A stretch of 64,000 nt of DNA from Erythrobacter sanguineus (lineage in GTDB: Bacteria > Pseudomonadota > Alphaproteobacteria > Sphingomonadales > Sphingomonadaceae), in NCBI GenBank assembly GCA_945878845.1, contig CAMCUB010000005.1:62001-126000 (forward strand). The letters run 5' to 3'. The notes under the pieces were generated by a model. The model did not search any database. It was not told where the DNA came from and saw only the letters and a list, made by a program, of their open reading frames with translations. Shown here piece by piece: positions 1 through 64,000 of this stretch. The number at the start of each line of letters is the position of its first letter. Positions within the stretch are counted from its first letter, which is position 1. The translations under genes and the position numbers were made by a program.

Positions 1-1
1 C

Positions 2-2119
2 ACCCCCGACATCACCGCCGAGGCGATCACCGCGCTGGTCGACCTGCAAACCTTCTCGCCGCTCGACGATGGCAAGCGCGGCTTCTCGATCACCGGGGAC
101 ACGGGCTATGGCCTGATGAGCCTTGGCGAAGGCGAGCAGCGTTCGGGCTCGCTGCGCCTGTCGTGGACTGATGATGTCATCGGCATCGCCATCGGCGGCT
201 CGCACTACCGGCGCCAGCAGGTCACCGACAACCGCGAGGCGGGCTACGATGCCAACGGTATCCCAATCGATATCGATATCCGCAATTACGAGCTGACCCG
301 CGAAAACAACGGATTGTTCGGCGCCTTCGAAGTGCGCGCCAACGAAGAGGTCAAATTCTTCGCCACCGCGATCTACACCGAGTTCCGCGACCGCGAAGAA
401 CGCCACGCCTATGAAATCGAGATCGGCGAGGCCGCCGCGCGCGGCACCCGCGGGCTGCTGACCGGCAGTCTCGACAACGTCTCGATCACCACCAATTACA
501 ACGACGGTCGCTACATCAACAAGAACGTCATCGGTTCGTTCGGGTTCGATTACGAGGGCGATACCGGCGGGATCAAAGCGATCCTCGGCTACACCCGCAC
601 CAAGAACACCACCGATCTGCCGCTGATCCAGTCCTCGATCCGCTCGATCAGCGTCGATTATGATCGCACCGCCGATGCGCGCTTCCCGACCGTGCGGCTG
701 TTCCGCACGATCAGCACCGGCGGCGTGTTCTCGCGCGGGGCGGAGCTGACCTCGATCCCGATCACCGAACAGAACCTGCCGCGCACCGTGCTGATCCCGA
801 TCGTGCAGGGCGTGATCTCGGATGCCTATTCGGGCAAGCTTGATGCCTGGAAAGAGCTCGGCAATTTCCGCTTCAGCGCCGGTCTCTACTCGACCAAGCG
901 CGATATCGGCGGCAATAATATCGGCATCGGCGGGGTGGTGCCGCTGGCGGCGACCGGGTTTGATCCCAACGCCTTCGCCACCAGCCGGCCGTGGGACACG
1001 CAGTTCCCGCTCGGCGTGGGGATCAACTATGTCGATACCCGCGCGATGAATGCCGCGCTGCAGGCGGCCTTGGCGCGCAACGGGATCAACCCGGCCAGTT
1101 TCGTGCTGCCGACCTCGTTCTACGATCAGGAAGAGCGGATTTACGCAGGCTACGTGATGGCGCAGTGGAATTCGGGCCCGCTGCAGGTGGTCGCTGGGGT
1201 GCGCGCCGAGCAATACGAGATCGACAATGCCGGCACCGTGCTGGTCGGCGCCGCGCCGCGGCCGCTAGCGGTCTCGCAGGACTTCTTCGACCTCTTCCCC
1301 AGCCTCAACATCCGCTACGAGGCGACCGAGAACCTGGTGCTGCGCCTCGGCGGCCAGCGCGGCGTGTCGCGCCCGGCCTATGCCGCGATCCGCGTCGGCG
1401 CCTCGATCAGCGATACCGCTGCGACGATCGGCGGGGGCAACCCCTTCCTCACGCCCGAGTATACCTGGGGCCTCGATGTTGCGGCCGAGTACTACTTCGC
1501 CAGCAACGGCATCGCCTCGGTCACCGGCTTCCACCGCTGGGTCGAGGACGTGCTCTACCAGAGCCAGCAGCGCGTCGGATCGGACCTCTACAACTCGGGC
1601 GGGATTGACCGTTCGAACTACCTGCTCGGCTCGACCTTCAACGGCGAGAGCGGCAGCCTCTACGGCGTCGAGTTCAATATCGAGACCCAGTTCGACTTCC
1701 TCCCCGGAGCGCTCGCCGGGCTCGGGGTGCAGGGCAACCTGACGCTGCTGGGCGGCGATTTCGAGGCGCGCAATGCCGCCGGCGCGCTGGAAACCTTCGC
1801 CTTCCAGGGCCTGTCGGACACGGTGCTCAACGCCTCGGTGTTCTACGAATATGCCGGGTTGTCGCTGCGCGTGGCCTACCAGAAGCGCACCGACTTCCTC
1901 GACACGCTGGGCGGGCTGGGCGCGGGCGAGTTCCGGCAGGGCTTCGAGAACCTCGATGTCACCGCGCGCTATGCGCTGACGCCGAACATCACGCTGTTCG
2001 CCGATCTCGCCAACCTGACCGACGAGACCTATGTCGCCTATGAAGGCACGCCCGCGACGCCTTCGGAAGTCGAACGGATCGGCGAGCGCTATCTGTTCGG
2101 CGTGCGTTTCAACTTCTGA
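2..2119 (+). CDS. TonB-dependent receptor, 5' end cut off by the window
   Basis: This is the C-terminal part of an outer-membrane TonB-dependent transporter. The frame is open from base 2, so the plug domain and true start lie outside the window; the first in-frame ATG at 116 is internal. The visible ~705 residues alternate in the manner of a beta-barrel, carry GGNPFLTPEYTWGLD, which is typical of the Caulobacter/Sphingomonas receptor family, and end in the aromatic C-terminus GVRFNF expected for BAM-dependent assembly. The next gene starts 20 bp downstream on the same strand, so it probably forms an operon with the SurE-like nucleotidase and the phosphatase-like lipoprotein. That context suggests uptake of a phosphorylated compound or nucleoside, but the substrate cannot be read from the sequence. 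Confidence 0.93.
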   Translation, partial: TPDITAEAITALVDLQTFSPLDDGKRGFSITGDTGYGLMSLGEGEQRSGSLRLSWTDDVIGIAIGGSHYRRQQVTDNREAGYDANGIPIDIDIRNYELTRENNGLFGAFEVRANEEVKFFATAIYTEFRDREERHAYEIEIGEAAARGTRGLLTGSLDNVSITTNYNDGRYINKNVIGSFGFDYEGDTGGIKAILGYTRTKNTTDLPLIQSSIRSISVDYDRTADARFPTVRLFRTISTGGVFSRGAELTSIPITEQNLPRTVLIPIVQGVISDAYSGKLDAWKELGNFRFSAGLYSTKRDIGGNNIGIGGVVPLAATGFDPNAFATSRPWDTQFPLGVGINYVDTRAMNAALQAALARNGINPASFVLPTSFYDQEERIYAGYVMAQWNSGPLQVVAGVRAEQYEIDNAGTVLVGAAPRPLAVSQDFFDLFPSLNIRYEATENLVLRLGGQRGVSRPAYAAIRVGASISDTAATIGGGNPFLTPEYTWGLDVAAEYYFASNGIASVTGFHRWVEDVLYQSQQRVGSDLYNSGGIDRSNYLLGSTFNGESGSLYGVEFNIETQFDFLPGALAGLGVQGNLTLLGGDFEARNAAGALETFAFQGLSDTVLNASVFYEYAGLSLRVAYQKRTDFLDTLGGLGAGEFRQGFENLDVTARYALTPNITLFADLANLTDETYVAYEGTPATPSEVERIGERYLFGVRFNF

Positions 2120-2139
2120 CCGTTCCGAGGGGACCAAGC

Positions 2140-3141
2140 ATGGCAATCCGCACCACTCTGCTCGCCGCCGCCGCATGCCTCGCGCTCGCGGGCCCGGCTG
2201 GGGCGCGCAACATCGTGCTCACCAATGACGACGGGCTGACCAGCAATGTCGTCGCGCTCTACGAGGCGCTGAAGGCGGCGGGGCATGATGTGGTGGTGTC
2301 GGTCCCCTGCACCAACCAGAGCGGCCAGGGCGCGGCGCTCGGGATCGCGCGGCCGATCGCGCCGCTCAAGGCCCCCTGCCTCAACGATGCCGCCGAGGCC
2401 GGCGCTCCGGGCGCCGGGCCGATGACCCGCAAGGGCCTGCCGGGCGGGGGCAGCGACTTCTACTATGTCGACGGCACGCCGGTCGCATCGCTGCTCCACG
2501 GGGTCGAGGTGGTCGCCATGGCACGCTGGGGCAAGGCGCCCGATCTGGTGCTGTCGGGCCCCAATGAAGGCCAGAACGTGGGCGCGATCATCCTGTCCTC
2601 GGGCACGGTCAGCGCGGCGCAGGTCGCCGCGGTGCTCGGCATTCCGGCCATTGCGCTCAGCGCCGGGGCGGGAACCGAAGCGGCGAGCCTCGACAATCCG
2701 CAGTCCGATGAAGTCGCCCGCCGTTCGGTCGAACTCGTCGCCCATCTCGAGGCGCTGTCCAAGGGGGCTGCGCTGTTGCCCGCAGGCCTCGCGCTCAACG
2801 TCAACTTCCCCGACCGGCTGGAGGGCGCGCGCTGGCAGCTTTCCGAAATCGGCACCTACAACGCCTACAAGGTCGGCTTCACCGCCAACATGGCCGCGAC
2901 CGCCTCGCCGATGATGCAGATGATGGCGAAATCGCGCGGGGCCGAGATCCCGGCGCTCCCGGGCGTCAGCTTCGACATCAACACCGCCACTCCGGCCGCC
3001 GAGCAGATGGACGATGAAAGCGTGGTCTATCGCAAGGCCATCGCGGTGAGCCCGATGCAGGCAGGCTACGCCTATCCGGTGGGGGCGATGGTGCTGACCG
3101 GCGAGCAGCTCGCCGCGCTTTTCCCGGCGCAGGGCAAGTAG
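2140..3141 (+). CDS. surE: SurE-like 5'/3'-nucleotidase with signal peptide
   Basis: SurE proteins are metal-dependent nucleotidases. The family metal-binding motif NDDG is at residues 29-32, and SGPNEGQN matches the downstream SGxNxGxN loop. Unlike the usual cytosolic SurE of about 250 residues, this 333-residue protein begins with a hydrophobic signal peptide ending in GPAGA just before the catalytic strand (ARNIVLTNDD), so it is predicted to be periplasmic. The start is supported by GAGGGGA about 9 bp upstream. It lies between a TonB receptor and a phosphatase-like lipoprotein whose ATG directly abuts its stop. A role in scavenging phosphate or nucleosides from nucleotides is inferred. The gene symbol reflects the family only; this is not the orthologue of the cytosolic housekeeping SurE. 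Confidence 0.88.
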   Translation: MAIRTTLLAAAACLALAGPAGARNIVLTNDDGLTSNVVALYEALKAAGHDVVVSVPCTNQSGQGAALGIARPIAPLKAPCLNDAAEAGAPGAGPMTRKGLPGGGSDFYYVDGTPVASLLHGVEVVAMARWGKAPDLVLSGPNEGQNVGAIILSSGTVSAAQVAAVLGIPAIALSAGAGTEAASLDNPQSDEVARRSVELVAHLEALSKGAALLPAGLALNVNFPDRLEGARWQLSEIGTYNAYKVGFTANMAATASPMMQMMAKSRGAEIPALPGVSFDINTATPAAEQMDDESVVYRKAIAVSPMQAGYAYPVGAMVLTGEQLAALFPAQGK

Positions 3142-4059
3142 ATGATGCGCAGCCCTGCCCTGCTCGCGCTGCCGTTTGCCGCCCTTGCGCTACTGTCGGC
3201 CTGCAAGGAGGCCAGCGCGCCAGAGACTGCGGCCACCGCCAGCCTTACGCCGGTCACCGCCAATGCCGCAGTGATCAAGGACCCGCGCCGGGTGCTGCCG
3301 CTCGAGGGCGGGGTCAATTTCCGCGACCTCGGCGGCTACATGACCACGGGTGGCCGGATGACCAAGTGGGAGGTGCTCTACCGCGCCGGATCGCCCGCCG
3401 GCCTGACGGCGAAGGATCAGGCAGAGCTCGCCCGCCGCGGGATCCGCACTGTGTGCGATCTGCGCGCCAGCGACGAGCGCAAGGCCGAGCCCAACCCCTA
3501 TGTCGCCGCCAACGCTGATGTCACCTACTGGACGCGCGACTATGCCGCCGATGCGGGTGACCTCATGAAGGCGCTGGGCGGGCCCGATGCCAGCGCCGAG
3601 AAATCGCGCGCCGCGATGATCGGCTTCTACCGCGTTCTGCCCGAACAGCACGCGCCCGCCTTCCGCCAGATGTTCGCCTTCCTCGCCGAGGGCAAGGTGC
3701 CGCTCGCCTTCAATTGCTCGGCCGGCAAGGACCGCACCGGCACCGCCGCTGCGCTGGTGCTGACCTTGCTGGGCGTCCCGCGCGAGACAATTGTGGCCGA
3801 TTACGCGCTCTCGGACGATCTGGTCGATTACATGGCTAAGCTGTCTGAAGGCCCCAAGGATGGCCCCTATGCCGCCCTCGCCCGCTTGCCGCGCGAGGTG
3901 GTCGCCCCGCTGCTTGCCTCGGACCCCGCCTATATCGAGGCCGCGCTTAACGCCATGGCGGCAAAGCACGGCTCGGTCGACGCGTTCATCGCCAAGGAGC
4001 TAGGGGTGACCCCGGCGATGAAGCAGGCCATCATCGAGAACCTGACCGAGCCGGCCTGA
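3142..4059 (+). CDS. Tyrosine phosphatase-family lipoprotein
   Basis: This is a dual-specificity/tyrosine phosphatase-type protein. The signature C-X5-R loop reads CSAGKDRTG, with the nucleophilic Cys near residue 192. An upstream NFRDLGGY motif is characteristic of the bacterial tyrosine phosphatase family Y_phosphatase3. The N-terminus is a lipoprotein signal with lipobox LLSAC (Cys21), so the enzyme should be membrane-anchored in the periplasm. The ATG follows the surE-like stop codon with no gap, showing translational coupling. A periplasmic location makes protein-tyrosine substrates unlikely; dephosphorylation of small molecules such as phosphoinositides or nucleotides is possible, but this is inference. 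Confidence 0.88.
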   Translation: MMRSPALLALPFAALALLSACKEASAPETAATASLTPVTANAAVIKDPRRVLPLEGGVNFRDLGGYMTTGGRMTKWEVLYRAGSPAGLTAKDQAELARRGIRTVCDLRASDERKAEPNPYVAANADVTYWTRDYAADAGDLMKALGGPDASAEKSRAAMIGFYRVLPEQHAPAFRQMFAFLAEGKVPLAFNCSAGKDRTGTAAALVLTLLGVPRETIVADYALSDDLVDYMAKLSEGPKDGPYAALARLPREVVAPLLASDPAYIEAALNAMAAKHGSVDAFIAKELGVTPAMKQAIIENLTEPA

Positions 4060-4067
4060 TCGCCGCT

Positions 4068-5018
4068 CTATTGCACGCCCAGCGACGCGGCGGCACTGCG
4101 CAGCTGCGCCGCACTTCCCGGGTTGGCCTTCACGGCCGCCTCCAGCGCCGCCTTGGCCTTGGCCGGTTCGCCCAGCGTCATGCGGCTGCGAATCAGCATC
4201 ACCCAGCCATCGACGTTCTTGGGCTCCTTCGCCAGCCGTGCCTCGAGCTGTTCGACCATGCCTTCGGCCATCGTCCGCTGTTCGCTAGGCTTCATGGCGC
4301 CTGCCGCCGCGACGTCGGCTGCCGTCGGACCGCGCAGGTTTGCCGAGGCCTGATCGCCTGCCACCGCGCCCGATCCCGGCGCGATCATGGCGGGCTTGCG
4401 CTGGCTTTGCGCTTTGGCGATCCGCGCGGCGACGTCGATCTTGTTGATTTGCCCGACCTGCTCGATCGTGCGCACCAGATCGGCCTCCCACGGCGCGCCC
4501 TGCGGCGAATCGCCAAGCAGATCGAGCCACGCGGCAATCGCGCCCTCGTGATCCTTGTCGAGGTCCTTCTTGGCGGCGAGGAAATAGCGCCCGCGCGGGT
4601 CCTCGGGGTCGAGGGACAGGGCCTTTTCGAAGGCCTGCAAAGCCTCGGGCGGGAGCGGGTCGCGCTTGCTCGCCAGCACCAGCGTTTCGCCGAGCGCCGA
4701 CCACAGCACCGCCTCGCCCGGCGCGATTTGGACCGCGCGGCGGTAGGCAGCGGCGGCCTCCTCATATTGGCCCTGGTTGAAATAGGCGAAGGCAAGGTCG
4801 CCCCACGGGCCGGCGTCATCGGTAGAGGCCTCGGCGGCAGCGCGCAGCGCCTCGATTCCGCCATCGCCGCCCGTCGCCGCCGCAGGCTCGCCGGACCCGC
4901 CGGAGCCCTGATAGATGTTGAACCCGATCGAGCCTGCCGCCAGCAGCAGCGCTGCCCCCAGCAAGACCCAGCCCGCCTTCGATGATCCGCCCTCAGGCAG
5001 CGTTTTGCCCTGTCCCAT
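4068..5018 (-). CDS. CcmI-like TPR protein, cytochrome c biogenesis type
   Basis: This is a membrane-anchored tetratricopeptide protein of 316 residues. The start MGQGKTLPEG is chosen at 5018 because the longer open frame upstream is arginine/proline-rich and runs into the divergent promoter region. One transmembrane helix lies at about residues 15-36. TPR units follow (GDLAFAYFNQGQYEEAAAAY and DGWVMLIRSRMTLGEPAKA). The arrangement matches the C-terminal TPR part of CcmI/NrfG proteins, which present apocytochrome c to the heme ligation machinery in the periplasm. It is divergent from, and 109 bp away from, an operon encoding a decaheme cytochrome, so a dedicated chaperone role is plausible. 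No other ccm genes are visible here. It could also be a generic TPR protein. Confidence 0.75.
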   Translation of the reverse strand: MGQGKTLPEGGSSKAGWVLLGAALLLAAGSIGFNIYQGSGGSGEPAAATGGDGGIEALRAAAEASTDDAGPWGDLAFAYFNQGQYEEAAAAYRRAVQIAPGEAVLWSALGETLVLASKRDPLPPEALQAFEKALSLDPEDPRGRYFLAAKKDLDKDHEGAIAAWLDLLGDSPQGAPWEADLVRTIEQVGQINKIDVAARIAKAQSQRKPAMIAPGSGAVAGDQASANLRGPTAADVAAAGAMKPSEQRTMAEGMVEQLEARLAKEPKNVDGWVMLIRSRMTLGEPAKAKAALEAAVKANPGSAAQLRSAAASLGVQ

Positions 5019-5127
5019 GTGCGCCTCGCTAGCACCCCGCGAAAGACGGGGCAATTCGCTCTGGCATCGGGGACGGTTTTGGGTATGGTGCCTGCTTGGG
5101 GGCGATCTATCCGCGAGGGGGGGATAG

Positions 5128-7665
5128 GTGGGCGAGATTTTCAAAGTGGCGATCATCGGATCGGGTCCGGCCGGGCTCAGCGCTGCTGCGCGCGCTGCGG
5201 CGCTGGGGCTGAGCCACGTGCTGCTCGAGAAGACCGACCACCTCTCGGACACAATCTACAAGTACCAGAAGGGCAAGCACGTCATGGCGACGCCCAGCAA
5301 TCTGGTGCTGCGCTCCGACATCGATTTCGACGCGGGCAAGCGCGAGACGATCCTCGGTATCTGGGACGAGCAGATCGGCGGCCACAAGGTCAATGTGAAG
5401 TACCACGCCGAAGCCAAGGCGATCCGCGGCACGGGCGAGGCGATTGCCGGCTCGGTGCAGCAGATCGTCACCCGCGCGCGCGACGGGACGAAGAACGTCA
5501 AGGAACTCCAGCGCCACGCCCCGCCCTATGCCATCGAGCTGACGAGCGGCGAAGTGGTGATGGCCGAGAACGTCGTCCTCGCCATCGGCACTCAGGGCAA
5601 CCCCAACCTGATGCGCTGCCCGGGCGCCGACCTGCCGCATGTGCAGTACCAGCTCGACGATCCCACCGAATATGTCGACGAGCATATCATCATCGTCGGT
5701 ACGGGCGATGCAGGGATCGAGAACGCGCGCGGCCTTGCCGAAGACCCGGCGCAGCGCAACACCGTATCGATCCTCAACCGCGGCACCGAATTCCCGACCG
5801 CCAAGGCCGCCAATGTCAGCGCGCTGATGGCCGATCACGAGGCGGGCAAGCTCACCGTTCGCAACGAGAGCGAGACCAAGGCGATCGAGCCGGGCTGGAT
5901 CACGCTCACCACCCGTGATGGCGAAATCCGCATCCCCTGTGACCGGATCATCGCGCGCATCGGCTCGGCCCCGCCGCGCGCTTTCGTGGAGGAATGCGGG
6001 ATCGCCTTCACCAGCGAGGACCGCGGCGCCTTCCCGCGCCTCAGCCCGGTGTTCGAATCGACCGCACCCGGCATCTTCGTGATCGGCGCTCTGGCGGGTT
6101 ATCCGCTGATCAAGCACTGCATGAACCAGGGCCACGACGTCATCGAGTTCATCAACGGCAACACCGCACTGAAGCCCGCCGACGAGCCGATCATCGCAGC
6201 GAAGTTCGCGAACCTTCCCGGTAATCGCTCGACCGAGGATTGGCTCGAATTCCTGCGCGCCAATGTCTCGATCCTCAATGGCATGAACCCGCTCCAGATG
6301 CGCGAATTCATGCTCGATTCCGAGGCGAAGTTCTACGCGCCGGGCGAGGTGATCTTCGAGCGTAACGCGCCCGGATCATCGCTGTTCGGGATCGCCAGCG
6401 GGTCGGTCGCGGTGGAGGTCAATCCGGCCGACCCCTCGATCACAATCCCCATCGAAGCCGGATCGATCTTCGGCGAGGTCGGCCTGATCTCGGGCCGCCG
6501 CCGCGGCGCGACGATCCGCGCGGCGGAAGACACCATCGTGGTCGAGATCTCGCGCCTCGCCGCGCTGAAGCTGCAATCGCAGGTGCCGTCGGCCAAGACC
6601 GCGATCCAGCGCATCTCGATCGAGCGACAATTGCTCCAGATGTTCGGTTCCGGCCTCACTCCCAAGGACATCGCCCCGCTCGTGGAAGCGGCGAAGGTCG
6701 AGGAAAAGCGCGCAGGTGAGGTGGTGATTGCCGAAGGCGCGGACGACAAGGACGTCTTCATCATCCGCCGCGGCTCGATGGTCGTCGAAAAGGAGATGGG
6801 CGGGCGCCCGGTGTTCTTGTCCTACCTCCCCGCCGGGAGCTATTTCGGCGAGATGGCAGTGATCGACGGGAGCGCGCGCACCGCCACAGTCAAGGCCGCG
6901 ATAAAGTCCGAAGTGATCCGCCTGCCGGCCGAGGGCTTCCTCGCACTGCTCGCCCAGAAGCCCGCCGTGCGCGAGCGGGCCTTGAAGGACATGGCTGGCA
7001 GACGCGCCACCAACGCCTTCATCGAGAGCCGCAAGAGCGAATTTTTCAGCGCGGTCGATCTCTATTCGCAGACCGCGCAATTCCTCGTCGACAACGGCAT
7101 CGGCGAGGCGACCGACGTGCTGCTGATCGACGAGAAGCTGTGCATCGGCTGCGACAATTGCGAGAAGGCCTGCGCCGACAGTCACGACGGCCTCTCGCGC
7201 CTCGACCGGGAAGCGGGCAAGACCTATGCGCACCTCCACGTGCCGACTTCGTGCCGCCACTGCGAGCATCCGCATTGCATGTCCGATTGCCCGCCCAACG
7301 CGATCAAGCGCGGCCCCGATGGCGAGGTGTTCATCGACGAGACCTGCATCGGCTGCGGCAATTGCCAGCGCAACTGCCCCTATGGCGTGATCCGCATGGA
7401 CGCCAAGCCGCCCAAGAAGCCGAGCCTCCTCCAGTGGATGCTGTTCGGCAAGGGCCCCGGCCCGGGCGAGGCCTCCTATTCGTGGCGCAAGAAGGCGGCC
7501 GAGAAAGAGGGCGGGCAGAAGGCCAAGCAGGCGATCAAGTGCGATATGTGCTCAGGGATCGACGGCGGCCCCGCCTGCGTGCGCGCCTGCCCCACCGGCG
7601 CGGCGATCCGCGTCAGCCCCGACAAGTTCCTGACCTTCGCCAAGCTCACCGAGGATATCGAGTGA
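5128..7665 (+). CDS. FAD/NAD reductase fused to two cNMP-binding domains and a 4x[4Fe-4S] ferredoxin domain
   Basis: This is an unusual multidomain cytosolic redox protein of 845 residues with a GTG start (GAGGGGGGG upstream). Residues 1-350 are a two-dinucleotide-binding flavoprotein: FAD motif GSGPAG near residue 11 and NAD motif VGTGDAG near 190. Two cyclic-nucleotide-binding domains follow, with phosphate-binding cassettes FGEVGLISGRRRGATIRA (from residue 448) and FGEMAVIDGSARTATVKA (from 573). Both keep the Glu and Arg expected to bind cAMP or cGMP. The C-terminal quarter has four Cys clusters at about residues 672, 709, 740 and 805, as in DmsB/NrfC/PhsB four-cluster subunits. It is predicted to pass electrons from NAD(P)H to the membrane protein encoded next, which overlaps it by one base, under cyclic-nucleotide control. 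Confidence 0.9.
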   Translation: MGEIFKVAIIGSGPAGLSAAARAAALGLSHVLLEKTDHLSDTIYKYQKGKHVMATPSNLVLRSDIDFDAGKRETILGIWDEQIGGHKVNVKYHAEAKAIRGTGEAIAGSVQQIVTRARDGTKNVKELQRHAPPYAIELTSGEVVMAENVVLAIGTQGNPNLMRCPGADLPHVQYQLDDPTEYVDEHIIIVGTGDAGIENARGLAEDPAQRNTVSILNRGTEFPTAKAANVSALMADHEAGKLTVRNESETKAIEPGWITLTTRDGEIRIPCDRIIARIGSAPPRAFVEECGIAFTSEDRGAFPRLSPVFESTAPGIFVIGALAGYPLIKHCMNQGHDVIEFINGNTALKPADEPIIAAKFANLPGNRSTEDWLEFLRANVSILNGMNPLQMREFMLDSEAKFYAPGEVIFERNAPGSSLFGIASGSVAVEVNPADPSITIPIEAGSIFGEVGLISGRRRGATIRAAEDTIVVEISRLAALKLQSQVPSAKTAIQRISIERQLLQMFGSGLTPKDIAPLVEAAKVEEKRAGEVVIAEGADDKDVFIIRRGSMVVEKEMGGRPVFLSYLPAGSYFGEMAVIDGSARTATVKAAIKSEVIRLPAEGFLALLAQKPAVRERALKDMAGRRATNAFIESRKSEFFSAVDLYSQTAQFLVDNGIGEATDVLLIDEKLCIGCDNCEKACADSHDGLSRLDREAGKTYAHLHVPTSCRHCEHPHCMSDCPPNAIKRGPDGEVFIDETCIGCGNCQRNCPYGVIRMDAKPPKKPSLLQWMLFGKGPGPGEASYSWRKKAAEKEGGQKAKQAIKCDMCSGIDGGPACVRACPTGAAIRVSPDKFLTFAKLTEDIE

Positions 7666-8555
7666 TGGCGACCAAGGCAGCGGGTAATGCAAGGGCCAAG
7701 ACGGGCGGCACGGGGCGCTTTTCGCAGGACGAGCGGCGGCGCGACAGCGACCATGTGAGCTTCCTGAAACACAAGGGTTTCCGCTGGCTGTGGATCGCGC
7801 TGCTGCTTTCGGCTGCGAGCATCGCGGGCTATCTGCTGATCGATCAGGAGCCCCGGCCCAATGGCGGGACGTGGTATGGCTATACGCTCGGCACCATCGG
7901 CTTCGGGCTGATCCTGTGGCTCTCACTGCTGGGGGTGAGGAAGCGGCGCATCAATCCGGGGGCGTGGAGCCTAAAGGCGTGGACCTCGGCCCACGTCTAT
8001 CTCGGCCTTGCGCTTACCGTGGTGGGGACGCTCCACACCAGCTTCCAGATCGGCTGGAACGTCCACACGCTCGCCTATGTGCTGATGCTGCTGGTGATCG
8101 CGACCGGGATTTACGGGGTGATCGTCTACGCCACCCTGCCCGCGAGCCTGTCGGCCAACCGCAAGGAGATGACCCGCGCGCAAATGCTCGACGCGCTCAC
8201 CGCGCTCGACCGCCAGCTTGAGAGCGCCGCGCAGCCGCTGGCGCGCGCTGAGTCCGATCTCGTTATCGCAGCATTGGGGCAAGACGTGTTCTACGGCGGC
8301 GCGCTGGCGCGGCTGACCGGGAGCTACCCCGGCTGCAAGACCGCGCGCGCATTGAAGGGCATGGGCACCGGCTCCGAGGCCGAGGCGCGCGTCACCGCCC
8401 TGCTCGAGAAACGCCGCGAACAGCTCACCCAGATCCGCGGAGCCTTGCGCATCCGCGCAATGCTGGAGATCTGGCTGTTCATCCACATTCCGCTCACTGT
8501 CGCCCTGATCGCCGCGCTCACCGCGCATGTGATCAGCGTGTTCTACTATTGGTGA
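7665..8555 (+). CDS. Predicted diheme cytochrome b-like membrane protein
   Basis: This is an integral membrane protein of 296 residues. The ATG overlaps the TGA of the Fe-S flavoprotein gene by one base, which fixes the start even though the frame is open further upstream. Predicted helices lie at about 41-59, 71-91, 107-124, 135-155 and 266-291. His110/His124 and His274/His288 give two HX13H pairs, each within one helix; this is the classic bis-histidine arrangement for two b hemes stacked across a membrane, as in bc1-type cytochromes b and ferric reductases. His134 is an extra candidate. A soluble loop of about 110 residues separates helices 4 and 5. It is predicted to carry electrons from the cytosolic Fe-S protein across the membrane to the decaheme protein encoded 10 bp downstream. 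No family name was recognised. Confidence 0.8.
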   Translation: MATKAAGNARAKTGGTGRFSQDERRRDSDHVSFLKHKGFRWLWIALLLSAASIAGYLLIDQEPRPNGGTWYGYTLGTIGFGLILWLSLLGVRKRRINPGAWSLKAWTSAHVYLGLALTVVGTLHTSFQIGWNVHTLAYVLMLLVIATGIYGVIVYATLPASLSANRKEMTRAQMLDALTALDRQLESAAQPLARAESDLVIAALGQDVFYGGALARLTGSYPGCKTARALKGMGTGSEAEARVTALLEKRREQLTQIRGALRIRAMLEIWLFIHIPLTVALIAALTAHVISVFYYW

Positions 8556-8565
8556 GGGCGGGCCG

Positions 8566-10374
8566 ATGGCGTTCCTGATCCGCACCATCGACTTCACCGC
8601 CGCCGGGCGCGAGATCGTCCGCGACCGGGTGCTCGATCAGACCCGCCTCACGGTGGGCCGCGCTGCCGAGAACGACATCCACCTGCCCGACCTTGCGGTG
8701 GAGCAACGCCACGTCGGGATCGACTTGGCGGCTGACGGCACGCTGGCGGTGGCGGCGCTTGGCACGCTCGGCTTCGGGCTCGACGGGCGGGTGGTGACTG
8801 AAGGCGTGATCGACCCGCGCACCGGCGGCGAGGTGGCGCTCGGCGCGGCGCGCCTCGCGGTGACGCGCGAGGAGGATGGCAACATCGCCATCACCATCCG
8901 CCAGGTGGTCGCCGACGAGGGCAAGATCGACGCCCTGCGCGGCTTCGCGCTCGCCTCCAAGCTGCCCGGCAAGCGCACGATGAGCTGGATCTTTGCCTCC
9001 GCGATCATCTTGTTGCTGCTCGCCCTGCCGGTTGCGAGTCATCTGCTGCGCACCCCGGCCAAACCCGATCCCACCGGCAAGACCCCGGGCGCGGTGCTGA
9101 TGGACAGCGCGTGGACGAGCGGAGAGCTGTCGCTGAAGCACCACGACCTCGCCGACAATTGCGAGAGCTGCCACGTCGCCGCCTTCGAGTCTGTGCAGGA
9201 CGAGACCTGCCTGTCGTGCCACAAGGACATCGGCGATCATGCGCAAAAGCCGCGCCTCGCCAAGGGGATGCCGCCGCTGTCGGAGGGCGACGCGCTGCAA
9301 TGGAAGATCGCGCAAGGCTTCGGCAAGGAAGGCCCTCTCGGCTGCGTCGCCTGCCATTCCGAGCACGAGGGGCCGGTGCGCACGCAAGCGGGAAGCGAGG
9401 CCTTCTGCGGCGATTGCCACAAGGATCTGGACGCCCGCCTCACCGACACGGCGCTCACCGATGCGCATGATTTCGGCAAGACCCACCCGCAGTTCCGCCC
9501 GCTTTATTTCGCCAGCTTCGGCGCGGCGAAGCCCGTGCGCGCGGCGGCGGGGAGCGTGCCGGTCGAGCGTTCGGGTCTCGTCTTCCCGCACGACGTCCAC
9601 ATGAACCCGCGCGGCGGCGCGGCGCGGATGGCGGTCAGCCTCGCGCAATATCGCAGCCCGCTCGAATGCAAGGACTGTCACGCGCCGACCGCCGACAAGG
9701 TCACCTTCAAGCCGGTCGAGATGGAGCAGGCCTGCGAGGCGTGCCACTCCCTCGTCTCAGGCCGCACGGCAGGCGGCGGTTTCGGCAAGCTTCGCCACGG
9801 CAGCGTGAAGAACCTTGCCGAGGATCTTGCACGGATCACCTCCGGCCCGCGCCCCGCGCTCGCGCCCGGTCGCCAGCGCCCGGGGCAGATCGGCAGCGCC
9901 GCGCCCGCCTACCGCGCCGATTTCGGCCGCCCGGTGCGCTCCTATATCGGCTTCTCCAACGCGCTCACGGCAGGCGGGGTGTGCACCGAATGCCACCTGC
10001 CCACCACCGGACCGACCGGGCAGGCCGACCTCATGCCGGTCAACTTCCCCGACCGCTTCCTCACCAGCGGCTATTTCAGCCACGCCGCGCACACCAAGCA
10101 GAAATGCACCGATTGCCACGCGGCCGACACCTCCAAGGCGGCGAGCGACCTCTTGATGCCCGACCTCAAGAGCTGCCGCGACTGCCACCTCGGGGCGAGC
10201 GCGGTGAAGACCGCGAAGATCGTGCCCAGCGACTGCGCGATGTGCCATGCCTATCACGTGCCGGCTGGCCAGTGGCAGGGCCTGAAGCCGCCCAAGGGCC
10301 CGCCTCCGCATTACAAGCCGCCGCCCCCTGACAAATCAAAGGTTGCGGCCAAGCTCGCACAAGCTAGACCATAG
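8566..10374 (+). CDS. FHA domain-TM-decaheme cytochrome c
   Basis: This is a 602-residue membrane-anchored multiheme cytochrome. Residues ~20-95 resemble a forkhead-associated (phosphothreonine-binding) domain, with TVGRAAENDIHLPDLAVEQRH fitting the GR...ND..L....VS..H pattern (Gln where the usual Ser sits). A single transmembrane helix at about 139-160 follows. The remainder contains ten CXXCH heme motifs (CESCH, CLSCH, CVACH, CGDCH, CKDCH, CEACH, CTECH, CTDCH, CRDCH, CAMCH) from residue 199 onward, with many additional histidines. The topology implies a cytosolic FHA domain and a periplasmic decaheme domain. The C-terminus is proline/lysine-rich. It should receive electrons from the cytochrome b-like protein upstream. 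The cytosolic FHA domain suggests regulation or docking by a phosphoprotein. Confidence 0.9.
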   Translation: MAFLIRTIDFTAAGREIVRDRVLDQTRLTVGRAAENDIHLPDLAVEQRHVGIDLAADGTLAVAALGTLGFGLDGRVVTEGVIDPRTGGEVALGAARLAVTREEDGNIAITIRQVVADEGKIDALRGFALASKLPGKRTMSWIFASAIILLLLALPVASHLLRTPAKPDPTGKTPGAVLMDSAWTSGELSLKHHDLADNCESCHVAAFESVQDETCLSCHKDIGDHAQKPRLAKGMPPLSEGDALQWKIAQGFGKEGPLGCVACHSEHEGPVRTQAGSEAFCGDCHKDLDARLTDTALTDAHDFGKTHPQFRPLYFASFGAAKPVRAAAGSVPVERSGLVFPHDVHMNPRGGAARMAVSLAQYRSPLECKDCHAPTADKVTFKPVEMEQACEACHSLVSGRTAGGGFGKLRHGSVKNLAEDLARITSGPRPALAPGRQRPGQIGSAAPAYRADFGRPVRSYIGFSNALTAGGVCTECHLPTTGPTGQADLMPVNFPDRFLTSGYFSHAAHTKQKCTDCHAADTSKAASDLLMPDLKSCRDCHLGASAVKTAKIVPSDCAMCHAYHVPAGQWQGLKPPKGPPPHYKPPPPDKSKVAAKLAQARP

Positions 10375-10393
10375 CAATGGGCGGGGGCGTTTC

Positions 10394-11263
10394 ATGACGG
10401 GCCGGGCGGTGCTGATCGCGCAGATGACCGATATTCATATCGGCTTCGCCCCCGATGAAAAGCCCGAGGAGCTGAACCTCACCCGCTTCCGCGCCACCTT
10501 GCAGCGGCTGATCGAGGGGCCCAACCGCCCCGATTTCCTCGTGCTGACCGGCGACATCACCGATCACGGCGATGCGGAAAGCTTCGCCAAGACCATCGAG
10601 ATCCTGCACGCCTGCCCGATCCCGATCCTGCCAATGGTCGGCAATCACGACAGCCGCGAGGGCCTGCTCGGCGCCTTCCCCGGGGTTGAGCCGGCAGACG
10701 GTGGCTTCCTCCACTATGTCGTCGATGCCGGGCTGGGCCTCAGAGTGATCTGCCTCGACACGCTCGAGGAGGGCCGCCACGGCGGAGCCTTCTGCGCGGC
10801 GCGCGCGCACTGGCTGGCGGAGCGGCTGGCCGAGGCACCCGATACGCCGACGCTGATCTTCATGCACCACCCCCCGGTCGTCGCCGGGATCGATTGGATG
10901 GACCCCGCGCCGGACGAAGACTGGATCACCCGCTTCGGCGCGGTGCTGGAAGGCCAGCATCAGGTGCAGGCGATCCATTGCGGGCATCTCCACCGCCAGA
11001 TCACCACCAGCTTTGCCGGGATACCGCTGGGCGTGACGCCCTCGGTCGCGCCGCTGGTGGCGATGGATCTCAACCCGATCGACAAGGACATGCCCGACGA
11101 TCGCGAGCTCATCACCACCGAGCCGCCGACCTACGCGCTCCACCGCTGGGACGGGGCAAACCTTGTCTCGCACTACGAGCGGGTCGGGGACTGGCAGGTG
11201 CTGGCGCGCTTCCATGCGGGCCTCCAGCCGATGATCGAGGGCATGTTCGCGGAAAGGGAGTAG
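10394..11263 (+). CDS. CpdA-like class III cyclic-nucleotide phosphodiesterase
   Basis: This is a calcineurin-like metallophosphoesterase of 289 residues. The dimetal motifs are in order: DIHIGF near the N-terminus, GDITDHGD, GNHD, HHPP and CGHLHR. This set and length match the CpdA/GpdQ group, whose bacterial members hydrolyse 3',5'-cAMP. The start at 10394 (MTGRAVLIAQ) is preferred over upstream codons because it directly precedes the first catalytic strand. It lies 19 bp after the FHA-decaheme gene on the same strand and is therefore probably in the same transcript as the protein with two cNMP-binding domains. It would lower cAMP seen by that reductase. Glycerophosphodiesters are an alternative substrate. 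Confidence 0.85.
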   Translation: MTGRAVLIAQMTDIHIGFAPDEKPEELNLTRFRATLQRLIEGPNRPDFLVLTGDITDHGDAESFAKTIEILHACPIPILPMVGNHDSREGLLGAFPGVEPADGGFLHYVVDAGLGLRVICLDTLEEGRHGGAFCAARAHWLAERLAEAPDTPTLIFMHHPPVVAGIDWMDPAPDEDWITRFGAVLEGQHQVQAIHCGHLHRQITTSFAGIPLGVTPSVAPLVAMDLNPIDKDMPDDRELITTEPPTYALHRWDGANLVSHYERVGDWQVLARFHAGLQPMIEGMFAERE

Positions 11264-11272
11264 CTCACCTCC

Positions 11273-11376
11273 TCGTCATTGCGAGCGAAGCGAAGCAACC
11301 CATGGACTGACGACGCGCCAAGGCAAGACGGCGGTCGATGGATTGCCGCGTCGCCTTCGGCTCCTCGCAATGACGA
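11273..11376. repeat. Intergenic palindromic repeat between converging operons
   Basis: Thirteen-base arms TCGTCATTGCGAG (11273-11285) and CTCGCAATGACGA (11364-11376) form a perfect inverted repeat enclosing about 78 bp. The flanks of the arms also partly pair (CGAAGCGAAG with CTTCGGCT). The element fills the gap between two operons that converge here and could fold into a long hairpin acting as a bidirectional terminator. From memory, similar CGTCATTGCGAGCGAAGCGAAG elements are dispersed in sphingomonad genomes; that recollection was not checked. Confidence 0.7.
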
Positions 11377-11385
11377 AGTGAGGCT

Positions 11386-14300
11386 CTACTTCCGCGCGCT
11401 CGCCCGTTGCGCGCCCACCGGGGCCAGCCCGACCCAGCGCTTCATGTCGACCTCGTCCGTCACCTTCCACGGCACGCCGCTGCGGGTCATGAACATCCGC
11501 TCCATCTCTTCGCGGGTGAAGGGACGCGAGCCCAAGCGACCGAACACCGCCATCTGCCCGCCGGTCTCGTCCACCGCGCGGTCGCGGTCGAGGCCCTTGG
11601 ACATGGCGATCGCGGGCGTCGGTGTCTTCGCCCAGGCGATCAACTCCGGCATCGGCGCCGGGCTGAAGCCGTAGAAGCCGCGCTGGCTTTCAGGGCTGGT
11701 GAGTTGCAGCACCTTCACCCCGTTCTTCCCGTCCGCCACGTAAGCGAACAGCGAGGCATTGGTGGTGCCGACGATCACGTCCTCGGCATCGTTCAATGTC
11801 CCGTCGAGCGTGACCCGCTGATAGACTTTCGGAGCACGCGGGTTGGTGACGTTGAGGATTACGAGCCCGTCGCCCTTGGCCGCGACATAGGCATAGGTGC
11901 GCGCGATATACACGCGGCGCGCGTCGGCCAGCGGCACCGTTCCTTCGGGCACCGCGACCGGGTCGCGCAAGCTGGTGATGTCGAACAGCTTCACGCCCTC
12001 GGCATCAGTCACCCACAGGTAGCGGAACTGCACCGCGCTCGCCCGCGCATCGCGAAGCTCGCGCACCGCGGCGAGCTTGGGCGCGGCTGGATCGGAGAGG
12101 TCGACCACCACCAGACCCTTGGCCGCAGTGATATAGGCGATCTCGCCCGCCAGCGTGATGTGCTGCGCGCCGGTGAGCACCCCGCCCGGGTTCCATGCCG
12201 TCGAACCATCGGCATAGACCTTGCGGGTGAGCTTGTTGTTGCGGAATTCGCCGTCCGCCAGCGTGTTGACGTTGACGAGGATCAGGCCCTCCACCGCGTC
12301 GGTGACGGCGGCGTAGTTGTAGATCGGCTTGAACGCCTGTTCCTGATTGGCGCTGCGCATCGCCTCGGTGTTGCGGGTCGGCGCGATCGGCTGGTTGGTA
12401 GCGAGCGCCATGCAGGTCGCGTTGGTGGTCTTGACCGTGGTGTCATGGCCCAGCCCCGAGAACGGCCCCTTGAGGATCCGCTCCGAGGTGCCCTTGTTGG
12501 CGATGCTGGCGACGTCATAGGCGACAAACCCGCCCTTGCCTTCGGCCACGAACATATATTCGCCGCGCAGTTGCAGGCAGCCGACGCGGCCCGGCGTGCC
12601 TTCGTGGACATTGGCGAATTCCTCGAAGGGATGGGTCTCGCCGCTGAGCTTTTCGTCGAAGGTCTTGCCGCGAGTCCAGTTCTTCAGCTCGCGCCCGTTC
12701 TGCTCGACATGGAGCTTCCAGTAATCGGGATAGGCATAGCGCTGGAGGTAGGAGCCGATCACCGCTTGCGGCTCGTCATATTCGGTCACCCGCGTCGCCT
12801 GGAACCCGCCTTCCAGCCCGCTCCAAGCATTGAGCCCGACGAAGTTGACGTAATTTGTGCCGAGCAGGAAGAGCTGCGCCATGATCGCATTGTTGTCCTC
12901 CTTGGCGGAGAGGTGGCAATCGGTGCAGGTCTTGGTCTCGGTCAGGCGCACGGTGTGCGGGAAGTGCGGCGCGAAGGCCTGGCTGGAGAAGCCGATGGCG
13001 CTGATCGGCGGCTGCTGCACATAGATCCGCTCGCGGTTGATATTGGTCGAGGACAATACCAGCGCCGAGGACGACCGGACCGGCGTAATCTGGCTGCCCT
13101 TGGTGGTCATGCCCTTGCCCAGCTGGAACATCTCGTCACGCGCGACCTGCGGGTTGTAGGTCGCGAAGTTCCTCGTCTCGCCGCCCTCATAGCGGTGGAC
13201 GGGGGTCTTCCAGTTGGCCTCGATCGGCAAGTGGCACCCGCCGCACGAGGTCGTCCAGGACAGGTGGCAGGTGAAGCACGCCATCTCCGGCTCGCGGTGC
13301 GCGCGGTCGGGTTCGGATATGCCGGTGCCGAATTCGAAATTGCCGGTCTCCGCGCCGTAGCGGCTGACGAGCTTCGCCCGCGCCGCCTTGGCGTTGAACG
13401 CCGGGGTGGCGGGATCGACCGAGTCCTTGACGAGGCTCATCTCCCATTCAAGCTTCGGGTCGATGATCGAGCGCTGGATCAGCCTTTGCCTGCCGTCCGG
13501 ACCCTCGAGCCATTCGAAGCGGCGCTTGCCGTCGGGGTTGCGCAGCAGGGCGAGGTTGTGGCCCTCCGGAGGCGCGGCGGGGCCGCTGGTGCGCAAGGTG
13601 GGATAGGCGTCAGCCGTGCCGTGGCAGTCCTTGCAGGTGATCTCGATCGCATTGGCGACCTCGCCATAGATGAGGCCGTTGCCGTGGCTGTCCTGCTCGA
13701 AGTGGCAATCGGCGCACTGCATCCCCTTTTCGGCGTGGATGTCCATCAGGTGGACCCCCTTGCCGGGGTTGACGCCGGGGGGCACGAACTTTCCTTCGCC
13801 TTCGCGCCGCCATTTCTCGGGATCGTCGGGATCGACGATCGCGCCATCGGCATCGAGCAGATTGCCCTCGCGGTCGCGCTTGAAGATCGCGCGGAAGTTC
13901 CAACCGTGGCCGTGATAGTCGGCGAACTGGGTGTCCTTGAGCTCAGGGTTGAGGTCATAGACGTTGCGCAGGAAATCGAGGTCGGCCCAGTTGCCCTTGG
14001 GCGCGGCGCCTTCGGGGTTGCGGTCGGTGATCGCGCGGACTTCGGCGGCGGTGGGGTATTTCTGCTCCTTGGGCCACATGAAGGGCGCGTCGGACTCGTA
14101 GTCCCACATGGTGTAGCCGAGGAACGAATTCAGGAAGATATTGGGCTGATGCATGTGGCAGTTCATGCACTGGCTGGTCGGGATCGCGCGGGTGAAGACG
14201 TGCTGGAGCGGGTGGCCGCTTTCCTTGACCTCTCCGCTGGCGGTGCGCAGCGCGCCGTCATCGAGGTGGTGGTCGTCCTCGCCCTCACCCGGCTGCTTCA

Positions 14301-15507
14301 CCCCGCCGTGGCCGCCGGGCTTCGTCCCGCCATGCCCATCGTCATAGCCCGCCGCGTGGGCGATCTTTTCGGCGATGGTCGGATCGACGGTGATGCTCTG
14401 CCCGTCGCGCCCATATTGCGCATAGGTGAGCGAATGGCGCGGCTCGCGGTCATTGGCATAGACCACGTGGCAGGACGCGCAGCCCGAGTGGCGGTAGTCG
14501 CCCGGCTGGTCGTTGGTGCCCATGAACCACGTAAAGGGATCGTTGAGGCGGGTCTTGTGGATGTTGAGCGCCGGGATCGCGACCCGCAGACCCGTGCCGG
14601 GGCCGCGGTTTGATTGCTTCAAGTCGGGCCGCCCGGGCTCTTCAAGGCGCTGGATCGAGCCCGAGGGGTTGGGCAGGCCGATCTCCGGGAACTGCGAGTT
14701 GATCGTGCGCCCGCCGCGCTCGAACACGCGGAACACGTCGCCCGGCGGGATCACGTGCCAGGTGGGGAGCGGATACATCTCGGCGAGCACACCGCGCGCG
14801 ACCTGATCCTCGGAAAGCTTGCCCCCCGGCCCCGCGCCCGGCGTGGTCATCTTGGCGGGCAAGCCCTCGCGCGTATAGGCCTCACCCAGCAGGTAGTTCT
14901 TGAACGGCAGGATCCCGTTATTGTAGCTCGCCCCGCCCCACAGCATCGCGCCGGTCGCCATGATCGAGCGCTCGGCGCTCTCGATTGCCTGAATATGGCA
15001 CGCCCCGCAGGCATCGCGAGCGACGCGGTAATCGGACGGGTTGATGAACTTCACGAACTCCGGCGATTCCTGATTGAGCAGCGCATAGGAGCGCTTGGGG
15101 TTCGCCGAGGAGGGGAAGTGCCAGGACTTGGGATACTTGGGCAGCACGTGGGCGGCATCGCGCGCGGCGACGTAGTCGGGGTGATCGTGCGGCAGCTCGG
15201 AATTGCCGCGCACGCTGACATTGCCGCCGTGGCAATCGGTGCAGCCGAGCCGCACTGCGGGCGAGACGTGCATGGTCGGCGCGTCGGTCTTGACGTGGCA
15301 GGTGAGGCAGCCTTCGGACTTGCCTTCCATCTCCGCCACCGATTGCCGCTGCGGCGCAGGCGGCGCGATCACGAGGCTGTAGTCGCGCTTGACCGGCTTT
15401 TCCTTGTCGGACGCCATCGGGCTGCCCGCAAACAGTGACACAGCCAGCACCAGCGCTGCGGCAATCAGCGCAAGGTGGCGGGCGAAAGGCTGGGTGAGCG
15501 CGCGCAT
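11386..15507 (-). CDS. Large secreted decaheme cytochrome c with C-terminal LVIVD repeats
   Basis: This is a predicted periplasmic or surface protein of 1,373 residues. The start MRALTQPFAR (15507) gives a clean signal peptide; its ATG overlaps the TGA of the barrel gene by one base. Ten CXXCH motifs are present: CLTCH, CTDCH, CGACH, CASCH, CMNCH, CADCH, CKDCH, CFTCH, CGGCH and a final CTDCH. The last ~400 residues carry LVIVD-type repeats such as AYITAAKGLVVVDLSDPAAP and AYVAAKGDGLVILNVTNPRA, which form a beta-propeller-like fold. Immediate coupling to an outer-membrane beta-barrel gene suggests the two work together at the outer membrane, as in porin-cytochrome conduits. The electron acceptor is unknown. 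Confidence 0.9.
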   Translation of the reverse strand: MRALTQPFARHLALIAAALVLAVSLFAGSPMASDKEKPVKRDYSLVIAPPAPQRQSVAEMEGKSEGCLTCHVKTDAPTMHVSPAVRLGCTDCHGGNVSVRGNSELPHDHPDYVAARDAAHVLPKYPKSWHFPSSANPKRSYALLNQESPEFVKFINPSDYRVARDACGACHIQAIESAERSIMATGAMLWGGASYNNGILPFKNYLLGEAYTREGLPAKMTTPGAGPGGKLSEDQVARGVLAEMYPLPTWHVIPPGDVFRVFERGGRTINSQFPEIGLPNPSGSIQRLEEPGRPDLKQSNRGPGTGLRVAIPALNIHKTRLNDPFTWFMGTNDQPGDYRHSGCASCHVVYANDREPRHSLTYAQYGRDGQSITVDPTIAEKIAHAAGYDDGHGGTKPGGHGGVKQPGEGEDDHHLDDGALRTASGEVKESGHPLQHVFTRAIPTSQCMNCHMHQPNIFLNSFLGYTMWDYESDAPFMWPKEQKYPTAAEVRAITDRNPEGAAPKGNWADLDFLRNVYDLNPELKDTQFADYHGHGWNFRAIFKRDREGNLLDADGAIVDPDDPEKWRREGEGKFVPPGVNPGKGVHLMDIHAEKGMQCADCHFEQDSHGNGLIYGEVANAIEITCKDCHGTADAYPTLRTSGPAAPPEGHNLALLRNPDGKRRFEWLEGPDGRQRLIQRSIIDPKLEWEMSLVKDSVDPATPAFNAKAARAKLVSRYGAETGNFEFGTGISEPDRAHREPEMACFTCHLSWTTSCGGCHLPIEANWKTPVHRYEGGETRNFATYNPQVARDEMFQLGKGMTTKGSQITPVRSSSALVLSSTNINRERIYVQQPPISAIGFSSQAFAPHFPHTVRLTETKTCTDCHLSAKEDNNAIMAQLFLLGTNYVNFVGLNAWSGLEGGFQATRVTEYDEPQAVIGSYLQRYAYPDYWKLHVEQNGRELKNWTRGKTFDEKLSGETHPFEEFANVHEGTPGRVGCLQLRGEYMFVAEGKGGFVAYDVASIANKGTSERILKGPFSGLGHDTTVKTTNATCMALATNQPIAPTRNTEAMRSANQEQAFKPIYNYAAVTDAVEGLILVNVNTLADGEFRNNKLTRKVYADGSTAWNPGGVLTGAQHITLAGEIAYITAAKGLVVVDLSDPAAPKLAAVRELRDARASAVQFRYLWVTDAEGVKLFDITSLRDPVAVPEGTVPLADARRVYIARTYAYVAAKGDGLVILNVTNPRAPKVYQRVTLDGTLNDAEDVIVGTTNASLFAYVADGKNGVKVLQLTSPESQRGFYGFSPAPMPELIAWAKTPTPAIAMSKGLDRDRAVDETGGQMAVFGRLGSRPFTREEMERMFMTRSGVPWKVTDEVDMKRWVGLAPVGAQRASARK

Positions 15508-17360
15508 CAGTAGGTCAGCACCACGTTGGCGAGGATCGAGACGAATTCCTGTCCGCCCCCGCGGGAAGTGAACAGGTCCTGGAAGCCGTCGCCTGCCAGC
15601 AACGTTGCAGCCGACAGGCGGAAGACGAGGTTCTGGTTGGCCTTGGGCCGCCAGATCGCCGAGGCCGAGAGGTCGAAGCCGATCTCGCGCGGGATCGAGC
15701 CTTCGTTCCTGAGTACCTGAAGCACCGAGGTGTTCTCGAACCACAGGTGGTTGGCATTGGCGGTGAGGCGAAACTCCGGCGTCAGATCGAAATCCGCGCC
15801 CGCGCCGAGCAGCATCAGGCCGGGGTTGTTGAAATTGCTCTGTCCCTGCTCTTTCGAGGAACGCAGCGAATTGAGCAGGCCGTTGCGCCCGTTGACGCTG
15901 ATGACGCGCCCGCCGCCGGCGAAGGGAATGGTCTGGCGGATCCAGTAGGAGGTGTCCGCGCCCGCGAAGACCGGGTTCTCGAAGATCGCGTCGAACCCGC
16001 CTTCGGTGTCGTCATAGGGGTCCTCGTCCCCGCTGGCATAGGCGGCCGAGAGGCGGAAGCGCATCCAGTCCTTGTCATAGCTCGCTTCCACCGCCGCGAA
16101 CTGCGCGTTGATGTCGGCCGGGCGGTCGGTGAGGAAGGAATTGCGGTCCTCGCCCAGCGCCCAGTAGAAACTGCCCGTCAGGTTCACGCGGCCGATGCGG
16201 CCATCGAGATTGTAGCCGAGATAGACGACGTCGTATTCGCGGCCCCTGAGCGTGCCCAGCAAGGCCGGGCGCACCGGGAAGCCGTTGTCGTCGATCTCGA
16301 TATCATCGGACTCGCGGTTGCGGTTGTAGACCACCGTGATCTGGCTGGTCAGAGCGGGGATCAGGAAATCCTGCCGATAGGCGTTGGCGACGAAGACGAA
16401 ATCGTCGCGCGGGGTCTGGGTGACATCGTTGAGGCCGCTATTGGTGTCCTTCTCCAGCCGCCAGAAGGCGCCCAGATTGAACTGGAAGCGGTTGTTGTCG
16501 CGCGATCCGAACAGGCGCACGCCGAGCTGCTGGTCGTTGAACAGGAAGCCGCGGAAGTCCGACTGGAACGGCTGGATCCCGGCGCGGATTGAGATGAAGT
16601 CGAACCGGTCATTGTCGAACTGGCTGAAGTGGTAATCGACGAAGGCTTCCTGCACGCCGAGGAAATCGTCCAAGCGGTGCGAGGGGCGCGAGGGTTCGAC
16701 GAACAGCACGCGGCGCTCCGGAACGTCGACATAGTTGATGTTGTAGGCCAGCGTGACGCGGTATTCGATCACCGGCGGCTTGAAGGTGGTGGAGCCCTTG
16801 AGCAGCGCGAAGCCGGCGATGAAGGTCTGGCTGAAGACCTGGCTGAAGTCGTTGCCGAACACGTCGTTGCGGTCCGGGTCTTCGGTGGTCTGGACGCCGA
16901 CCGGGATCGGGAAGGTGCGCGGTTCATACACGCTGTCGGAGATCAGGTTGGCGACGAAGAACCAGTCGTCCTCCTTGATCGGCAGCCACGGCACTTTCGC
17001 GCGGTCGATCGGCCGGTCGCCCTTAAGGGTGTTCTGGTTGTAGGGATCGAGGAGGTTCTCCTTCACGAGGCCCAGGCTCTGGATCAGCCGCCAGCGATCG
17101 GGGATCGGCACCTGCTCGGTCGGGAAGGCCTGCGGGGGCGGGGCGCGCACGGCTCCTGCGTTGTTCTGCTCGATCTTCTCGGGCAACGGCGCGGTGTAGC
17201 CGGGGCGCTCACGGCCCTCGATGATCTGCGGGTCGACGGGAGGAACGTCCTGCTCCCAGTCCTGCGGAGCGGGTGCCTCACCGGGCGGCGCAACGGGAGG
17301 CGTCGCCTCTTCGGGAGGGGCGACCTGAAACAGCAGCAGGGCGGGGAGCAGCGGCGTCAT
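15507..17360 (-). CDS. Outer-membrane beta-barrel protein of the multiheme cluster
   Basis: This is a 617-residue protein with a short N-terminal hydrophobic segment, a proline/glutamate-rich linker (residues ~15-60) and then a long run of amphipathic strands rich in aromatic and acidic residues, ending in VVLTY. The aromatic C-terminus and strand pattern support a large outer-membrane barrel. No CXXCH is present. It sits between a lipoprotein gene, whose stop directly abuts its ATG, and the decaheme LVIVD gene, with which it overlaps. By position it resembles MtrB/PioB-type barrels that sheath a multiheme cytochrome, but sequence similarity to them was not recognised; that role is inference. 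An alternative is a selective porin. Confidence 0.78.
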   Translation of the reverse strand: MTPLLPALLLFQVAPPEEATPPVAPPGEAPAPQDWEQDVPPVDPQIIEGRERPGYTAPLPEKIEQNNAGAVRAPPPQAFPTEQVPIPDRWRLIQSLGLVKENLLDPYNQNTLKGDRPIDRAKVPWLPIKEDDWFFVANLISDSVYEPRTFPIPVGVQTTEDPDRNDVFGNDFSQVFSQTFIAGFALLKGSTTFKPPVIEYRVTLAYNINYVDVPERRVLFVEPSRPSHRLDDFLGVQEAFVDYHFSQFDNDRFDFISIRAGIQPFQSDFRGFLFNDQQLGVRLFGSRDNNRFQFNLGAFWRLEKDTNSGLNDVTQTPRDDFVFVANAYRQDFLIPALTSQITVVYNRNRESDDIEIDDNGFPVRPALLGTLRGREYDVVYLGYNLDGRIGRVNLTGSFYWALGEDRNSFLTDRPADINAQFAAVEASYDKDWMRFRLSAAYASGDEDPYDDTEGGFDAIFENPVFAGADTSYWIRQTIPFAGGGRVISVNGRNGLLNSLRSSKEQGQSNFNNPGLMLLGAGADFDLTPEFRLTANANHLWFENTSVLQVLRNEGSIPREIGFDLSASAIWRPKANQNLVFRLSAATLLAGDGFQDLFTSRGGGQEFVSILANVVLTY

Positions 17361-19316
17361 CTACAGCCCCTGACACACGTTCTGTTCGCTGCTGCCGATG
17401 AACGGCGCGAAGGGGCAATTGACGTAGCGCAGCCGCACCTGACGGCTGCCGACTTGCACCACGATCCGGTCAGCGCGGATCGCAGCGGGCGCATTGCCGA
17501 GGCTGCCCCCGGCGCGCGCGGCGCCGTTGTGGAGGCCGAGGAAGCTGATCATGTCGTCCTGATCGATCCCGTCGCCCGAGACGCCGATGCCGCCGACCAG
17601 CACCCCGCCGCGATAAACGGGGACCGAGCCGGGGAAGATCTGGATGCCGTTCGCCAGCCGCGGCGTGCCGCCTGCGGTGTTGGGGAGGCCCGTGCAGGCG
17701 CGCGGCGTGTCCGTCCCGCTCGCCCCGGTGACGAAGCCGAGGTGCTGCGCAAGGTTGCCCACGATCAGCGCGCTCTGCAGCCCGGTCGAGAAAGGGCTGA
17801 ACTGCTGGATTGGGCGCGAGAACGGCCCGTTGGGCTGGCCCACCTCGCCATCGGGGAAATAGGGCCGCGAGAGGTTGCCGTGGGCGCGGTCGGACAAGGC
17901 GAAGCCGCCGGTCAGCGCGGTGGGATCGCCGAGGAAGGTCCGCAGCCGGGTGACGAATTGCGGCACCTCGCCCGCCGTGGCGGAAAGCTCGGCGGCGGCG
18001 AAGCTGCCGGAGAAGAAGTTGGCGGTGCGCGCCTTCTGCAAGCTCACGTCGATCCCGAAGATCGGCGCATCGGGCGAGCGCACCAGCCCGAGCACAGCCC
18101 CCCGCGTGTCGACCAAGCTGATCGTCACTTGCGCGCGGCTGTCCAATGGCTGGCGGATCTGCGCCCGCGCGTTGCTCATGACGGCGAAAGCTTCCTCGAG
18201 GATCACGCGCGCTTCGGCGGCGGTCAGCGGCGCGGCGACATCGCCTGCATCCGTCCCGCCGCGCACCGGATAGCGGTTCGCGCCTGCGCCGTTGGAGAGC
18301 ACAAAGGCATCGCGGTTGGCGAACTCCGCCGGGGTCGAGGCGCGCACGCCCGACGTCTCGGTGCCGTAGGTCGCGCCTGCGAGCAGGCCTGCGCCGGTGT
18401 AGTAGCCCGTCACCGGCACCAGCGCACCCGCGGTCGCGGCGAAGCTTGCGCCCGCAACCGCGCTTAGCTGCGGGTATTCGATATCGGTGTAGCGCAGGCT
18501 CGTACCGTCGGCAGTGATGCGGTCGGCGCGGATGCTGACCGGGGCTTCGAAGCCTACGGTGCCCGCAAGCGCAATCGCCTCGTCGACATCGGTGTCGCGG
18601 TCGAGGACATTGGGGTCGAAGCCGTAGGTCCCGTCAGCGATCACCCCGATCCCGCCGACGACCACGCCGTTCTGGTAGAGCGGGAAGCCGCCGGGGTCAG
18701 CCGCCAGGCCGAGCGGCGAGCGCTTGGGGCCGATCAACCCATCACTCGCCCGCGCGGCGAGGTCGGAGCAGGGGAGCTGGCTGAACTGCACCCCGAACAG
18801 CGGGCCGCTTTCGAGCCCCACGGTGGTCGGCGCAGGGGGGAAGTGCTCCTGAACGATGAAGCTCGCAGTGCGGCTTGAGAAGGCGTTACCGCCGCTCGAC
18901 AGGTACGCGCCGGTGATTGCCTTGGCGATCGCGGCGCCTGCCGAGGGGATGGTGAGGCCCTGCGCATCGCGGCTGGTGCCGTCGGACGCGGCCGGGATGC
19001 GCGCGGTCGTCGCCGCGCCGGGCATGGCGAACACGCCAAGCACATTGCCGACCCGGTCGGTCACCGCGATGGTCGCGGACACGCCTCGCCCGCGCGCCTC
19101 GGCAGCGGCCTGCGCGATGATCGTGCCGACCTCGGCGCTCGACAGACTTTCAGCGGCGGGGACAGAGAACACCTGCCCGGCAGGCGGCGGAGTGGGCGTG
19201 GGCGTCGGCCCCGTCCCGCCGGTCGCGCCGCCATTGCTCGAAGGTCCGCCGCCCCCGCAGGAGGCGAGCACCAGCGCGCTCGCGGCCAGCCAGAAGGTGG
19301 TGGTCCCCCCGCGCAT
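17361..19316 (-). CDS. Lipoprotein with two GlcG/HbpS-like domains
   Basis: This is a 651-residue predicted lipoprotein (lipobox LASC, followed by a Gly/Ser/Thr/Pro linker). Two homologous halves each show the GlcG/HbpS heme-binding family pattern: an early helix after a segment such as SLSSAEVGTIIAQAAAEA or PLTAAEARVILEEAFAVM, a strand DRVGNVLGVF or DTRGAVLGLV, and a late VGGIGV motif (VVVGGIGVIADG and VLVGGIGVSGDG). Family members bind heme or small organic acids. The duplication and the position between cytochrome and barrel genes suggest heme handling or an accessory electron-transfer role in the envelope. The stop lies immediately before the barrel ATG. Confidence 0.82.
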   Translation of the reverse strand: MRGGTTTFWLAASALVLASCGGGGPSSNGGATGGTGPTPTPTPPPAGQVFSVPAAESLSSAEVGTIIAQAAAEARGRGVSATIAVTDRVGNVLGVFAMPGAATTARIPAASDGTSRDAQGLTIPSAGAAIAKAITGAYLSSGGNAFSSRTASFIVQEHFPPAPTTVGLESGPLFGVQFSQLPCSDLAARASDGLIGPKRSPLGLAADPGGFPLYQNGVVVGGIGVIADGTYGFDPNVLDRDTDVDEAIALAGTVGFEAPVSIRADRITADGTSLRYTDIEYPQLSAVAGASFAATAGALVPVTGYYTGAGLLAGATYGTETSGVRASTPAEFANRDAFVLSNGAGANRYPVRGGTDAGDVAAPLTAAEARVILEEAFAVMSNARAQIRQPLDSRAQVTISLVDTRGAVLGLVRSPDAPIFGIDVSLQKARTANFFSGSFAAAELSATAGEVPQFVTRLRTFLGDPTALTGGFALSDRAHGNLSRPYFPDGEVGQPNGPFSRPIQQFSPFSTGLQSALIVGNLAQHLGFVTGASGTDTPRACTGLPNTAGGTPRLANGIQIFPGSVPVYRGGVLVGGIGVSGDGIDQDDMISFLGLHNGAARAGGSLGNAPAAIRADRIVVQVGSRQVRLRYVNCPFAPFIGSSEQNVCQGL

Positions 19317-19318
19317 CG

Positions 19319-20728
19319 CTATTTCAGTCGCCCAATCGCGCCCGCCGCCGCCTTCAATGCGGCGCGGAAATCGGCCGGGCGGTAGGCATTGGGCTCCTCG
19401 ACCGCCTTGTAGGCCCGCGCGATATCGCCGCGAATGCCGGCCGCCGCGCCTTGCGTCACCCGGCCCTCTCTGACGAGGGCATTGAGCAGCGTGTCCACCG
19501 CCATCACCGCCTGCACCGATCCGGCATAGTCGGTGAAGCGCGGGGCGGTCGCCTCACCGGCGATGATCGCAATGACCTTGAAGGCGTCGGCATCAGCATA
19601 GGCACGCGCCGAGAGCGCTTCGGACAGCGCCGCAGCGCGGGTTGCGAGCGTCTGCGCCGCGCCCAGCGCCTCGGGCGGGCCCGAGCCAAACGCCTTGTGG
19701 AAGTCGCGCGCGGCCGCCTGGAACTTCGCCGCCTCGCCCGGCACCAGCGCGCCTGCGACCGCCGAGAGCATGATCATGTTCTCGTCATTGAAGGGCGGGT
19801 TGCCGAAGGGGATCGGGCGCCCCGGATTGGTCTCGAAGGTGAGCTTCCTCTGCGGGCCATCGCTGATCGTGCGGTGGCAGGAATGGCAATCGAGGAAGTA
19901 GAACTGCGGGAATGCGCCCTCGTAACCGATCTTGGGCTGGGCGAAGAGGCTGGTCGAGCGGCGCACCGCTTCAGCCTGCCCGACCGCCCAGAAGCGCACC
20001 GAACTGGGCGAGCCCTTGCGCGCGACATAATCGCCGTCGATCTGGTGGTGCTGCTGCAAGGCGCTGAACAGGTCGAGCTCGAAGGACACGCGCGGGTGGC
20101 CCGCGGCCATCATGGCATGGGTGACGAACTGGCCGGGCTTGTTCGAGCCGTAATGGCAATCGAGGCACACGTTGGCGCGCGCCTTGGGATTGTCGAGCGG
20201 GGTGAGCCCTGCGGCGATGTTGGAGGCGTGGGTGGCGGGCAGCGCGTAGTGCTCGGCAAGCCAGGTGCCTCCGGAAGCGCCGTGGCAGCTCTCGCACCCG
20301 ACCCCGTCGGTCAGCGTGAACTTCGCGCCGCGCGCGCCAGCGGGCGCGTTGGTCGCATGGCAGCCGAGGCAGGCGGGCGCGCTCTGGGCGTTTCCGAGCC
20401 CGAGGCTCGCGGCGATCTGCTGACCCCTGCGGCCGCCGAGTACGACATAGGCGCGGCTGTGCGCGCCCGAGGGTGAGGAAGGCTCCTGCCAGGTCGCGAT
20501 CTCGTCCTGCCGGACCACCGCGCCATTGCCCTCGGCGCGGCCATGGCAGGTCGATCCGGCGCAAGTCGCCACGCCCTCGAAGGTTCCTCCGCCGAGCGCG
20601 GTCGAGACCGGATAGACCGCGACCAGCGCCAGCACTGCGGCGAGGCGCGCAAGCAGGCGCCGCGAGGGGGCCGGTGCCGCCCCAAGCGCCGCAAACCCGC
20701 CGATCAGATCCGCCAGAATTCGTCTCAT
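19319..20728 (-). CDS. Pentaheme c554-like cytochrome c
   Basis: This is a 469-residue protein with an N-terminal hydrophobic segment at about residues 24-45 (uncleaved anchor or signal peptide). It has heme motifs CLGCH, CESCH, CLDCH and CHSCH, plus one atypical CX4CH motif (CAGSTCH) near the N-terminus, making five probable hemes. The arrangement, with a CX4CHG motif first and a helical C-terminal half of ~200 residues lacking Cys, resembles the cytochrome c554-like multiheme family. It is the first gene of the minus-strand operon pentaheme-GlcG-barrel-decaheme (gaps 2, 0 and -1 bp) and would be a periplasmic electron shuttle. The upstream 203 bp (20729-20931) should hold its promoter; no clear -35/-10 was recognised. 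Confidence 0.87.
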   Translation of the reverse strand: MRRILADLIGGFAALGAAPAPSRRLLARLAAVLALVAVYPVSTALGGGTFEGVATCAGSTCHGRAEGNGAVVRQDEIATWQEPSSPSGAHSRAYVVLGGRRGQQIAASLGLGNAQSAPACLGCHATNAPAGARGAKFTLTDGVGCESCHGASGGTWLAEHYALPATHASNIAAGLTPLDNPKARANVCLDCHYGSNKPGQFVTHAMMAAGHPRVSFELDLFSALQQHHQIDGDYVARKGSPSSVRFWAVGQAEAVRRSTSLFAQPKIGYEGAFPQFYFLDCHSCHRTISDGPQRKLTFETNPGRPIPFGNPPFNDENMIMLSAVAGALVPGEAAKFQAAARDFHKAFGSGPPEALGAAQTLATRAAALSEALSARAYADADAFKVIAIIAGEATAPRFTDYAGSVQAVMAVDTLLNALVREGRVTQGAAAGIRGDIARAYKAVEEPNAYRPADFRAALKAAAGAIGRLK

Positions 20729-20931
20729 CCCATCCCCCCCGAGATGCGCGTTACCCGGTCCAACCAGCCCTTGCAGGGCAATCAGCCGCGCCCCCGCGCG
20801 ATGACTGCCGCTTCATGCAAAGGTTTCGTGGCGCACCGCGTCCCGATTCCCCCGTCAGGCCGACCCCTTCGCCCTTCTCCCAAGCTTGGGGCCGCGATGC
20901 AACAGGCAATCATCAGGCGCCGCGCGCCAGC

Positions 20932-21678
20932 TCAGCCCCCGCTCGCCTCGGATTCGTCTTCAAGCCCCGCGGCGAGCAATTCCAGCTGCACGGTGCAGCC
21001 CTTGGCGAGCAAGGCCTCGCCCAGCGCGTCGGCCGCCTCGAAATCGCCTTCGAGCAGCACGAAGCTGACCTGCGCGCTGGTGGCGTTGTCGGGCCCGGTG
21101 ATCGTGTAGGGCGCGCCCTCGACGATCGGCAGACGCGCCGGATCGAGCGCCGCGACCGTCACCGTCTCGTCGAAAGTGACATCGACCGCCGTGCCGTTCT
21201 CGCGGTGGAACATGCGGTAGGTGATGGTGTCGGGCGCGCCGGGCCGCCACAGGCGCACCGTGGCAAGATCATAGAGGCACACCGTGCCCGAGCGGGTGAC
21301 ATCGACATACCACAAGCTGGGGTTGGTGGGATTGCCCTCGGTCTCGCCGCGCACCGCCCCGGTGCGCACGCGGGTGGCGGCGCGCTTGCGGGTGAGCGAG
21401 GCGAAGCGGTCGGCGGCGACCTGAGGGCGATCGCCGATGCGGAAAGTGCCCGCGCCCTTGATGACGCGCGTGCCGTTTGCGGTCAGCACGGTGATGACAT
21501 CGCCCGCCTTCAGCGTGATCGTGGCATTGTCGTCGACTTTGGAGCCGACCGGATAGCGGGTGGCAGACGGCCCGGTGGACTTGACCACCACCCCCGCCAT
21601 GGCCGCCGTCGGCAGCGCGAGCGCCGCCCCTGCCAGTGCCAGCGCGCCCAGGCGATGCTTGATGCTAATCGAGAACAT
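20932..21678 (-). CDS. Secreted protein with FecR-like domain
   Basis: This is a 248-residue predicted periplasmic protein. The start at 21678 (MFSISIKHRL) has a strong ribosome-binding site, GAAGGAGG, placed five bases upstream, and it overlaps the end of the adenylate cyclase gene by 14 bp. After the signal peptide ending PTAAMA comes a FecR-like segment: VGSKVDDNATITLKAGDVIT, then GTRVIKGAGTFRIG. The C-terminal half is unassigned and acidic at its end. It is the last gene of the TpsB-TpsA-CHAT-cyclase operon. FecR-like modules act as periplasmic sensors or anchors, so it may report envelope state to the cyclase; that is inference. Confidence 0.75.
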   Translation of the reverse strand: MFSISIKHRLGALALAGAALALPTAAMAGVVVKSTGPSATRYPVGSKVDDNATITLKAGDVITVLTANGTRVIKGAGTFRIGDRPQVAADRFASLTRKRAATRVRTGAVRGETEGNPTNPSLWYVDVTRSGTVCLYDLATVRLWRPGAPDTITYRMFHRENGTAVDVTFDETVTVAALDPARLPIVEGAPYTITGPDNATSAQVSFVLLEGDFEAADALGEALLAKGCTVQLELLAAGLEDESEASGG

Positions 21679-23731
21679 AGGTTCCTCCTTCGTCAATCGC
21701 TGCCATGCGCCGGGCAAGATTGCCTAGCGCTGAATCATCCGGATGGCGAGCCGCGACCGCCTCGGCCAGCGTGCGCGCGGCGGCGGGATCGCTGCCAGCA
21801 AGCGCGCTTGCCTCTGCGAGGTGTGCGCGGTCATCCGCCGGAAAATCGGGTGCCGGTTCAAACAGATCGACCGGCCGCGCCCGGCCGCGCAACCGCACCC
21901 GGCCCATCGGCCGCCACCAGTCGAGCCCCGAGGCCTCGGCAAATTCGCGGCTCGCCATGACGCTCGAATCGAGCGCCTTGTTGGCCGCCTCGAGCCGCGC
22001 GGCGGTGTTCATCGAGTCGCCCAGAGCGGTGTACTGGATGCGCGTCGCCCCGCCGAAATTGCCGATCACCGCCTCGCCGAAGTGCAAACCGACGCGGGTC
22101 TTGCCGATCTTCGGCAAATCGGGGTCCATCGCGGCAACCTCGGCGCGGAACGCCTCGCCCGCCTGCCACATCGCATAGCCCGCGCGCGCGGCGCGCATTC
22201 CATCATCGGGGCGGCTGATCGGCGCGCCCCAGAAGGCGACCACCGCATCGCCGACGAACTTGTCGATCACGCCCCCGTGGTCGAGCACCACCTGGCTGAG
22301 CAGGTCGAGATAGCGGTTGAGCAACTTCGCGACCATTTCCGGCGGGATCGCGTGGCTCATCTTGGTGAAGCCCTCAAGATCGCTGAACATCACGAAGATC
22401 TCGCGCTTCTCGCCCCCGAGGCTGAGCAGTTCGGGCCGGTCGATGATCGCCTGGGCGATGTCACGCGGGATATACTTGCCGAGCGCTCCGGTCGCGAAAT
22501 TGCGCTGCACCGCGCCCGCGGTGCGCGCGGCCACGGTCACCGCGGTGAAGACGAGAATCCATCCGATCAGCCAACCGACCGCGGGCAAGCCGTAGGTATC
22601 GACGTTGCGCACCTGCAGGACGAACGGCAGGCCCTGAAAGAAGAACAACTGCCCAACGCCGAACAGCGCCAACCACCGCGCGGGCCATTCGAGCAGCGCG
22701 GTCAGGACTGCGATGATCACCACCAGCACCGCCATAGCCCACAGCACCCATTCGGGGATCGGCTGGAGCACCCGGCCATCGAGCATCTGCGAGATGATCT
22801 CGGCATGGACCGCGATGCCCGCCGGGACTTCACCGTTGATCGAGGTGAAGGTCGTCTCGACCCGGTCGTAGTCCACGATGTCGCCGCCGATCAGGATGTA
22901 CTTGCCCGCATACTGCTCCTTGAGGAAGGGCAGGATCTCCGGGTCGGGATCGACGAAGAGGTCGATCTGGGCCGGAGGGAACAGCACCGAATCCTGGAAC
23001 TTGGGCCGCCGGTAATCGATCGCGGCCTCGTACCCGGCGAATGCTTCGGCAGCGGGCTCGCCTGCCTCCGTCAGCATCACGCGCCCGAGCAGCGGCGGCA
23101 GGCCCTCGCGGATGTCGGGCCACACCCGGGTCGCGCCGAAGGTGTTGTCGAGCCTGATGCTGGCGGGCTGCGCGTTGCTGCCCTCGAGCCGCCCCATGAA
23201 CTGTTCCAGAAATTGCTGCTGTTCGTATTCGATATCGTCCGGGTTCGTCGCCTTGGCGGCGTAGGCAACCGCAACGGGAGTCTTCATCGCGCGCAGCGTC
23301 GCGATAAGCTCCTCGTCCTCGTCCTGCGGCTGGTCGAACAGGATGTCGATGCCGATCGCCTTGGGCTCGAAGGTGTCGAGCGTGCGCAGGGTCTTCGCCA
23401 GCAGGCCGCGGTCCAGCGGCGAGCGTTTGCGCGCGGCGATCAGGGTCTGATCGGTGTAGACGACAAGCACCACGCGCTTGTCTTCATCGACCAGATCGGC
23501 GGCGTAATATGCCCTGAGGTCATAGAGCGCGCGCTCGGCCTCGCTGATCAGCGGGGTGGGCACCGAATCGCCCGGCAGAACCCAACTGTAGCGCGCGATG
23601 AATACCGCGAGGCACATCAGCATGAGAGTCAGCCCCAGCTGCACACCGCCTGCCGTGCGGACAGTTCGCCAAGTACGCGCAAGCTGGCCGAACAGCGTCT
23701 TGCCGGAGCGGGCTTGCACAGTCTTGTCCAT
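21665..23731 (-). CDS. CHASE2-domain adenylate/guanylate cyclase
   Basis: This is a class III nucleotide cyclase of 688 residues. An N-terminal helix (~30-50) is followed by an extracytoplasmic CHASE2 sensor (~55-310), three transmembrane helices (~320-415), the cyclase domain (~450-620) and a short TPR-like C-terminus. Catalytic features include FSDLEGFT (first metal Asp), DKFVGDAVVAFWGAP (second metal Asp) and the RIQYTALGDSMNTAARLE segment with the Asn/Arg transition-state residues. It should make cAMP in response to a periplasmic signal. It lies directly downstream of the CHAT protease gene and upstream of the FecR-like gene. Candidate partners nearby are the CpdA-like phosphodiesterase and the reductase with two cNMP-binding domains. 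Confidence 0.93.
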   Translation of the reverse strand: MDKTVQARSGKTLFGQLARTWRTVRTAGGVQLGLTLMLMCLAVFIARYSWVLPGDSVPTPLISEAERALYDLRAYYAADLVDEDKRVVLVVYTDQTLIAARKRSPLDRGLLAKTLRTLDTFEPKAIGIDILFDQPQDEDEELIATLRAMKTPVAVAYAAKATNPDDIEYEQQQFLEQFMGRLEGSNAQPASIRLDNTFGATRVWPDIREGLPPLLGRVMLTEAGEPAAEAFAGYEAAIDYRRPKFQDSVLFPPAQIDLFVDPDPEILPFLKEQYAGKYILIGGDIVDYDRVETTFTSINGEVPAGIAVHAEIISQMLDGRVLQPIPEWVLWAMAVLVVIIAVLTALLEWPARWLALFGVGQLFFFQGLPFVLQVRNVDTYGLPAVGWLIGWILVFTAVTVAARTAGAVQRNFATGALGKYIPRDIAQAIIDRPELLSLGGEKREIFVMFSDLEGFTKMSHAIPPEMVAKLLNRYLDLLSQVVLDHGGVIDKFVGDAVVAFWGAPISRPDDGMRAARAGYAMWQAGEAFRAEVAAMDPDLPKIGKTRVGLHFGEAVIGNFGGATRIQYTALGDSMNTAARLEAANKALDSSVMASREFAEASGLDWWRPMGRVRLRGRARPVDLFEPAPDFPADDRAHLAEASALAGSDPAAARTLAEAVAARHPDDSALGNLARRMAAIDEGGTYVLD

Positions 23732-23752
23732 TACCCCCGCCCCCGGCTGCGC

Positions 23753-26700
23753 TCAGCGCGCCAGTCGCGCCGCGCCGTCGCCGACAACCGCGAAGGCCGA
23801 CCAGTAGAACGGGTGCGAGGTCTCCGCATCGTCCATCAGCGCGATCTGCGAGGTGCGCAGCGCCTCGGCGGTGCTGCGCCCGTCCTCGGCGAACAGCCCG
23901 CCGACCAGCCGCCCGGTCGCATCGAAATCGTCGGGCACCGGCCAGTGGCTGGCGAGCACCGTGCGCCCGCCCGCGCCGACGAAAGCGCGCACCAAGCCGT
24001 CGAGCGCGAATTCGCCGCCGCTCCTCACCCCCGCCTCGCGCGCCGCGCCGATCGTGGCGCTGCCCGCAGTGTCGCAGGCCGAGAGGATCACGAGGTCGGC
24101 ATCGATCCTGAGGTCGAAGATCTCGGCAAAGCTCAGGAGCCCGTCCGAGCCCGCGCCTTTGGCAAAGCTGGTCAGCAGCGCCGGGCGCGGCTGGCAGCCG
24201 GGCTGGGGCGCGGTGACGAGGCCGTGGGTGGCGAAGTGCAGGATGCGGAATTCGGAAAGGTCGGGCAGGCTCGCCACCCCGGTGTCGGTGAACGACTCGC
24301 CGGTCAGCACCTGCGCGGTGCCGCCGAACTTCGACGCCGCATCGCGCAGCTCCTTGGCCTTGATCGGGTTGGCCCAGATATTGGGCGACCAGGTGCAGCG
24401 CTCCCCGGCTTCCAGCGCCGCGCGGGTGCGGGCCGCGCCCGGACTGGCGACGCCGATCGGGGTATTCTCGCCAAGGCCGAGATAGGCGCGCTTGCCGTCC
24501 GAAGGCCTCGCCGCGCGCACATCGCGGAAGGCCGACGGGCCGACCGAGGTGCTGACCTGCGTCGTCCGCCCCAGCCACTTGGTGCCGCGGAAGTCGTATT
24601 CGTCCGCGCCCTTGGCCTTCATCCGCGCTTGATAGGCGGCCACGCTCGCATCGTCGGTGACCAGCAGGTTGACCGGCAGCTTGAGCAGCGCGCCATCGGG
24701 TTCGAACACCAGATGCCTGAGCTTAGGCAGCTCGTCCGCGACGGGGGCGAACAGGCGCACATAAAGCTGGCGCGAAGCCTCAAGGTCGAAGGGATAGGTG
24801 TTGACCTGCCCGCCCTCGACCACCGCGATGCTCTCGCGGATCTGGGTCACCAGCGTCTCGAGCTGCCGCGGCGTCGCATCGGCGCGCCACACCCTGGCAG
24901 CATCGCGGGTGGCGTAGAGCACATAGGCATCGCTATCGAGCGTCACCAGCTTCACATAGGCCTCGCCCTGCCCGAGCACGGCCTGAAGGTCGGCAAGGCT
25001 GATCGCATCGCCCGCGACCGCGCGGTAGCGGGGGTAGGCGGCCAGCTGTGCGAGCACTTCGGCCTGCTGCTGTTCGAGCTGGCCGAGCCGCGCGCGCCGC
25101 TCGGCAATCTGGTCGGCAAGCCGCGTATTGGCTTCGGGCAGGCTTTCAAGTTCGATCAGCGAGGCGCGGGCTTGTTCGATCCCGCGCCCGAGATTGGTGG
25201 CGGAGCGGAACAGCTGGGCGGCCGCGTCCGTCCCCTCGGACAGCTCGCGGGCGAGCGCGGCCTGCGTCTGGGCGAGACCCGGGCGCTGAAGCAGCTGGCT
25301 GGCGGTGAAGACATCGGCGGCGGCAGCAGCAGCCGTGCCGCTGGACGCGTTCCGGTCGGTCAGCAGCGCGAAATAGGGCGTCATCACCGAGCGCAGCGAA
25401 GGCAGCGGGCGGCCGCCCGCATCGCCGATGATATCGCGGTAGATCGTCAGCGCCTCGTCGCGCCGGCCGCTGCGGGCATAGAGCCCGGCGAGCTGCGCGC
25501 GCGCGCTGCCGAGCGCGGGCGAGTCGGGGTAGACGGACTCCAGCAGGGAGATCGCCTGCTTGTGGAGCCGCTCGGCCTCGGCGCCCTGGCCCGAGCGTTC
25601 GGCGTTCTCGGCCAGCTCGCCCAGCACCTGACCACGCAGCCAGGCGACCGAGACCACGCGGCCACCGCGCACCTCGGCAAACCCGCGCTCTGCCGACGCA
25701 AGCAGCGCCGGGGCCTCTGCGCTGCGGCCCAACTGGCGCAGCACCGCGGCCTTGAGGTAATCGTGCTGGCCATCGAGCAGCCGCGCGCGTTCGAGCGGGG
25801 TAAGGCTGGTCGAATACTCGCCCGTGATCCGTCCGCTCTCACTCGATAGCTGGCCCGCGAGCGCGGTGCCGATGGTGAGCGCTCGGACCTCATCGGCTCC
25901 GCCGAACTCGGTGGGGAGCGGCGTATCGAGCAGCGCCAGCGCGCGCGCAGGCTGGCGCTGGTTCAAAGCGTCCATCGCCTCGTAATTGCGCTGCAACCGG
26001 GCGAGCACGGGGCTGGTCGCACTCCCTGCGCGGGCGGCAGTAAACAGGCGGCGCGCCTCGGTGAAACTGCCGAGATTGGATTGCTGGAGCGCGGTGTTGA
26101 GCTGCGCCTCGGCCGCGCCGGAGCCTGACAGCTCCGCGGCTGACACCGCAAAGAATTCCGCCGCTGCGGCATAATCGCCCGCATTGCTGCGGCGATAGGC
26201 CTCGACCAGCGCCTGATCGGCCGCGATCGCTTCAGCCTGCTGGCGCGCAAAGGCAGCGGCATCGGTGGTGCTGGTGAGCGGGATCTCGACCGTGCCGGGC
26301 ACAACGGCATCGCTCGCCAGCGAGGCGAGGCCGAGTTCCAGCGCCTTGGCGTAGGCGGCAAGGCCCGATGCGGCATAGGTGCGGCCCGCGCGGTTGCCGA
26401 TCAGCAGATCGGTCGCAAGGATGCTGCCAGCGCGCTTGCACCCAAATCGCTCGACCGCGGCAAGGCCGGGGAGCGCCTGCGGGGCTTTGGCCGCATCGCC
26501 GCGGCAATCGGCATCGGCTCCGGCAAAGCGCGCGGGGCCGGGTGCCTCGCCGGTCTTGGGCTTGACCACCCACAGCGTGCCGACCGGCGCGGCGGCATCG
26601 CGGCAGACCACCGAATAGCGCCGGTCGAACAACCCTGCGCCCGGTTCGGGCGGCAAGATCAGCGCCTCGCACAGCCCGTTGGAGCCGATCGGGAAGGTAT

Positions 26701-26830
26701 CGCGCAGCGCGAGGCTGGCGCGCGGCTCGGTGCGGGCCGCGCCGGGCCCGGCGACAAGGCTCGCGCCGAGCCCCGCGAGGGCCGCGAGCGAGAAGGCGGT
26801 GCGCAGCAGGCTGGAACGACGCGCGCTCAT
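23753..26830 (-). CDS. TPR-CHAT domain caspase-like protein
   Basis: This is a 1,025-residue secreted or membrane-attached protein with a signal peptide (hydrophobic residues ~8-32). The start at 26830 (MSARRSSLLR) lies one base after the tpsA stop. The middle (~200-620) is built of TPR-like helical repeats, followed by a helical coiled segment. The C-terminal ~300 residues form a CHAT (caspase HetF-associated with TPRs) peptidase domain, with the catalytic His in HFATHG and the catalytic Cys in LSACDTAG. The conserved VLASHWPV segment is also present. CHAT proteases are caspase/separase relatives that cleave partner proteins. The tight operon with TpsA suggests that processing of the exoprotein or its receptor is the job; this is inference. 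Confidence 0.93.
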   Translation of the reverse strand: MSARRSSLLRTAFSLAALAGLGASLVAGPGAARTEPRASLALRDTFPIGSNGLCEALILPPEPGAGLFDRRYSVVCRDAAAPVGTLWVVKPKTGEAPGPARFAGADADCRGDAAKAPQALPGLAAVERFGCKRAGSILATDLLIGNRAGRTYAASGLAAYAKALELGLASLASDAVVPGTVEIPLTSTTDAAAFARQQAEAIAADQALVEAYRRSNAGDYAAAAEFFAVSAAELSGSGAAEAQLNTALQQSNLGSFTEARRLFTAARAGSATSPVLARLQRNYEAMDALNQRQPARALALLDTPLPTEFGGADEVRALTIGTALAGQLSSESGRITGEYSTSLTPLERARLLDGQHDYLKAAVLRQLGRSAEAPALLASAERGFAEVRGGRVVSVAWLRGQVLGELAENAERSGQGAEAERLHKQAISLLESVYPDSPALGSARAQLAGLYARSGRRDEALTIYRDIIGDAGGRPLPSLRSVMTPYFALLTDRNASSGTAAAAAADVFTASQLLQRPGLAQTQAALARELSEGTDAAAQLFRSATNLGRGIEQARASLIELESLPEANTRLADQIAERRARLGQLEQQQAEVLAQLAAYPRYRAVAGDAISLADLQAVLGQGEAYVKLVTLDSDAYVLYATRDAARVWRADATPRQLETLVTQIRESIAVVEGGQVNTYPFDLEASRQLYVRLFAPVADELPKLRHLVFEPDGALLKLPVNLLVTDDASVAAYQARMKAKGADEYDFRGTKWLGRTTQVSTSVGPSAFRDVRAARPSDGKRAYLGLGENTPIGVASPGAARTRAALEAGERCTWSPNIWANPIKAKELRDAASKFGGTAQVLTGESFTDTGVASLPDLSEFRILHFATHGLVTAPQPGCQPRPALLTSFAKGAGSDGLLSFAEIFDLRIDADLVILSACDTAGSATIGAAREAGVRSGGEFALDGLVRAFVGAGGRTVLASHWPVPDDFDATGRLVGGLFAEDGRSTAEALRTSQIALMDDAETSHPFYWSAFAVVGDGAARLAR

Positions 26831-26831
26831 G

Positions 26832-29800
26832 TCACTGGCCTCCGGTGGTGGTGGTGGACGGGGCGGCAGGCCCGCCGCTGCCGTAGAGCGAGCTGTCACC
26901 CCCGCTCGCGACCGGATCGTCGAGCAGCGGGTCTTCGCTGATCAGCGGCGCATCGGGCTGTTCGGGGAAGTCGATGCCGAAGCGCTCTTCCTCCTCGCCC
27001 TCGACCGGCGGCGGGGTCTCGCCGCTGACGAGCGCAGGCTCGATCGTGGTCGGGTTGTTGATGTCGGGCGAGACCGGCGGCGGGTTGATGGTGAAGGTGC
27101 CGGGCACGAAGGTGAGCGCGTAGTTGCTCCCCGCGCTCAGCGTGCCCTGACGGATCACGAAGCTGGCGACGCCCTCGCCCGGATCGCGCACCAGGCTGCC
27201 GCTCAGCAGATCGCCGTTGACGAGATCGCCAGCGGTGATGCTGAAGGTGAGCAGCGGATCAGCCAGACCAAGCGACTTCGACAGGTTGTTCGCGGCCACG
27301 GTCAGCGGGCGCGGGGTGATGGTGAGCACGCCGGCGGTGAAGGCGACCGTGTAGTTGCCGCCCGCCGTCAGGGTACCCAGAGTGATCGCGGAGGTGCCAA
27401 CACCCGTCGTCAGCCCCGCTGCGGTGGCCAGCGCGCCGCTCAGCTGGTCGCCATTGACGAGGCCCTGCCCGCCGACGGTGAAGGTCAGTGCCGGGTTGGC
27501 ATTGCCATAGACCCGCGAGAAGTTGTTCGCGGTGATCGTGATCGGGCGCGGGGTGATGGTGAGGATGCCCGCGTTGAAGGTCACCGCATAATTGGCCCCC
27601 GCCGTCAGCGTGCCCTGCGTGATCGCCGAGGTGCCGACCCCGGCGGTCACGCCCGCTGCCGCGAGCGCGCCGGTGAGCTGATCGCCATTGACGAGGCCCT
27701 GCCCGCCAACGCCGAAGGTCAGCGCCGGGTTGGCGTTGCCATAGACCCGCGCAAAGCTGTCCGCGGTGATCGTGATCGGACGCGGGGTGATGGTGAGCGC
27801 CCCGGCGTTGTAGGTCACCGTGTAATTGGCGCCCGCGCTCAGCGTGCCTTGGTTGATCGCAAAGGTGCCGACGCCGGTCGTCACCCCGGCGGTGGTCGCC
27901 AGCGCGCCGGTCAGCTGGTCGCCATTGACGAGGCCCTGCCCGCCCACCGCGAAGGTCAGCGCCGGGTTGGCATTGCCATAGATCCGCGAGAAGCTGTTCG
28001 CGTCGATGGTGATCGGGCGCGGCGTGACCGTCAGCTGCCCGCCGACGAAGCTCACCGCGTAGTTGTTGCTCGCGATCAGCGTGCCTTGGGTGATGCCGTA
28101 AGTGCCCACGCCGCTCGTGAGGCCCGCGGTGGTCGCCAGCGCGCCGCCGAGCTGGTCGCCATTGACCAGCCCCTGCCCGCCGACCGCGAAGGTCAGCGCC
28201 GGGTTGGCATTGCCGTAGATCCGCGACAGGCTGTTCGCCGTAATCGTGATCGGGCGCGGGGTGATCGAGAGGTTTCCTGCATTGAAGGTCAGGATGTAAT
28301 TGGCGCTCGCGGCCAGAGTGCCCTGCGTTATCGCGTAGTTGCCGATCCCGGTCGTGACGCCTGCGACAGTCGTCAGCGCGCCGGTAATCTGGTCGCCATT
28401 TACCAGCCCCAAGCCGCCGATGCCGAAGGTCAGAGCGGGATTGAGATTGCCATAGATCCGCGAGAAGCTGTCCGCGGTGATCGTGATCGGACGCGGGGTG
28501 ATGTCGATGTTGCCGGCATTGTAGGTCACCGCGTAATTGGCGCCCGCGCTCAGCGTACCCTGCGTGATCGCATAGGTGCCGATACCGGTGGTCACGCCTG
28601 CAATCGTCGTCAGCGCGCCGCCGAGTTGGTCGCCATTGACCAGACCCTGCCCGCCCACCACGAAGGTCAGCGCCGGGTTGGCGTTGCCGTAGATGCGCGA
28701 GAAGCTGTTCGCGGTGATGGTGATCGGGCGCGGGGTGACCGTCAGCTGCCCGCCGACGAAGGTCAAAGCGTAGTTGCTGTTCGCGAACAGCGTGCCTTGC
28801 GTGATGCCGTATGTGCCGACGCCGCTCGTGAGGTCCGCGGTGGTCGCCAGCGCGCCGCCCAGCTGGTCGCCATTGACCAGACCCTGCCCGCCCACCACGA
28901 AGGTCAGCGCCGGATTGGCGTTGCCGTAGATGCGCGAGAGGCTGTTCGCGGTGATGGTGATCTGGCGCGGGGTGACGGTGAGGATGCCGGGCGCAAAGCT
29001 GAACTGGTAGCCTTGCGTGCTCAGCAGCGTGCCGAGCGCGGCATTGATCGCATATTGGCCGATCGGCGAGGCGCCGTCCGCCAATGTCGAGAACTGCGCC
29101 GCGCCGGTGATGTCGGCGATGCTGTCCCCCGGCAGAAAGCCAGCGATGGTGGCGGTGAAGGCCGGGTTGGCAGAGCCGTAGAAGCGCGCGATGTCATCGG
29201 CGGTGACGGTCAGGACCGGAGTGATGCGGAACGCCGCGAAATTGCCGCCGGGGTTGAGCGCGCCATAGGCCCCTGCGGTCAGCACGTTGTAGCGCCGCAC
29301 GAAATTGCCCGGGCTGCCGATCTGCGATCCGGTCGGCGTGGCGGTGAAGATGCCGAAATGCCCGCCGCCGGTGAGGATCAGGCCGGCATCGCCGTGGAGG
29401 TTGATGACCTCGCCGCCAAGCGCGGCCAGGTCGATCGCCCGTCCGGTGCCCGAGGCGGTCAGCACGCCGCCCGCGAGCACGTTGACGTCGCTCCCCGCGA
29501 TCATCCCGAAATTGCGCGCCGAGATTCTCCCTGCGGTGATGTTCGCAAGGGTGATCGCACCGGTCTGGGCCTGCGGATCGCTGGAGCCGTCTTCGAAGAG
29601 GAGGATGATCGAGACCGCGCCGGTGCCGGCATTGATGCGGCTGCCCGCATCCATGGTGATCATCGAAGGCCCGGGCTGGGCAAGGGGCTGTCCCCCGAGG
29701 GTGTTGGCGACCAGCGTTACGCCGCTGGTGGCATTGATCGTGCCGTTGATGAGGATCGAGCGCCCGGCATTGCCAAGCACCACCCGGCCGCCAAGCCCGC

Positions 29801-32800
29801 CAGTCGAGCCGCCATCCCCCGCTATGGTCAGGGTACCGCGCGTATCGAGCTCAACGATCGTGCCGGTCTGCCCCGTGCCCGCACTGCCGATGATCCCGCC
29901 CGAAGCCTGGCTCACCTGAAGGTTGTCGAAGGCCGTCGCCGTGAGGTGGTTGGTGACGTTGATGTTGCCGCCGAACGCAGCGATGAGCGAGGGCACCGGG
30001 TCGAGCCCGACGCGATCGCCGCGTGCGGTCGCGTTGAGGTTTACCAGGTTGATGCTGCCGCCAGTCACGCTGACGCCAAAGCTGCCCGCCCTGTTCGCGC
30101 GCGGGACCGGATCGGCGCCGGTCGCATCGGCGTTGACGACCAGGTCGGTCGCATTGACCACGACCGTGCTGGCGCCCTCGACATCGAAGGTAGAAATGCC
30201 TGCGATTGCCGTCCCGCCCGACGCCGTGGCCGCGCTGCTATCGATGATGATGGTGGTGGCATCGATCCGGCCCGGGCCATTCGGGCCGAAGGGGGTGACG
30301 CCGCCCTCGCCCCCGACGAGGATGAGCGCCGGCGGACTCAGGCTTCCGTTGCCGCCGCCGTCGACCACATCGTCGAGGCTGATCTTGGCAATTCCGCCAT
30401 CGGCCGCGCCGCCGATCTGCCCGATTCCGCCGACCGATCGGCCCTGCGCGCTCACCAGAAGAGTTCCGGTCGTGATCGTGCCGTTCGATGCCTCGAGCAG
30501 CGCCGTGCCGCCGGCGCCAATGCCGACCGTGCCGCCCTGACCGCCTTCACCATCGGCGCGGATCGCAATCACGCCGGGGGCGCCCTGCGCCGCCGCGCCG
30601 ACCGTCAGCGCGGTTTCTGTCAGCATCAGGCTGGCCTCGCCGCCGATGCCCGCGCCGCCCACCGCGTTGATCCCGCTCGCCCCGCCGGAGCCGATGGCGA
30701 TCAGGTCAAGGCGATCTGTGATGATCAGCGTGGAATTGCTCGCTGTCAGCGAGACAGTTCCCGCCGTACCCTCGCCGCCGATCGCGTCTGCGGCGCTGAC
30801 GGGGCCGCCGGTCGCGCTCTGGTTGATGGTCAGCGACTGGGTGTTGAGCTGCGACGAGGCGAGAGTGACGTTAACCGATCCGCCGAACGCATCGCCGCCC
30901 GCCTCGAGACCGGTCCCGCCGGCATTCTCGCCGCCGATCTCGATCGTGCCTTTGCCGCCGACGCCGGCGACGGCGTTGATCGTGGCATTGCGGGCATTGA
31001 CGCTGATCGTTCCGCCGATGGCATTGCCGCCGATCCGGCCAATGCCGCCGGCCGCCCGGTTATAGAGGTTGAAGGCGCCCTGCAGGGTGGCGACCGAATT
31101 GATGACCTCGAATTGCACCGAACCCGAACTGGCACTGCCGCCATTGCCGGTGCCCGAGCCATTGCCGCCCTGCGCCGCGACGGGGACAGTGACGTCGCTG
31201 GTCTCGATCGTCAGGTTGCCGTTGGCGAGCACCCGGATCGTGCGCGAACCGCCGAAGGCATCGCCGCCGGTGATGTTGTGCCCCTGATTGAGCGACGTGC
31301 CGCCCTGCGCGTAGGTCGAGATCGTGGTCGGCCCGGCCAGCAGCGTGCCGCCGCTGACCAGCAGGGTGACGCTGCCACCCGAGCCCTGACCGCCGGCGCC
31401 GCCATCGACCGAGCTGTCGCCGCCAAGGCCCTGAGCGAAGAACTGCAACTGATCGGCCGCACGCGCCGGATCGGAGAGGATGTCGACCGGCAGGTTGATG
31501 GCCCCGCCCGTCTCGGCGTTCACCATAACCGTCCCGCCCTGGCCGACCCCGCCGATGCCGTCGCCGCCGAAGGTGCTTTCGCCAAAGCCGCTCGCGTCAA
31601 GCATGGCGCTGCTGAAGGACCCAATGGGCGAGAAAGGCGCGGGCACGTTGCGCGCGATGGTGATGCGGCTGCCGGTGCCGGTCGCGATCAGTTCCACAAG
31701 GCCGCCCGTGCCGTTGCCGCCTTCGTGGATGGCAGCAAGCCCGCCGGTGCCGATCGCGGTCAGCTGGACCGAGCCGAAGGTCTTGGTCGCGCCCGCGCTC
31801 GAGCGGATCCACGCATGCCCGCCCTGGCCATTGCCCGCGGCAAAGTCGGTGACGCTGTTCCCGCCCCGGCCATTGGCGAAGACTTCGGTGTGTCCGGTAA
31901 CGTTGAGGGTGCCGGGGCCGGGGCCGCCGACGCCGACGCCGACCTGGCCGATATAGGCCTCGCCGCCAAGTCCATTGCCCCCTGCGCCGTCCGCCGAATC
32001 GCCTCCCACGCCGCTTGCATCGATCAGCAGATCGCCGTTGATCATCATCGTGGTGCCGTCGACCTCGAGCTCGGCGACCCCGCCGATCCCGTCGCCGCCG
32101 GTGCCCAGATTGCTGACGCCGCCAAAGCCGTTGGCTTCGAGCGTCACCCCGGTCGAGATCAACGTGCCGCCGAGGCTGCCGAGCATGGTGGCCGAGCCGC
32201 CCGAGCCGATGCCCCCGATCGCCCCGTTGCCACCAACGCCGGTGGCGCTCAGAATAAGGTCATCGGCAATCACGTCGCCCGCGCGCACGGATACTGCCGC
32301 CAAGCCGCCGGTGCCGGTGCCGCCATTGCCCGTCTCGATGACGGACGTGAGACCGCCGCCGCCGCCCAACGCGTTGGCGTTCACGATAACAGTGCCGAAG
32401 TCCGCAAGGCCGAGCCCGACCGAACCATTCTGGCCGAGCAAGGCAAGCCCGACCTGAGCGAGCCCGCCTACAGCATTACCGCCCTCGCCTCCGCCGAGCA
32501 GGAAATCCCCTGAGCCGCCGCGACCGCCGGTCGCGCCCGCCGACACGAATGCCGATCCGCCCACCGCGATGCTGCCATTGTCTCCGCCCGCCAGCAGGAA
32601 GGCGCCGCTGCCGAAAGCGGGATCGGCCTGATTGGGGACGCCGAATGCGCCGCCGAAGGCATCGCCTCCGCGTCCGGCCAGGGTGTTGGTCTGGTCAAAA
32701 GCCAGCCCGCCGTCGCCGCCGGCGCCATCGGCAAGGAGGGTGGCATCGCCATCAATCGCGATCCGCGCGGTCTGCGTCAGCGTGCCGCTGGCCTGGAACG

Positions 32801-34988
32801 CCGCATTGCCGCCGCGCCCGATGCCGCCATTGCCGCCGAACCCGAAGGTCGCACTGCCGCCTTGGCCCGATGCATTGGCAAATCCGCTTCCAGTGATGGA
32901 GAGGACGCCGATATTGGCGATCCCGCCGGCAATACCGCCCAGCCCGTCCCCGCCGTTCGCGCCGTCCCCGCCCCGGCCCGAGGCGTCAGCGGAAAAATCG
33001 CCCCGGACGAAAATCTGGCCGCCCGCGTCGATGAACGATGAGGCGCGCCCGCCGAGGCCCTCGCCCCCGGTTCCATCCCCGTTGTTACCGCCGCTCCCGC
33101 TCGCCTCGAGCGTGAGGTTGCCGGTGATGTCGATGGTCCCGGTGCTGTTGACATTGGCGATCGCCACGCCCGCATCGCCGATCCCGGCACCGCTGGCAGC
33201 GTTGGCATCGCCGCCGGTGGCATTCGCCCGCACCGTGGCTCCATTGCCGATGGTGATCAAGCCTGCGCCGTTGAAAACGTTGAGGAAGGCGTTACCGCCA
33301 AAGGCGTTGGAAGCGGTGTTGGTGCCAAAGCTCGATCCCGCCCCGGTCGCGCTCGCATCGAGCTCCAGCGCGCCGTTCAGCGTCACATTGCCGCCCTGCA
33401 CCGAGAAGAACTGCGCCAGCCCGCCGCGCGAGGTGGCCCCGGTCTGGATGCTGGAGCTGGAGGATCCCACGCCCCGCGCGGTGACGGTTGCGTCACCCAG
33501 AATTCTCAGAGTGCCGCCGGTGGAACCGATCAGCGCCTGCCCGGCCGTTGCCGAGCCGGCCAGTCCGCTGATCGTTTCGGCGCCGGCAAAGGCATCGGCC
33601 GCGACCAGCGCGCTGCCGGAGATGGTCATCGTCCCACCGCCAAAGGCGTCGATGAACGCGATTCCCGCAGTGGCATTGATCACGCTAAGCGATTGCAGGC
33701 CCGATCCGCTGACGCCGTAATCCTGGGCCGAGACCAGCACGTCGCCCGAAATCGTGAAGTTCTGGCCGTTGCTCGCGGTCAGCTCGGCATTCTGGCGGCC
33801 GACCATCAACAGGTTGCCGAGCACCGAGCTGGCTCTGGTGCGGGCGGTCACCTGGGTGCGGTGCGTGCCGATCGCCAGCAGGCTGGAGCTCGCGGCGAAA
33901 TCCTCGAGGAAGATATCGGCGCGCGTCGTCGACAGCTCGGAATTGTTGCCGAACCGGGCGTTGATGCCATCGTCGATCGAGCCGCCGTCGACGGAGCGAC
34001 CGGCCACATTGTAGTTGGCCGAGATGATGATCTCGCCATTGACGACCCCTGCGCTCTGCGCCGGATCGAAGCCGAGATTGCCGCGCAGCAGCATCGAGAT
34101 CGGGTCCTGCGAGGCGCGCGCGACCGCGTAGATCAGGTGGTTGTCGCCGTTGAGGCCGGTGCTCGACGGGCCGCCGACGGTGCCGTCCAGCGTCACCACT
34201 TCGCCCGCCGCGGCGGTGCCGACCGGCACCTGGATGCTGAACAGCCCATTGTCGAAGCTGAGGTTCACCGCCTCGCCCGCGATATAGGCGTGGCTGCCGT
34301 TGACCCGCGCGATCCCGCGCATTTCGACATCGGCGGCGACCACCGCGAAGAAGGCGTTTTCGGGCGTGGCGAGGATCTGCGCGCCCGGGTTGATCTGGAT
34401 GCGCGCGGTCGAGCCTTGTGCGCCCTGCAACTGGAGAAAGGAGCCGCTCTGCGCGAACTGGTCGAAATTGTCAGGCGTCGTGTCGAGCGTCGTCAGCAGC
34501 AGCTGCCCGACATCGAAGCTGGCGGTGCTGCCGACCAGAATCCCGGTGGGCGAATAGAAGGCGATGAACCCGCCAATCGAGGAACCGAGGTTCGCATCGA
34601 AGATCTGCGAGATCACGTTGCCGTTGATGACCGCGACATTGCCGTTGGTGGACGGCAGAATCCGGTTGAGCACCGCGAACCGGCCATTGATCGAGGCATT
34701 GGGGTTGTTCTGGTAGAAGGCGTTTGCGTTCGTTGGCAGGAAATCGAGCGCGTTGCCCGCTGCATCCTCGATGGGCTGCCAGTCGATCACCGTGGTCGGG
34801 GAAAAGACCTCGACAGTGGTCTGGTTCGGCACCGTCTGGTCGATATTCGCCCCGCCGAAGGTGACGGTGCCGTTCGCCTGGATGCCCTGCGCCTGCGCGG
34901 ACGCGGTGCCCAGCAGCAGCCCGAGCGCCAGCGCCGCGCTACCGCAGCCGGTCATCAGGGAGGTGCGCTTTGCGTTGGCTTGGCTCAT
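26832..34988 (-). CDS. Two-partner secretion exoprotein (TpsA, filamentous hemagglutinin type) with MBG repeats
   Basis: This is a giant surface/secreted protein of 2,718 residues. The start at 34988 (MSQANAKRTS) is chosen because a signal peptide ending ASAQAQG follows at once. The filamentous-hemagglutinin N-terminal TPS domain runs to about residue 270 (NGTVTFGGANIDQT and GFIAFYSPTGILVG). A very long Gly/Asn-rich beta-helix follows, with many GGxGxGGxA-like turns. Nine MBG (bacterial Ig-like) repeats of ~79 residues come next, then an acidic tail rich in Pro, Glu and Asp. Its stop overlaps nothing, but it lies one base from the CHAT start. Export should be through the TpsB protein encoded upstream. 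Adhesion or biofilm formation is the usual role of such proteins. Confidence 0.93.
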   Translation of the reverse strand: MSQANAKRTSLMTGCGSAALALGLLLGTASAQAQGIQANGTVTFGGANIDQTVPNQTTVEVFSPTTVIDWQPIEDAAGNALDFLPTNANAFYQNNPNASINGRFAVLNRILPSTNGNVAVINGNVISQIFDANLGSSIGGFIAFYSPTGILVGSTASFDVGQLLLTTLDTTPDNFDQFAQSGSFLQLQGAQGSTARIQINPGAQILATPENAFFAVVAADVEMRGIARVNGSHAYIAGEAVNLSFDNGLFSIQVPVGTAAAGEVVTLDGTVGGPSSTGLNGDNHLIYAVARASQDPISMLLRGNLGFDPAQSAGVVNGEIIISANYNVAGRSVDGGSIDDGINARFGNNSELSTTRADIFLEDFAASSSLLAIGTHRTQVTARTRASSVLGNLLMVGRQNAELTASNGQNFTISGDVLVSAQDYGVSGSGLQSLSVINATAGIAFIDAFGGGTMTISGSALVAADAFAGAETISGLAGSATAGQALIGSTGGTLRILGDATVTARGVGSSSSSIQTGATSRGGLAQFFSVQGGNVTLNGALELDASATGAGSSFGTNTASNAFGGNAFLNVFNGAGLITIGNGATVRANATGGDANAASGAGIGDAGVAIANVNSTGTIDITGNLTLEASGSGGNNGDGTGGEGLGGRASSFIDAGGQIFVRGDFSADASGRGGDGANGGDGLGGIAGGIANIGVLSITGSGFANASGQGGSATFGFGGNGGIGRGGNAAFQASGTLTQTARIAIDGDATLLADGAGGDGGLAFDQTNTLAGRGGDAFGGAFGVPNQADPAFGSGAFLLAGGDNGSIAVGGSAFVSAGATGGRGGSGDFLLGGGEGGNAVGGLAQVGLALLGQNGSVGLGLADFGTVIVNANALGGGGGLTSVIETGNGGTGTGGLAAVSVRAGDVIADDLILSATGVGGNGAIGGIGSGGSATMLGSLGGTLISTGVTLEANGFGGVSNLGTGGDGIGGVAELEVDGTTMMINGDLLIDASGVGGDSADGAGGNGLGGEAYIGQVGVGVGGPGPGTLNVTGHTEVFANGRGGNSVTDFAAGNGQGGHAWIRSSAGATKTFGSVQLTAIGTGGLAAIHEGGNGTGGLVELIATGTGSRITIARNVPAPFSPIGSFSSAMLDASGFGESTFGGDGIGGVGQGGTVMVNAETGGAINLPVDILSDPARAADQLQFFAQGLGGDSSVDGGAGGQGSGGSVTLLVSGGTLLAGPTTISTYAQGGTSLNQGHNITGGDAFGGSRTIRVLANGNLTIETSDVTVPVAAQGGNGSGTGNGGSASSGSVQFEVINSVATLQGAFNLYNRAAGGIGRIGGNAIGGTISVNARNATINAVAGVGGKGTIEIGGENAGGTGLEAGGDAFGGSVNVTLASSQLNTQSLTINQSATGGPVSAADAIGGEGTAGTVSLTASNSTLIITDRLDLIAIGSGGASGINAVGGAGIGGEASLMLTETALTVGAAAQGAPGVIAIRADGEGGQGGTVGIGAGGTALLEASNGTITTGTLLVSAQGRSVGGIGQIGGAADGGIAKISLDDVVDGGGNGSLSPPALILVGGEGGVTPFGPNGPGRIDATTIIIDSSAATASGGTAIAGISTFDVEGASTVVVNATDLVVNADATGADPVPRANRAGSFGVSVTGGSINLVNLNATARGDRVGLDPVPSLIAAFGGNINVTNHLTATAFDNLQVSQASGGIIGSAGTGQTGTIVELDTRGTLTIAGDGGSTGGLGGRVVLGNAGRSILINGTINATSGVTLVANTLGGQPLAQPGPSMITMDAGSRINAGTGAVSIILLFEDGSSDPQAQTGAITLANITAGRISARNFGMIAGSDVNVLAGGVLTASGTGRAIDLAALGGEVINLHGDAGLILTGGGHFGIFTATPTGSQIGSPGNFVRRYNVLTAGAYGALNPGGNFAAFRITPVLTVTADDIARFYGSANPAFTATIAGFLPGDSIADITGAAQFSTLADGASPIGQYAINAALGTLLSTQGYQFSFAPGILTVTPRQITITANSLSRIYGNANPALTFVVGGQGLVNGDQLGGALATTADLTSGVGTYGITQGTLFANSNYALTFVGGQLTVTPRPITITANSFSRIYGNANPALTFVVGGQGLVNGDQLGGALTTIAGVTTGIGTYAITQGTLSAGANYAVTYNAGNIDITPRPITITADSFSRIYGNLNPALTFGIGGLGLVNGDQITGALTTVAGVTTGIGNYAITQGTLAASANYILTFNAGNLSITPRPITITANSLSRIYGNANPALTFAVGGQGLVNGDQLGGALATTAGLTSGVGTYGITQGTLIASNNYAVSFVGGQLTVTPRPITIDANSFSRIYGNANPALTFAVGGQGLVNGDQLTGALATTAGVTTGVGTFAINQGTLSAGANYTVTYNAGALTITPRPITITADSFARVYGNANPALTFGVGGQGLVNGDQLTGALAAAGVTAGVGTSAITQGTLTAGANYAVTFNAGILTITPRPITITANNFSRVYGNANPALTFTVGGQGLVNGDQLSGALATAAGLTTGVGTSAITLGTLTAGGNYTVAFTAGVLTITPRPLTVAANNLSKSLGLADPLLTFSITAGDLVNGDLLSGSLVRDPGEGVASFVIRQGTLSAGSNYALTFVPGTFTINPPPVSPDINNPTTIEPALVSGETPPPVEGEEEERFGIDFPEQPDAPLISEDPLLDDPVASGGDSSLYGSGGPAAPSTTTTGGQ
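27080..29219 (-). repeat. Nine tandem ~237-bp repeats encoding MBG domains
   Basis: Inside the TpsA gene, nine direct repeats of about 79 codons are visible. Each begins ITITANSFSRIYGNANPALT and ends in TPRP. The seven central copies are nearly identical. The first (ARFYGSANPAF) and last (SKSLGLADPLL) have diverged, a pattern expected from unequal exchange within the array. Such arrays are prone to copy-number change and to assembly collapse. Confidence 0.9.
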
Positions 34989-34989
34989 C

Positions 34990-36813
34990 TCAAAATCTCC
35001 ACGGGAACAGGCGTGCGGTGAGGGAGAACAGGAAGCGGACATCGCCTCTGCGCTGGGCAAGGTCGGGGGTCTGGAGCGGCACGGCGACGACCAGATCGCT
35101 CTGGATGCCGCGGCCCCAGGCAAAGCGCAGGCCCCCGCCCGCCGACCACAGCCGGTCGGGGTTGGTGCCCGCGCGGCTCGGATCCTCGTTCCAGACAAAG
35201 GCGATGTCGGAGAAGAGATAGGGCTGCCAAGCCACGCCGTCGGCAGTCTCGGGGCTCAACGAGCCCATGCGCAGTTCGAAGGCGTTGAGGATGCCGCTAT
35301 CGCCCAGCACCGCGCCCGGATCATAGCCGCGCCCGATCGAGAAGGAGCCGGCGGCCAGTTCCTCGAAAGCGGGCAACGCGTCGCCGGTGATCTGCGCCTG
35401 GGTGTTCAGCACCAGCGTCAGCGTCGGCACGGGGCGGTATTCGATTCCGGAGTTGAGACGCAGCACCAGCGGGGTGGGATCGGCCTCGATCCGGCTCGGT
35501 CCGGCGATGCCGCCTGCGAGGCAGGCGAGCGGATTGGCGCGGCAATCGGGGCTCGCCGAAAACACGTCGAGGCCCTGCCGCAGCTCCGCTCCGTAGCGCA
35601 GGCGGAGCTTGGGTTCGTAGGGCGAATAGCCGCCCGCGCGCACCACCGAGCCTTGATCCATCATCTCGCCCGACAGCCGCACATAGGCCATCCGCACCCG
35701 GTCGCGCGTCAGGCCGAAGCCATTGAGCGATACGTCCTGATCGACATAGTCGAACCCGGCATCGGCATAGAGGCTGCTCGCCCGGGTGCGCACCAGCGGG
35801 TAGCTGGCAAAGGCGCTGGCGAAGATCGTCTCGGAATCGACGCTGAACCCGGCGATCCCGGTCGAAGGGTTGGTGCTGCTCCAGGTGAACTGGCCGCCGA
35901 GCCGCAGCCCCTCGCTGCCGACGCGGAAATCGTGGCCGATCTGGACGGTCTGCTGCTCTTCGAAATCGAGCGTGGTGAACACCGCAACCGAGGTGCGGTC
36001 GCCCATACCGGTGACATCGTAGATTTCGCCCCGCAGCACCCCGCCGTAGCGACCGATCGCGCGCGAGGCGAGGTTCTGGATGTTGAGATCGACTAGCGCG
36101 CGCTGGCGCAGCACCGCGACTTCGCCGACCAGATCGCCGGGCGCGCCGCCTGCGGCCGGACGCAGCGACAGCCGCACGTCGAGCCCGGGCAGGTCATCGG
36201 CGAGGAGCAGATAGCGCTCGGCCCGGTTGATGTTGAACACCTCGTCAGCGGTGAGCTTTTCGAGGTAGCGCGCCACCAGCTCTTCCGAAGCCCCCGCCTC
36301 GCCGCGCACGCGGACCGAGGTGAGGCGGCCGAACACGACCTTGAAATCGGGAGTGCCGTCGGCGAGGCTCTGTTCGGGGATCTCGACCGTGGCGAGATAG
36401 CCGTCGCGGCGCAGGATGGCGTTGGCCTCGGCGCGGATGTCGCACAAGACCGAAACCGGCAGCTCGCGCCCGACATAGTCGGCATAGGCGCGCTCGAGCG
36501 AGAGGCCGGGGACGCGGGCGAGGCCGTCGAACACGGCGCCCTTCACGGTGAATTTGATCCCGGCATATTCGGGCCGGTCGAGCGCGCAGGGCGCACGCTC
36601 GAAATCGCCATCGACGGTCAGCGTCGTGCTGCGTTGCGGCGGGCTCTGGTCGGGGGGCACGAGATCGCTGCGGTTGGGCGGCGTGATGCCTGCCGCAGGG
36701 CCGGCCTGCGCCAGCGCGGGTGCGGGAGCCAGGCAAAGCGCGCCAGCCGCGATGGCGGCGGCGCTGGCAAACGAGCGCAGGTGCACGCGCGGCCGGCTGA
36801 TGTGAGCTTGCAA
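34990..36813 (-). CDS. TpsB outer-membrane transporter (ShlB/FhaC/HecB family)
   Basis: This is the translocator of a two-partner secretion system. POTRA-like segments lie in the N-terminal third: GIKFTVKGAVFDGL, ADYVGRELPVSVLCDI and VVFGRLTSVRVRGEAG. A 16-stranded barrel follows and ends in LTARLFPWRF. The secretion motif region includes FSIGRGYDPGAVLGDSG, the conserved lid-lock (F/L)xxGRGY-like element of FhaC. A signal peptide ending PAPALA precedes it. The frame is open to 36909, but the start is uncertain. A TTG at 36813 is preferred because GGGGGGGA lies five bases upstream and it leads into the signal peptide; GTG at 36786 is an alternative. The tpsA start lies two bases after the stop. 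Confidence 0.9.
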   Translation of the reverse strand: MQAHISRPRVHLRSFASAAAIAAGALCLAPAPALAQAGPAAGITPPNRSDLVPPDQSPPQRSTTLTVDGDFERAPCALDRPEYAGIKFTVKGAVFDGLARVPGLSLERAYADYVGRELPVSVLCDIRAEANAILRRDGYLATVEIPEQSLADGTPDFKVVFGRLTSVRVRGEAGASEELVARYLEKLTADEVFNINRAERYLLLADDLPGLDVRLSLRPAAGGAPGDLVGEVAVLRQRALVDLNIQNLASRAIGRYGGVLRGEIYDVTGMGDRTSVAVFTTLDFEEQQTVQIGHDFRVGSEGLRLGGQFTWSSTNPSTGIAGFSVDSETIFASAFASYPLVRTRASSLYADAGFDYVDQDVSLNGFGLTRDRVRMAYVRLSGEMMDQGSVVRAGGYSPYEPKLRLRYGAELRQGLDVFSASPDCRANPLACLAGGIAGPSRIEADPTPLVLRLNSGIEYRPVPTLTLVLNTQAQITGDALPAFEELAAGSFSIGRGYDPGAVLGDSGILNAFELRMGSLSPETADGVAWQPYLFSDIAFVWNEDPSRAGTNPDRLWSAGGGLRFAWGRGIQSDLVVAVPLQTPDLAQRRGDVRFLFSLTARLFPWRF

Positions 36814-36916
36814 CAAGGTCCCCCCCAAAACTTCAATGACCCGGCCCCCGTCCGCCCGCCGCCCTTGCAGCGGGCCGCGCACGAAGCCCGGACCCTCAAA
36901 TACACGCACGCCGACC

Positions 36917-36934
36917 TGACACCCCTCAGTGTCA
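36917..36934. promoter_or_regulatory. Palindrome upstream of the TPS operon
   Basis: TGACAC-N6-GTGTCA is a perfect 6-bp inverted repeat with CRP/FNR-like spacing, located ~100 bp upstream of tpsB in the only sizeable gap (36814-37094) before this 16-kb minus-strand operon. It is not the canonical CRP site. The same gap also holds an eight-base palindrome GCATATGC and two copies of GTCGCAT near 37033-37063. No convincing -35/-10 was recognised. Confidence 0.35.
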
Positions 36935-37094
36935 AATCTGCGAACGGCGACCCCTTTTGTCCTGCAACGCTACTCGGGCGTGCAGCAAAGGCAAGCGCGC
37001 AGCGGCCCCGATCCGGCCGCAGCGGCAAGATTGTCGCATTTGGACAAACGGGTGTGTCGCATATGCACAAGCCCGCGGGCGTCGCGGCCGGCGA

Positions 37095-37955
37095 TCAGCT
37101 CCCGGAGGCGAGCATCACCTTGGCCGAAGCGCCCGACAAGGCGCCGGGCTCAGCGGGGAGCTTGGCCGGGCGGGCGGCGCCGGGATAAGCCTTCGCCAGT
37201 AGCGCCAGCGCCTCGGTGATGCTGGCGTGGAGCGCCGGATTCTCGGCCTTGATCCCCGCGCCCGAGGCAGCAAAGGCGCTCATGGCGACGCGCGAGAAGC
37301 CGTAGCCGTCGAGATAGGGCTCGTAGGCATCGTTCTTGGGCAGCTGGCGGTACATTGCGCTGGCCCGCTCGATCATGTCGGCGATCACCCCGGCCAGAAC
37401 CTTGGCGGCGCTGGCGTCCGACTTGGGCGCCTTGGCCGCCGCACCGCGCAGCGCGGCGATGATCGCGTCATAGGCCTTGTTCACCTCGGCCACCGGCTTG
37501 CCCGCCAGCGCCGCATCCGAAGCGGCGGTGAACAGCGGCTTCATGTCCTTGACGCCCAGCGTGGTGAAAGCCGGGTCCATATCGAGCAGCACTTCGCTGA
37601 CCGGATGCGCGAACATCTCGCCCGCAGCGTCTTTCTTGCCCGCCGCATAGGCATCGCGCGCGGCGACGACATGGGCTTCGGCGACCGCGAGCGCGATCCC
37701 GTAGGCGACCGGGTCCTTGGCCGCATCGGCGGTCGCAACGCCGCCTTCGCCCTCGCCGCCCGATGCAGCCGCAGTCGAACCCTCGCCCGGACCCGACCCG
37801 CCCTCGCCTTCACCGGCGGCGGCGGCAGTGGCGGCCTCTCCCGCCTCACCGGTCGCACCCTCGCCGCCCGCCTCGCCCCCGCAGGCCGCAAGCAGCCCGC
37901 CTGCAAGCGCGGTGCCGAGGCCAAGCTGGGTCCAGAGTTTGAGCGTGCTGTTCAT
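37095..37955 (-). CDS. Lipoprotein of unknown function, low-complexity N-terminus and helical core
   Basis: This is a 286-residue predicted lipoprotein with lipobox LAAC. A ~50-residue Gly/Ala/Glu-rich segment (GGEGEGG-like) follows. The rest is a mostly alpha-helical domain that includes AAGEMFAHPVSEVLLDMDP, with a conserved-looking His, and KNDAYEPYLDGYGFSRVAMS. The helical layout loosely recalls imelysin/EfeO-type periplasmic metal-binding proteins, but no diagnostic motif (GxHxxE or HXXE) is visible, so the function is left open. It stands alone between the TPS operon promoter region and a divergent peptidase gene. Its promoter should lie in the 234 bp upstream, shared with the S46 peptidase. 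Confidence 0.7.
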   Translation of the reverse strand: MNSTLKLWTQLGLGTALAGGLLAACGGEAGGEGATGEAGEAATAAAAGEGEGGSGPGEGSTAAASGGEGEGGVATADAAKDPVAYGIALAVAEAHVVAARDAYAAGKKDAAGEMFAHPVSEVLLDMDPAFTTLGVKDMKPLFTAASDAALAGKPVAEVNKAYDAIIAALRGAAAKAPKSDASAAKVLAGVIADMIERASAMYRQLPKNDAYEPYLDGYGFSRVAMSAFAASGAGIKAENPALHASITEALALLAKAYPGAARPAKLPAEPGALSGASAKVMLASGS

Positions 37956-38144
37956 GGGATTGGGCTGTCCTGTGGGTGTGTTGAATTCCGACCAGCCTCA
38001 TGGCCGAACTGATAATCACTCGCAAGAGCCTTTCGCTGCAGCTTGCGGCTGCCGATGGTGCTGGGCCCGGCCTATCGGCGCTTCATCGATGGGGAAGATT
38101 GCCCCCTTCCGAACCTTCCGCATCTCGCCTAACAGGCGCGCCTT

Positions 38145-38160
38145 GCGCCCGCGCGGGCGC
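38145..38160. promoter_or_regulatory. Perfect 16-bp GC palindrome upstream of the S46 peptidase gene
   Basis: GCGCCCGCGCGGGCGC is fully self-complementary and ends 29 bases before the peptidase ATG, just upstream of its GAGAGG ribosome-binding site. It could be an operator or a 5' UTR hairpin. GC palindromes arise easily in DNA of this composition. Confidence 0.3.
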
Positions 38161-38189
38161 TCCTAACTCGTGAGAGAGGTTTGCTGCAC

Positions 38190-40322
38190 ATGAAGACGAT
38201 CCTGCGTGCCGGGGCCAGCGCCCTGCTGCTCGCCGCCCCCGCTGTTGCCACCGCCGATGAAGGCATGTGGCTGCCGAGCCAGACCGGTGCCATCGCCGAG
38301 GAAATGAAGGCTGCAGGGCTGGAGCTTGACGCCAAGACGCTCGGCGACCTCCAGCGCCCGCCGCTGACCGCGATCGCTTCGCTCGGCGGTTGTTCGGCCG
38401 CCTTCCTCTCGCCGCAGGGTCTGGTCGCGACCAACCACCACTGCGTTGCGGGCTCGCTCCAGTACAATTCTTCGCCGGAGAACGACTACCTCACCGACGG
38501 CTTCCTCGCGAAGACGCTGGGCGACGAACTCCCCGCCGCGCCGGGCAGCCGGATCTACGTGATCGAGGATCTGCGCGATGTCACCGCCGCCATGCTCAAG
38601 GGCGCGGACAAGCTGGAGGGCCGCGCGCGCTATGACCGCCTGCAGGCCAACCGCACCGCGCTGATCGAGGCGTGCGAAAAGCAGGCCAACCGCCGCTGCG
38701 ACGTGCGCGCCTATTTCGGCGGGGCGCAATACTGGCTCCAGCAGCAGCTCGAGATCCAGGACGTGCGCCTCGTCTATGCCCCGGCTGGCGGGGTCGGCAA
38801 TTTCGGCGGCGAGAAGGACAACTGGCAGTGGCCGCGCCACACCGGGGACTTCTCCTTCTACCGCGCTTACGTCGCGCCCGATGGTTCCTCGGCCGCCTTC
38901 AGCAAGGACAACGTGCCCTTCAAGCCCAAGGCGTGGCTCCCCATCGCCAAGGAGGGCGTCAAGGAAGGCGACTTCGTGATGGTCGCAGGCTTCCCCGGCA
39001 CCACCGAGCGCCTGCGCACGGCTGACGAGGCGCGCTTCTATTACGAGGAGCTCTACCCCTACCAGCAGCGCATGCTCGCCGAATATGGCGACAGCATCGA
39101 CGCGCTGACCGCGGGCAATCAGGCGGCGACCATCGCCTATGCCGCGACGCTTCAGGGCACCGAGAACTACGAGAAGAAGATCGCGGGCCAGATGGCAGGT
39201 GCCGAGGCGATCTCGCTGGTCGCCAAGAAGCAGGCCGAGGAAGAGCTTTTCCGCGCCTGGATCAAGGCCGATCCGGCGCGCGAGGCGCAATATGGCGCAG
39301 CGCTCGCCGAGCTCGACAAGCTGGTCACCGACACCAACGCCGCCGCGCTCGCCGATGCCAAGCGCGGGCTGCTCGGACGCGGCCAGCTCTATGGCGCGGC
39401 GCGCACGCTCTATCGCTGGTCGAACGAGCAGGCCAAGGCGGACAAGGACCGCGAGCCCGGCTTCCAGGCGCGCGACAAGGCCTTCATGACGCAGCGCATG
39501 ACGGTCATCGAGCGCCGCTATGTCGAGGCAATCGACAAGCAGCTGTTCGCCGACGCGATCGCAGAATATCGCACGCTTCCCGCCGAGCAGCGCAACAAGA
39601 GCTTCGACGCCTTCATCGAGGGCAAGGACCTTGCCTCGCTCTATGCAACGAGCGAGCTTGGCACCACGGCCAAGCGCATGGAGTGGATGGGCAAGACCCC
39701 GGCCGACTTCAAAGCCTCGAGCGATCCCTTCATCCAGCTCGCGGTCGCCACCTTTGACGAGGCGATGGCGGCCGAAGCTGCCGACAAGGAACGCGCAGGC
39801 CGCGTCCAGAAGGCACGCTCGGCGGTGATGGCCGCGCGGCTCGCTTATGCGGCCTCGCAGGGCAAGACCATGTACCCCGACGCCAACGGCTCGCTGCGCT
39901 TCACCTATGGCAAGGTGACGGGCAAGGCGGTCGACGGGCAGGTCTGGACCGCCTTCACCACCGCCGAGGGCATTGTCGCCAAGCACACCGGGCGCGGCGA
40001 ATTCGATGCGCCCGACAAGATGATCGAGCTGATCAAGGCCAAGGACTACGCCGGCTACACCGCGCCTGCCCTCGGCACGCTGCCGGTCGACTTCATGTCG
40101 ACGGTCGACATCACCAACGGCAACTCGGGCTCCTCGACGCTGAACGCGCGCGGCGAGTTCGTGGGTCTCGCCTTCGACGGCACGATCGAGGGCGTGGTCA
40201 GCGATTGGATGTATGATCCGGCGATCAACCGCACGATCCACGTCGACAGCCGCTTCATGCTGTGGACCATGGACAAGGTCGACGGCGCGACCCGCCTGCT
40301 CGAGGAAATGGGCGTCAAGTAA
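38190..40322 (+). CDS. S46 family dipeptidyl-peptidase (DPP7-like)
   Basis: This is a periplasmic serine exopeptidase of 710 residues with a signal peptide ending at about residue 22 (AVATA). Family S46 enzymes release dipeptides from the N-termini of oligopeptides. The triad is visible: His in TNHHC (residues 81-85), Asp in EKDNWQWPRHTGDF and Ser in TNGNSGSS near residue 645. The residue 18 positions after the catalytic Ser, which sets P1 preference in the family, is Gly (GLAFDG). That is as in DPP7 (hydrophobic P1) rather than Arg as in DPP11 (acidic P1). ATG 38190 is used; a TTG three codons upstream is also possible. It is probably monocistronic and supports peptide nutrition. Confidence 0.93.
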   Translation: MKTILRAGASALLLAAPAVATADEGMWLPSQTGAIAEEMKAAGLELDAKTLGDLQRPPLTAIASLGGCSAAFLSPQGLVATNHHCVAGSLQYNSSPENDYLTDGFLAKTLGDELPAAPGSRIYVIEDLRDVTAAMLKGADKLEGRARYDRLQANRTALIEACEKQANRRCDVRAYFGGAQYWLQQQLEIQDVRLVYAPAGGVGNFGGEKDNWQWPRHTGDFSFYRAYVAPDGSSAAFSKDNVPFKPKAWLPIAKEGVKEGDFVMVAGFPGTTERLRTADEARFYYEELYPYQQRMLAEYGDSIDALTAGNQAATIAYAATLQGTENYEKKIAGQMAGAEAISLVAKKQAEEELFRAWIKADPAREAQYGAALAELDKLVTDTNAAALADAKRGLLGRGQLYGAARTLYRWSNEQAKADKDREPGFQARDKAFMTQRMTVIERRYVEAIDKQLFADAIAEYRTLPAEQRNKSFDAFIEGKDLASLYATSELGTTAKRMEWMGKTPADFKASSDPFIQLAVATFDEAMAAEAADKERAGRVQKARSAVMAARLAYAASQGKTMYPDANGSLRFTYGKVTGKAVDGQVWTAFTTAEGIVAKHTGRGEFDAPDKMIELIKAKDYAGYTAPALGTLPVDFMSTVDITNGNSGSSTLNARGEFVGLAFDGTIEGVVSDWMYDPAINRTIHVDSRFMLWTMDKVDGATRLLEEMGVK

Positions 40323-40332
40323 GCCGACCATT

Positions 40333-40347
40333 TTGAATAAGTATGCG
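40333..40347 (+). promoter_or_regulatory. Shared 15-bp element upstream of glk
   Basis: TTGAATAAGTATGCG is identical to 46829-46843 upstream of zwf. It lies 68 bases before the glk ATG. Just downstream, GCGGCGCG and CGCGCCGC form a potential hairpin. Its AT-rich core stands out from the GC-rich surroundings. It may be a promoter core or a regulator site for hexose metabolism genes. Confidence 0.45.
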
Positions 40348-40415
40348 GCGCGTGGGATTTCCGCGCGCCGCCTGCTATTGCTCGCCGCATCGGGATTCCG
40401 GGCGGGGAGAGAACA

Positions 40416-41411
40416 ATGCGCGAAGTGGTTGTGGTCGATATCGGCGGGACCCATGCCCGCTTCGCGATTGCCAGCTTTGGCGCGGACGGGGCGATCACGC
40501 TCGACGAGCCGGAGACGCTCAAGACCGCCGATCACGCCAGCTTCCAGACCGCGTGGGAAGCCTTCCGCGACCGCAAAGGCGGCACGCTCCCGCCTGCGGT
40601 AAGCATCGCGGTCGCGGGTCCGGTCGGCAGCCCCGGCAAGCCCAATCCGGTAATCCGCTTCACCAACAACCCGTGGATCATCCGCCCCGCGCTGATCCCC
40701 GAGAAGCTCGGCGCGAACCAATACACCATCGTCAATGATTTCGCCGCGGTCGCCCATGCGGTCGGGCGCGCCGATGACAGCCAGTTCCTGCACCTTGCGG
40801 GGCCCGATGTGCCGCTGGGGCGCGAGGGCACGATCTCGGTGCTCGGGCCGGGGACGGGGCTGGGGGTCGCGCATCTCTACCGGTCGGGCTCGGCATACCG
40901 GGTGCAGGCGACCGAGGGCGGCCATATCGACTTCGCCCCGCTCGACACCATCGAGGACGCGATCCTCGCCCGCTTGCGTCAGCGCCATCTGCGGGTCTCG
41001 GTCGAGCGCGTGGTGGCGGGGCCGGGGATCGTCGACATCTATCAGGCGCTCGCCGCGCTCGAACAGCGCACCGAGCCCGAGCGGGACGCGATCGAAATCT
41101 GGAACCTCGGCACCTCCGGCGAGGATTCGCTGGCCGCAGCCGCAGTGGACCGGTTCTGCCTGTCATTGGGCTCGGCCGCGGGCGATCTGGCGCTGGCGCA
41201 GGGCGGCTTTGCGGGCGTGGTGATCGCAGGCGGGCTCGGCTACCGCATCCGCGACACGCTGCTCGCCTCGGGCTTTGCCGCGCGGTTCAAGGCCAAGGGG
41301 CGGTTCGAGAGCCTGATGGCCGGGATCCCGGTCAAGCTGATCATCCACCCGCAGCCCGGCCTGTTCGGCGCAGCGGCGGCCTTCGCTTCCGAGCACGGAG
41401 ACGAGGCATGA
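40416..41411 (+). CDS. glk: Glucokinase
   Basis: This enzyme phosphorylates glucose with ATP to glucose 6-phosphate in the cytosol, feeding the Entner-Doudoroff enzymes encoded 6.5 kb downstream. At 331 residues it matches the E. coli-type Glk family. The ATP-binding DIGGTHARF motif is at residues 8-16, FTNNPW and NDFAAVA form the sugar site region, GPGTGLGVA is the second phosphate loop, and EGGHIDFAP carries a conserved substrate-binding Glu. GGGGAGAG precedes the ATG. Its stop overlaps the start of the PEP carboxylase-like gene (ATGA), so the two are co-translated. The shared 15-bp upstream element hints at co-regulation with zwf. Confidence 0.95.
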   Translation: MREVVVVDIGGTHARFAIASFGADGAITLDEPETLKTADHASFQTAWEAFRDRKGGTLPPAVSIAVAGPVGSPGKPNPVIRFTNNPWIIRPALIPEKLGANQYTIVNDFAAVAHAVGRADDSQFLHLAGPDVPLGREGTISVLGPGTGLGVAHLYRSGSAYRVQATEGGHIDFAPLDTIEDAILARLRQRHLRVSVERVVAGPGIVDIYQALAALEQRTEPERDAIEIWNLGTSGEDSLAAAAVDRFCLSLGSAAGDLALAQGGFAGVVIAGGLGYRIRDTLLASGFAARFKAKGRFESLMAGIPVKLIIHPQPGLFGAAAAFASEHGDEA

Positions 41412-44176
41412 AGACCCTCGCGGCGCTCGAGGCGCGGCTGGGCGAGCTGCACCAGCGCACGCGGGAAACCCCGCTGTTCAATCCCGTCTTCCAGCTCTCG
41501 CTCGATCTCTCGCGGGCGATCGAGGCGGGCGAGACCAGCCTCGATGACGTCGCCGCGCTGGTCGCCGAGCTCGAGTGCGACGGGCTGAAAGCGCGCGCGC
41601 GCAAGCTGCGCACGCTGCTGGCGCCGCCCCCTGCCCCCTCGCCCGCTGCTGCCGAGGCGGAGGATTTCGCCGCCTACGCCGCGCGCTGGGAGAACCCGCA
41701 GCTCCACGCGGTCTTCACCGCGCACCCGACCTTCCTGCTCAGCCCCGCCCAATCCGAAGCGGTGGCGCTGGCGGCCTCCGCTCCGGGCGAGGTCGACGAC
41801 AGCGCCTGCGCGGTCCCCGCGACCCGCACCGCAGTGACGCTCGAGCACGAGCATCGGGCCGCGATGGACGCGATGGCGCGGGCGCAGGACGCGCGCGACG
41901 TGATCGTCGCCCGCCTGATCGACGAAGCCCGCGAGCGCTGGCCGCAGGAATGGCGCGCGCTTCGCCCGCTGCCGTTCCGCTTTGCCAGCTGGGTCGGCTA
42001 CGACATGGACGGGCGCACCGATATCGGCTGGCGCACCTCGATCGCCTTCCGGTTGCAGGAGAAGGCCGAGCGCCTCGCGCGCTACACCGCTTCGCTGGAA
42101 GCGCTCGACGCGGCCCACCCGCTGCTCGCCACTCTCAAGCCTGCGACCGCCTTTGCCGCCGCGCGGGCCGAGGACTTTGCGGGCGATCTCTCCAGCGCCG
42201 AGGCGCTCGCCGCTGCCGCTAACCGGCTGACCACGCACAGCGACGACAACTTGCTCAGCCTCGCGCCCCTGATCGCCGCGCTCGAAGACGAAGCGGCCAG
42301 CGCGCCCGAGGCCCGCGCCGTTGCTCTGCTTACCCTCGCTGCCGCCATGCGCGCCGATGGGCTTGGCATGGGCTGGATCCACTTCCGGGTGAACGCCAAG
42401 CAGCTCCACAACGCGGTGCGCCGCCGGCTGGGCGGGGATGACGAGGGCGTCGACCTTTCGAGCAAGGGCGCGCTCGCCACGCTGCGCGCGATGGTCGAGA
42501 ACGCCGCGCCCTTGCGCACCAATTTCGCCGCGCTCGCGACCGAAAGCTCGACCGCGATCCGCCAGTTCCTCGCGATGGCGCAGATCGTCAAACACATCGA
42601 CGCCGACGCGCCGATCCGGATGCTGGTCGCCGAGTGCGAGCAGCCCGCGACAGTCCTCGCCGCGCTCTATTTCGCCAAGCTGTTCGGGGTGGACGACAAG
42701 GTCGATGTCTCGCCGCTGTTCGAGACCGAGACCGCATTGGAGCACGGTGGCCGCTTCCTCGACGCGTTGCTCGCCGAGCCCGCCTACCGCGCCTATGCCC
42801 GCGCCCGCGGGCGGGTGGCGGTGCAGACCGGGTTCTCGGACGCCGGGCGCTTCGTGGGGCAGGTCCCGGCCGCCCTCGCCATCGAGCGCCTGCAAGGGCG
42901 CTTGGCCGAAGCCATGGCGGCAAACGGCCTTGGCGATGTCGCGGCGCTCGTCTTCAACACCCATGGCGAGAGCATGGGCCGCGGCGCGCACCCGGCCTCG
43001 TTCAAGGACCGCCTCGAATGGCCGCTCTCACCTTGGGCGCGGCGGCGGTTTGCGCGCGCAGGCATCCGGCTCGAGCCCGAGGTCAGCTTCCAGGGAGGCG
43101 ACGGCTACCTGTTCTTCGCGACGCCCGAACTGGCGCTCGCCACGCTCTCGCGGATCGCCGACCTGCGCCCCGCCGAGACCGACCTCGCCGCGCCTGCCGA
43201 CCCGTTCTACCACCGCACCGACCTCAGCCTCGATTTCTACCGTGCGGTGAAGGAGCATCAGGGCGATCACTTGGCCAGCCGCACCTATGCGCGCGCGGTG
43301 ACCGCCTTCGGGCTTGGCTTGCTCAACCCCACCGGCAGCCGCGTCTCGCGCCGCCAATCGGACATCAACGCCGACCGCGAGATGAGCCTGCGCCAGATCC
43401 GCGCGATCCCGCACAACGCGATCCTCCAGCAGCTCGGATACCCGGTCAACGTCATCGCCGGGATCGGCAGCGCGGCCGATGGCAACCGCGAGGAAATCGC
43501 CGCGCTGCTCACCGAAAGCCCGCGCGGCAGCCAGATCCTGCGGCTGGTGCGCGCCGCCAATGCGCTCGCCAGCATCAAGACCGTCGCGGCTTACGGCGAG
43601 CTGTTCAACTCGGCCTATTGGGCGAGCCGCACCTATCGCGGGACCGAGGATCACCTGGCCGGAGCCTGCGCCGCGCTCGCCGAATATCTGGTGGGTGACG
43701 ACCGCACCGGCGTGTTCCGCCGCTTGGCCTCGCGCCTCAGGATCGACGCGCTGAAGTTCCACCGGCTGCTCGACCTGCTCCCCGATGACACCACCGACGC
43801 CGACGCGCGCGAGCATGTGCGCCGCCGCATCGGCGTGTTGCAGGCGCTGCGGCTCGCGCTGCTCCAGCACATGTTCCTCAAGGTGGTCGCGGTCCCCGCC
43901 TTCAGCCGCGCCAACGACATCAGCCGCCGCGACGTGATCGACATGGTGCTGACATTGCGGGTCGACGAGGCCCTCGCCCAGCTGCGCCGCGCCTTCCCGG
44001 TGCGCATCCCGGGCCCGCGCGACTTCCCGCTCGACGAGCCGTCCGACTATCCCGACGGCGGCGAGGAAGGCTACGGCGCCTACGAGCGCGACTTCATGAC
44101 GCCGATCGCGAAGGCGCAGGAGTTGTCGCTGCGGATCTCCACCGCCATCGCCAATGAATTCGGGGCGCATGGGTGA
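41408..44176 (+). CDS. Divergent phosphoenolpyruvate carboxylase family protein
   Basis: At 922 residues it has the length and overall helical layout of PEP carboxylase, which adds bicarbonate to PEP to form oxaloacetate. Several catalytic signatures are altered, however. FTAHPTE appears as FTAHPTF; the SxGGDRDGNP region reads WVGYDMDGRTDIGW; the GYSDSxKDxG loop reads GFSDAGRFVG, without the Lys; the FHGRGG(S/T)xGRGG loop reads NTHGESMGRGAHPAS; and the terminal QxTG is absent (ends EFGAHG). The His of the first motif and the GRG of the mobile loop remain. It overlaps glk by four bases. It may be a true but divergent enzyme or a repurposed relative; activity should not be assumed. Confidence 0.8.
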   Translation: MKTLAALEARLGELHQRTRETPLFNPVFQLSLDLSRAIEAGETSLDDVAALVAELECDGLKARARKLRTLLAPPPAPSPAAAEAEDFAAYAARWENPQLHAVFTAHPTFLLSPAQSEAVALAASAPGEVDDSACAVPATRTAVTLEHEHRAAMDAMARAQDARDVIVARLIDEARERWPQEWRALRPLPFRFASWVGYDMDGRTDIGWRTSIAFRLQEKAERLARYTASLEALDAAHPLLATLKPATAFAAARAEDFAGDLSSAEALAAAANRLTTHSDDNLLSLAPLIAALEDEAASAPEARAVALLTLAAAMRADGLGMGWIHFRVNAKQLHNAVRRRLGGDDEGVDLSSKGALATLRAMVENAAPLRTNFAALATESSTAIRQFLAMAQIVKHIDADAPIRMLVAECEQPATVLAALYFAKLFGVDDKVDVSPLFETETALEHGGRFLDALLAEPAYRAYARARGRVAVQTGFSDAGRFVGQVPAALAIERLQGRLAEAMAANGLGDVAALVFNTHGESMGRGAHPASFKDRLEWPLSPWARRRFARAGIRLEPEVSFQGGDGYLFFATPELALATLSRIADLRPAETDLAAPADPFYHRTDLSLDFYRAVKEHQGDHLASRTYARAVTAFGLGLLNPTGSRVSRRQSDINADREMSLRQIRAIPHNAILQQLGYPVNVIAGIGSAADGNREEIAALLTESPRGSQILRLVRAANALASIKTVAAYGELFNSAYWASRTYRGTEDHLAGACAALAEYLVGDDRTGVFRRLASRLRIDALKFHRLLDLLPDDTTDADAREHVRRRIGVLQALRLALLQHMFLKVVAVPAFSRANDISRRDVIDMVLTLRVDEALAQLRRAFPVRIPGPRDFPLDEPSDYPDGGEEGYGAYERDFMTPIAKAQELSLRISTAIANEFGAHG

Positions 44177-44182
44177 TCCAAG

Positions 44183-44305
44183 CTTCCCTGACCCACAAGG
44201 GAAGAACTGATCGGTCGCGCTGCGACCGCAAGGCCGAACGGCCGCCCGCAGCGACGCGGCCTTCAGGCCGCATGAGCGAGGATTTCGCACGCCGGATGGC
44301 GTGCG
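44183..44305. repeat. Run of short hairpins between convergent genes
   Basis: Five adjacent inverted repeats occupy most of the 137-bp gap between the PEP carboxylase-like gene and the LacI gene: CTTCCC/GGGAAG (44183-44204), CGGTCGC/GCGACCG (44212-44228), GGCC-GAAC-GGCC (44232-44243), GCGGCCT/AGGCCGC (44256-44271) and CGCACGCC-GGAT-GGCGTGCG (44286-44305). They may be a bidirectional terminator or a dispersed repeat element. No T-tract follows. Confidence 0.6.
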
Positions 44306-44313
44306 GAAAACAA

Positions 44314-45345
44314 TCAGCGCGCCGTGCTCCCCCGCGCGATCAGCTTCACCGGCACACGCCTGCGCGCGGCCTCGCCTTCGTCGAGAACCGCTTCGACCAG
44401 CGCCGCGCCTGCCTCAGCGGGATCAGGCGCGATGGTGGTGAGCGGCGGGCGGCTGAAGCGGCCTGCGACCAGATCGTCAAAGCCCATTACGCCGACCGCC
44501 TGCGGCACCGCCAAGTCGGCCGCGGCGAAGGCCTCGATCGCGCCCAGCGCCATCGCGTCGCAGGCGGCGAAGACCGCGTCGACATCGCCCTGTTCGATCA
44601 TGCCCCGCTCGATCAACCGGCGCGCGGCGCGGCGGCCTTCCTCTTCGCGGGTGGCGGCGTTGACGGTGGGGGCGAGGCACGGCTCGAGCCCCGCCGCGCG
44701 CATCGCCTCGGCATAGCCTTCATAGCGCTCGGTGAATTGCACCTGCGGGGTGTTCAGCGCGCCGAGGAAGCACGGGCGCTTGTAGCCCGCCGCCAGCAGA
44801 TGCTCGACCGCCAGCCTTCCGGCCGCGCGGTTGTCCGAGCGCACCCAGTCAAGCTCGTCGAAGGGCGAGCCCCAATAGGCGACCCGGCGATCCTCGCCCT
44901 CGATGCCGCGGAAATGCTCCCATGCGGCGGCATTGGTGGTGGTGCCGATCACCACCAAGCCATCGGCGCGGCCCTGTTCCTGGTAGTGGCCGAAGAAATC
45001 GTCGGCCCGCGCCTGAAAGCTCACCAGCGTCTCGAAGCTCCTTTCGGACGCCGCGACGCACACGCTCCCCAGCAGCGCATAGGCGAAAGGATTGATGCTT
45101 GAGGCATTGTCGCCCTCGCGGCAGATCACCACCACTGCGAGCGTGCCGGTCGACCCGCGCCTGAGCCGCGCGGCGCGTTCATCGACGAAGTATCCGAGCG
45201 CCTCGGCCGCCTCGATCACCTTGCGGCGGGTCGCCTCCGCGATGGCGGGAGAACCCGACAGCGCACGGCTGACGGTCGGCTGGCTGACGCCCGCGCGCTC
45301 TGCGACATCGAAGGATGTCGGCCGTCTCTTGGGTCCCCCGTTCAT
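44314..45345 (-). CDS. LacI-family transcriptional regulator of the adjacent sugar porter
   Basis: This is a 343-residue regulator. The N-terminal helix-turn-helix is classic LacI type (TSFDVAERAGVSQPTVSRALSG), followed by the hinge helix region and a periplasmic-binding-protein-like sensor core ending in FDDLVAGRFSRPPLTTIAPD. The start at 45345 (MNGGPKRRPT) is preferred to an upstream TTG because the helix-turn-helix begins about ten residues later. It is transcribed divergently from the glucose-type MFS porter, with a palindromic site between them, so it probably represses the porter and itself until a sugar or sugar phosphate binds. The effector is not determinable here. Confidence 0.9.
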   Translation of the reverse strand: MNGGPKRRPTSFDVAERAGVSQPTVSRALSGSPAIAEATRRKVIEAAEALGYFVDERAARLRRGSTGTLAVVVICREGDNASSINPFAYALLGSVCVAASERSFETLVSFQARADDFFGHYQEQGRADGLVVIGTTTNAAAWEHFRGIEGEDRRVAYWGSPFDELDWVRSDNRAAGRLAVEHLLAAGYKRPCFLGALNTPQVQFTERYEGYAEAMRAAGLEPCLAPTVNAATREEEGRRAARRLIERGMIEQGDVDAVFAACDAMALGAIEAFAAADLAVPQAVGVMGFDDLVAGRFSRPPLTTIAPDPAEAGAALVEAVLDEGEAARRRVPVKLIARGSTAR

Positions 45346-45445
45346 GGGCGGCACTCTAGGGCGCAAGGTTATCCCCGCGCAAGCGTCAGCGTTCTTTGGC
45401 CTGCATTGCTATACGCACTGGAAAAGCCGCCGCGGTTCTTGCAGG

Positions 45446-45482
45446 TTGACACGGGCGCGCGGATTGTGAACGTTCGTAACAA
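45446..45482 (+). promoter_or_regulatory. LacI-type operator and -35-like TTGACA upstream of the MFS porter
   Basis: A TTGACA hexamer at 45446-45451 is followed by the palindromic site TTGTGAACGTTCGTAACAA (45464-45482; core GAACGTTC centred at 45471/45472). A central CG flanked by AA/TT is typical of LacI-family operators. The site lies 26 bp upstream of the porter ATG, within the presumed promoter. No standard -10 was recognised. Confidence 0.55.
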
Positions 45483-45507
45483 TAATACGCTTTGGGAGAG
45501 AGCGACA

Positions 45508-46815
45508 ATGGCAGTAGTTTCAGGGGTTGGGGCACCGGGTGGCAGCACCGCGGGGGATTACGGGCATTCGGGCGCGGGCGACACGCCGCAGGTCGATGCG
45601 CCGGGGCTGAACTATTTCGTCTTCGCGCTGTTCTTCATCTTCGGCGGGATCACGTCGCTGAATGATGTGATCATCCCCAAGCTCAAGGAGCTGTTCACGC
45701 TCAACTTCTTCGAGGCGAGCCTGGTGCAGTTCTGGTTCTTCATCGCCTATGCCGTGGTCGGCATCCCGGGCGCGCGGCTGGTCAAGAAGCTGGGCTATAT
45801 GCGCGGTGCGGTCGCGGGGCTGGTGACGATGATGGCGGGGTGCCTCTTGTTCATCCCGGCGAGCCAGACCGCGCTCTTCCCGATGTTCCTGTTCGCCTAT
45901 TTCATCCTCGCGACCGGCGTGGTGCTGGTGCAGATCGTCGCCAACCCGCTGATCAGCCTGCTGGGGCCCGAGCGCACGACGCACAGCCGCCTGACCTTCG
46001 CGCAGGCGTTCAATTCGCTGGGGACGACGATCTTCCCCTATGTCGGCGCGAGCATCATCCTCGGCTCCATCGCCGGCATCACCGCCGCCGAGCTTTCGGG
46101 CGATGCCTTGCAGGCCTATCGCCAGACCGAAAGCGCGATCATCACCAGCACCTATATCGGCCTCGCCGTGGCGCTGGCCGTGGTCGCGGGCGCGGTGTGG
46201 ATGTTCCGCGACCGGCTGAAGGGCGAACGCCACGAGCAGACCAGCCTCGCCGACGGTCTCGCGCTGCTCGGCCGCCCGCGCTTTGGCTACGGCGCGGCGT
46301 GCATCTTCCTCTATGTCGGCGCGGAAGTCGCGATCGGCAGCTTCATCATCAACTATCTGGCGCAAGAGGAAATCCTCGGCCAGCCGGAGAGCGTGATCGG
46401 CTGGATGGTGACGCTCTACTGGCTGGGGGCGCTGATCGGGCGGTTCATCGGCTCGGCCGTCCTGCGCTTCGTCAGCCCCGGCCTGACGCTCGCCGCGGTG
46501 GCGGCAGGCGCGATCACGCTGATCGCCATCTCGGCCAACGGCACGGGTCCGATTGCGGGCTACACCCTGCTCGCGGTGGGCCTGATGAACGCGATCATGT
46601 TCCCGACCATCTTCAGCCTCGCCTGCGAGAAGCTGGGCCCGCGCGCGGCGGACGGATCGGGGATCATCAACGTCGCGATCTGCGGCGGGGCGATCATGCC
46701 GCCGATGTTCGGCGCGCTGGCCGACGCCACGAGCCTCGCCTTCGCGCTGGTGCTCCCCGCGGCATGCTATGCGATCATCGCCGGGTTCGGGATCTTTGCG
46801 AGAAAGCCTGCCTGA
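45508..46815 (+). CDS. MFS sugar porter, FucP/GluP (fucose/glucose/galactose:H+ symport) type
   Basis: This is a 435-residue inner-membrane transporter with 12 predicted helices. The FHS/FucP-GluP family is suggested by ALFFIFGGITSLNDVIIPKL near helix 1, a long run of helices containing QIVANPLISLLGPE, and the FNSLGTTIFPYVGA segment. The start at 45508 (MAVVSGVGAP) follows GGGAGAGAG; the open frame upstream would run through the operator. Context (divergent LacI regulator, glk upstream, zwf-edd-eda downstream) points to glucose uptake. Confidence 0.9.
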   Translation: MAVVSGVGAPGGSTAGDYGHSGAGDTPQVDAPGLNYFVFALFFIFGGITSLNDVIIPKLKELFTLNFFEASLVQFWFFIAYAVVGIPGARLVKKLGYMRGAVAGLVTMMAGCLLFIPASQTALFPMFLFAYFILATGVVLVQIVANPLISLLGPERTTHSRLTFAQAFNSLGTTIFPYVGASIILGSIAGITAAELSGDALQAYRQTESAIITSTYIGLAVALAVVAGAVWMFRDRLKGERHEQTSLADGLALLGRPRFGYGAACIFLYVGAEVAIGSFIINYLAQEEILGQPESVIGWMVTLYWLGALIGRFIGSAVLRFVSPGLTLAAVAAGAITLIAISANGTGPIAGYTLLAVGLMNAIMFPTIFSLACEKLGPRAADGSGIINVAICGGAIMPPMFGALADATSLAFALVLPAACYAIIAGFGIFARKPA

Positions 46816-46828
46816 CCTGCGCGACGGG

Positions 46829-46843
46829 TTGAATAAGTATGCG
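46829..46843 (+). promoter_or_regulatory. Shared 15-bp element upstream of zwf
   Basis: TTGAATAAGTATGCG is identical to the element upstream of glk and lies 62 bases before the zwf ATG. It is followed by an inverted repeat, TGCGCCC (starting within the element) with GGGCGCA near 46877. It is probably part of the promoter or a common operator for the zwf-edd-eda operon. Confidence 0.45.
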
Positions 46844-46905
46844 CCCTCTGGCGGATGATCCTTCGCGCGCCTAGGTAGGGCGCACCAGAAAAGGGGCCAT
46901 CCGCC

Positions 46906-48345
46906 ATGAGCTTCACCGCTGACCGCCTGCTGCTGTTCGGAGCCACCGGCGACCTTGCCCAGCGCATGCTGTTGCCGAGCTTGTTTGCGCTCGAGGCGGA
47001 CGGGCTGCTTGCCCCCGATCTCAAGATCATCGGCACCGCGCGCAGCAGCATGAGCGACAGCGAATACCGCAACTTCGCCCGTGCCGCGCTCGAGAAATAC
47101 CTCCCTGCCGAGCGCCGCGGGAGCATGGCGGGCTTCCTCAACCGCTTGGCCTACCAGACGCTCGATGCCACCACACTGGAAGGCTACGGCGCACTCGCCG
47201 AGAAGGTCGGCACGCCCGAGCGGGGCCTTGCGATCTTCCTCTCGACCGCGCCGTCCCTGTTCGGCCCCACGATCAAGGGGCTCCAGTCCGCCGGGCTGAC
47301 GGGCGAGACGGTGCGCATGTGCCTCGAAAAGCCGCTCGGCACCGATCTGGCCACCAGCCGCGAGATCAATGACGCGGTCGCGGGGGCCTTCCCAGAGAGC
47401 CGCATCTTCCGCATCGACCACTATCTCGGCAAGGAGACGGTGCAGAACCTGCTGGCGCTGCGGTTCGCCAACATCATGTTCGAGCCGCTGTGGAACGCCG
47501 CCCATATCGACCATGTGCAGATCACCGTCGCCGAAACCGTGGGTCTCGAAGGCCGCGTCGCCTTCTACGACGATGCCGGCGCGATCCGCGACATGGTGCA
47601 GAACCACATGCTCCAGCTGCTCGCGCTGGTGGCGATGGAGCCGCCTGCGCATTTCGATGCGACCGCGGTGCGTGACGAGAAGGTCAAGGTGCTGCGCGCG
47701 CTGCGCTGGGTCGGCTCGAACGAGACCGTCACCGGCCAGTACCGCGCGGGCGCGATCGGCGGGCAGGCGGTGCCGGGCTATGACGAGGAGCTGGGCAAGC
47801 CCTCGGACACCGAAACCTTCGTCGCGATCAAGGCCCATGTCGACAACTGGCGCTGGAAGGGCGTGCCCTTCTACCTGCGCACCGGCAAGCGCATGCCCAA
47901 GCGCGTGACCGAGATCGTGATCCAGTTCCGCTGCGTGCCGCACTCGATCTTCGCGGGCAAGGGCGCGACCATGCAGCCCAACCGCCTCGTGATCGGCATC
48001 CAGCCTGAAGAGAACATCACCCTCTCGCTGATGGCCAAGGTGCCCGGCCTCGACCGCGAGGGCATCCGCCTGCGCTCGGTGCCGCTCAACATCGCCATGC
48101 CCGACGCCTTCAGCGGCGCGGTGCGGCGCATCGCCTATGAGCGCCTGCTGCTTGATCTGGTTGAGGGCGACCAGACGCTGTTCGTGCGACGCGACGAAGT
48201 GGAAGCGCAGTGGGACTGGGTCGATGCGATCCGCGCTGGCTGGGCGGCGGACGGCTTGACGCCGAAGACCTACACGGCCGGAAGCTGGGGCCCGAGCGCC
48301 GCGATCGCTCTTGCCGAACGTGACGGAGTGACTTGGCATGAATGA
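46906..48345 (+). CDS. zwf: Glucose-6-phosphate 1-dehydrogenase
   Basis: This enzyme oxidises glucose 6-phosphate to 6-phosphogluconolactone with NAD(P)+, the first step of the Entner-Doudoroff route. At 479 residues it is normal for the family. The nucleotide-binding GATGDLA motif is at residues 12-18, and the active-site signature RIDHYLGKE carries the catalytic His. EKPLGTDL is the conserved Pro-containing loop. It is the first gene of the zwf-edd-eda operon and overlaps edd by eight bases. No pgl gene for the lactonase lies in the operon. Confidence 0.97.
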
Positions 48346-50155
48346 CACCCTGCACAAGGTCACGCAGCGCGTGATCGAGAATTCGCGCGCCACCCGCAGC
48401 GCCTATCTCGACCTCATCCGCCGCGAGGGCGACAATATGGGCGAGCGTTCGGCCGTCTCCTGCTCCAACCTCGCCCATGCCTATGCCGGGGCGCAGGAGG
48501 ATCAGCCCGCGCTGCTTGCCGGGCGCGGCGCCAATATCGGGATCGTAAGCGCCTATAACGACATGCTCAGCGCCCACGCGCCCTATTACCGCTACCCCGA
48601 GCGCCTCAAGATCTACGCCCGTGAGATCGGCGCCACTGCGCAGGTCGCAGGCGGCGTCCCCGCGATGTGCGACGGGGTGACGCAGGGCGAGGTCGGCATG
48701 GAGCTCTCGCTGTTCAGCCGCGACGTGATCGCGCTGTCGACCGCGGTGGCGCTCAGTCACGCGATGTTCGACGGGGCGCTGCTTCTCGGCATCTGCGACA
48801 AGATCGTGCCCGGCCTCTTGATGGGGGCGCTGCGCTTCGGCCACCTGCCGATGATCTTCGTCCCCGGCGGGCCGATGCCGACCGGCATTCCCAACAAGGA
48901 AAAGCAGCGCATCCGCCAGCTCTATGCCGAAGGCAAGGCGACCCGGGCCGAGCTGCTGGCGAGCGAGATGGGCAGCTACCACTCGCAAGGCACCTGCACC
49001 TTCTTCGGCACCGCCAATTCCAACCAGATGATGATGGAGATGATGGGGCTGCACGTTCCCAATTCCGCCTTCATCAACCCCGGTACTAAGCTGCGGCAGG
49101 CATTGGACCGCGCCGCCATGCACCGCGTGGCGGAGATCGGGCGTAAGACGGACGACTACCGCCCGCTCGGCCTCGTGGTTGACGAGAAGGCGGTGGTGAA
49201 CGCGGCTGTCGGCCTGCTCGCCACCGGCGGCTCGACCAATCACGCGATCCACCTGCCCGCCATGGCGCGCGCGGCGGGGGTGATCTTCGACTGGAACGAC
49301 CTTTCGGAACTCTCCAGCGCCGTCCCGCTGATCGCGCAGGTCTATCCCAATGGCGCGGGCGACGTGAACCACTTCCACAATGCGGGCGGCATGGGCTTCG
49401 TCATCGGCGAGCTGCTTGAGGCGGGGCTGGCGCACGCAGACATCCTGACCGTGGCGGGCGGCGGTTTTGCCGATTACGCCAAGGAGCCGGGGCTGGAGGG
49501 CGAGGATCTGGTGTGGCGCGAGGTCGGGCCTTCGGGCGACGACACGATGCTCCGCCCGGTCGCCAATCCGTTCAAGCATGATGGGGGCATGCGCCTCCTC
49601 GAAGGCAATCTTGGCCGCGCCTGCTTCAAGACCTCGGCGGTGGACGAGGCGCGCTGGACGGTCGAGGCACCCTGCCGCGTGTTCGAGGATCAACCGAGTG
49701 TCGCCGCCGCCTTCAAGGCGGGCGAGCTGGACCGCGACGTTGTGGTCGTCGTCCGCTTCCAGGGCCCGCGCGCCAACGGGATGCCCGAACTCCACAAGCT
49801 CACCCCGCCATTGGGCGTGTTGCAGGACCGCGGGTTCAAGGTCGCGCTCGTCACCGATGGCCGCATGTCGGGCGCGTCGGGCAAGGTGCCCGCGGCGATC
49901 CACTGCACCCCCGAAGCGTTTGCAGGAGCAGGGGGCGTCGGCGGTCCGCTCGCGCGGCTGCGCGACGGCGATGTCGTGAGAGTGTGTGCAACAACGGGCG
50001 AGCTTTCAACCACCGCCGACCTCGCCTCGCGCAAGCCCGTCGCCGATCCGCAATCCGACATGGGAACGGGCCGCGAATTGTTCGGCATGTTGCGCCGCTT
50101 TGCCGATGGCGCAGAAGCAGGCGCCAGCGCGATGCTGGCCACCGGAGGAATGTGA
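48338..50155 (+). CDS. edd: 6-Phosphogluconate dehydratase
   Basis: This enzyme dehydrates 6-phosphogluconate to 2-keto-3-deoxy-6-phosphogluconate (KDPG). The 605-residue length and motifs match the IlvD/Edd family: [15 protein letters not shown] and [11 protein letters not shown] contain cluster-ligand Cys residues, [20 protein letters not shown] the third, and the C-terminal [16 protein letters not shown] segment (reads [12 protein letters not shown]) is the substrate loop. The ATG lies within the last codons of zwf, and its TGA overlaps the eda ATG by one base, so the three enzymes are translationally coupled. It requires a [4Fe-4S] cluster and is therefore sensitive to oxidants. Confidence 0.97.
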
Positions 50156-50763
50156 TGAATATCGACGCCATCATGCGCACCGCGCCGGTGATCCCGGTGA
50201 TCGTGATCGAGGACGAGGCGCACGCCGTGCCGCTTGCCGAGGCGCTGGTCGCAGGGGGATTGCGGGTGCTCGAAGTCACGCTGCGCACGCCTGCCGCGCT
50301 GGGCGCGATCCGGGCGATGAAGCAGGTGCCGGGCGCGATTGTCGGCGCGGGAACGGTCACCAACCCGCGCGATCTGGACGCGGCGCTGGAAGCGGGGAGC
50401 GAGTTCATCGTCTCTCCCGGCCTCACCGAACCGCTCGGCATGGCGGCGATTGCCGCGGGCGTGCCGTTCCTCCCCGGCATCGCCAACGCGGGCGACATCA
50501 TGCGCGGGCTCGACCTCGGGCTCGACCGCTTCAAGTTCTTCCCGGCGATGGCAGCGGGCGGACTCCCCGCGCTGAAGGCCCTAGCCGCGCCCTTCGGCAA
50601 TGTCCGCTTCTGCCCGACCGGCGGGATCAGCCTCGAGAACGCGTCCGAGTGGCTGGCGTTCGAGCCCGTGTTGTGCGTCGGCGGCAGCTGGGTCTCGCCG
50701 AAGGGTGCGCCCGACAAGGCGGTGGTTGAGCGGCTGGCGAAAGAGGCTTTCGGGCTGCGGTAG
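50155..50763 (+). CDS. eda: KDPG aldolase
   Basis: This aldolase splits KDPG into pyruvate and glyceraldehyde 3-phosphate, completing the Entner-Doudoroff route. At 202 residues it is of normal length. LEVTLRT contains the general-base Glu (family position 45), and RFKFFPA contains the Schiff-base Lys (family position 133). FCPTGGI is the phosphate-binding loop. The start [10 protein letters not shown] is set by the ATGA overlap with edd and the GGAGGA site eight bases upstream. The longer open frame beginning at 49984 lies inside edd and is rejected. An intrinsic terminator follows 80 bp downstream. Confidence 0.97.
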
Positions 50764-50843
50764 ACCAAGTCTCTCGCGCAAAACAACTTTCCTACACGCC
50801 GGGAAGCTGACAGGCTCCTGGAATGATCGGCCTCGCCCCCTCC

Positions 50844-50883
50844 CTGCCCCGCAAGACCGGCACACGGGGCAGAAGGCTTTTTT
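50844..50883 (+). terminator. Rho-independent terminator of the zwf-edd-eda operon
   Basis: The 8-bp stem CTGCCCCG (50844-50851) with CGGGGCAG (50865-50872), a 13-base loop, then AAGGC and six T residues (50878-50883). It lies between eda and the convergent esterase gene, with the T-tract on the eda side. This is the clearest intrinsic terminator in the window. Confidence 0.85.
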
Positions 50884-50947
50884 GCATTTATACAGTGTTT
50901 CATTGTCTCCAACAGCCGGGCGGCCGGACGACGAATCGGAGGCCTGC

Positions 50948-51856
50948 TCAGTCCTTCGCCAGCAACCACCCGAACACCTCGGGCAGGCGCGCGGCCCAGG
51001 CGTTCTCCTCGTGCTCGGCGCCTTCGTAGACCCGGCTCTCCCAGTCGCGGCCCTTCTGCCAGCCCGCCGCGGCGAACTGCGCGTCGACGACCTGCTGGTA
51101 GGGCGCGTAGAACTGGTCGAGCGTCGCCGTGCCATGGTCCATCCACACCCGCCGCCCATCGGGCGCGCCGAGCCGCGCGGCGAACCAGCCGTCCCACAGT
51201 GCCTTGAGCGCGGCCTCGTCGGCCACGATCGCGCGCGGATCGACCGCAGGCCAGTGCGAGGAGACGCAGCCCGCACGGCCGAACACCTCCGGGCGTTCGA
51301 GGAAGGCGTAGCAGCTCATCAGCCCGCCCATCGAGGAGCCGACGATCGCGGTGTCGTCGCGCCCGCTGCGGGTGCGGAAGGAGGTGTCGACCCAGCTCTT
51401 GAGCGGCCCCGCGATCCACGCGAGGTAGCGGTTCGAGATCACCCCGCCCGTGGTCATGCCATCGATCTGCGCGCGCAGGTTGCCGCTGGTCATGTCGTAG
51501 AGACTGCGCGGCAGGTATTGCCGGTGCCGGTCGCGGCCCGGCGCCCAGATGCCGATCATGATGTGCGGTTCAACATTGCCGCTCCGCACAGCCGCCAGCA
51601 TCGCCTTGTCGGCGGCCCAGATCTTGTTGAAGTTGCTGTTCTTCACATCGAACAGATTGTGCCCGTCATGCATGTAGAGCACCGGGTAGCGCTGCTCGCC
51701 CGCATCGTAGCCGGGCGGCAGCCAGATCGAGAGCCGCTGTTCGGGCAGGCCTTCGGCAGCGACGCGCTCGTACTCGATCAGGCGTCCTTCATCCGCAGCA
51801 GCCAGCGGCATGGCGAAGCCGATCATTGCGGCGAGCGCTGCGAGCAGTCGGTTCAT
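50948..51856 (-). CDS. Secreted alpha/beta-hydrolase esterase
   Basis: This is a 302-residue protein with a signal peptide (to about residue 21, LAAADEG). The fold is the esterase D/enterochelin-esterase-like group: LSIWLPPGYD, PVLYMHDGHNLF, nucleophile elbow GSSMGG (Ser) and a late EGAEHEENAW with the catalytic His. It is periplasmic by prediction. It follows the fructokinase gene by 45 bp on the same strand and is probably the last gene of the sucrose operon, where it could deacylate esterified sugars. Feruloyl-, acetyl- or siderophore-ester substrates are alternatives. Confidence 0.85.
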   Translation of the reverse strand: MNRLLAALAAMIGFAMPLAAADEGRLIEYERVAAEGLPEQRLSIWLPPGYDAGEQRYPVLYMHDGHNLFDVKNSNFNKIWAADKAMLAAVRSGNVEPHIMIGIWAPGRDRHRQYLPRSLYDMTSGNLRAQIDGMTTGGVISNRYLAWIAGPLKSWVDTSFRTRSGRDDTAIVGSSMGGLMSCYAFLERPEVFGRAGCVSSHWPAVDPRAIVADEAALKALWDGWFAARLGAPDGRRVWMDHGTATLDQFYAPYQQVVDAQFAAAGWQKGRDWESRVYEGAEHEENAWAARLPEVFGWLLAKD

Positions 51857-51901
51857 CTCTGTCTCTCCCTCACGCCCTTATCGCGAGGGAAGACAGGAGG
51901 T

Positions 51902-52771
51902 TCAAGCCCCGGCGGCAGCGCCTTGCGCGAGGAGCATCGCGCCGGTGATCCCGCTCTCGGTGCCGAGGCGCGGGGCGATGATGCGGTGGCGCGCTCCGCC
52001 GGGGAGGTAGCCGGCGTCAAGCTCGCGGGCGCGTGCGGCGATGCGCTCGACGAGGCCGGGGGTCTGCGCCACCCCGCCGCCGATCACCACCTCCTCCACC
52101 GCCACGCTGGCGAAGAGGACGTGGCAGGCCTGCGCCACATAGTCGGCGATGATCGCGTGGGCCGCGTGATCGGCGCCAAGCTCGGAGAGCGAGGCGCCCC
52201 AGCGCGCCATCACCGCGGGGCCGCTGGCGAGCCCCTCAAGGCAGTCGCCGTGATGCGGGCAAGTGCCGGCAAAGTCGCGATCGTTGGGATGGCGACGCGG
52301 GTAGATATGGCCGACCTCGGGGTGGGCCATGCCGTGGACCGGACGGCCATCGAGCACCAGCCCGCCGCCGATGCCGGTGCCGATGGTGATATAGGCGAGG
52401 CTCCCGCCTTCCGCTCCTCCGCGAGCGATGTGCTCTGCGAGTGCGGCAGCGTTGACGTCGGTATCGAAGCCGACCGGCACGCCGCCAAGCGAGCGGGCGA
52501 GGTGGCGGGCGACGTCTGTGCCCGCCCAGCCGGGCTTGGGGGTGGTGGTGATGAAGCCCCACTCGGGCGAGGCGTGGTCGAGCTCGACGGGACCGAAGCT
52601 GCCGATCCCCAGCCCGGTCAGCGGGCCATGGCTGCCCAGCCACGCGGCCGCCTCGGCGAGCGTCGTTGCGGGGTCGCGGGTCGGGATGGTGTGGCGCGCG
52701 GTGATGGCGTCAGGCGACGGGCCGACCGCGAGCACGAACTTGGTCCCGCCCGCCTCAATCGCACCCAGCAT
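51902..52771 (-). CDS. ROK-family fructokinase
   Basis: This 289-residue kinase belongs to the ROK family and phosphorylates fructose with ATP. It begins with the phosphate-binding AIEAGGTKF, has GIGSFGPVE, the catalytic Asp in GFDTDVNAA, and GTGIGGGLV. The zinc-binding segment GHIYPRRH...CPHHGDCLEGLASGP is typical of bacterial fructokinases such as YdhR. The ATG overlaps the TGA of the GH68 gene by one base, so fructose released from sucrose is phosphorylated by a co-translated enzyme. Confidence 0.92.
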   Translation of the reverse strand: MLGAIEAGGTKFVLAVGPSPDAITARHTIPTRDPATTLAEAAAWLGSHGPLTGLGIGSFGPVELDHASPEWGFITTTPKPGWAGTDVARHLARSLGGVPVGFDTDVNAAALAEHIARGGAEGGSLAYITIGTGIGGGLVLDGRPVHGMAHPEVGHIYPRRHPNDRDFAGTCPHHGDCLEGLASGPAVMARWGASLSELGADHAAHAIIADYVAQACHVLFASVAVEEVVIGGGVAQTPGLVERIAARARELDAGYLPGGARHRIIAPRLGTESGITGAMLLAQGAAAGA

Positions 52772-53865
52772 CAGGCGGCACGCTCCAGCGCGAGCGCGGC
52801 GGTCTCGCCGTCGAGCGTCAGGCGCAGCAGCGGGGCGGGCACGCCGCCGAAGCTGTCATCGCGAAGGAGGTCGACAAAGCTGCACACCGTCAGGTCCGCA
52901 TCCACATACCAGCTATAGGTCTGCTGCGGGCGATCGGCGGGGTTGGCGAGCACGAGGCCCGTCCCGTTCAAGGGCCGCCACGGGCCTGCCATGCTGTCTG
53001 CCACCATCCCGTAAAGCCCTCCCGGTGCGTGCCGCAGGCCTTCGGCGAAGGTCGCGTTCTGGGTCGACCAGAAGGCGTAGTAGGAACCGGCGTGGAATAC
53101 CAGATGGGCGCGTTCGAGCTCGTTGTTGACCCCCTCGGCATGGAACGCGGGGGCGATCAGCTCCCAGCCGTCCGCTCCCTTGCGGGCAAGGCCGAAGGCG
53201 CCGTTGAAGGCGCTGGCGGAACCGGCGAGCGAAGCGGTGAAGGCGAGGTATTCGGTGCCGTCCGCCGGATCACGGAAGAAGGCCGGGTCGCGGAAGGCCT
53301 TGATCGTGCCGGGCGCGCCCTCGTGCGCGTCGGCGGGCATGTAGTGCGGGCCGTAGCCGGTGACGAGCGGCGCGGGGGCGGACCAGATGGTGGGCCAGCC
53401 GTCCTCGCCGACCGGGGCGTGCGCGGCCCACAGCTCTTGCTGGTAGCCCCCGGCGCGGGCGGCAGTGCCGGCGGCGGTGAAGAACAGGGTGACGATGCCA
53501 TCGTGGAGGAGCGCCGAGCCTGCCCACTCGCGCTCGTAGGGGACGGGCATGTCGGGGAGAACCGGGCCGTGGTCGGTCCAACCGTCGCCCACGCGCTCGA
53601 GCCAGTGGATCTTGGCCTCGAAGTGGCGCAGCGCGGGATCGCCGCGATCAGGAGCGGTAAGCGCCATCCACAGCTCGCGCCCGGCGAGCTCTGTGCGGTG
53701 GCCAGCAGCGTCCTGCAGCGGCCACATGTCCCAGTAGAGCCGCGCGGCATCCAGCCTGCCCGGCCCTGCGCCGCCCACGCCCGGGATCAGCGCGCCAGCT
53801 CCCGGCATCGCCGCGATCCCGCGCACCTGTTCGGCTGTCCACCTGCTGGTCATCCGAGCTGTCAT
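52771..53865 (-). CDS. GH68 sucrose-hydrolysing enzyme (levansucrase/beta-fructofuranosidase family)
   Basis: This 364-residue five-bladed propeller enzyme of family GH68 splits sucrose and may transfer fructosyl units. The nucleophile Asp46 is in YWDMWPLQD, the transition-state Asp193 is in FRDPAFF and the acid/base Glu251 is in NELERAH. EWAGSALL is another family segment. There is no signal peptide, so an intracellular sucrase role fits better than extracellular levan synthesis. That agrees with the neighbouring sucrose porter and fructokinase. The start at 53865 is tentative; ATG 53853 is four codons in. It lies 81 bp downstream of the TonB receptor gene. Confidence 0.9.
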   Translation of the reverse strand: MTARMTSRWTAEQVRGIAAMPGAGALIPGVGGAGPGRLDAARLYWDMWPLQDAAGHRTELAGRELWMALTAPDRGDPALRHFEAKIHWLERVGDGWTDHGPVLPDMPVPYEREWAGSALLHDGIVTLFFTAAGTAARAGGYQQELWAAHAPVGEDGWPTIWSAPAPLVTGYGPHYMPADAHEGAPGTIKAFRDPAFFRDPADGTEYLAFTASLAGSASAFNGAFGLARKGADGWELIAPAFHAEGVNNELERAHLVFHAGSYYAFWSTQNATFAEGLRHAPGGLYGMVADSMAGPWRPLNGTGLVLANPADRPQQTYSWYVDADLTVCSFVDLLRDDSFGGVPAPLLRLTLDGETAALALERAA

Positions 53866-53946
53866 CCCGTCACGTCACATCACCAAAAGGAAGGGCCGGC
53901 CGCCGGGGAGAATTGGCGGCCAGCCCCTATGCCTCGGGTCCGGTTA

Positions 53947-56412
53947 TCAGAAGTCGAACCGGATCGAGGCAAGCACGGTGCGCCCGGCGATCGAGCGGGC
54001 GCGGACGATCCCGTTCGCAGGGATCGAGCCTTCCTCCGCCTCGGTGTAGCCGGTGGCGTTGAACAGGTTGGACGCGTTGAGACCGACCTCGATCCGCTCG
54101 ATCGGGCGGAAGGCGACGAAGGCGTTGACCTGCGTGTAGGCGGGCAGCTTCAGCTGGTTGCTGTCCTGCGTGAAGCTGTCGGTGGTGCCGACCACATTGG
54201 CGCCCACGGTGAACAGGTCGCTGTCATACTGCGCGGTGGCTTGGTAGACGAGGTCGGCCTGACGGCGCGGGGTGTTGCCGATCGTGGTCGCATCGAGCGC
54301 GTCCTTGATCTCCGAGTCGGTCCAGGTCACGCCCGCCGTGAGGCTGAACGGGCCGGTGCGGTAGGAGCCTTCAAGCTCGATCCCGAAGGCCTCGTAGGTG
54401 CTGTCGAACAGCTCCAGCGGGGCAAGCTCGACATTGGTTTCCTCGGTCTTGGCGAAGAAGCCGGTGGCATAGAAGCCGATCCCGCCCGACTGGTACTTGG
54501 CGCCCACTTCAATCTGGTTGACCGTGGCGATCACGCCCGCGTCACCCCCAGGCAGGCTGCCGTCGGTGGTGCTGACCGCAGGCGAGAACAGCGAGCGGTC
54601 GGCGGTGTGACGCCCGCCGCGGCTTACCCGGGCGAAGACGCCGAGGTCGTCCGAGACGAGGTAGTTCGCCCCCAGCGAGTAGCTGACATAGTCGAACTCG
54701 TAGTTCACCGGGCGCGCATTGCCGAGCGGCAGGACGGCGGTCAGCGCCTCAGCCGGGCTGATCGTCCCGTTGTTGTCGAAATCGAAGCTGGCAATGCCGC
54801 TGCCGAAGCCGGTGTCGGAGCCGGTGATCGTCCCGCTCGCATCGCCGAAATCATAGCGGATCGAGGCGTCGAGCGTCAGGCGGCCGGTCTCGAACGAGAG
54901 CGAGGCAAAGGGCGCGTAGGTCGAATAGTCGACATCGTAGCTGCGACGGCAGCAATTGCCGAAGAAGCTCGCGCTGTAACCGACCGTGCCGTTCTGGGTG
55001 ACGGTCTGCCCGGCCGCTTTGCGGATGTTGACCAGCACCGCCTGGCCATCGCCTTGGACGGTCTGGACATGGCTGGTCCACAGCCAGTCGGTATCGACCG
55101 TCTGGCGCGAGAGGTAGAAGCCGCTGGTGAAATTCAGCGTGCCACCGCCAAGGTCGAATTCCTTGTTGACGCGGAAATCATTGGTGACGTTGTCGAGGCT
55201 GTTCAGACGGACGTTGAACACCACGATGTTGGCGAGCAGGCCATTGCCGCCGACCGCGGTCGGATTGACGGCCTGCCCGGCATTGGGGCCGGTGGCCAGC
55301 ACGATGCTCGCCCCCGGACCGCCGGCGATCCCGTTGGCGACGTTCTGTGCGAGGTCAGCCCCGGCCGGGAAGGGCGACTGGAAGCTGCCCGAGTTGTCGG
55401 CGAAGCGGAAGCGGTTGGTCAGCGTCCAGCCGCCGCCGACGTCGAACTCGGCCTCGATCCCGAAGGTCTTCGACTGCACCGAGAGACCGTCACGGAAGTC
55501 GTAGGAGGCCGGGTTGTTGTTGCCGTCAAGGCTCACCGCGGGAGTGAGGAAGGGGCTGTAGAGCGCATCGGTGCGCGGATCGAAGCCGGCAATCGCCTGA
55601 TATTCGGGCGAAGCGTTCGAACCCGTCACCCGCACCGGCTGGGGCAGGATGGTCGGGGTCTTGTCGTCGAGATACTTGGCCGAGAAGCGGATGTAGCCGC
55701 CGTCGAATTCCTTGGTGATGTTGGCCTTGATCTGGCCGCCATCATAGCCGTTGTAGCCGATGTCACGCGGGCCTTCGCCGGTGCGGTAGAAGCCGCCGAC
55801 GTGGAAATAGAGATCCTCGGCCAGCGGAGCGCCGTAGTCGAAATCGAGGCGATAGGTCTCGAAGTCGAGGCCGACGCTGCCCTGGATCGCGCCGCCTTCC
55901 TGCTTGCCGGTCTTGGAGATGAAGTTGATCACCGCGCCCGGCGCGTTCGAGGCGAAGGTCGAGGCCGAGCCGCCGCGCACCGCTTCGACGCGGGCGACCG
56001 AGCGGTCGGCGCGCAAGAAGTTGTCGGCATTGCCGAAGATGATGTCGCCGAATTCGAGGATCGGCAGACCGTCTTCCTGAAGCTGGATGTAACGCGCGCC
56101 GCCGGTCGAGACGGGGATGCCGCGCACCGCGATGTTGGCGTTGCCCTCACCGCCCGAAGCTTCCGAGCGGATGCCCGGGATCTGGCGGATGAGGTCGGCC
56201 GAGGAAGGCGCGTTGAGGTTGGCGATAGCCTCGGCGCCGATGGCGCTGACCGAGACCGAGCTTTCGATACGGTTCTGGCCGCGGGCGACCGCGGTGACGA
56301 TGATTTCCTCGCCCTCGACGGTTTCGTCGACCGAATCCTGGGCAAAGGCGGGGGTGGTGATGAGGGCCGACACGGCGGCACCGGCGCAAAGCGCGTAACG
56401 CAATTTCATCAT
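53947..56412 (-). CDS. TonB-dependent receptor, probably for sucrose
   Basis: This is an 821-residue outer-membrane transporter. The signal peptide ends TTPAFAQD, followed by a TonB-box-like EEIIVTAVA, a plug domain (IRQIPGIRSEA, VRGIPV, RVEAVRGGSAS) and a barrel ending in ASIRFDF. ATG 56412 is used; GAGAGGAG lies seven bases upstream. Residues encoded by 54748-54783 form a complete EF-hand-like loop (DFDNNGTISPAE), suggesting a Ca2+ site in an external loop. It heads the operon with GH68, fructokinase and esterase and is divergent from a sucrose-type porter, with two LacI-type operators between, which points to sucrose or fructooligosaccharide uptake. Confidence 0.93.
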   Translation of the reverse strand: MMKLRYALCAGAAVSALITTPAFAQDSVDETVEGEEIIVTAVARGQNRIESSVSVSAIGAEAIANLNAPSSADLIRQIPGIRSEASGGEGNANIAVRGIPVSTGGARYIQLQEDGLPILEFGDIIFGNADNFLRADRSVARVEAVRGGSASTFASNAPGAVINFISKTGKQEGGAIQGSVGLDFETYRLDFDYGAPLAEDLYFHVGGFYRTGEGPRDIGYNGYDGGQIKANITKEFDGGYIRFSAKYLDDKTPTILPQPVRVTGSNASPEYQAIAGFDPRTDALYSPFLTPAVSLDGNNNPASYDFRDGLSVQSKTFGIEAEFDVGGGWTLTNRFRFADNSGSFQSPFPAGADLAQNVANGIAGGPGASIVLATGPNAGQAVNPTAVGGNGLLANIVVFNVRLNSLDNVTNDFRVNKEFDLGGGTLNFTSGFYLSRQTVDTDWLWTSHVQTVQGDGQAVLVNIRKAAGQTVTQNGTVGYSASFFGNCCRRSYDVDYSTYAPFASLSFETGRLTLDASIRYDFGDASGTITGSDTGFGSGIASFDFDNNGTISPAEALTAVLPLGNARPVNYEFDYVSYSLGANYLVSDDLGVFARVSRGGRHTADRSLFSPAVSTTDGSLPGGDAGVIATVNQIEVGAKYQSGGIGFYATGFFAKTEETNVELAPLELFDSTYEAFGIELEGSYRTGPFSLTAGVTWTDSEIKDALDATTIGNTPRRQADLVYQATAQYDSDLFTVGANVVGTTDSFTQDSNQLKLPAYTQVNAFVAFRPIERIEVGLNASNLFNATGYTEAEEGSIPANGIVRARSIAGRTVLASIRFDF

Positions 56413-56469
56413 TGATCTCCTCTCGAGCTCGCGCATCTTCGGGCGCTAACGAGGCGAGGCCTAAACATC

Positions 56470-56509
56470 TTGCAAACGTTTGCAACAGGAATCTTGCAAT
56501 CGTTTGCAA
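56470..56509. promoter_or_regulatory. Two LacI-family operators in the divergent sucrose promoter region
   Basis: TTGCAAACGTTTGCAA (56470-56485) is a perfect 16-bp palindrome. TTGCAATCGTTTGCAA (56494-56509) differs from perfect symmetry at one pair. Their centres are 24 bp apart. They lie 58 bp upstream of the TonB receptor ATG and about 67 bp upstream of the porter start, so one regulator could control both directions. The LacI-type gene at 57924 is the obvious candidate. Confidence 0.85.
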
Positions 56510-56575
56510 ATGAGTCGGATTCGTGTCACCTCTCAGCCACAGCACCGGTTATAAGGTGCGGACGAGAAAAATGGG

Positions 56576-57916
56576 ATGAGGCGCAACATGTCGGAAAAGC
56601 CGCGGCTTTCGCTGCTCAGAATCATCGAGATGAACATCGGCTTCTTCGGCCTGCAGTTCTCCTTCGGGCTGCAACAGGCCAACATGGGCCCGATCTATGG
56701 CTTCCTAGGCGCGGACGAGGGATCGATGCCGCTCCTGTGGCTGGCAGGGCCGATGACCGGCCTGATCGTGCAGCCGATCGTCGGCGCGATGAGCGACCGG
56801 ACCAACACCCGCCTCGGCCGCCGCACCCCCTATTTTCTGATCGGCGCGGTGATCTGCAGCCTCGCGCTGTTCGCCATGCCCTATTCCAGCGCGCTGTGGA
56901 TGGCCGCGAGCCTCTTGTGGATCCTCGATGCGGGCAACAACATCACCATGGAGCCCTACCGCGCCTATGTCGCCGACCGGCTCGCGCCTGAGCAGCGCTC
57001 GGTGGGCTTCCTCACCCAGAGCGCGTTCACCGGCCTCGCCCAGACCTTGTCCTACCTCGCGCCCTCGCTGCTCACCGCCTTCGTCGCGCGCGATGTGCTG
57101 GACGATAACGGCATTCCGGTGATTGTGCGCATCGCTTTCGTGATCGGGGCGATCCTCTCGATCTCGACGATCCTGTGGTCGGTGCTGCGGGTGCGCGAGC
57201 TGCCGCTGGACGCAGCCGAACAGGCCGACCTTGCCGAACGCCCCCTCACCGCGCGCGGCACCGTTGTCGAGATCCGCGACGCGATCCGCGAAATGCCGCG
57301 CCCGATGCGCCAGCTGGCAGGCGCGATGCTGTGCCAGTGGTATGCGATGTTCGCCTATTGGCAGTATATCACCTTCGCCGTCGGTCGCAGCCTCTACAAC
57401 ACCAGCGATCCCGCCAGCGCGCTTTTCCGCGAGGCGACCCTGACCACCCAGCAGGCGGGCGCGTTCTACAACTTCATCGCCTTCCTCGGCGCGCTGGCGC
57501 TGATCCCGATCGTCAAGCGCTTCGGCGCGCGGCCCACCCATGCCGTCTGCCTCGCCGCCTCGGGCGCGGCGATGCTGCTGATCCCGGGCGTCTCGAGCGC
57601 GCCTGCATTGTTCGTCCTGATGTTCGGCATCGGCATCGGCTGGGCCGGGATGATGGGGAACACCTATGTGATGCTCGCCGACTGCATCCCGCCCGATCGC
57701 AACGGCATCTACATGGGAATCTTCAACCTTTTCATCGTCATCCCCATGCTGATCCAGACCCTCACCATGCCGCTGATCTATGCACCCCTGCTGGGCAGCG
57801 ATCCGCGCAATGTGCTGATGCTGGGCGGCGCCTTGATGCTGGCGGGCGCTATCGCTACGCTGCTGGTGGATGCCGGACATCGCAGGCCCCGCGAACAGAG
57901 CCTCGCCGCCGGCTAG
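56576..57916 (+). CDS. MFS porter of the GPH/SLC45 sucrose:H+ type
   Basis: This is a 446-residue inner-membrane transporter with 12 predicted helices. Signatures of the sucrose/maltose GPH-like group are present: [19 protein letters not shown] in helix 1, [19 protein letters not shown] in the loop between helices 2 and 3 (the RxGRR motif), and [13 protein letters not shown]. The start may be ATG 56576 or ATG 56588 ([10 protein letters not shown]), which has AGG eight bases upstream. It is followed seven bases later by the LacI-type gene, in one transcript. It should import sucrose delivered to the periplasm by the divergent TonB receptor. Confidence 0.92.
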
Positions 57917-57923
57917 GAGGACC

Positions 57924-58955
57924 ATGGCCGCCGCTGAGGACAAGGGCACGCGCATCCTGGTGCGCACCATCACCGATCTGGCGCGGCTCGCGGGGGTCTC
58001 TCCCGGCACGGTCAGCCGCGCACTGGCGGGCAAGAGCCTCGTCAACACCCAGACCCGCGAGAAGATCGAGGCGCTCGCGCGCGAGCACGGCTTCCGGCCC
58101 AACCAGATGGCAAGTGGCCTGCGCCGCCAGAAGACCGGCGTGATCGGGGTCGCCATCCCCTTGGGCCACGACACCCGCCAGCAGATCTCCGACAGCTTCT
58201 TCATGACCCTGCTCGGCTTCCTCGCCGACGAACTCACCACTCACGGCTACGACCTGATGTTGCGCCGCGTGGTGCCCGGCGATGATGCCGACTGGCTCGA
58301 CCGTTTCATCGGCTCCGGCATGATCGACGGGGTGATCGTGATCGGCCAGTCCGACCAGTTCGAGCGGATCGAGGAGGTCGCCGACGGCTACCGGTCGATG
58401 GTGGTGTGGGGGAACCACCAGGAAGGCCAGCGCCACTGCGTGGTCGGCACCGACAACCGCTTGGGCGGCAGGCTGGCGGCCGAGCGCCTGATTGCAGGCG
58501 GCGCGCGCCGGATCGCCTTTGTCGGCGACACCGGCCCGATGGAATTCGCCGCGCGCTTTGCCGGGGCGCAGGATGTTGCGGTGCGGATGGGGCTACCCGC
58601 GGTGCTGCCGCTCGCCACCCACCTCTCCCCCGACCGCGCGAGCGAGGAGATCGCTTCGCACCTCGCAGCGTATGGCCGCAGCATCGACGGCATCTTCGCC
58701 GCCACCGACACCCTCGCCGCTCTGTGCCTCACCGAGCTGCGCGCGCAGGGCCTCAGCGTTCCGGACGACGTCAAGCTGGTCGGCTTCGACGACCTGCCGA
58801 TCGCCCGCCAGACCATCCCCCCGCTCACCACCGTCCGCCAGGACATCGCAGCGGGCGCGCGCGGCCTCGTCGACCTGCTGCTGCGGCGGCTAGGCGGCGA
58901 GACGACCGAGAGCCTCGTCTTGCCCCCCGAACTGGTGGTGCGCGAGACGGCGTGA
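57924..58955 (+). CDS. LacI-family regulator of the sucrose locus
   Basis: This is a 343-residue repressor. The helix-turn-helix TITDLARLAGVSPGTVSRAL is at residues ~15-34, followed by a hinge helix and a sugar-binding-protein-like core with VGTDNRLGGRLAAERL and VGFDDLPIARQTIPPLTTVR. The start MAAAEDKGTR is set by TAGGAGG four bases upstream. It is co-transcribed with the porter. It most likely binds the two TTGCAA-n-CG-TTTGCAA operators upstream of the porter and TonB receptor and releases them on sucrose, fructose or a derivative. The sugar effector is inferred from context only. Confidence 0.92.
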   Translation: MAAAEDKGTRILVRTITDLARLAGVSPGTVSRALAGKSLVNTQTREKIEALAREHGFRPNQMASGLRRQKTGVIGVAIPLGHDTRQQISDSFFMTLLGFLADELTTHGYDLMLRRVVPGDDADWLDRFIGSGMIDGVIVIGQSDQFERIEEVADGYRSMVVWGNHQEGQRHCVVGTDNRLGGRLAAERLIAGGARRIAFVGDTGPMEFAARFAGAQDVAVRMGLPAVLPLATHLSPDRASEEIASHLAAYGRSIDGIFAATDTLAALCLTELRAQGLSVPDDVKLVGFDDLPIARQTIPPLTTVRQDIAAGARGLVDLLLRRLGGETTESLVLPPELVVRETA

Positions 58956-58967
58956 GGGCGGCTTTCA

Positions 58968-58994
58968 TTGCAACCGTCATCGCGGCGGTTGCAA
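58968..58994. repeat. Inverted TTGCAACCG half-sites after the sucrose regulator gene
   Basis: TTGCAACCG (58968-58976) and CGGTTGCAA (58986-58994) are perfect 9-bp arms around a nine-base spacer, starting 13 bp after the regulator stop. The arms match the operator half-site TTGCAAnCG. It may be a hairpin terminator without a strong T-tract, or a split operator. Confidence 0.45.
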
Positions 58995-59141
58995 AGCACA
59001 CCCGGAGGCTGAACGCTGGGACCTAGGGCGGCAAGCATCGCACAATCGGGCTCTAGGCCCCGGCTTTCGCTGGGGTGACGATGCAATCAAACAACTGCGC
59101 ACCCCTATCCCGCAAATCCCCCACAAAACCCGCTTGCCTTA

Positions 59142-59181
59142 TTGAGAATCGTTCTTAAAGGCGTTTCTGCGAATGATTATC
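59142..59181 (+). promoter_or_regulatory. Two Fur-box-like sites
   Basis: TTGAGAATCGTTCTTAA (59142-59158) is a near-perfect inverted repeat (one mismatch) of the GAGAAtnnTTCTC type, and GAATGATTATC (59171-59181) resembles half of the classical GATAATGATTATC Fur box. Both precede a short signal-peptide-like reading frame at 59197, implying a formerly or currently iron-regulated gene. Confidence 0.5.
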
Positions 59182-59196
59182 AGGAACGGTTAAGCA

Positions 59197-59673
59197 ATGC
59201 GATTCTCACTCCTCCTCTCCGCCGCCCTCCTCCCTCTTGCCGCCAATGCGCAGGCGCAGGACGCCGAAGCGCACGCCGGAGGCGCGGGCAGGCCGAAATG
59301 TGAACACGTGATCCCCCGCAATTCCGAAGCGTCGCACGGTGCGGCATGCCTCGCGTGCAACCCGTCGACGTCGCTGCTTGTGCTGCCTCGGAAATTGTGC
59401 CGACCCGTCCTTGTGGACGTGGCCGCACAGCGCCCCCTAACCCCTTGGCTTCAGCGGAAAGCAAAGCACATCGCACGGGGGGTGGCAATCGCGAAACGCG
59501 ACAGAAAAGGCCCGCATGCGACGAACCGCAGGGCGCCGGTCAGACCTCTCGCGAACACCGCCCGGCGGAGTCCTGAAAGGGCACATCAGCGCTCGATTCC
59601 GGTGGGCCGGATCGCGCTTTGCGAGGCGCGGCTGGTACTCACCAGCCGCTCACCTCACCACTTGACGAGATGA
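59197..59673 (+). pseudogene. Signal peptide joined to degenerate sequence, possible remnant of an iron-regulated receptor gene
   Basis: The frame begins with a good signal peptide (MRFSLLLSAALLPLAANAQAQ) and a few plausible mature residues (DAEAHAGG). After ~30 codons the translation becomes Arg/Pro/Ala-rich with no recognisable domain, as noncoding high-GC frames do. The start has AGGA 12 bases upstream and Fur-box-like sites before it. TonB receptor genes often begin this way, so a decayed receptor is the best guess. A small secreted protein with an unrelated tail is possible. The frame also runs 19 bases into the 3' end of the opposing NrsF-like gene, which argues against the full length. 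The rest of this 58956-59654 gap shows nothing else recognisable. Confidence 0.3.
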
Positions 59674-60305
59674 GGCACCACAGCGCGGCCGACCAGCCCC
59701 ATCGCCAGCACCACGGCACTGTGCCAGATGCCGATGTGGACAATGTCATTCGCCGGGCAGTGGAGCGAGAAGGTGAAGGTGCCGAAGGCGCCTGCCGCGA
59801 TCCCGGCGACGAGGCCCGCACGGCCCGGCGCGGTCGGCGCGCCGCGGCGCAGCCACAGCACCAGCATTCCGAAGACCAGCAGCGACGAGCCGATGCCGAC
59901 CTCAAGGCACTCCTGCCCCATCGTCATGCTCCCGGGCGAGAACACCGAAGTGCCGCGCGCAGCAGCGACGATCACGCCGGCCAGCGGCAGCAGCCCCGCC
60001 ATCGCCGCCGCCCAGCGCCAGCCGGTGTGATCGCTGCCCACCTGCGGGCGGCCCATCACCACCACCGTCACCGTCGCGGCCAGCGCCAGCCCGAGGTAGA
60101 GCCCGGTTGCAACCAGATGCATCGGATCGACCAGACCCGCCGCCAGATCGTAGCGCAGGCCGTAAATCCCCAGCACCACTACAGCAGACACCGCGGCCGC
60201 GCCCAGCGCCAACAGCAGACCCTCGCCGAAGCGCAGCGGCCTTACCGGTTCAAGACCGTCCACCAGCTCTGCAATCAGGGCATCGGAAGTGCGTGGCATT
60301 GTCAT
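59655..60305 (-). CDS. NrsF-family anti-sigma factor (DUF1109)
   Basis: This is a 216-residue inner-membrane protein with six predicted helices and the family signature: an N-terminal cytosolic segment (IAELVDGLEPVRPL), then membrane helices, with conserved Cys residues GQECLEVG and SLHCPAND in the periplasmic loops and FxxHCPxNxxxxIxxWH near the end. NrsF proteins hold an ECF sigma factor at the membrane and release it, in known cases, upon heavy-metal or oxidative stress sensed through Cys. The ATG overlaps the stop of the sigma gene (ATGA). ATG 60299 is an alternative start. Confidence 0.88.
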   Translation of the reverse strand: MTMPRTSDALIAELVDGLEPVRPLRFGEGLLLALGAAAVSAVVVLGIYGLRYDLAAGLVDPMHLVATGLYLGLALAATVTVVVMGRPQVGSDHTGWRWAAAMAGLLPLAGVIVAAARGTSVFSPGSMTMGQECLEVGIGSSLLVFGMLVLWLRRGAPTAPGRAGLVAGIAAGAFGTFTFSLHCPANDIVHIGIWHSAVVLAMGLVGRAVVPHLVKW

Positions 60306-60826
60306 TCTTTCTCGATCATGGCGGCGAGCTTTTTCAGCCCGCGGTGGATGTTCACTTTGACCAGGCTTTCGCTTTGGCCTGTCATTTCAGAGGCCTCGGC
60401 AATGCTCAGCCCTTCGATCTTGACCAGCGCGATGGCGCGCCCCTGCGCCGGGGGCAGCAGGCCGAGCAGCCGGTCCAAGCTGATGCGCGCGGCGACCGCG
60501 GGCTCATCGTCGGTGCCGATCAGCTCCTCGTGGAGCTCGTGCTCGTCGGCGCGGTAGAGGCGGCGCAGGTGATCGACCCAGCGATAGCGGGCGATGGCGG
60601 CAAGCCAGGGGAGAAAGGGGCGGGTCGCATCCCACGAGGCGCGCTTGGTGTGGAGCGCGATCAGCGTCTCCTGCACCAGATCATCGAGGCTCGAGGGCGC
60701 GATGCGGCGGCTGTAATAGGCGCGCAGCCAGCGCTGGCAGCTCTCGAGCAGCGTCGCATAGGCCTGCTTGTCGCCCTGCTGCGACAGGCGCATCAGGCGC
60801 GCGAGGTTGTTCTCGTCCGCTCTCAT
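60302..60826 (-). CDS. ECF-type RNA polymerase sigma factor partnered with NrsF
   Basis: This is a 174-residue sigma-70 family protein. Region 2 includes LDDLVQETLIALHTKRASWD and FLPWLAAIARYRWVDHLRR; region 4 includes LPPAQGRAIALVKIEGLSIAE and GQSESLVKVNIHRGLKKLA. The start at 60826 (MRADENNLAR) is preferred; a TTG six codons upstream is weaker. It forms a two-gene operon with the NrsF-like anti-sigma factor, the arrangement of SigF-NrsF in Caulobacter, and probably activates its own promoter (TGTAACG-N16-CGAA at 60908-60934). The downstream regulon is not visible. Confidence 0.93.
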   Translation of the reverse strand: MRADENNLARLMRLSQQGDKQAYATLLESCQRWLRAYYSRRIAPSSLDDLVQETLIALHTKRASWDATRPFLPWLAAIARYRWVDHLRRLYRADEHELHEELIGTDDEPAVAARISLDRLLGLLPPAQGRAIALVKIEGLSIAEASEMTGQSESLVKVNIHRGLKKLAAMIEKE

Positions 60827-60861
60827 GGGCGCTGCCTTGCGCAAGCCGTGTCACTGATCAT
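60823..60861 (-). CDS. Candidate 12-residue leader peptide upstream of the ECF sigma gene
   Basis: ATG at 60861 follows an excellent AGGAGG site at seven bases' distance and opens a 12-codon frame (MISDTACARQRP) whose TGA overlaps the sigma-factor ATG (ATGA). It is out of frame with the sigma gene. Translation of the leader could couple to, and set the level of, sigma translation, since the sigma ATG itself has only a weak AAGG nearby. There is no direct evidence that it is expressed. Confidence 0.4.
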   Translation of the reverse strand: MISDTACARQRP

Positions 60862-60907
60862 GCTGCGCCCTCCTGTGCCTGGCCCGCGCCCGTGGTGTTA
60901 CGGGCTG

Positions 60908-60934
60908 TTCGCGAGGATGGTCGTCGCCGTTACA
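60908..60934 (-). promoter_or_regulatory. ECF-type promoter of the sigma/NrsF operon
   Basis: On the minus strand, TGTAACG (60934-60928), a 16-base spacer and CGAA (60911-60908) match the general ECF pattern of an AAC-containing -35 and a CGAA-like -10, as described for NrsF-linked SigF promoters. It lies about 50 bp upstream of the leader frame. Autoregulation is inferred. Confidence 0.6.
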
Positions 60935-60991
60935 CAGGCAGCAAAAAATTGCCCGCGTCTTTCTCGAAAGACCGCGCGCCAGAAACGAAGA

Positions 60992-61024
60992 GGCCCCGCG
61001 CTCGCGGCGTGCGAGCGCGGGGCC
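60992..61024. terminator. Strong hairpin between the sigma operon promoter and the acyl-CoA dehydrogenase genes
   Basis: GGCCCCGCGCTCGC (60992-61005) and its perfect complement (61011-61024) form a 14-bp stem with a five-base loop. It lies 22 bp after the stop of the minus-strand dehydrogenase gene, so it probably ends that operon. The T-tract is weak (TCTTCGTTT on the minus strand). Confidence 0.7.
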
Positions 61025-61046
61025 TGCTTTCTCATTCTCGGACCCG

Positions 61047-62177
61047 TCAGCTCAGCGCGACGTGGCGCTTGAGGTGGTGGTCGACATTGCCGAACTCGCT
61101 GTCGAAGATCGTCAACCGCTTGAAGTAGTGGCCGATGGCATATTCATCCGTGACGCCGTTGCCGCCGTGGATCTGCACCGCTTCCTGCCCGATCAGCCGC
61201 GCCGCTTGGCCCACCCCGACCTTCGCCGCCGAGACCGCCTTCTTGCGCTCGACCTCGTCCGAACCGAGCCGCAGCGTGGCGAGGTAAGTCAGCGAGACCG
61301 CGGTTTCATAGGCGGTGTACATGTCGACCATGCGGTGCTGGAGCACCTGGAAGCTCCCGATCGGCACGCCGAACTGCTTGCGCTGGCGCGAGTATTCGAC
61401 CGTCATCGCGTGCGCGACCTTCATCGCCCCGCAAGCCTCGGCGCACAGCGCGGCGATGGCTTCGTCGGTGACCATTTCGACCAGCGCCAGCCCCTCGCCC
61501 TCGGCCCCGATCAGGGCTTCGGCGGGGATCGAGACATTCTCGAAATAGATTTCCGAGGCGCGGCGGCCATCGACCGTCACGTAGTCGCGGGTGGTCACAC
61601 CCGGCGTGTCCTTGGCGAGCACGAACACCGAAACGCCCGAACGATCGCGCCGCTCGCCGCCGGTGCGCGCCGTGACGACGAGGTGGCTTGCCCAAGGCGC
61701 GCCGATCACGACCGCCTTGTGGCCGTTCAGCACATAGCCGCTGCCGTCCTTCTTGGCGGTGGTTTCGAGGTCGGCATAGTCATAGCGACCCTTGGGCTCG
61801 GCATAGGCGAAAGCGAAGACGCTGCTGCCCGCCACGATTCCACCGATATGCTCTTCCTTCTGCGCCGCGGTGCCGCCATTCTTGAGGAAGCCGCCCGCAC
61901 AGACCACGGTGGGGAGGAACGGCTCGACCACGAGGCCCTTGCCGAACTCGGTCATGATGACCATCGCATCGACCGGCCCGCCGCCGAAGCCGCCATCGGC
62001 CTCGCTGAACGGCATGCCGAGAATGCCGAGCTCGGCGAGCTGCGCCCACACTTCGGGCCGCCAGCCTTCGGCGCTGGCGATGGCCTTGCGGCGGGTTTCC
62101 CAGTCGTATTGTTCCCGAACCAGCCGCGACAGCCCGTCGCGCACCATGTCCTGTTCTTCAGTGAAGTTGAAATCCAC
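61047..62177 (-). CDS. Acyl-CoA dehydrogenase, second subunit-like
   Basis: This is a 376-residue flavoprotein of the acyl-CoA dehydrogenase family (FADH2-forming alpha,beta-oxidation of acyl-CoA). It has the N-terminal helical domain (MDFNFTEEQDMVRDGL), a mid beta-domain with SVFAFAYAEP and FENVSIPAEALIG, and the C-terminal helical domain with QRKQFGVPIGSFQVLQHRMVDM and QIHGGNGVTDEYAIGHYFKR. It lies 24 bp downstream of another dehydrogenase gene on the same strand. Such unequal adjacent pairs often form heteromeric enzymes for bulky substrates, such as sterol side chains. The substrate is not identifiable. Confidence 0.92.
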   Translation of the reverse strand: MDFNFTEEQDMVRDGLSRLVREQYDWETRRKAIASAEGWRPEVWAQLAELGILGMPFSEADGGFGGGPVDAMVIMTEFGKGLVVEPFLPTVVCAGGFLKNGGTAAQKEEHIGGIVAGSSVFAFAYAEPKGRYDYADLETTAKKDGSGYVLNGHKAVVIGAPWASHLVVTARTGGERRDRSGVSVFVLAKDTPGVTTRDYVTVDGRRASEIYFENVSIPAEALIGAEGEGLALVEMVTDEAIAALCAEACGAMKVAHAMTVEYSRQRKQFGVPIGSFQVLQHRMVDMYTAYETAVSLTYLATLRLGSDEVERKKAVSAAKVGVGQAARLIGQEAVQIHGGNGVTDEYAIGHYFKRLTIFDSEFGNVDHHLKRHVALS

Positions 62178-62201
62178 GAATTCTCTCCCGTCGCTCGTGT
62201 C

Positions 62202-63398
62202 TTACAGACCGAGGATCATCTTGGTGATGATGTTGCGCTGGATCTCGTTCGATCCGCCGTAGATGCTGGTCTTGCGCATGTTGAAATAGGTCGCCGCCGC
62301 GTGCGCCGCATAGTCGGGGCCGACCGGGTGCTGGTTCGAGCCGTTGTCGTTCGACACCCCGCCCATGTAGGGCGCCGAGTAGGTGCCGACCGCCTCCAGC
62401 GTGAGTTCGGTCAGGCGCTGCTGGATTTCGGTGCCCTTGATCTTGAGGATCGAGCTTTCCGGCCCGGGTCCCTTGCCCGCCTGCTCGCCCGCGAGCGTGC
62501 GCAGCTCGGTGATTTCGAGCGCGGCGAGATCGATCTCGAGCTGGCTCACCTTCTTGGCGAAGTCGAAGTCCTTGATCAGCGGCGCGCCGTCGAGGGTTTC
62601 ATGCGTCGCGATCTCGCGCAGCTTTTCCACGCCGCGCTTCGAGCGCGCCACGCCGGCGATGCCCGAACGTTCATGCGCGAGCAGGAACTTGGCATAGGTC
62701 CAGCCCTTGTTCTCGACGCCGACAAGATTCTCGACCGGTACGCGCACGTCGGTCAGCCAGGTCTCGTTGACCTCGTAGCCGCCGTCGAGAAGCTTGATCG
62801 GCTTCACTTCCACGCCCGGCGTCTTCATGTCGACGAGGATGAAGCTGATGCCTTCCTGCGCCTTGGCGGTGGGATCGGTGCGGCACAGGAAGAAGCCCCA
62901 GTCGGCGTGCTGGGCGAGCGTCGTCCAGGTCTTCTGGCCGTTGATGACATAGTGATCGCCGTCACGCACCGCGGTGGTCTTGAGGCTGGCAAGGTCCGAG
63001 CCTGCGCCCGGTTCCGAATAGCCCTGGCACCACCACACTTCGCCGCTGCGAATGCCGGGCAAGTGCTTGGCCTTCTGCTCTTCGTTGCCGAAGGTGTAGA
63101 TCACCGGGCCGACCATCGAGACGCCGAAGGGCAGCGGCATCAGCGCGTTCACGCGGGCGTTCTCTTCCGACCAGATGTAGCGCTGGGTCGGGGTCCAGCC
63201 GGTGCCGCCATATTCGGTCGGCCATGCCGGAACCGACCAGCCCTTCGCGCCAAGGATCTTGTGCCAGGCGACGAAGTCCTCGCGCGCCATGTCTTCGCGC
63301 ATGCCGAAGTCGGCGAGGTGCTTGGGATAGTTCTCGGTGATGAAGGCGCGCACTTCGTCGCGGAAGGCCTGCTCTTCGGGGGTGAATTCGAGGTTCAT
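62202..63398 (-). CDS. Acyl-CoA dehydrogenase, first subunit-like
   Basis: This is a 398-residue acyl-CoA dehydrogenase with MNLEFTPEEQAFRDEVRAFI at the N-terminus, QGYSEPGAGSDLASLKTTA (flavin-binding segment), VRVPVENLVGVENKGW, and the terminal RKTSIYGGSNEIQRNIITK. It belongs to the ~400-residue subgroup seen in paired, heterotetrameric enzymes (for example ChsE-type pairs). It is the first gene of a two-gene operon with the 376-residue dehydrogenase. A promoter should lie in the 210 bp upstream, which also contains the parS site. Confidence 0.93.
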   Translation of the reverse strand: MNLEFTPEEQAFRDEVRAFITENYPKHLADFGMREDMAREDFVAWHKILGAKGWSVPAWPTEYGGTGWTPTQRYIWSEENARVNALMPLPFGVSMVGPVIYTFGNEEQKAKHLPGIRSGEVWWCQGYSEPGAGSDLASLKTTAVRDGDHYVINGQKTWTTLAQHADWGFFLCRTDPTAKAQEGISFILVDMKTPGVEVKPIKLLDGGYEVNETWLTDVRVPVENLVGVENKGWTYAKFLLAHERSGIAGVARSKRGVEKLREIATHETLDGAPLIKDFDFAKKVSQLEIDLAALEITELRTLAGEQAGKGPGPESSILKIKGTEIQQRLTELTLEAVGTYSAPYMGGVSNDNGSNQHPVGPDYAAHAAATYFNMRKTSIYGGSNEIQRNIITKMILGL

Positions 63399-63513
63399 GG
63401 GGTCTCTCTCCAGACTGCTTTTGCCGCTTTGGAATACGCTTTGTCACGGCGCGGGGATGCGGAAAAGAGGCAATTGGCTCCGACGGCCCCAGAGCCGCCG
63501 CGCCCTAGCGTCA

Positions 63514-63529
63514 TGTTTCACGTGAAACA
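63514..63529. other. Perfect parS site (ParB centromere)
   Basis: TGTTTCACGTGAAACA is a full 16-bp palindrome identical to the bacterial chromosomal parS consensus. ParB nucleates here, spreads and loads SMC; such sites cluster close to the replication origin. It is intergenic, 115 bp upstream of the acyl-CoA dehydrogenase start. No parA/parB genes are in the window. Confidence 0.9.
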
Positions 63530-63608
63530 GCCAATGACCCGCCGATGATGCGTCAATGACCATGCAATGGGGAGGGAATCGCCGCGCGACTCCACTCCCT
63601 GCATTACC

Positions 63609-64000
63609 TCACATCTCCAGCGGACCATGTTGGATATGCGGCAGCACATGGCGCGCAAACAGATCGGCTTCCTGCATGTGCGGATAGCCCGAGAGGATGA
63701 AGGCCTCGATGCCTTCTGCCTGATAGGCGCGCAGCTTGGCGAGCACCTGATCGGGCGTGCCGACGATCGCCGCCCCGCAGCCCGAGCGTGCGCGCCCGAT
63801 TCCGGTCCACAGGTTCTCCTCGACGAAGCCGTCGCCATCCGCCGCGCCGCGCAGTTCCTGCTGGCGCTGGACGCCGTAGTTCTTGGCATCGAGCGACTTT
63901 TCGCGGATCGCGCGGCCGGCCTCGTCATCGAGCTTCGAGAGCAGCCGGTCGGCATAGTGGCGCGCTTCGTCCTCGGTCTCGCGCACGACCACGTGGACGC
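63609..64000 (-). CDS. LLM-class flavin monooxygenase (SsuD-like), 5' end cut off by the window
   Basis: This is the C-terminal ~130 residues of a luciferase-like, FMNH2-dependent monooxygenase. The visible part VHVVVRETEDEARHYADRLLSKLDD closely follows the corresponding segment of alkanesulfonate monooxygenase SsuD, and GTPDQVLAKLRAYQAEGIEAFILSGYPHMQEA matches its C-terminal (beta/alpha)8 end, including the SGYPHxxEA motif. The frame continues past 64000, so the true start lies outside the window. SsuD releases sulfite from alkanesulfonates during sulfur starvation. The flavin reductase and transporter genes would be outside the window. Confidence 0.88.
   Translation of the reverse strand, partial: VHVVVRETEDEARHYADRLLSKLDDEAGRAIREKSLDAKNYGVQRQQELRGAADGDGFVEENLWTGIGRARSGCGAAIVGTPDQVLAKLRAYQAEGIEAFILSGYPHMQEADLFARHVLPHIQHGPLEM

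Follow-up and report, generated by a model that had tools for sequence, protein, structure and literature searches.

A co-inherited gene set with 25 c-type heme motifs in Erythrobacter sanguineus, a putative electron conduit across the cell envelope

We analysed a 64-kb stretch of DNA from Erythrobacter sanguineus (hereafter the window) and found, at positions 5128-20728, a seven-part gene set, identified from reading frames and profile searches. It encodes an FAD oxidoreductase, a diheme cytochrome b (IMP), an FHA-headed decaheme (FHA10), a lipoprotein (GlcG2), an outer-membrane barrel, a decaheme with an LVIVD domain (LVIVD10) and a pentaheme. The best reading, which we consider likely, is that of a trans-envelope porin-cytochrome electron conduit linking NAD(P)H in the cytosol to the cell surface. 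If this is true, trans-envelope electron transfer would be routine in hundreds of species regarded as ordinary aerobes rather than peculiar to metal respirers; the conduit would be wired directly to NAD(P)H, not to quinol via a CymA-type cytochrome; and it would be the first with a built-in cyclic-nucleotide switch within the literature surveyed. The literature searched yielded no measurement on any member of the system, and the set is sharply enough delimited to be deleted and tested in named isolates.

Gene content and coordinates

The set and its immediate neighbours are as follows.

4068-5018, minus strand: divergent neighbour, a CcmI/CycH-like TPR protein (cytochrome c maturation; PF23914 TPR_CcmH_CycH, 55.4 bits, cut-off 42)
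5128-7665, plus strand: FAD/NAD(P) oxidoreductase with two cNMP-binding domains and a 16-Cys ferredoxin region (4x[4Fe-4S]), 845 aa (PF00027 in two stretches, PF13738/PF07992, PF13247)
7665-8555, plus strand: inner-membrane diheme cytochrome b (IMP), 296 aa (WX3HX13H twice, (S/T)GxxG)
8566-10374, plus strand: FHA10, with FHA/YscD-like N-terminal domain, transmembrane segment and decaheme part, 602 aa (PF14522/PF14537 above cut-off)
10394-11263, plus strand: metallophosphoesterase, cyclic-nucleotide phosphodiesterase-like (PF00149, 61.7 bits)
11386-15507, minus strand: LVIVD10, decaheme with signal peptide and C-terminal LVIVD domain, 1373 aa (PF08309, 57.4 bits)
15507-17360, minus strand: outer-membrane beta-barrel, 617 aa, about 18 strands (structure model)
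17361-19316, minus strand: GlcG2, lipoprotein with tandem HbpS/GlcG domains (PF03928, 73.7 bits, three stretches)
19319-20728, minus strand: secreted pentaheme, cytochrome c554-like, four CXXCH and one CX4CH (PF13435, 45.1 bits)

Every reading frame that an earlier sequence-only reading had named in this region is present, and its figure of about 25 c-type hemes agrees with the motif count of 25 (24 CXXCH and one CX4CH), with ten CXXCH in FHA10, ten in LVIVD10 and four in the pentaheme gene, which also carries the CX4CH. At the DNA level the CXXCH pattern matches 29 times in the 64 kb where shuffles predict 3.1, a figure that no shuffle out of 100 attained; of these matches, 25 fall within 9160-10248, 12913-15449 and 19874-20371, one of these 25 (15435-15449) being out of frame. 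Two genes proposed in that reading stand with altered starts: the cytochrome b has 296 aa from 7665, the longer open frame from 7140 overlapping the FAD gene, and LVIVD10 begins at 15507, with its start overlapping the stop codon of the barrel gene, a gene that the open frame above LVIVD10 also overlaps. The plus-strand run ends in the phosphodiesterase-like gene, absent from the earlier list, which gives 133 bits with NCBIfam SpdA, under the cut-off of 400. Also new are two domain features, the cNMP domains on the FAD protein and the FHA/YscD-like N-terminus on the membrane decaheme. Neither an Rfam search of the window nor a CCP_MauG profile search of the genome gave a match.

Co-inheritance and distribution

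Of 249 Sphingomonadaceae genomes, 94 carry LVIVD10, and a strong IMP match accompanies it in 93 of these 94, against 0 of the other 155. In 48 of the 93 genomes the two do not lie within 15 kb on one contig; the co-inheritance argues for one system. The set had been thought unexpected in an aerobic sphingomonad, and it proves to be common there. A scan of named genomes gave at least 593 matching stretches, 80 of which were kept, and the matches indicate that the gene set recurs widely in Proteobacteria, with the signature protein in hundreds of genomes.

We read 96 further loci outside the family (L101-L196; contigs include truncated ones, and at least four pairs appear to be identical records). 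The FAD gene, IMP, FHA10, GlcG2, barrel and LVIVD10 occur together in 70 of them, so that the co-occurrence on which the sequence-only reading depended is strong. All seven genes stand on one strand in one order in 35, and in eight more likewise with the pentaheme reversed. Named isolates that carry all seven include Steroidobacter agaridevorans SA29-B (L152), Thalassotalea sp. ND16A (L123) and Duganella radicis KCTC 22382 (L187). Most loci read are a single operon, FAD-IMP-FHA10-GlcG-barrel-LVIVD10-(pentaheme); the window has two converging runs. The barrel gene adjoins a multiheme cytochrome gene in all 20 family loci, and the barrel is found with LVIVD10 in 94 of the 96, truncated contigs included. 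By this conserved adjacency the set is a predicted porin-cytochrome conduit in the wide sense. GlcG2 is present in 84 of the 96, and is missing between FHA10 and the barrel in L136, L160 and L168; the phosphodiesterase-like gene is matched in one. The CcmI/CycH-like gene adjoins the FAD gene in 7 of the 20 family loci, the remainder being loci that lack the FAD gene or stop at its edge or inside it.

The inner half (FAD-IMP and FHA10) can probably occur alone, since in the phylum draw the genomes G346, G378, G494 and G495 each have a strong IMP and no LVIVD10 match. The regions read in G378 and G494 hold FAD-IMP and FHA10 only; the contigs of G346 and G495 end before any barrel could appear. 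Behind the weak IMP matches of G347, G367 and G625 stand two decaheme-IMP pairs with no match to the barrel model (L220 and L221) and one locus with no multiheme gene (L222).

Conserved features of the proteins

Alignment of the FAD protein shows all 16 Cys kept in 76 of 76 sequences, and in its cNMP domains Arg459 and Arg584 are kept in 76, Glu450 in 75 and Glu575 in 59. The PF13247 region (43.1 bits, cut-off 26.2) lies in the gene directly upstream of IMP. In IMP, W106/H110/H124 and W270/H274/H288 are kept in 85 of 85, as are G148 and G151 of the (S/T)GxxG motif, whose first position (147) is S in 82 and T in 3, the window protein having T. The FHA10 N-terminus matches PF16697 with 24.4 bits (under the cut-off of 33.2) and FHA with 14.5, and is followed by a transmembrane segment at 139-157. 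The domain is a weak candidate for a general phosphothreonine reader, as its key residues drift (Arg 63/87; Ser 6/87).

The heme motifs are kept almost without exception: the C/C/H positions of FHA10 in 86-87 of 87 sequences, the four CXXCH of the pentaheme in 86 of 86 and its CX4CH in 85, and the ten motifs of LVIVD10 in 116 of 116. Further conserved His number 10 in FHA10, 5 in the pentaheme and 13 (in >95%) in LVIVD10, a number sufficient to give every one of the 25 hemes bis-His ligation. The pentaheme has one faint PDB match, to an uncharacterized protein (E 0.0007). The lipobox of GlcG2 (LASC) was identified by visual inspection of the translated sequence. For LVIVD10, which lacks a lipobox and whose heme domain is poorly modelled (mean pLDDT 50.7), surface exposure is a prediction only. 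A scan of viral contigs with the barrel gave no relative.

Comparison with known conduits

With MtrCAB, MtoAB and PioAB the system would share a barrel and multiheme cytochromes across the outer membrane. The barrel has no Pfam match up to E 0.1, MtrB_PioB (PF11854) included, and this family has no match at E 0.001 in the whole genome; of 14 control genomes one gave a match, below cut-off, which makes a weak positive control. FHA10 scores 21.8 bits, against 192, with the DmsE-family model, which we take to cover MtrA. The known systems use a CymA-type quinol cytochrome, whereas here an NAD(P)-type flavoprotein stands with a cytochrome b. These profile searches and the co-inherited set bear out the earlier view that the composition differs from MtrCAB and PioAB. 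The Geobacter extABCD and extHIJKL conduits resemble the system in their outer-membrane proteins, for which the part of the source available to us gives 18 (ExtB), 21 (ExtE) and 21 (ExtI) predicted strands, comparable to the present barrel; extHIJKL has a non-heme lipoprotein (rhodanese) in place of a surface cytochrome, which HbpS/GlcG may parallel (PMC6148476). Our own comparison was made through the NCBIfam models ExtM, ExtN and ExtO rather than ExtA-L sequences, and gave sub-cut-off matches only.

The system resembles the published PCC4 and differs from it in its cytochromes. In the sections seen, PCC4 combines a porin, periplasmic multiheme cytochromes and an IMP with SGXXG, five predicted transmembrane helices and two WX3HX13H motifs, by which the IMPs of PCC3 and PCC4 are proposed to bind two b hemes (PMC5566968). 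Subgroup II has, as here, a PF13247 Fe-S gene upstream of IMP (PMC5566968). In the window IMP, four stretches exceed a simple Kyte-Doolittle threshold. PCC4 cytochromes hold 4, 5 and 10 hemes against 4(+1), 10 and 10 here, a difference in heme number; the PCC4 description in those sections does not include cNMP domains, FHA anchor, LVIVD domain or HbpS lipoprotein, a separation by description and not by sequence (PMC5566968). PCC3 has 22-39 residues per heme, dozens of hemes per cytochrome and mostly a very large porin (PMC5566968, same sections); the three cytochromes here, with 60, 94 and 137 residues per heme, and a barrel of about 18 strands do not belong to it. An unnamed 'first group' in ghost-rock MAGs, published in 2026, is probably the same system, matched by description and not by sequence: as far as the source was seen, its 11 clusters have a large decaheme (4-5 kbp) adjoining a porin of about 20 strands, with a ferredoxin-NADP+ reductase nearby in 7, and the description does not extend to IMP, FHA decaheme, pentaheme, HbpS protein or cNMP domains (PMC13264449). 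The earlier word 'undescribed' has to be qualified, since the IMP motif and PCC4 layout are already in print (PMC5566968) and a group combining large decaheme, porin and reductase was reported in 2026 (PMC13264449).

Proposed route and alternative explanations

From these features we infer electron transport, an order of carriers and gating by cyclic nucleotides. On the cytosolic side the FAD protein would exchange electrons with NAD(P)H (with NAD(P)+ in reverse), and its four [4Fe-4S] clusters would connect it to the two-heme-b IMP. IMP would in turn connect to FHA10, a periplasmic decaheme that its FHA-headed anchor fixes to the inner membrane. Pentaheme and LVIVD10 would carry electrons on to the outer membrane, and there barrel, LVIVD10 and HbpS lipoprotein would form the end of the chain, opposite an acceptor or donor outside the cell. 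The two cNMP-binding domains of the cytosolic subunit would gate the flow, and the conduit is probably gated by cAMP/cGMP. The fuller proposal, a second-messenger-gated export wire common in aerobic Proteobacteria, in which cAMP/cGMP on the flavoprotein opens a path of 25 c hemes and two b hemes from NAD(P)H to the surface, is tentative, and we would sooner expect it to fail in some part. Under this proposal the operon is extended in the Sphingomonadaceae by a cyclic-nucleotide phosphodiesterase gene and in some Gammaproteobacteria by a pair of genes for a PP2C phosphatase and an FHA protein. A CHASE2-cyclase (21665-23731) was considered and set aside as a dedicated cAMP source; it adjoins a CHAT protein and a two-partner-secretion adhesin/transporter and may belong there, and is matched in 14 of 125 loci scanned, four of them under 70 bits.

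The complete envelope route claimed by the sequence-only reading gains from the finding that the genes are co-inherited and supply a part for each envelope layer, and is weakened by the barrel. The structure model has about 18 strands and its nearest folds are AlgE/OprD, which leaves a sheath of the MtrA-in-MtrB type unsupported by the model; no cytochrome porin was among the matches listed (50 in each of two lists), and the absence of MtrB from these excludes nothing. Alternatively, a soluble substrate might enter through the barrel as through any common channel for anions or organic acids, to be reduced or oxidized in the periplasm by the multiheme enzyme LVIVD10, which FAD-IMP-FHA10 would feed or drain; no electrons would then cross the outer membrane. 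We consider this unlikely. It would suit the missing lipobox of LVIVD10, its high conservation (64% mean column identity in 13 family sequences) and its 13 rather than 10 further His, more enzyme-like than wire-like, and also the faint resemblance of FHA10 to hydroxylamine oxidoreductase in the PDB, over 77 residues at E 0.0017. Against it, no cytochrome reaches the cut-off of HAO, NrfA or any other nitrogen or sulfur enzyme model, a match that would have refuted the conduit on the earlier reading's own terms, and the LVIVD10 profile finds among solved structures only ribosomal L4, at E 0.07 or worse, which we attribute to chance. Conduits of Geobacter, too, have proteins with 18 to 21 strands predicted in the text seen (PMC6148476).

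The conduit may also run inward, a variant of the same reading and not its opposite, with electrons from Fe(II), Mn(II), reduced humics or solid donors entering the quinone pool or NAD(P)+. He et al., in the sections seen, modelled such use for PCC3 and PCC4 (PMC5566968), whose IMP motif is the one found here, and one relative sits in a MAG titled Biocath_Gamma_022 (Haliea), presumably biocathode-derived. We find inward use somewhat unlikely: the NAD(P)-type flavoprotein suits export at least equally, and among the 61 genomes of the genus searched for both features (G938 and G939 left out) phototrophy is no partner, LVIVD10 occurring in 32 of 48 with Photo_RC and 8 of 13 without (Fisher p 0.75). 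The hosts named are mostly heterotrophs, and since the chain also ends in an NAD(P)-type flavoprotein, the outward (reductive) direction is slightly favoured. Far less probable is a surface reductase of metalloids (tellurite or selenite) or of heme or iron. Relatives of Erythrobacter reduce tellurite, the set has an HbpS-like lipoprotein, and the top NCBIfam match of LVIVD10 is ExtM (NF040943), a 'selenite/tellurite reduction operon c-type cytochrome'; the match, however, has 64.3 bits against a cut-off of 800, its best stretch covering 52 residues, and LVIVD10 is not assigned to that family.

Gene layout and conservation

The genes at 5128-20728 of the window belong to a real, tightly conserved and widespread electron-transfer system with parts spanning the envelope, and this seven-gene system is apparently uncharacterised so far. 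They form two convergent runs, with an intergenic spacing of -1 to 19 bases within each:

Genes of the two runs, each in order of transcription
5128-7665, +, FAD/Fe-S protein (FAD), with two cNMP-binding domains
7665-8555, +, inner-membrane diheme cytochrome b (IMP)
8566-10374, +, FHA-anchored decaheme (FHA10)
10394-11263, +, phosphodiesterase-like gene
20728-19319, -, pentaheme, first in the minus run
19316-17361, -, HbpS/GlcG lipoprotein (GlcG2), second
17360-15507, -, outer-membrane beta-barrel, third
15507-11386, -, decaheme with LVIVD domain (LVIVD10), last

The sequence-only reading had proposed two converging runs with about 25 c-type hemes, and both points stand: the motif count is 25 (10 + 10 in the decahemes, 4 CXXCH + 1 CX4CH in the pentaheme), well over chance. 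No sigma-70-like promoter was found at 4900-21800, which is little informative here. The source genome (assembly of 3.2 Mb, 57 contigs) encodes a photosynthetic reaction centre, and its best protein matches with a name come from Erythrobacter/Porphyrobacter.

Conservation was assessed per protein on the sequences surviving score and length filters, window included. The heme Cys/Cys/His are present in 116 of 116 LVIVD10 sequences at all ten motifs, in 87/87 FHA10 sequences at nine motifs and 86/87 at one, and in 86/86 pentahemes at each of the four CXXCH, the CX4CH being intact in 85/86; four loci (L160, L168, L173, L175) have an FHA10 with 9 exact CXXCH. Further conserved His number 13 in LVIVD10, exactly 10 in FHA10 and exactly 5 in the pentaheme. 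As the last two values equal the heme numbers, the residue pattern fits FHA10 and the pentaheme being all-bis-His wires. In the FAD protein, 16 Cys and both cNMP Arg are invariant (76/76), the first cNMP Glu being kept in 75/76 and the second in 59/76; IMP has W-H-H twice in 85/85.

Co-inheritance and reach

LVIVD10 was carried by 40 of 100 genomes in a first search (own genome included), all within the genus of the source genome, and by 94 of 249 genomes of the Sphingomonadaceae. The IMP profile gave 94 matches among 249 family genomes, 93 strong and one weak (G167), the latter (37 model positions, E 7e-4) being excluded. The two draws agree in size, in genus and quality tallies and in the genomes listed, 135 negatives being unlisted in both. 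All strong-IMP genomes fall within the LVIVD10 genomes (raw genome counts, kinship ignored), so that IMP accompanies LVIVD10 in 93/94 and the co-occurrence on which the earlier proposal hinged is confirmed; the sole exception, G121, is 67% complete. The two genes start at most 15 kb apart in 45 genomes, farther apart on the same contig in 20 and on separate contigs in 28, some of these separations being draft-assembly splits. Pentaheme, GlcG2, barrel and LVIVD10 occur together in all 20 family loci examined of the 94. FAD, IMP and FHA10 share the locus in 12/20, the outermost gene sometimes being clipped by the locus end, and a 13th locus, L062, has FHA10 at its very end.

In the phylum, LVIVD10 matched 11/398 genomes (E <= 1e-20) and IMP 17/378 (E <= 0.001, 3 of 17 weak); the barrel matched 15/240 genomes of the class. 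Among named-species genomes, two short peptide patterns matched at least 594 stretches, at least 593 encoding a relative, a count that may include a gene twice and is thus to be read as hundreds of genomes. The best 80 of these, retained for annotation, include Cognaticolwellia, Thalassotalea, Parahaliea, Haliea, Steroidobacter, Duganella, Nitrosomonas sp., Dokdonella, Tahibacter, Rheinheimera and Oceanibacterium. With 16 others they make up 96 annotated loci outside the family (at least 4 pairs have identical scores and are apparently duplicate records). Many loci being clipped by contig or locus ends, LVIVD10 is present in 96, the barrel in 94, GlcG2 in 84, FAD in 76, FHA10 in 75, IMP in 72 and the pentaheme in 68.

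The order FAD-IMP-FHA10-GlcG2-barrel-LVIVD10-pentaheme on a single strand is found in 35/96 loci, without a pentaheme in the locus in 22 and with the pentaheme reversed in 8; the remaining 31 are partial or reordered. Since this single-order operon prevails, the sphingomonad two-run layout looks like a rearrangement of it. The LVIVD10 tree (FastTree, midpoint root, judged by eye) roughly follows taxonomy. GlcG2 is missing between FHA10 and barrel in L136, L160 and L168, so that not every locus includes this lipoprotein. L184 (at 5648-6283) and 17 further loci encode a small protein that matches no Pfam family; these operons are alphaproteobacterial, and most have it between FHA10 and GlcG2.

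Conduit or soluble-substrate system

We consider it probable that the system is a trans-envelope conduit linking NAD(P)H and the cell surface; its crossing of the outer membrane, direction and substrate are what we infer. Alternatively, the barrel would be an ordinary channel and LVIVD10 a periplasmic reductase or oxidase acting on a soluble substrate, which we regard as unlikely. Two observations slightly raise this alternative and slightly lower our confidence in the conduit: inner modules occur without the outer one (barrel, LVIVD10, GlcG2), and FHA10 has a faint enzyme match, to hydroxylamine oxidoreductase in the PDB (E 0.0017, 77 residues, a short heme-motif stretch). Four strong-IMP phylum genomes fall outside the LVIVD10 matches (G346, G378, G494, G495), the LVIVD10 draw perhaps not having included all four. 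G378 and G494 have FAD fused to IMP and a 9-CXXCH FHA10, with no outer-module gene in 20 kb. The fused frames (L218:3046-6420 and L219:6843-10202, about 1120 codons) adjoin the 9-CXXCH FHA10 and show no barrel or LVIVD10 match in the 20 kb examined, and each pair is probably an inner-membrane half by itself. The G346 contig ends after FHA10 and that of G495 after GlcG2.

Other decaheme and IMP pairs, the IMP weakly similar, lie at L220:6921-10251 and L221:7054-10053 with no match to the window barrel nearby; in L221 the pair is accompanied by two 4-heme cytochromes and an FNR-type 2Fe-2S flavoprotein.

The pentaheme faintly matches PDB 6i5b ('uncharacterized protein'; E 0.0007, a short heme-motif stretch); no function is assigned from this match or from that of FHA10. 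For LVIVD10 alone, the PDB gave no match at E 1 or below. Of the PCC3 and PCC4 systems defined in the available text of PMC5566968, PCC4 as described there shares the IMP motif and a PF13247 gene with the window system, but its cytochromes are unlike. In the accessible part of PMC13264449, a large decaheme stands beside a porin of ~20 strands in 11 MAG clusters, 7 of them with a ferredoxin-NADP+ reductase; as presented there, these are probably the present system. The accessible portions of PMC9226611 and PMC4245776 yielded nothing on it, and titles and abstract openings of the open-access papers listed no description of the full seven-gene set.

Regulatory genes and neighbourhood

Gating of the proposed conduit by cyclic nucleotides is plausible from the domains and neighbouring genes. 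The cytosolic FAD subunit, whose solved relatives include PKA/PKG regulatory domains, carries two cNMP domains, and the phosphodiesterase-like gene beside FHA10 recurs in 12/20 family loci. In 26 of the 96 non-family loci (among L125-L171) the pentaheme is followed, at a distance of one gene at most, by a gene for a PP2C phosphatase, which has an FHA-domain protein beside it in 20 of these 26; a Ser/Thr kinase match occurs in four loci and a CHASE2-cyclase match in 14/125.

Elsewhere in the window, 116-4059, upstream of the CcmI-like gene, holds a TonB-receptor-like barrel and SurE-like and tyrosine-phosphatase genes. Within 51902-57916, a TonB receptor, an MFS transporter and a ROK-family gene lie near a GH68 levansucrase/invertase gene (52771-53865). 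A two-partner-secretion region occupies 20932-36909 on the minus strand:

Genes of the two-partner-secretion region
34990-36909, -, ShlB-type transporter
26832-35198, -, very large repetitive filamentous-haemagglutinin-like protein (by eye)
23753-26899, -, CHAT-TPR protein
21665-23731, -, CHASE2-guanylate/adenylate cyclase
20932-21717 (frame), -, smaller protein without Pfam match
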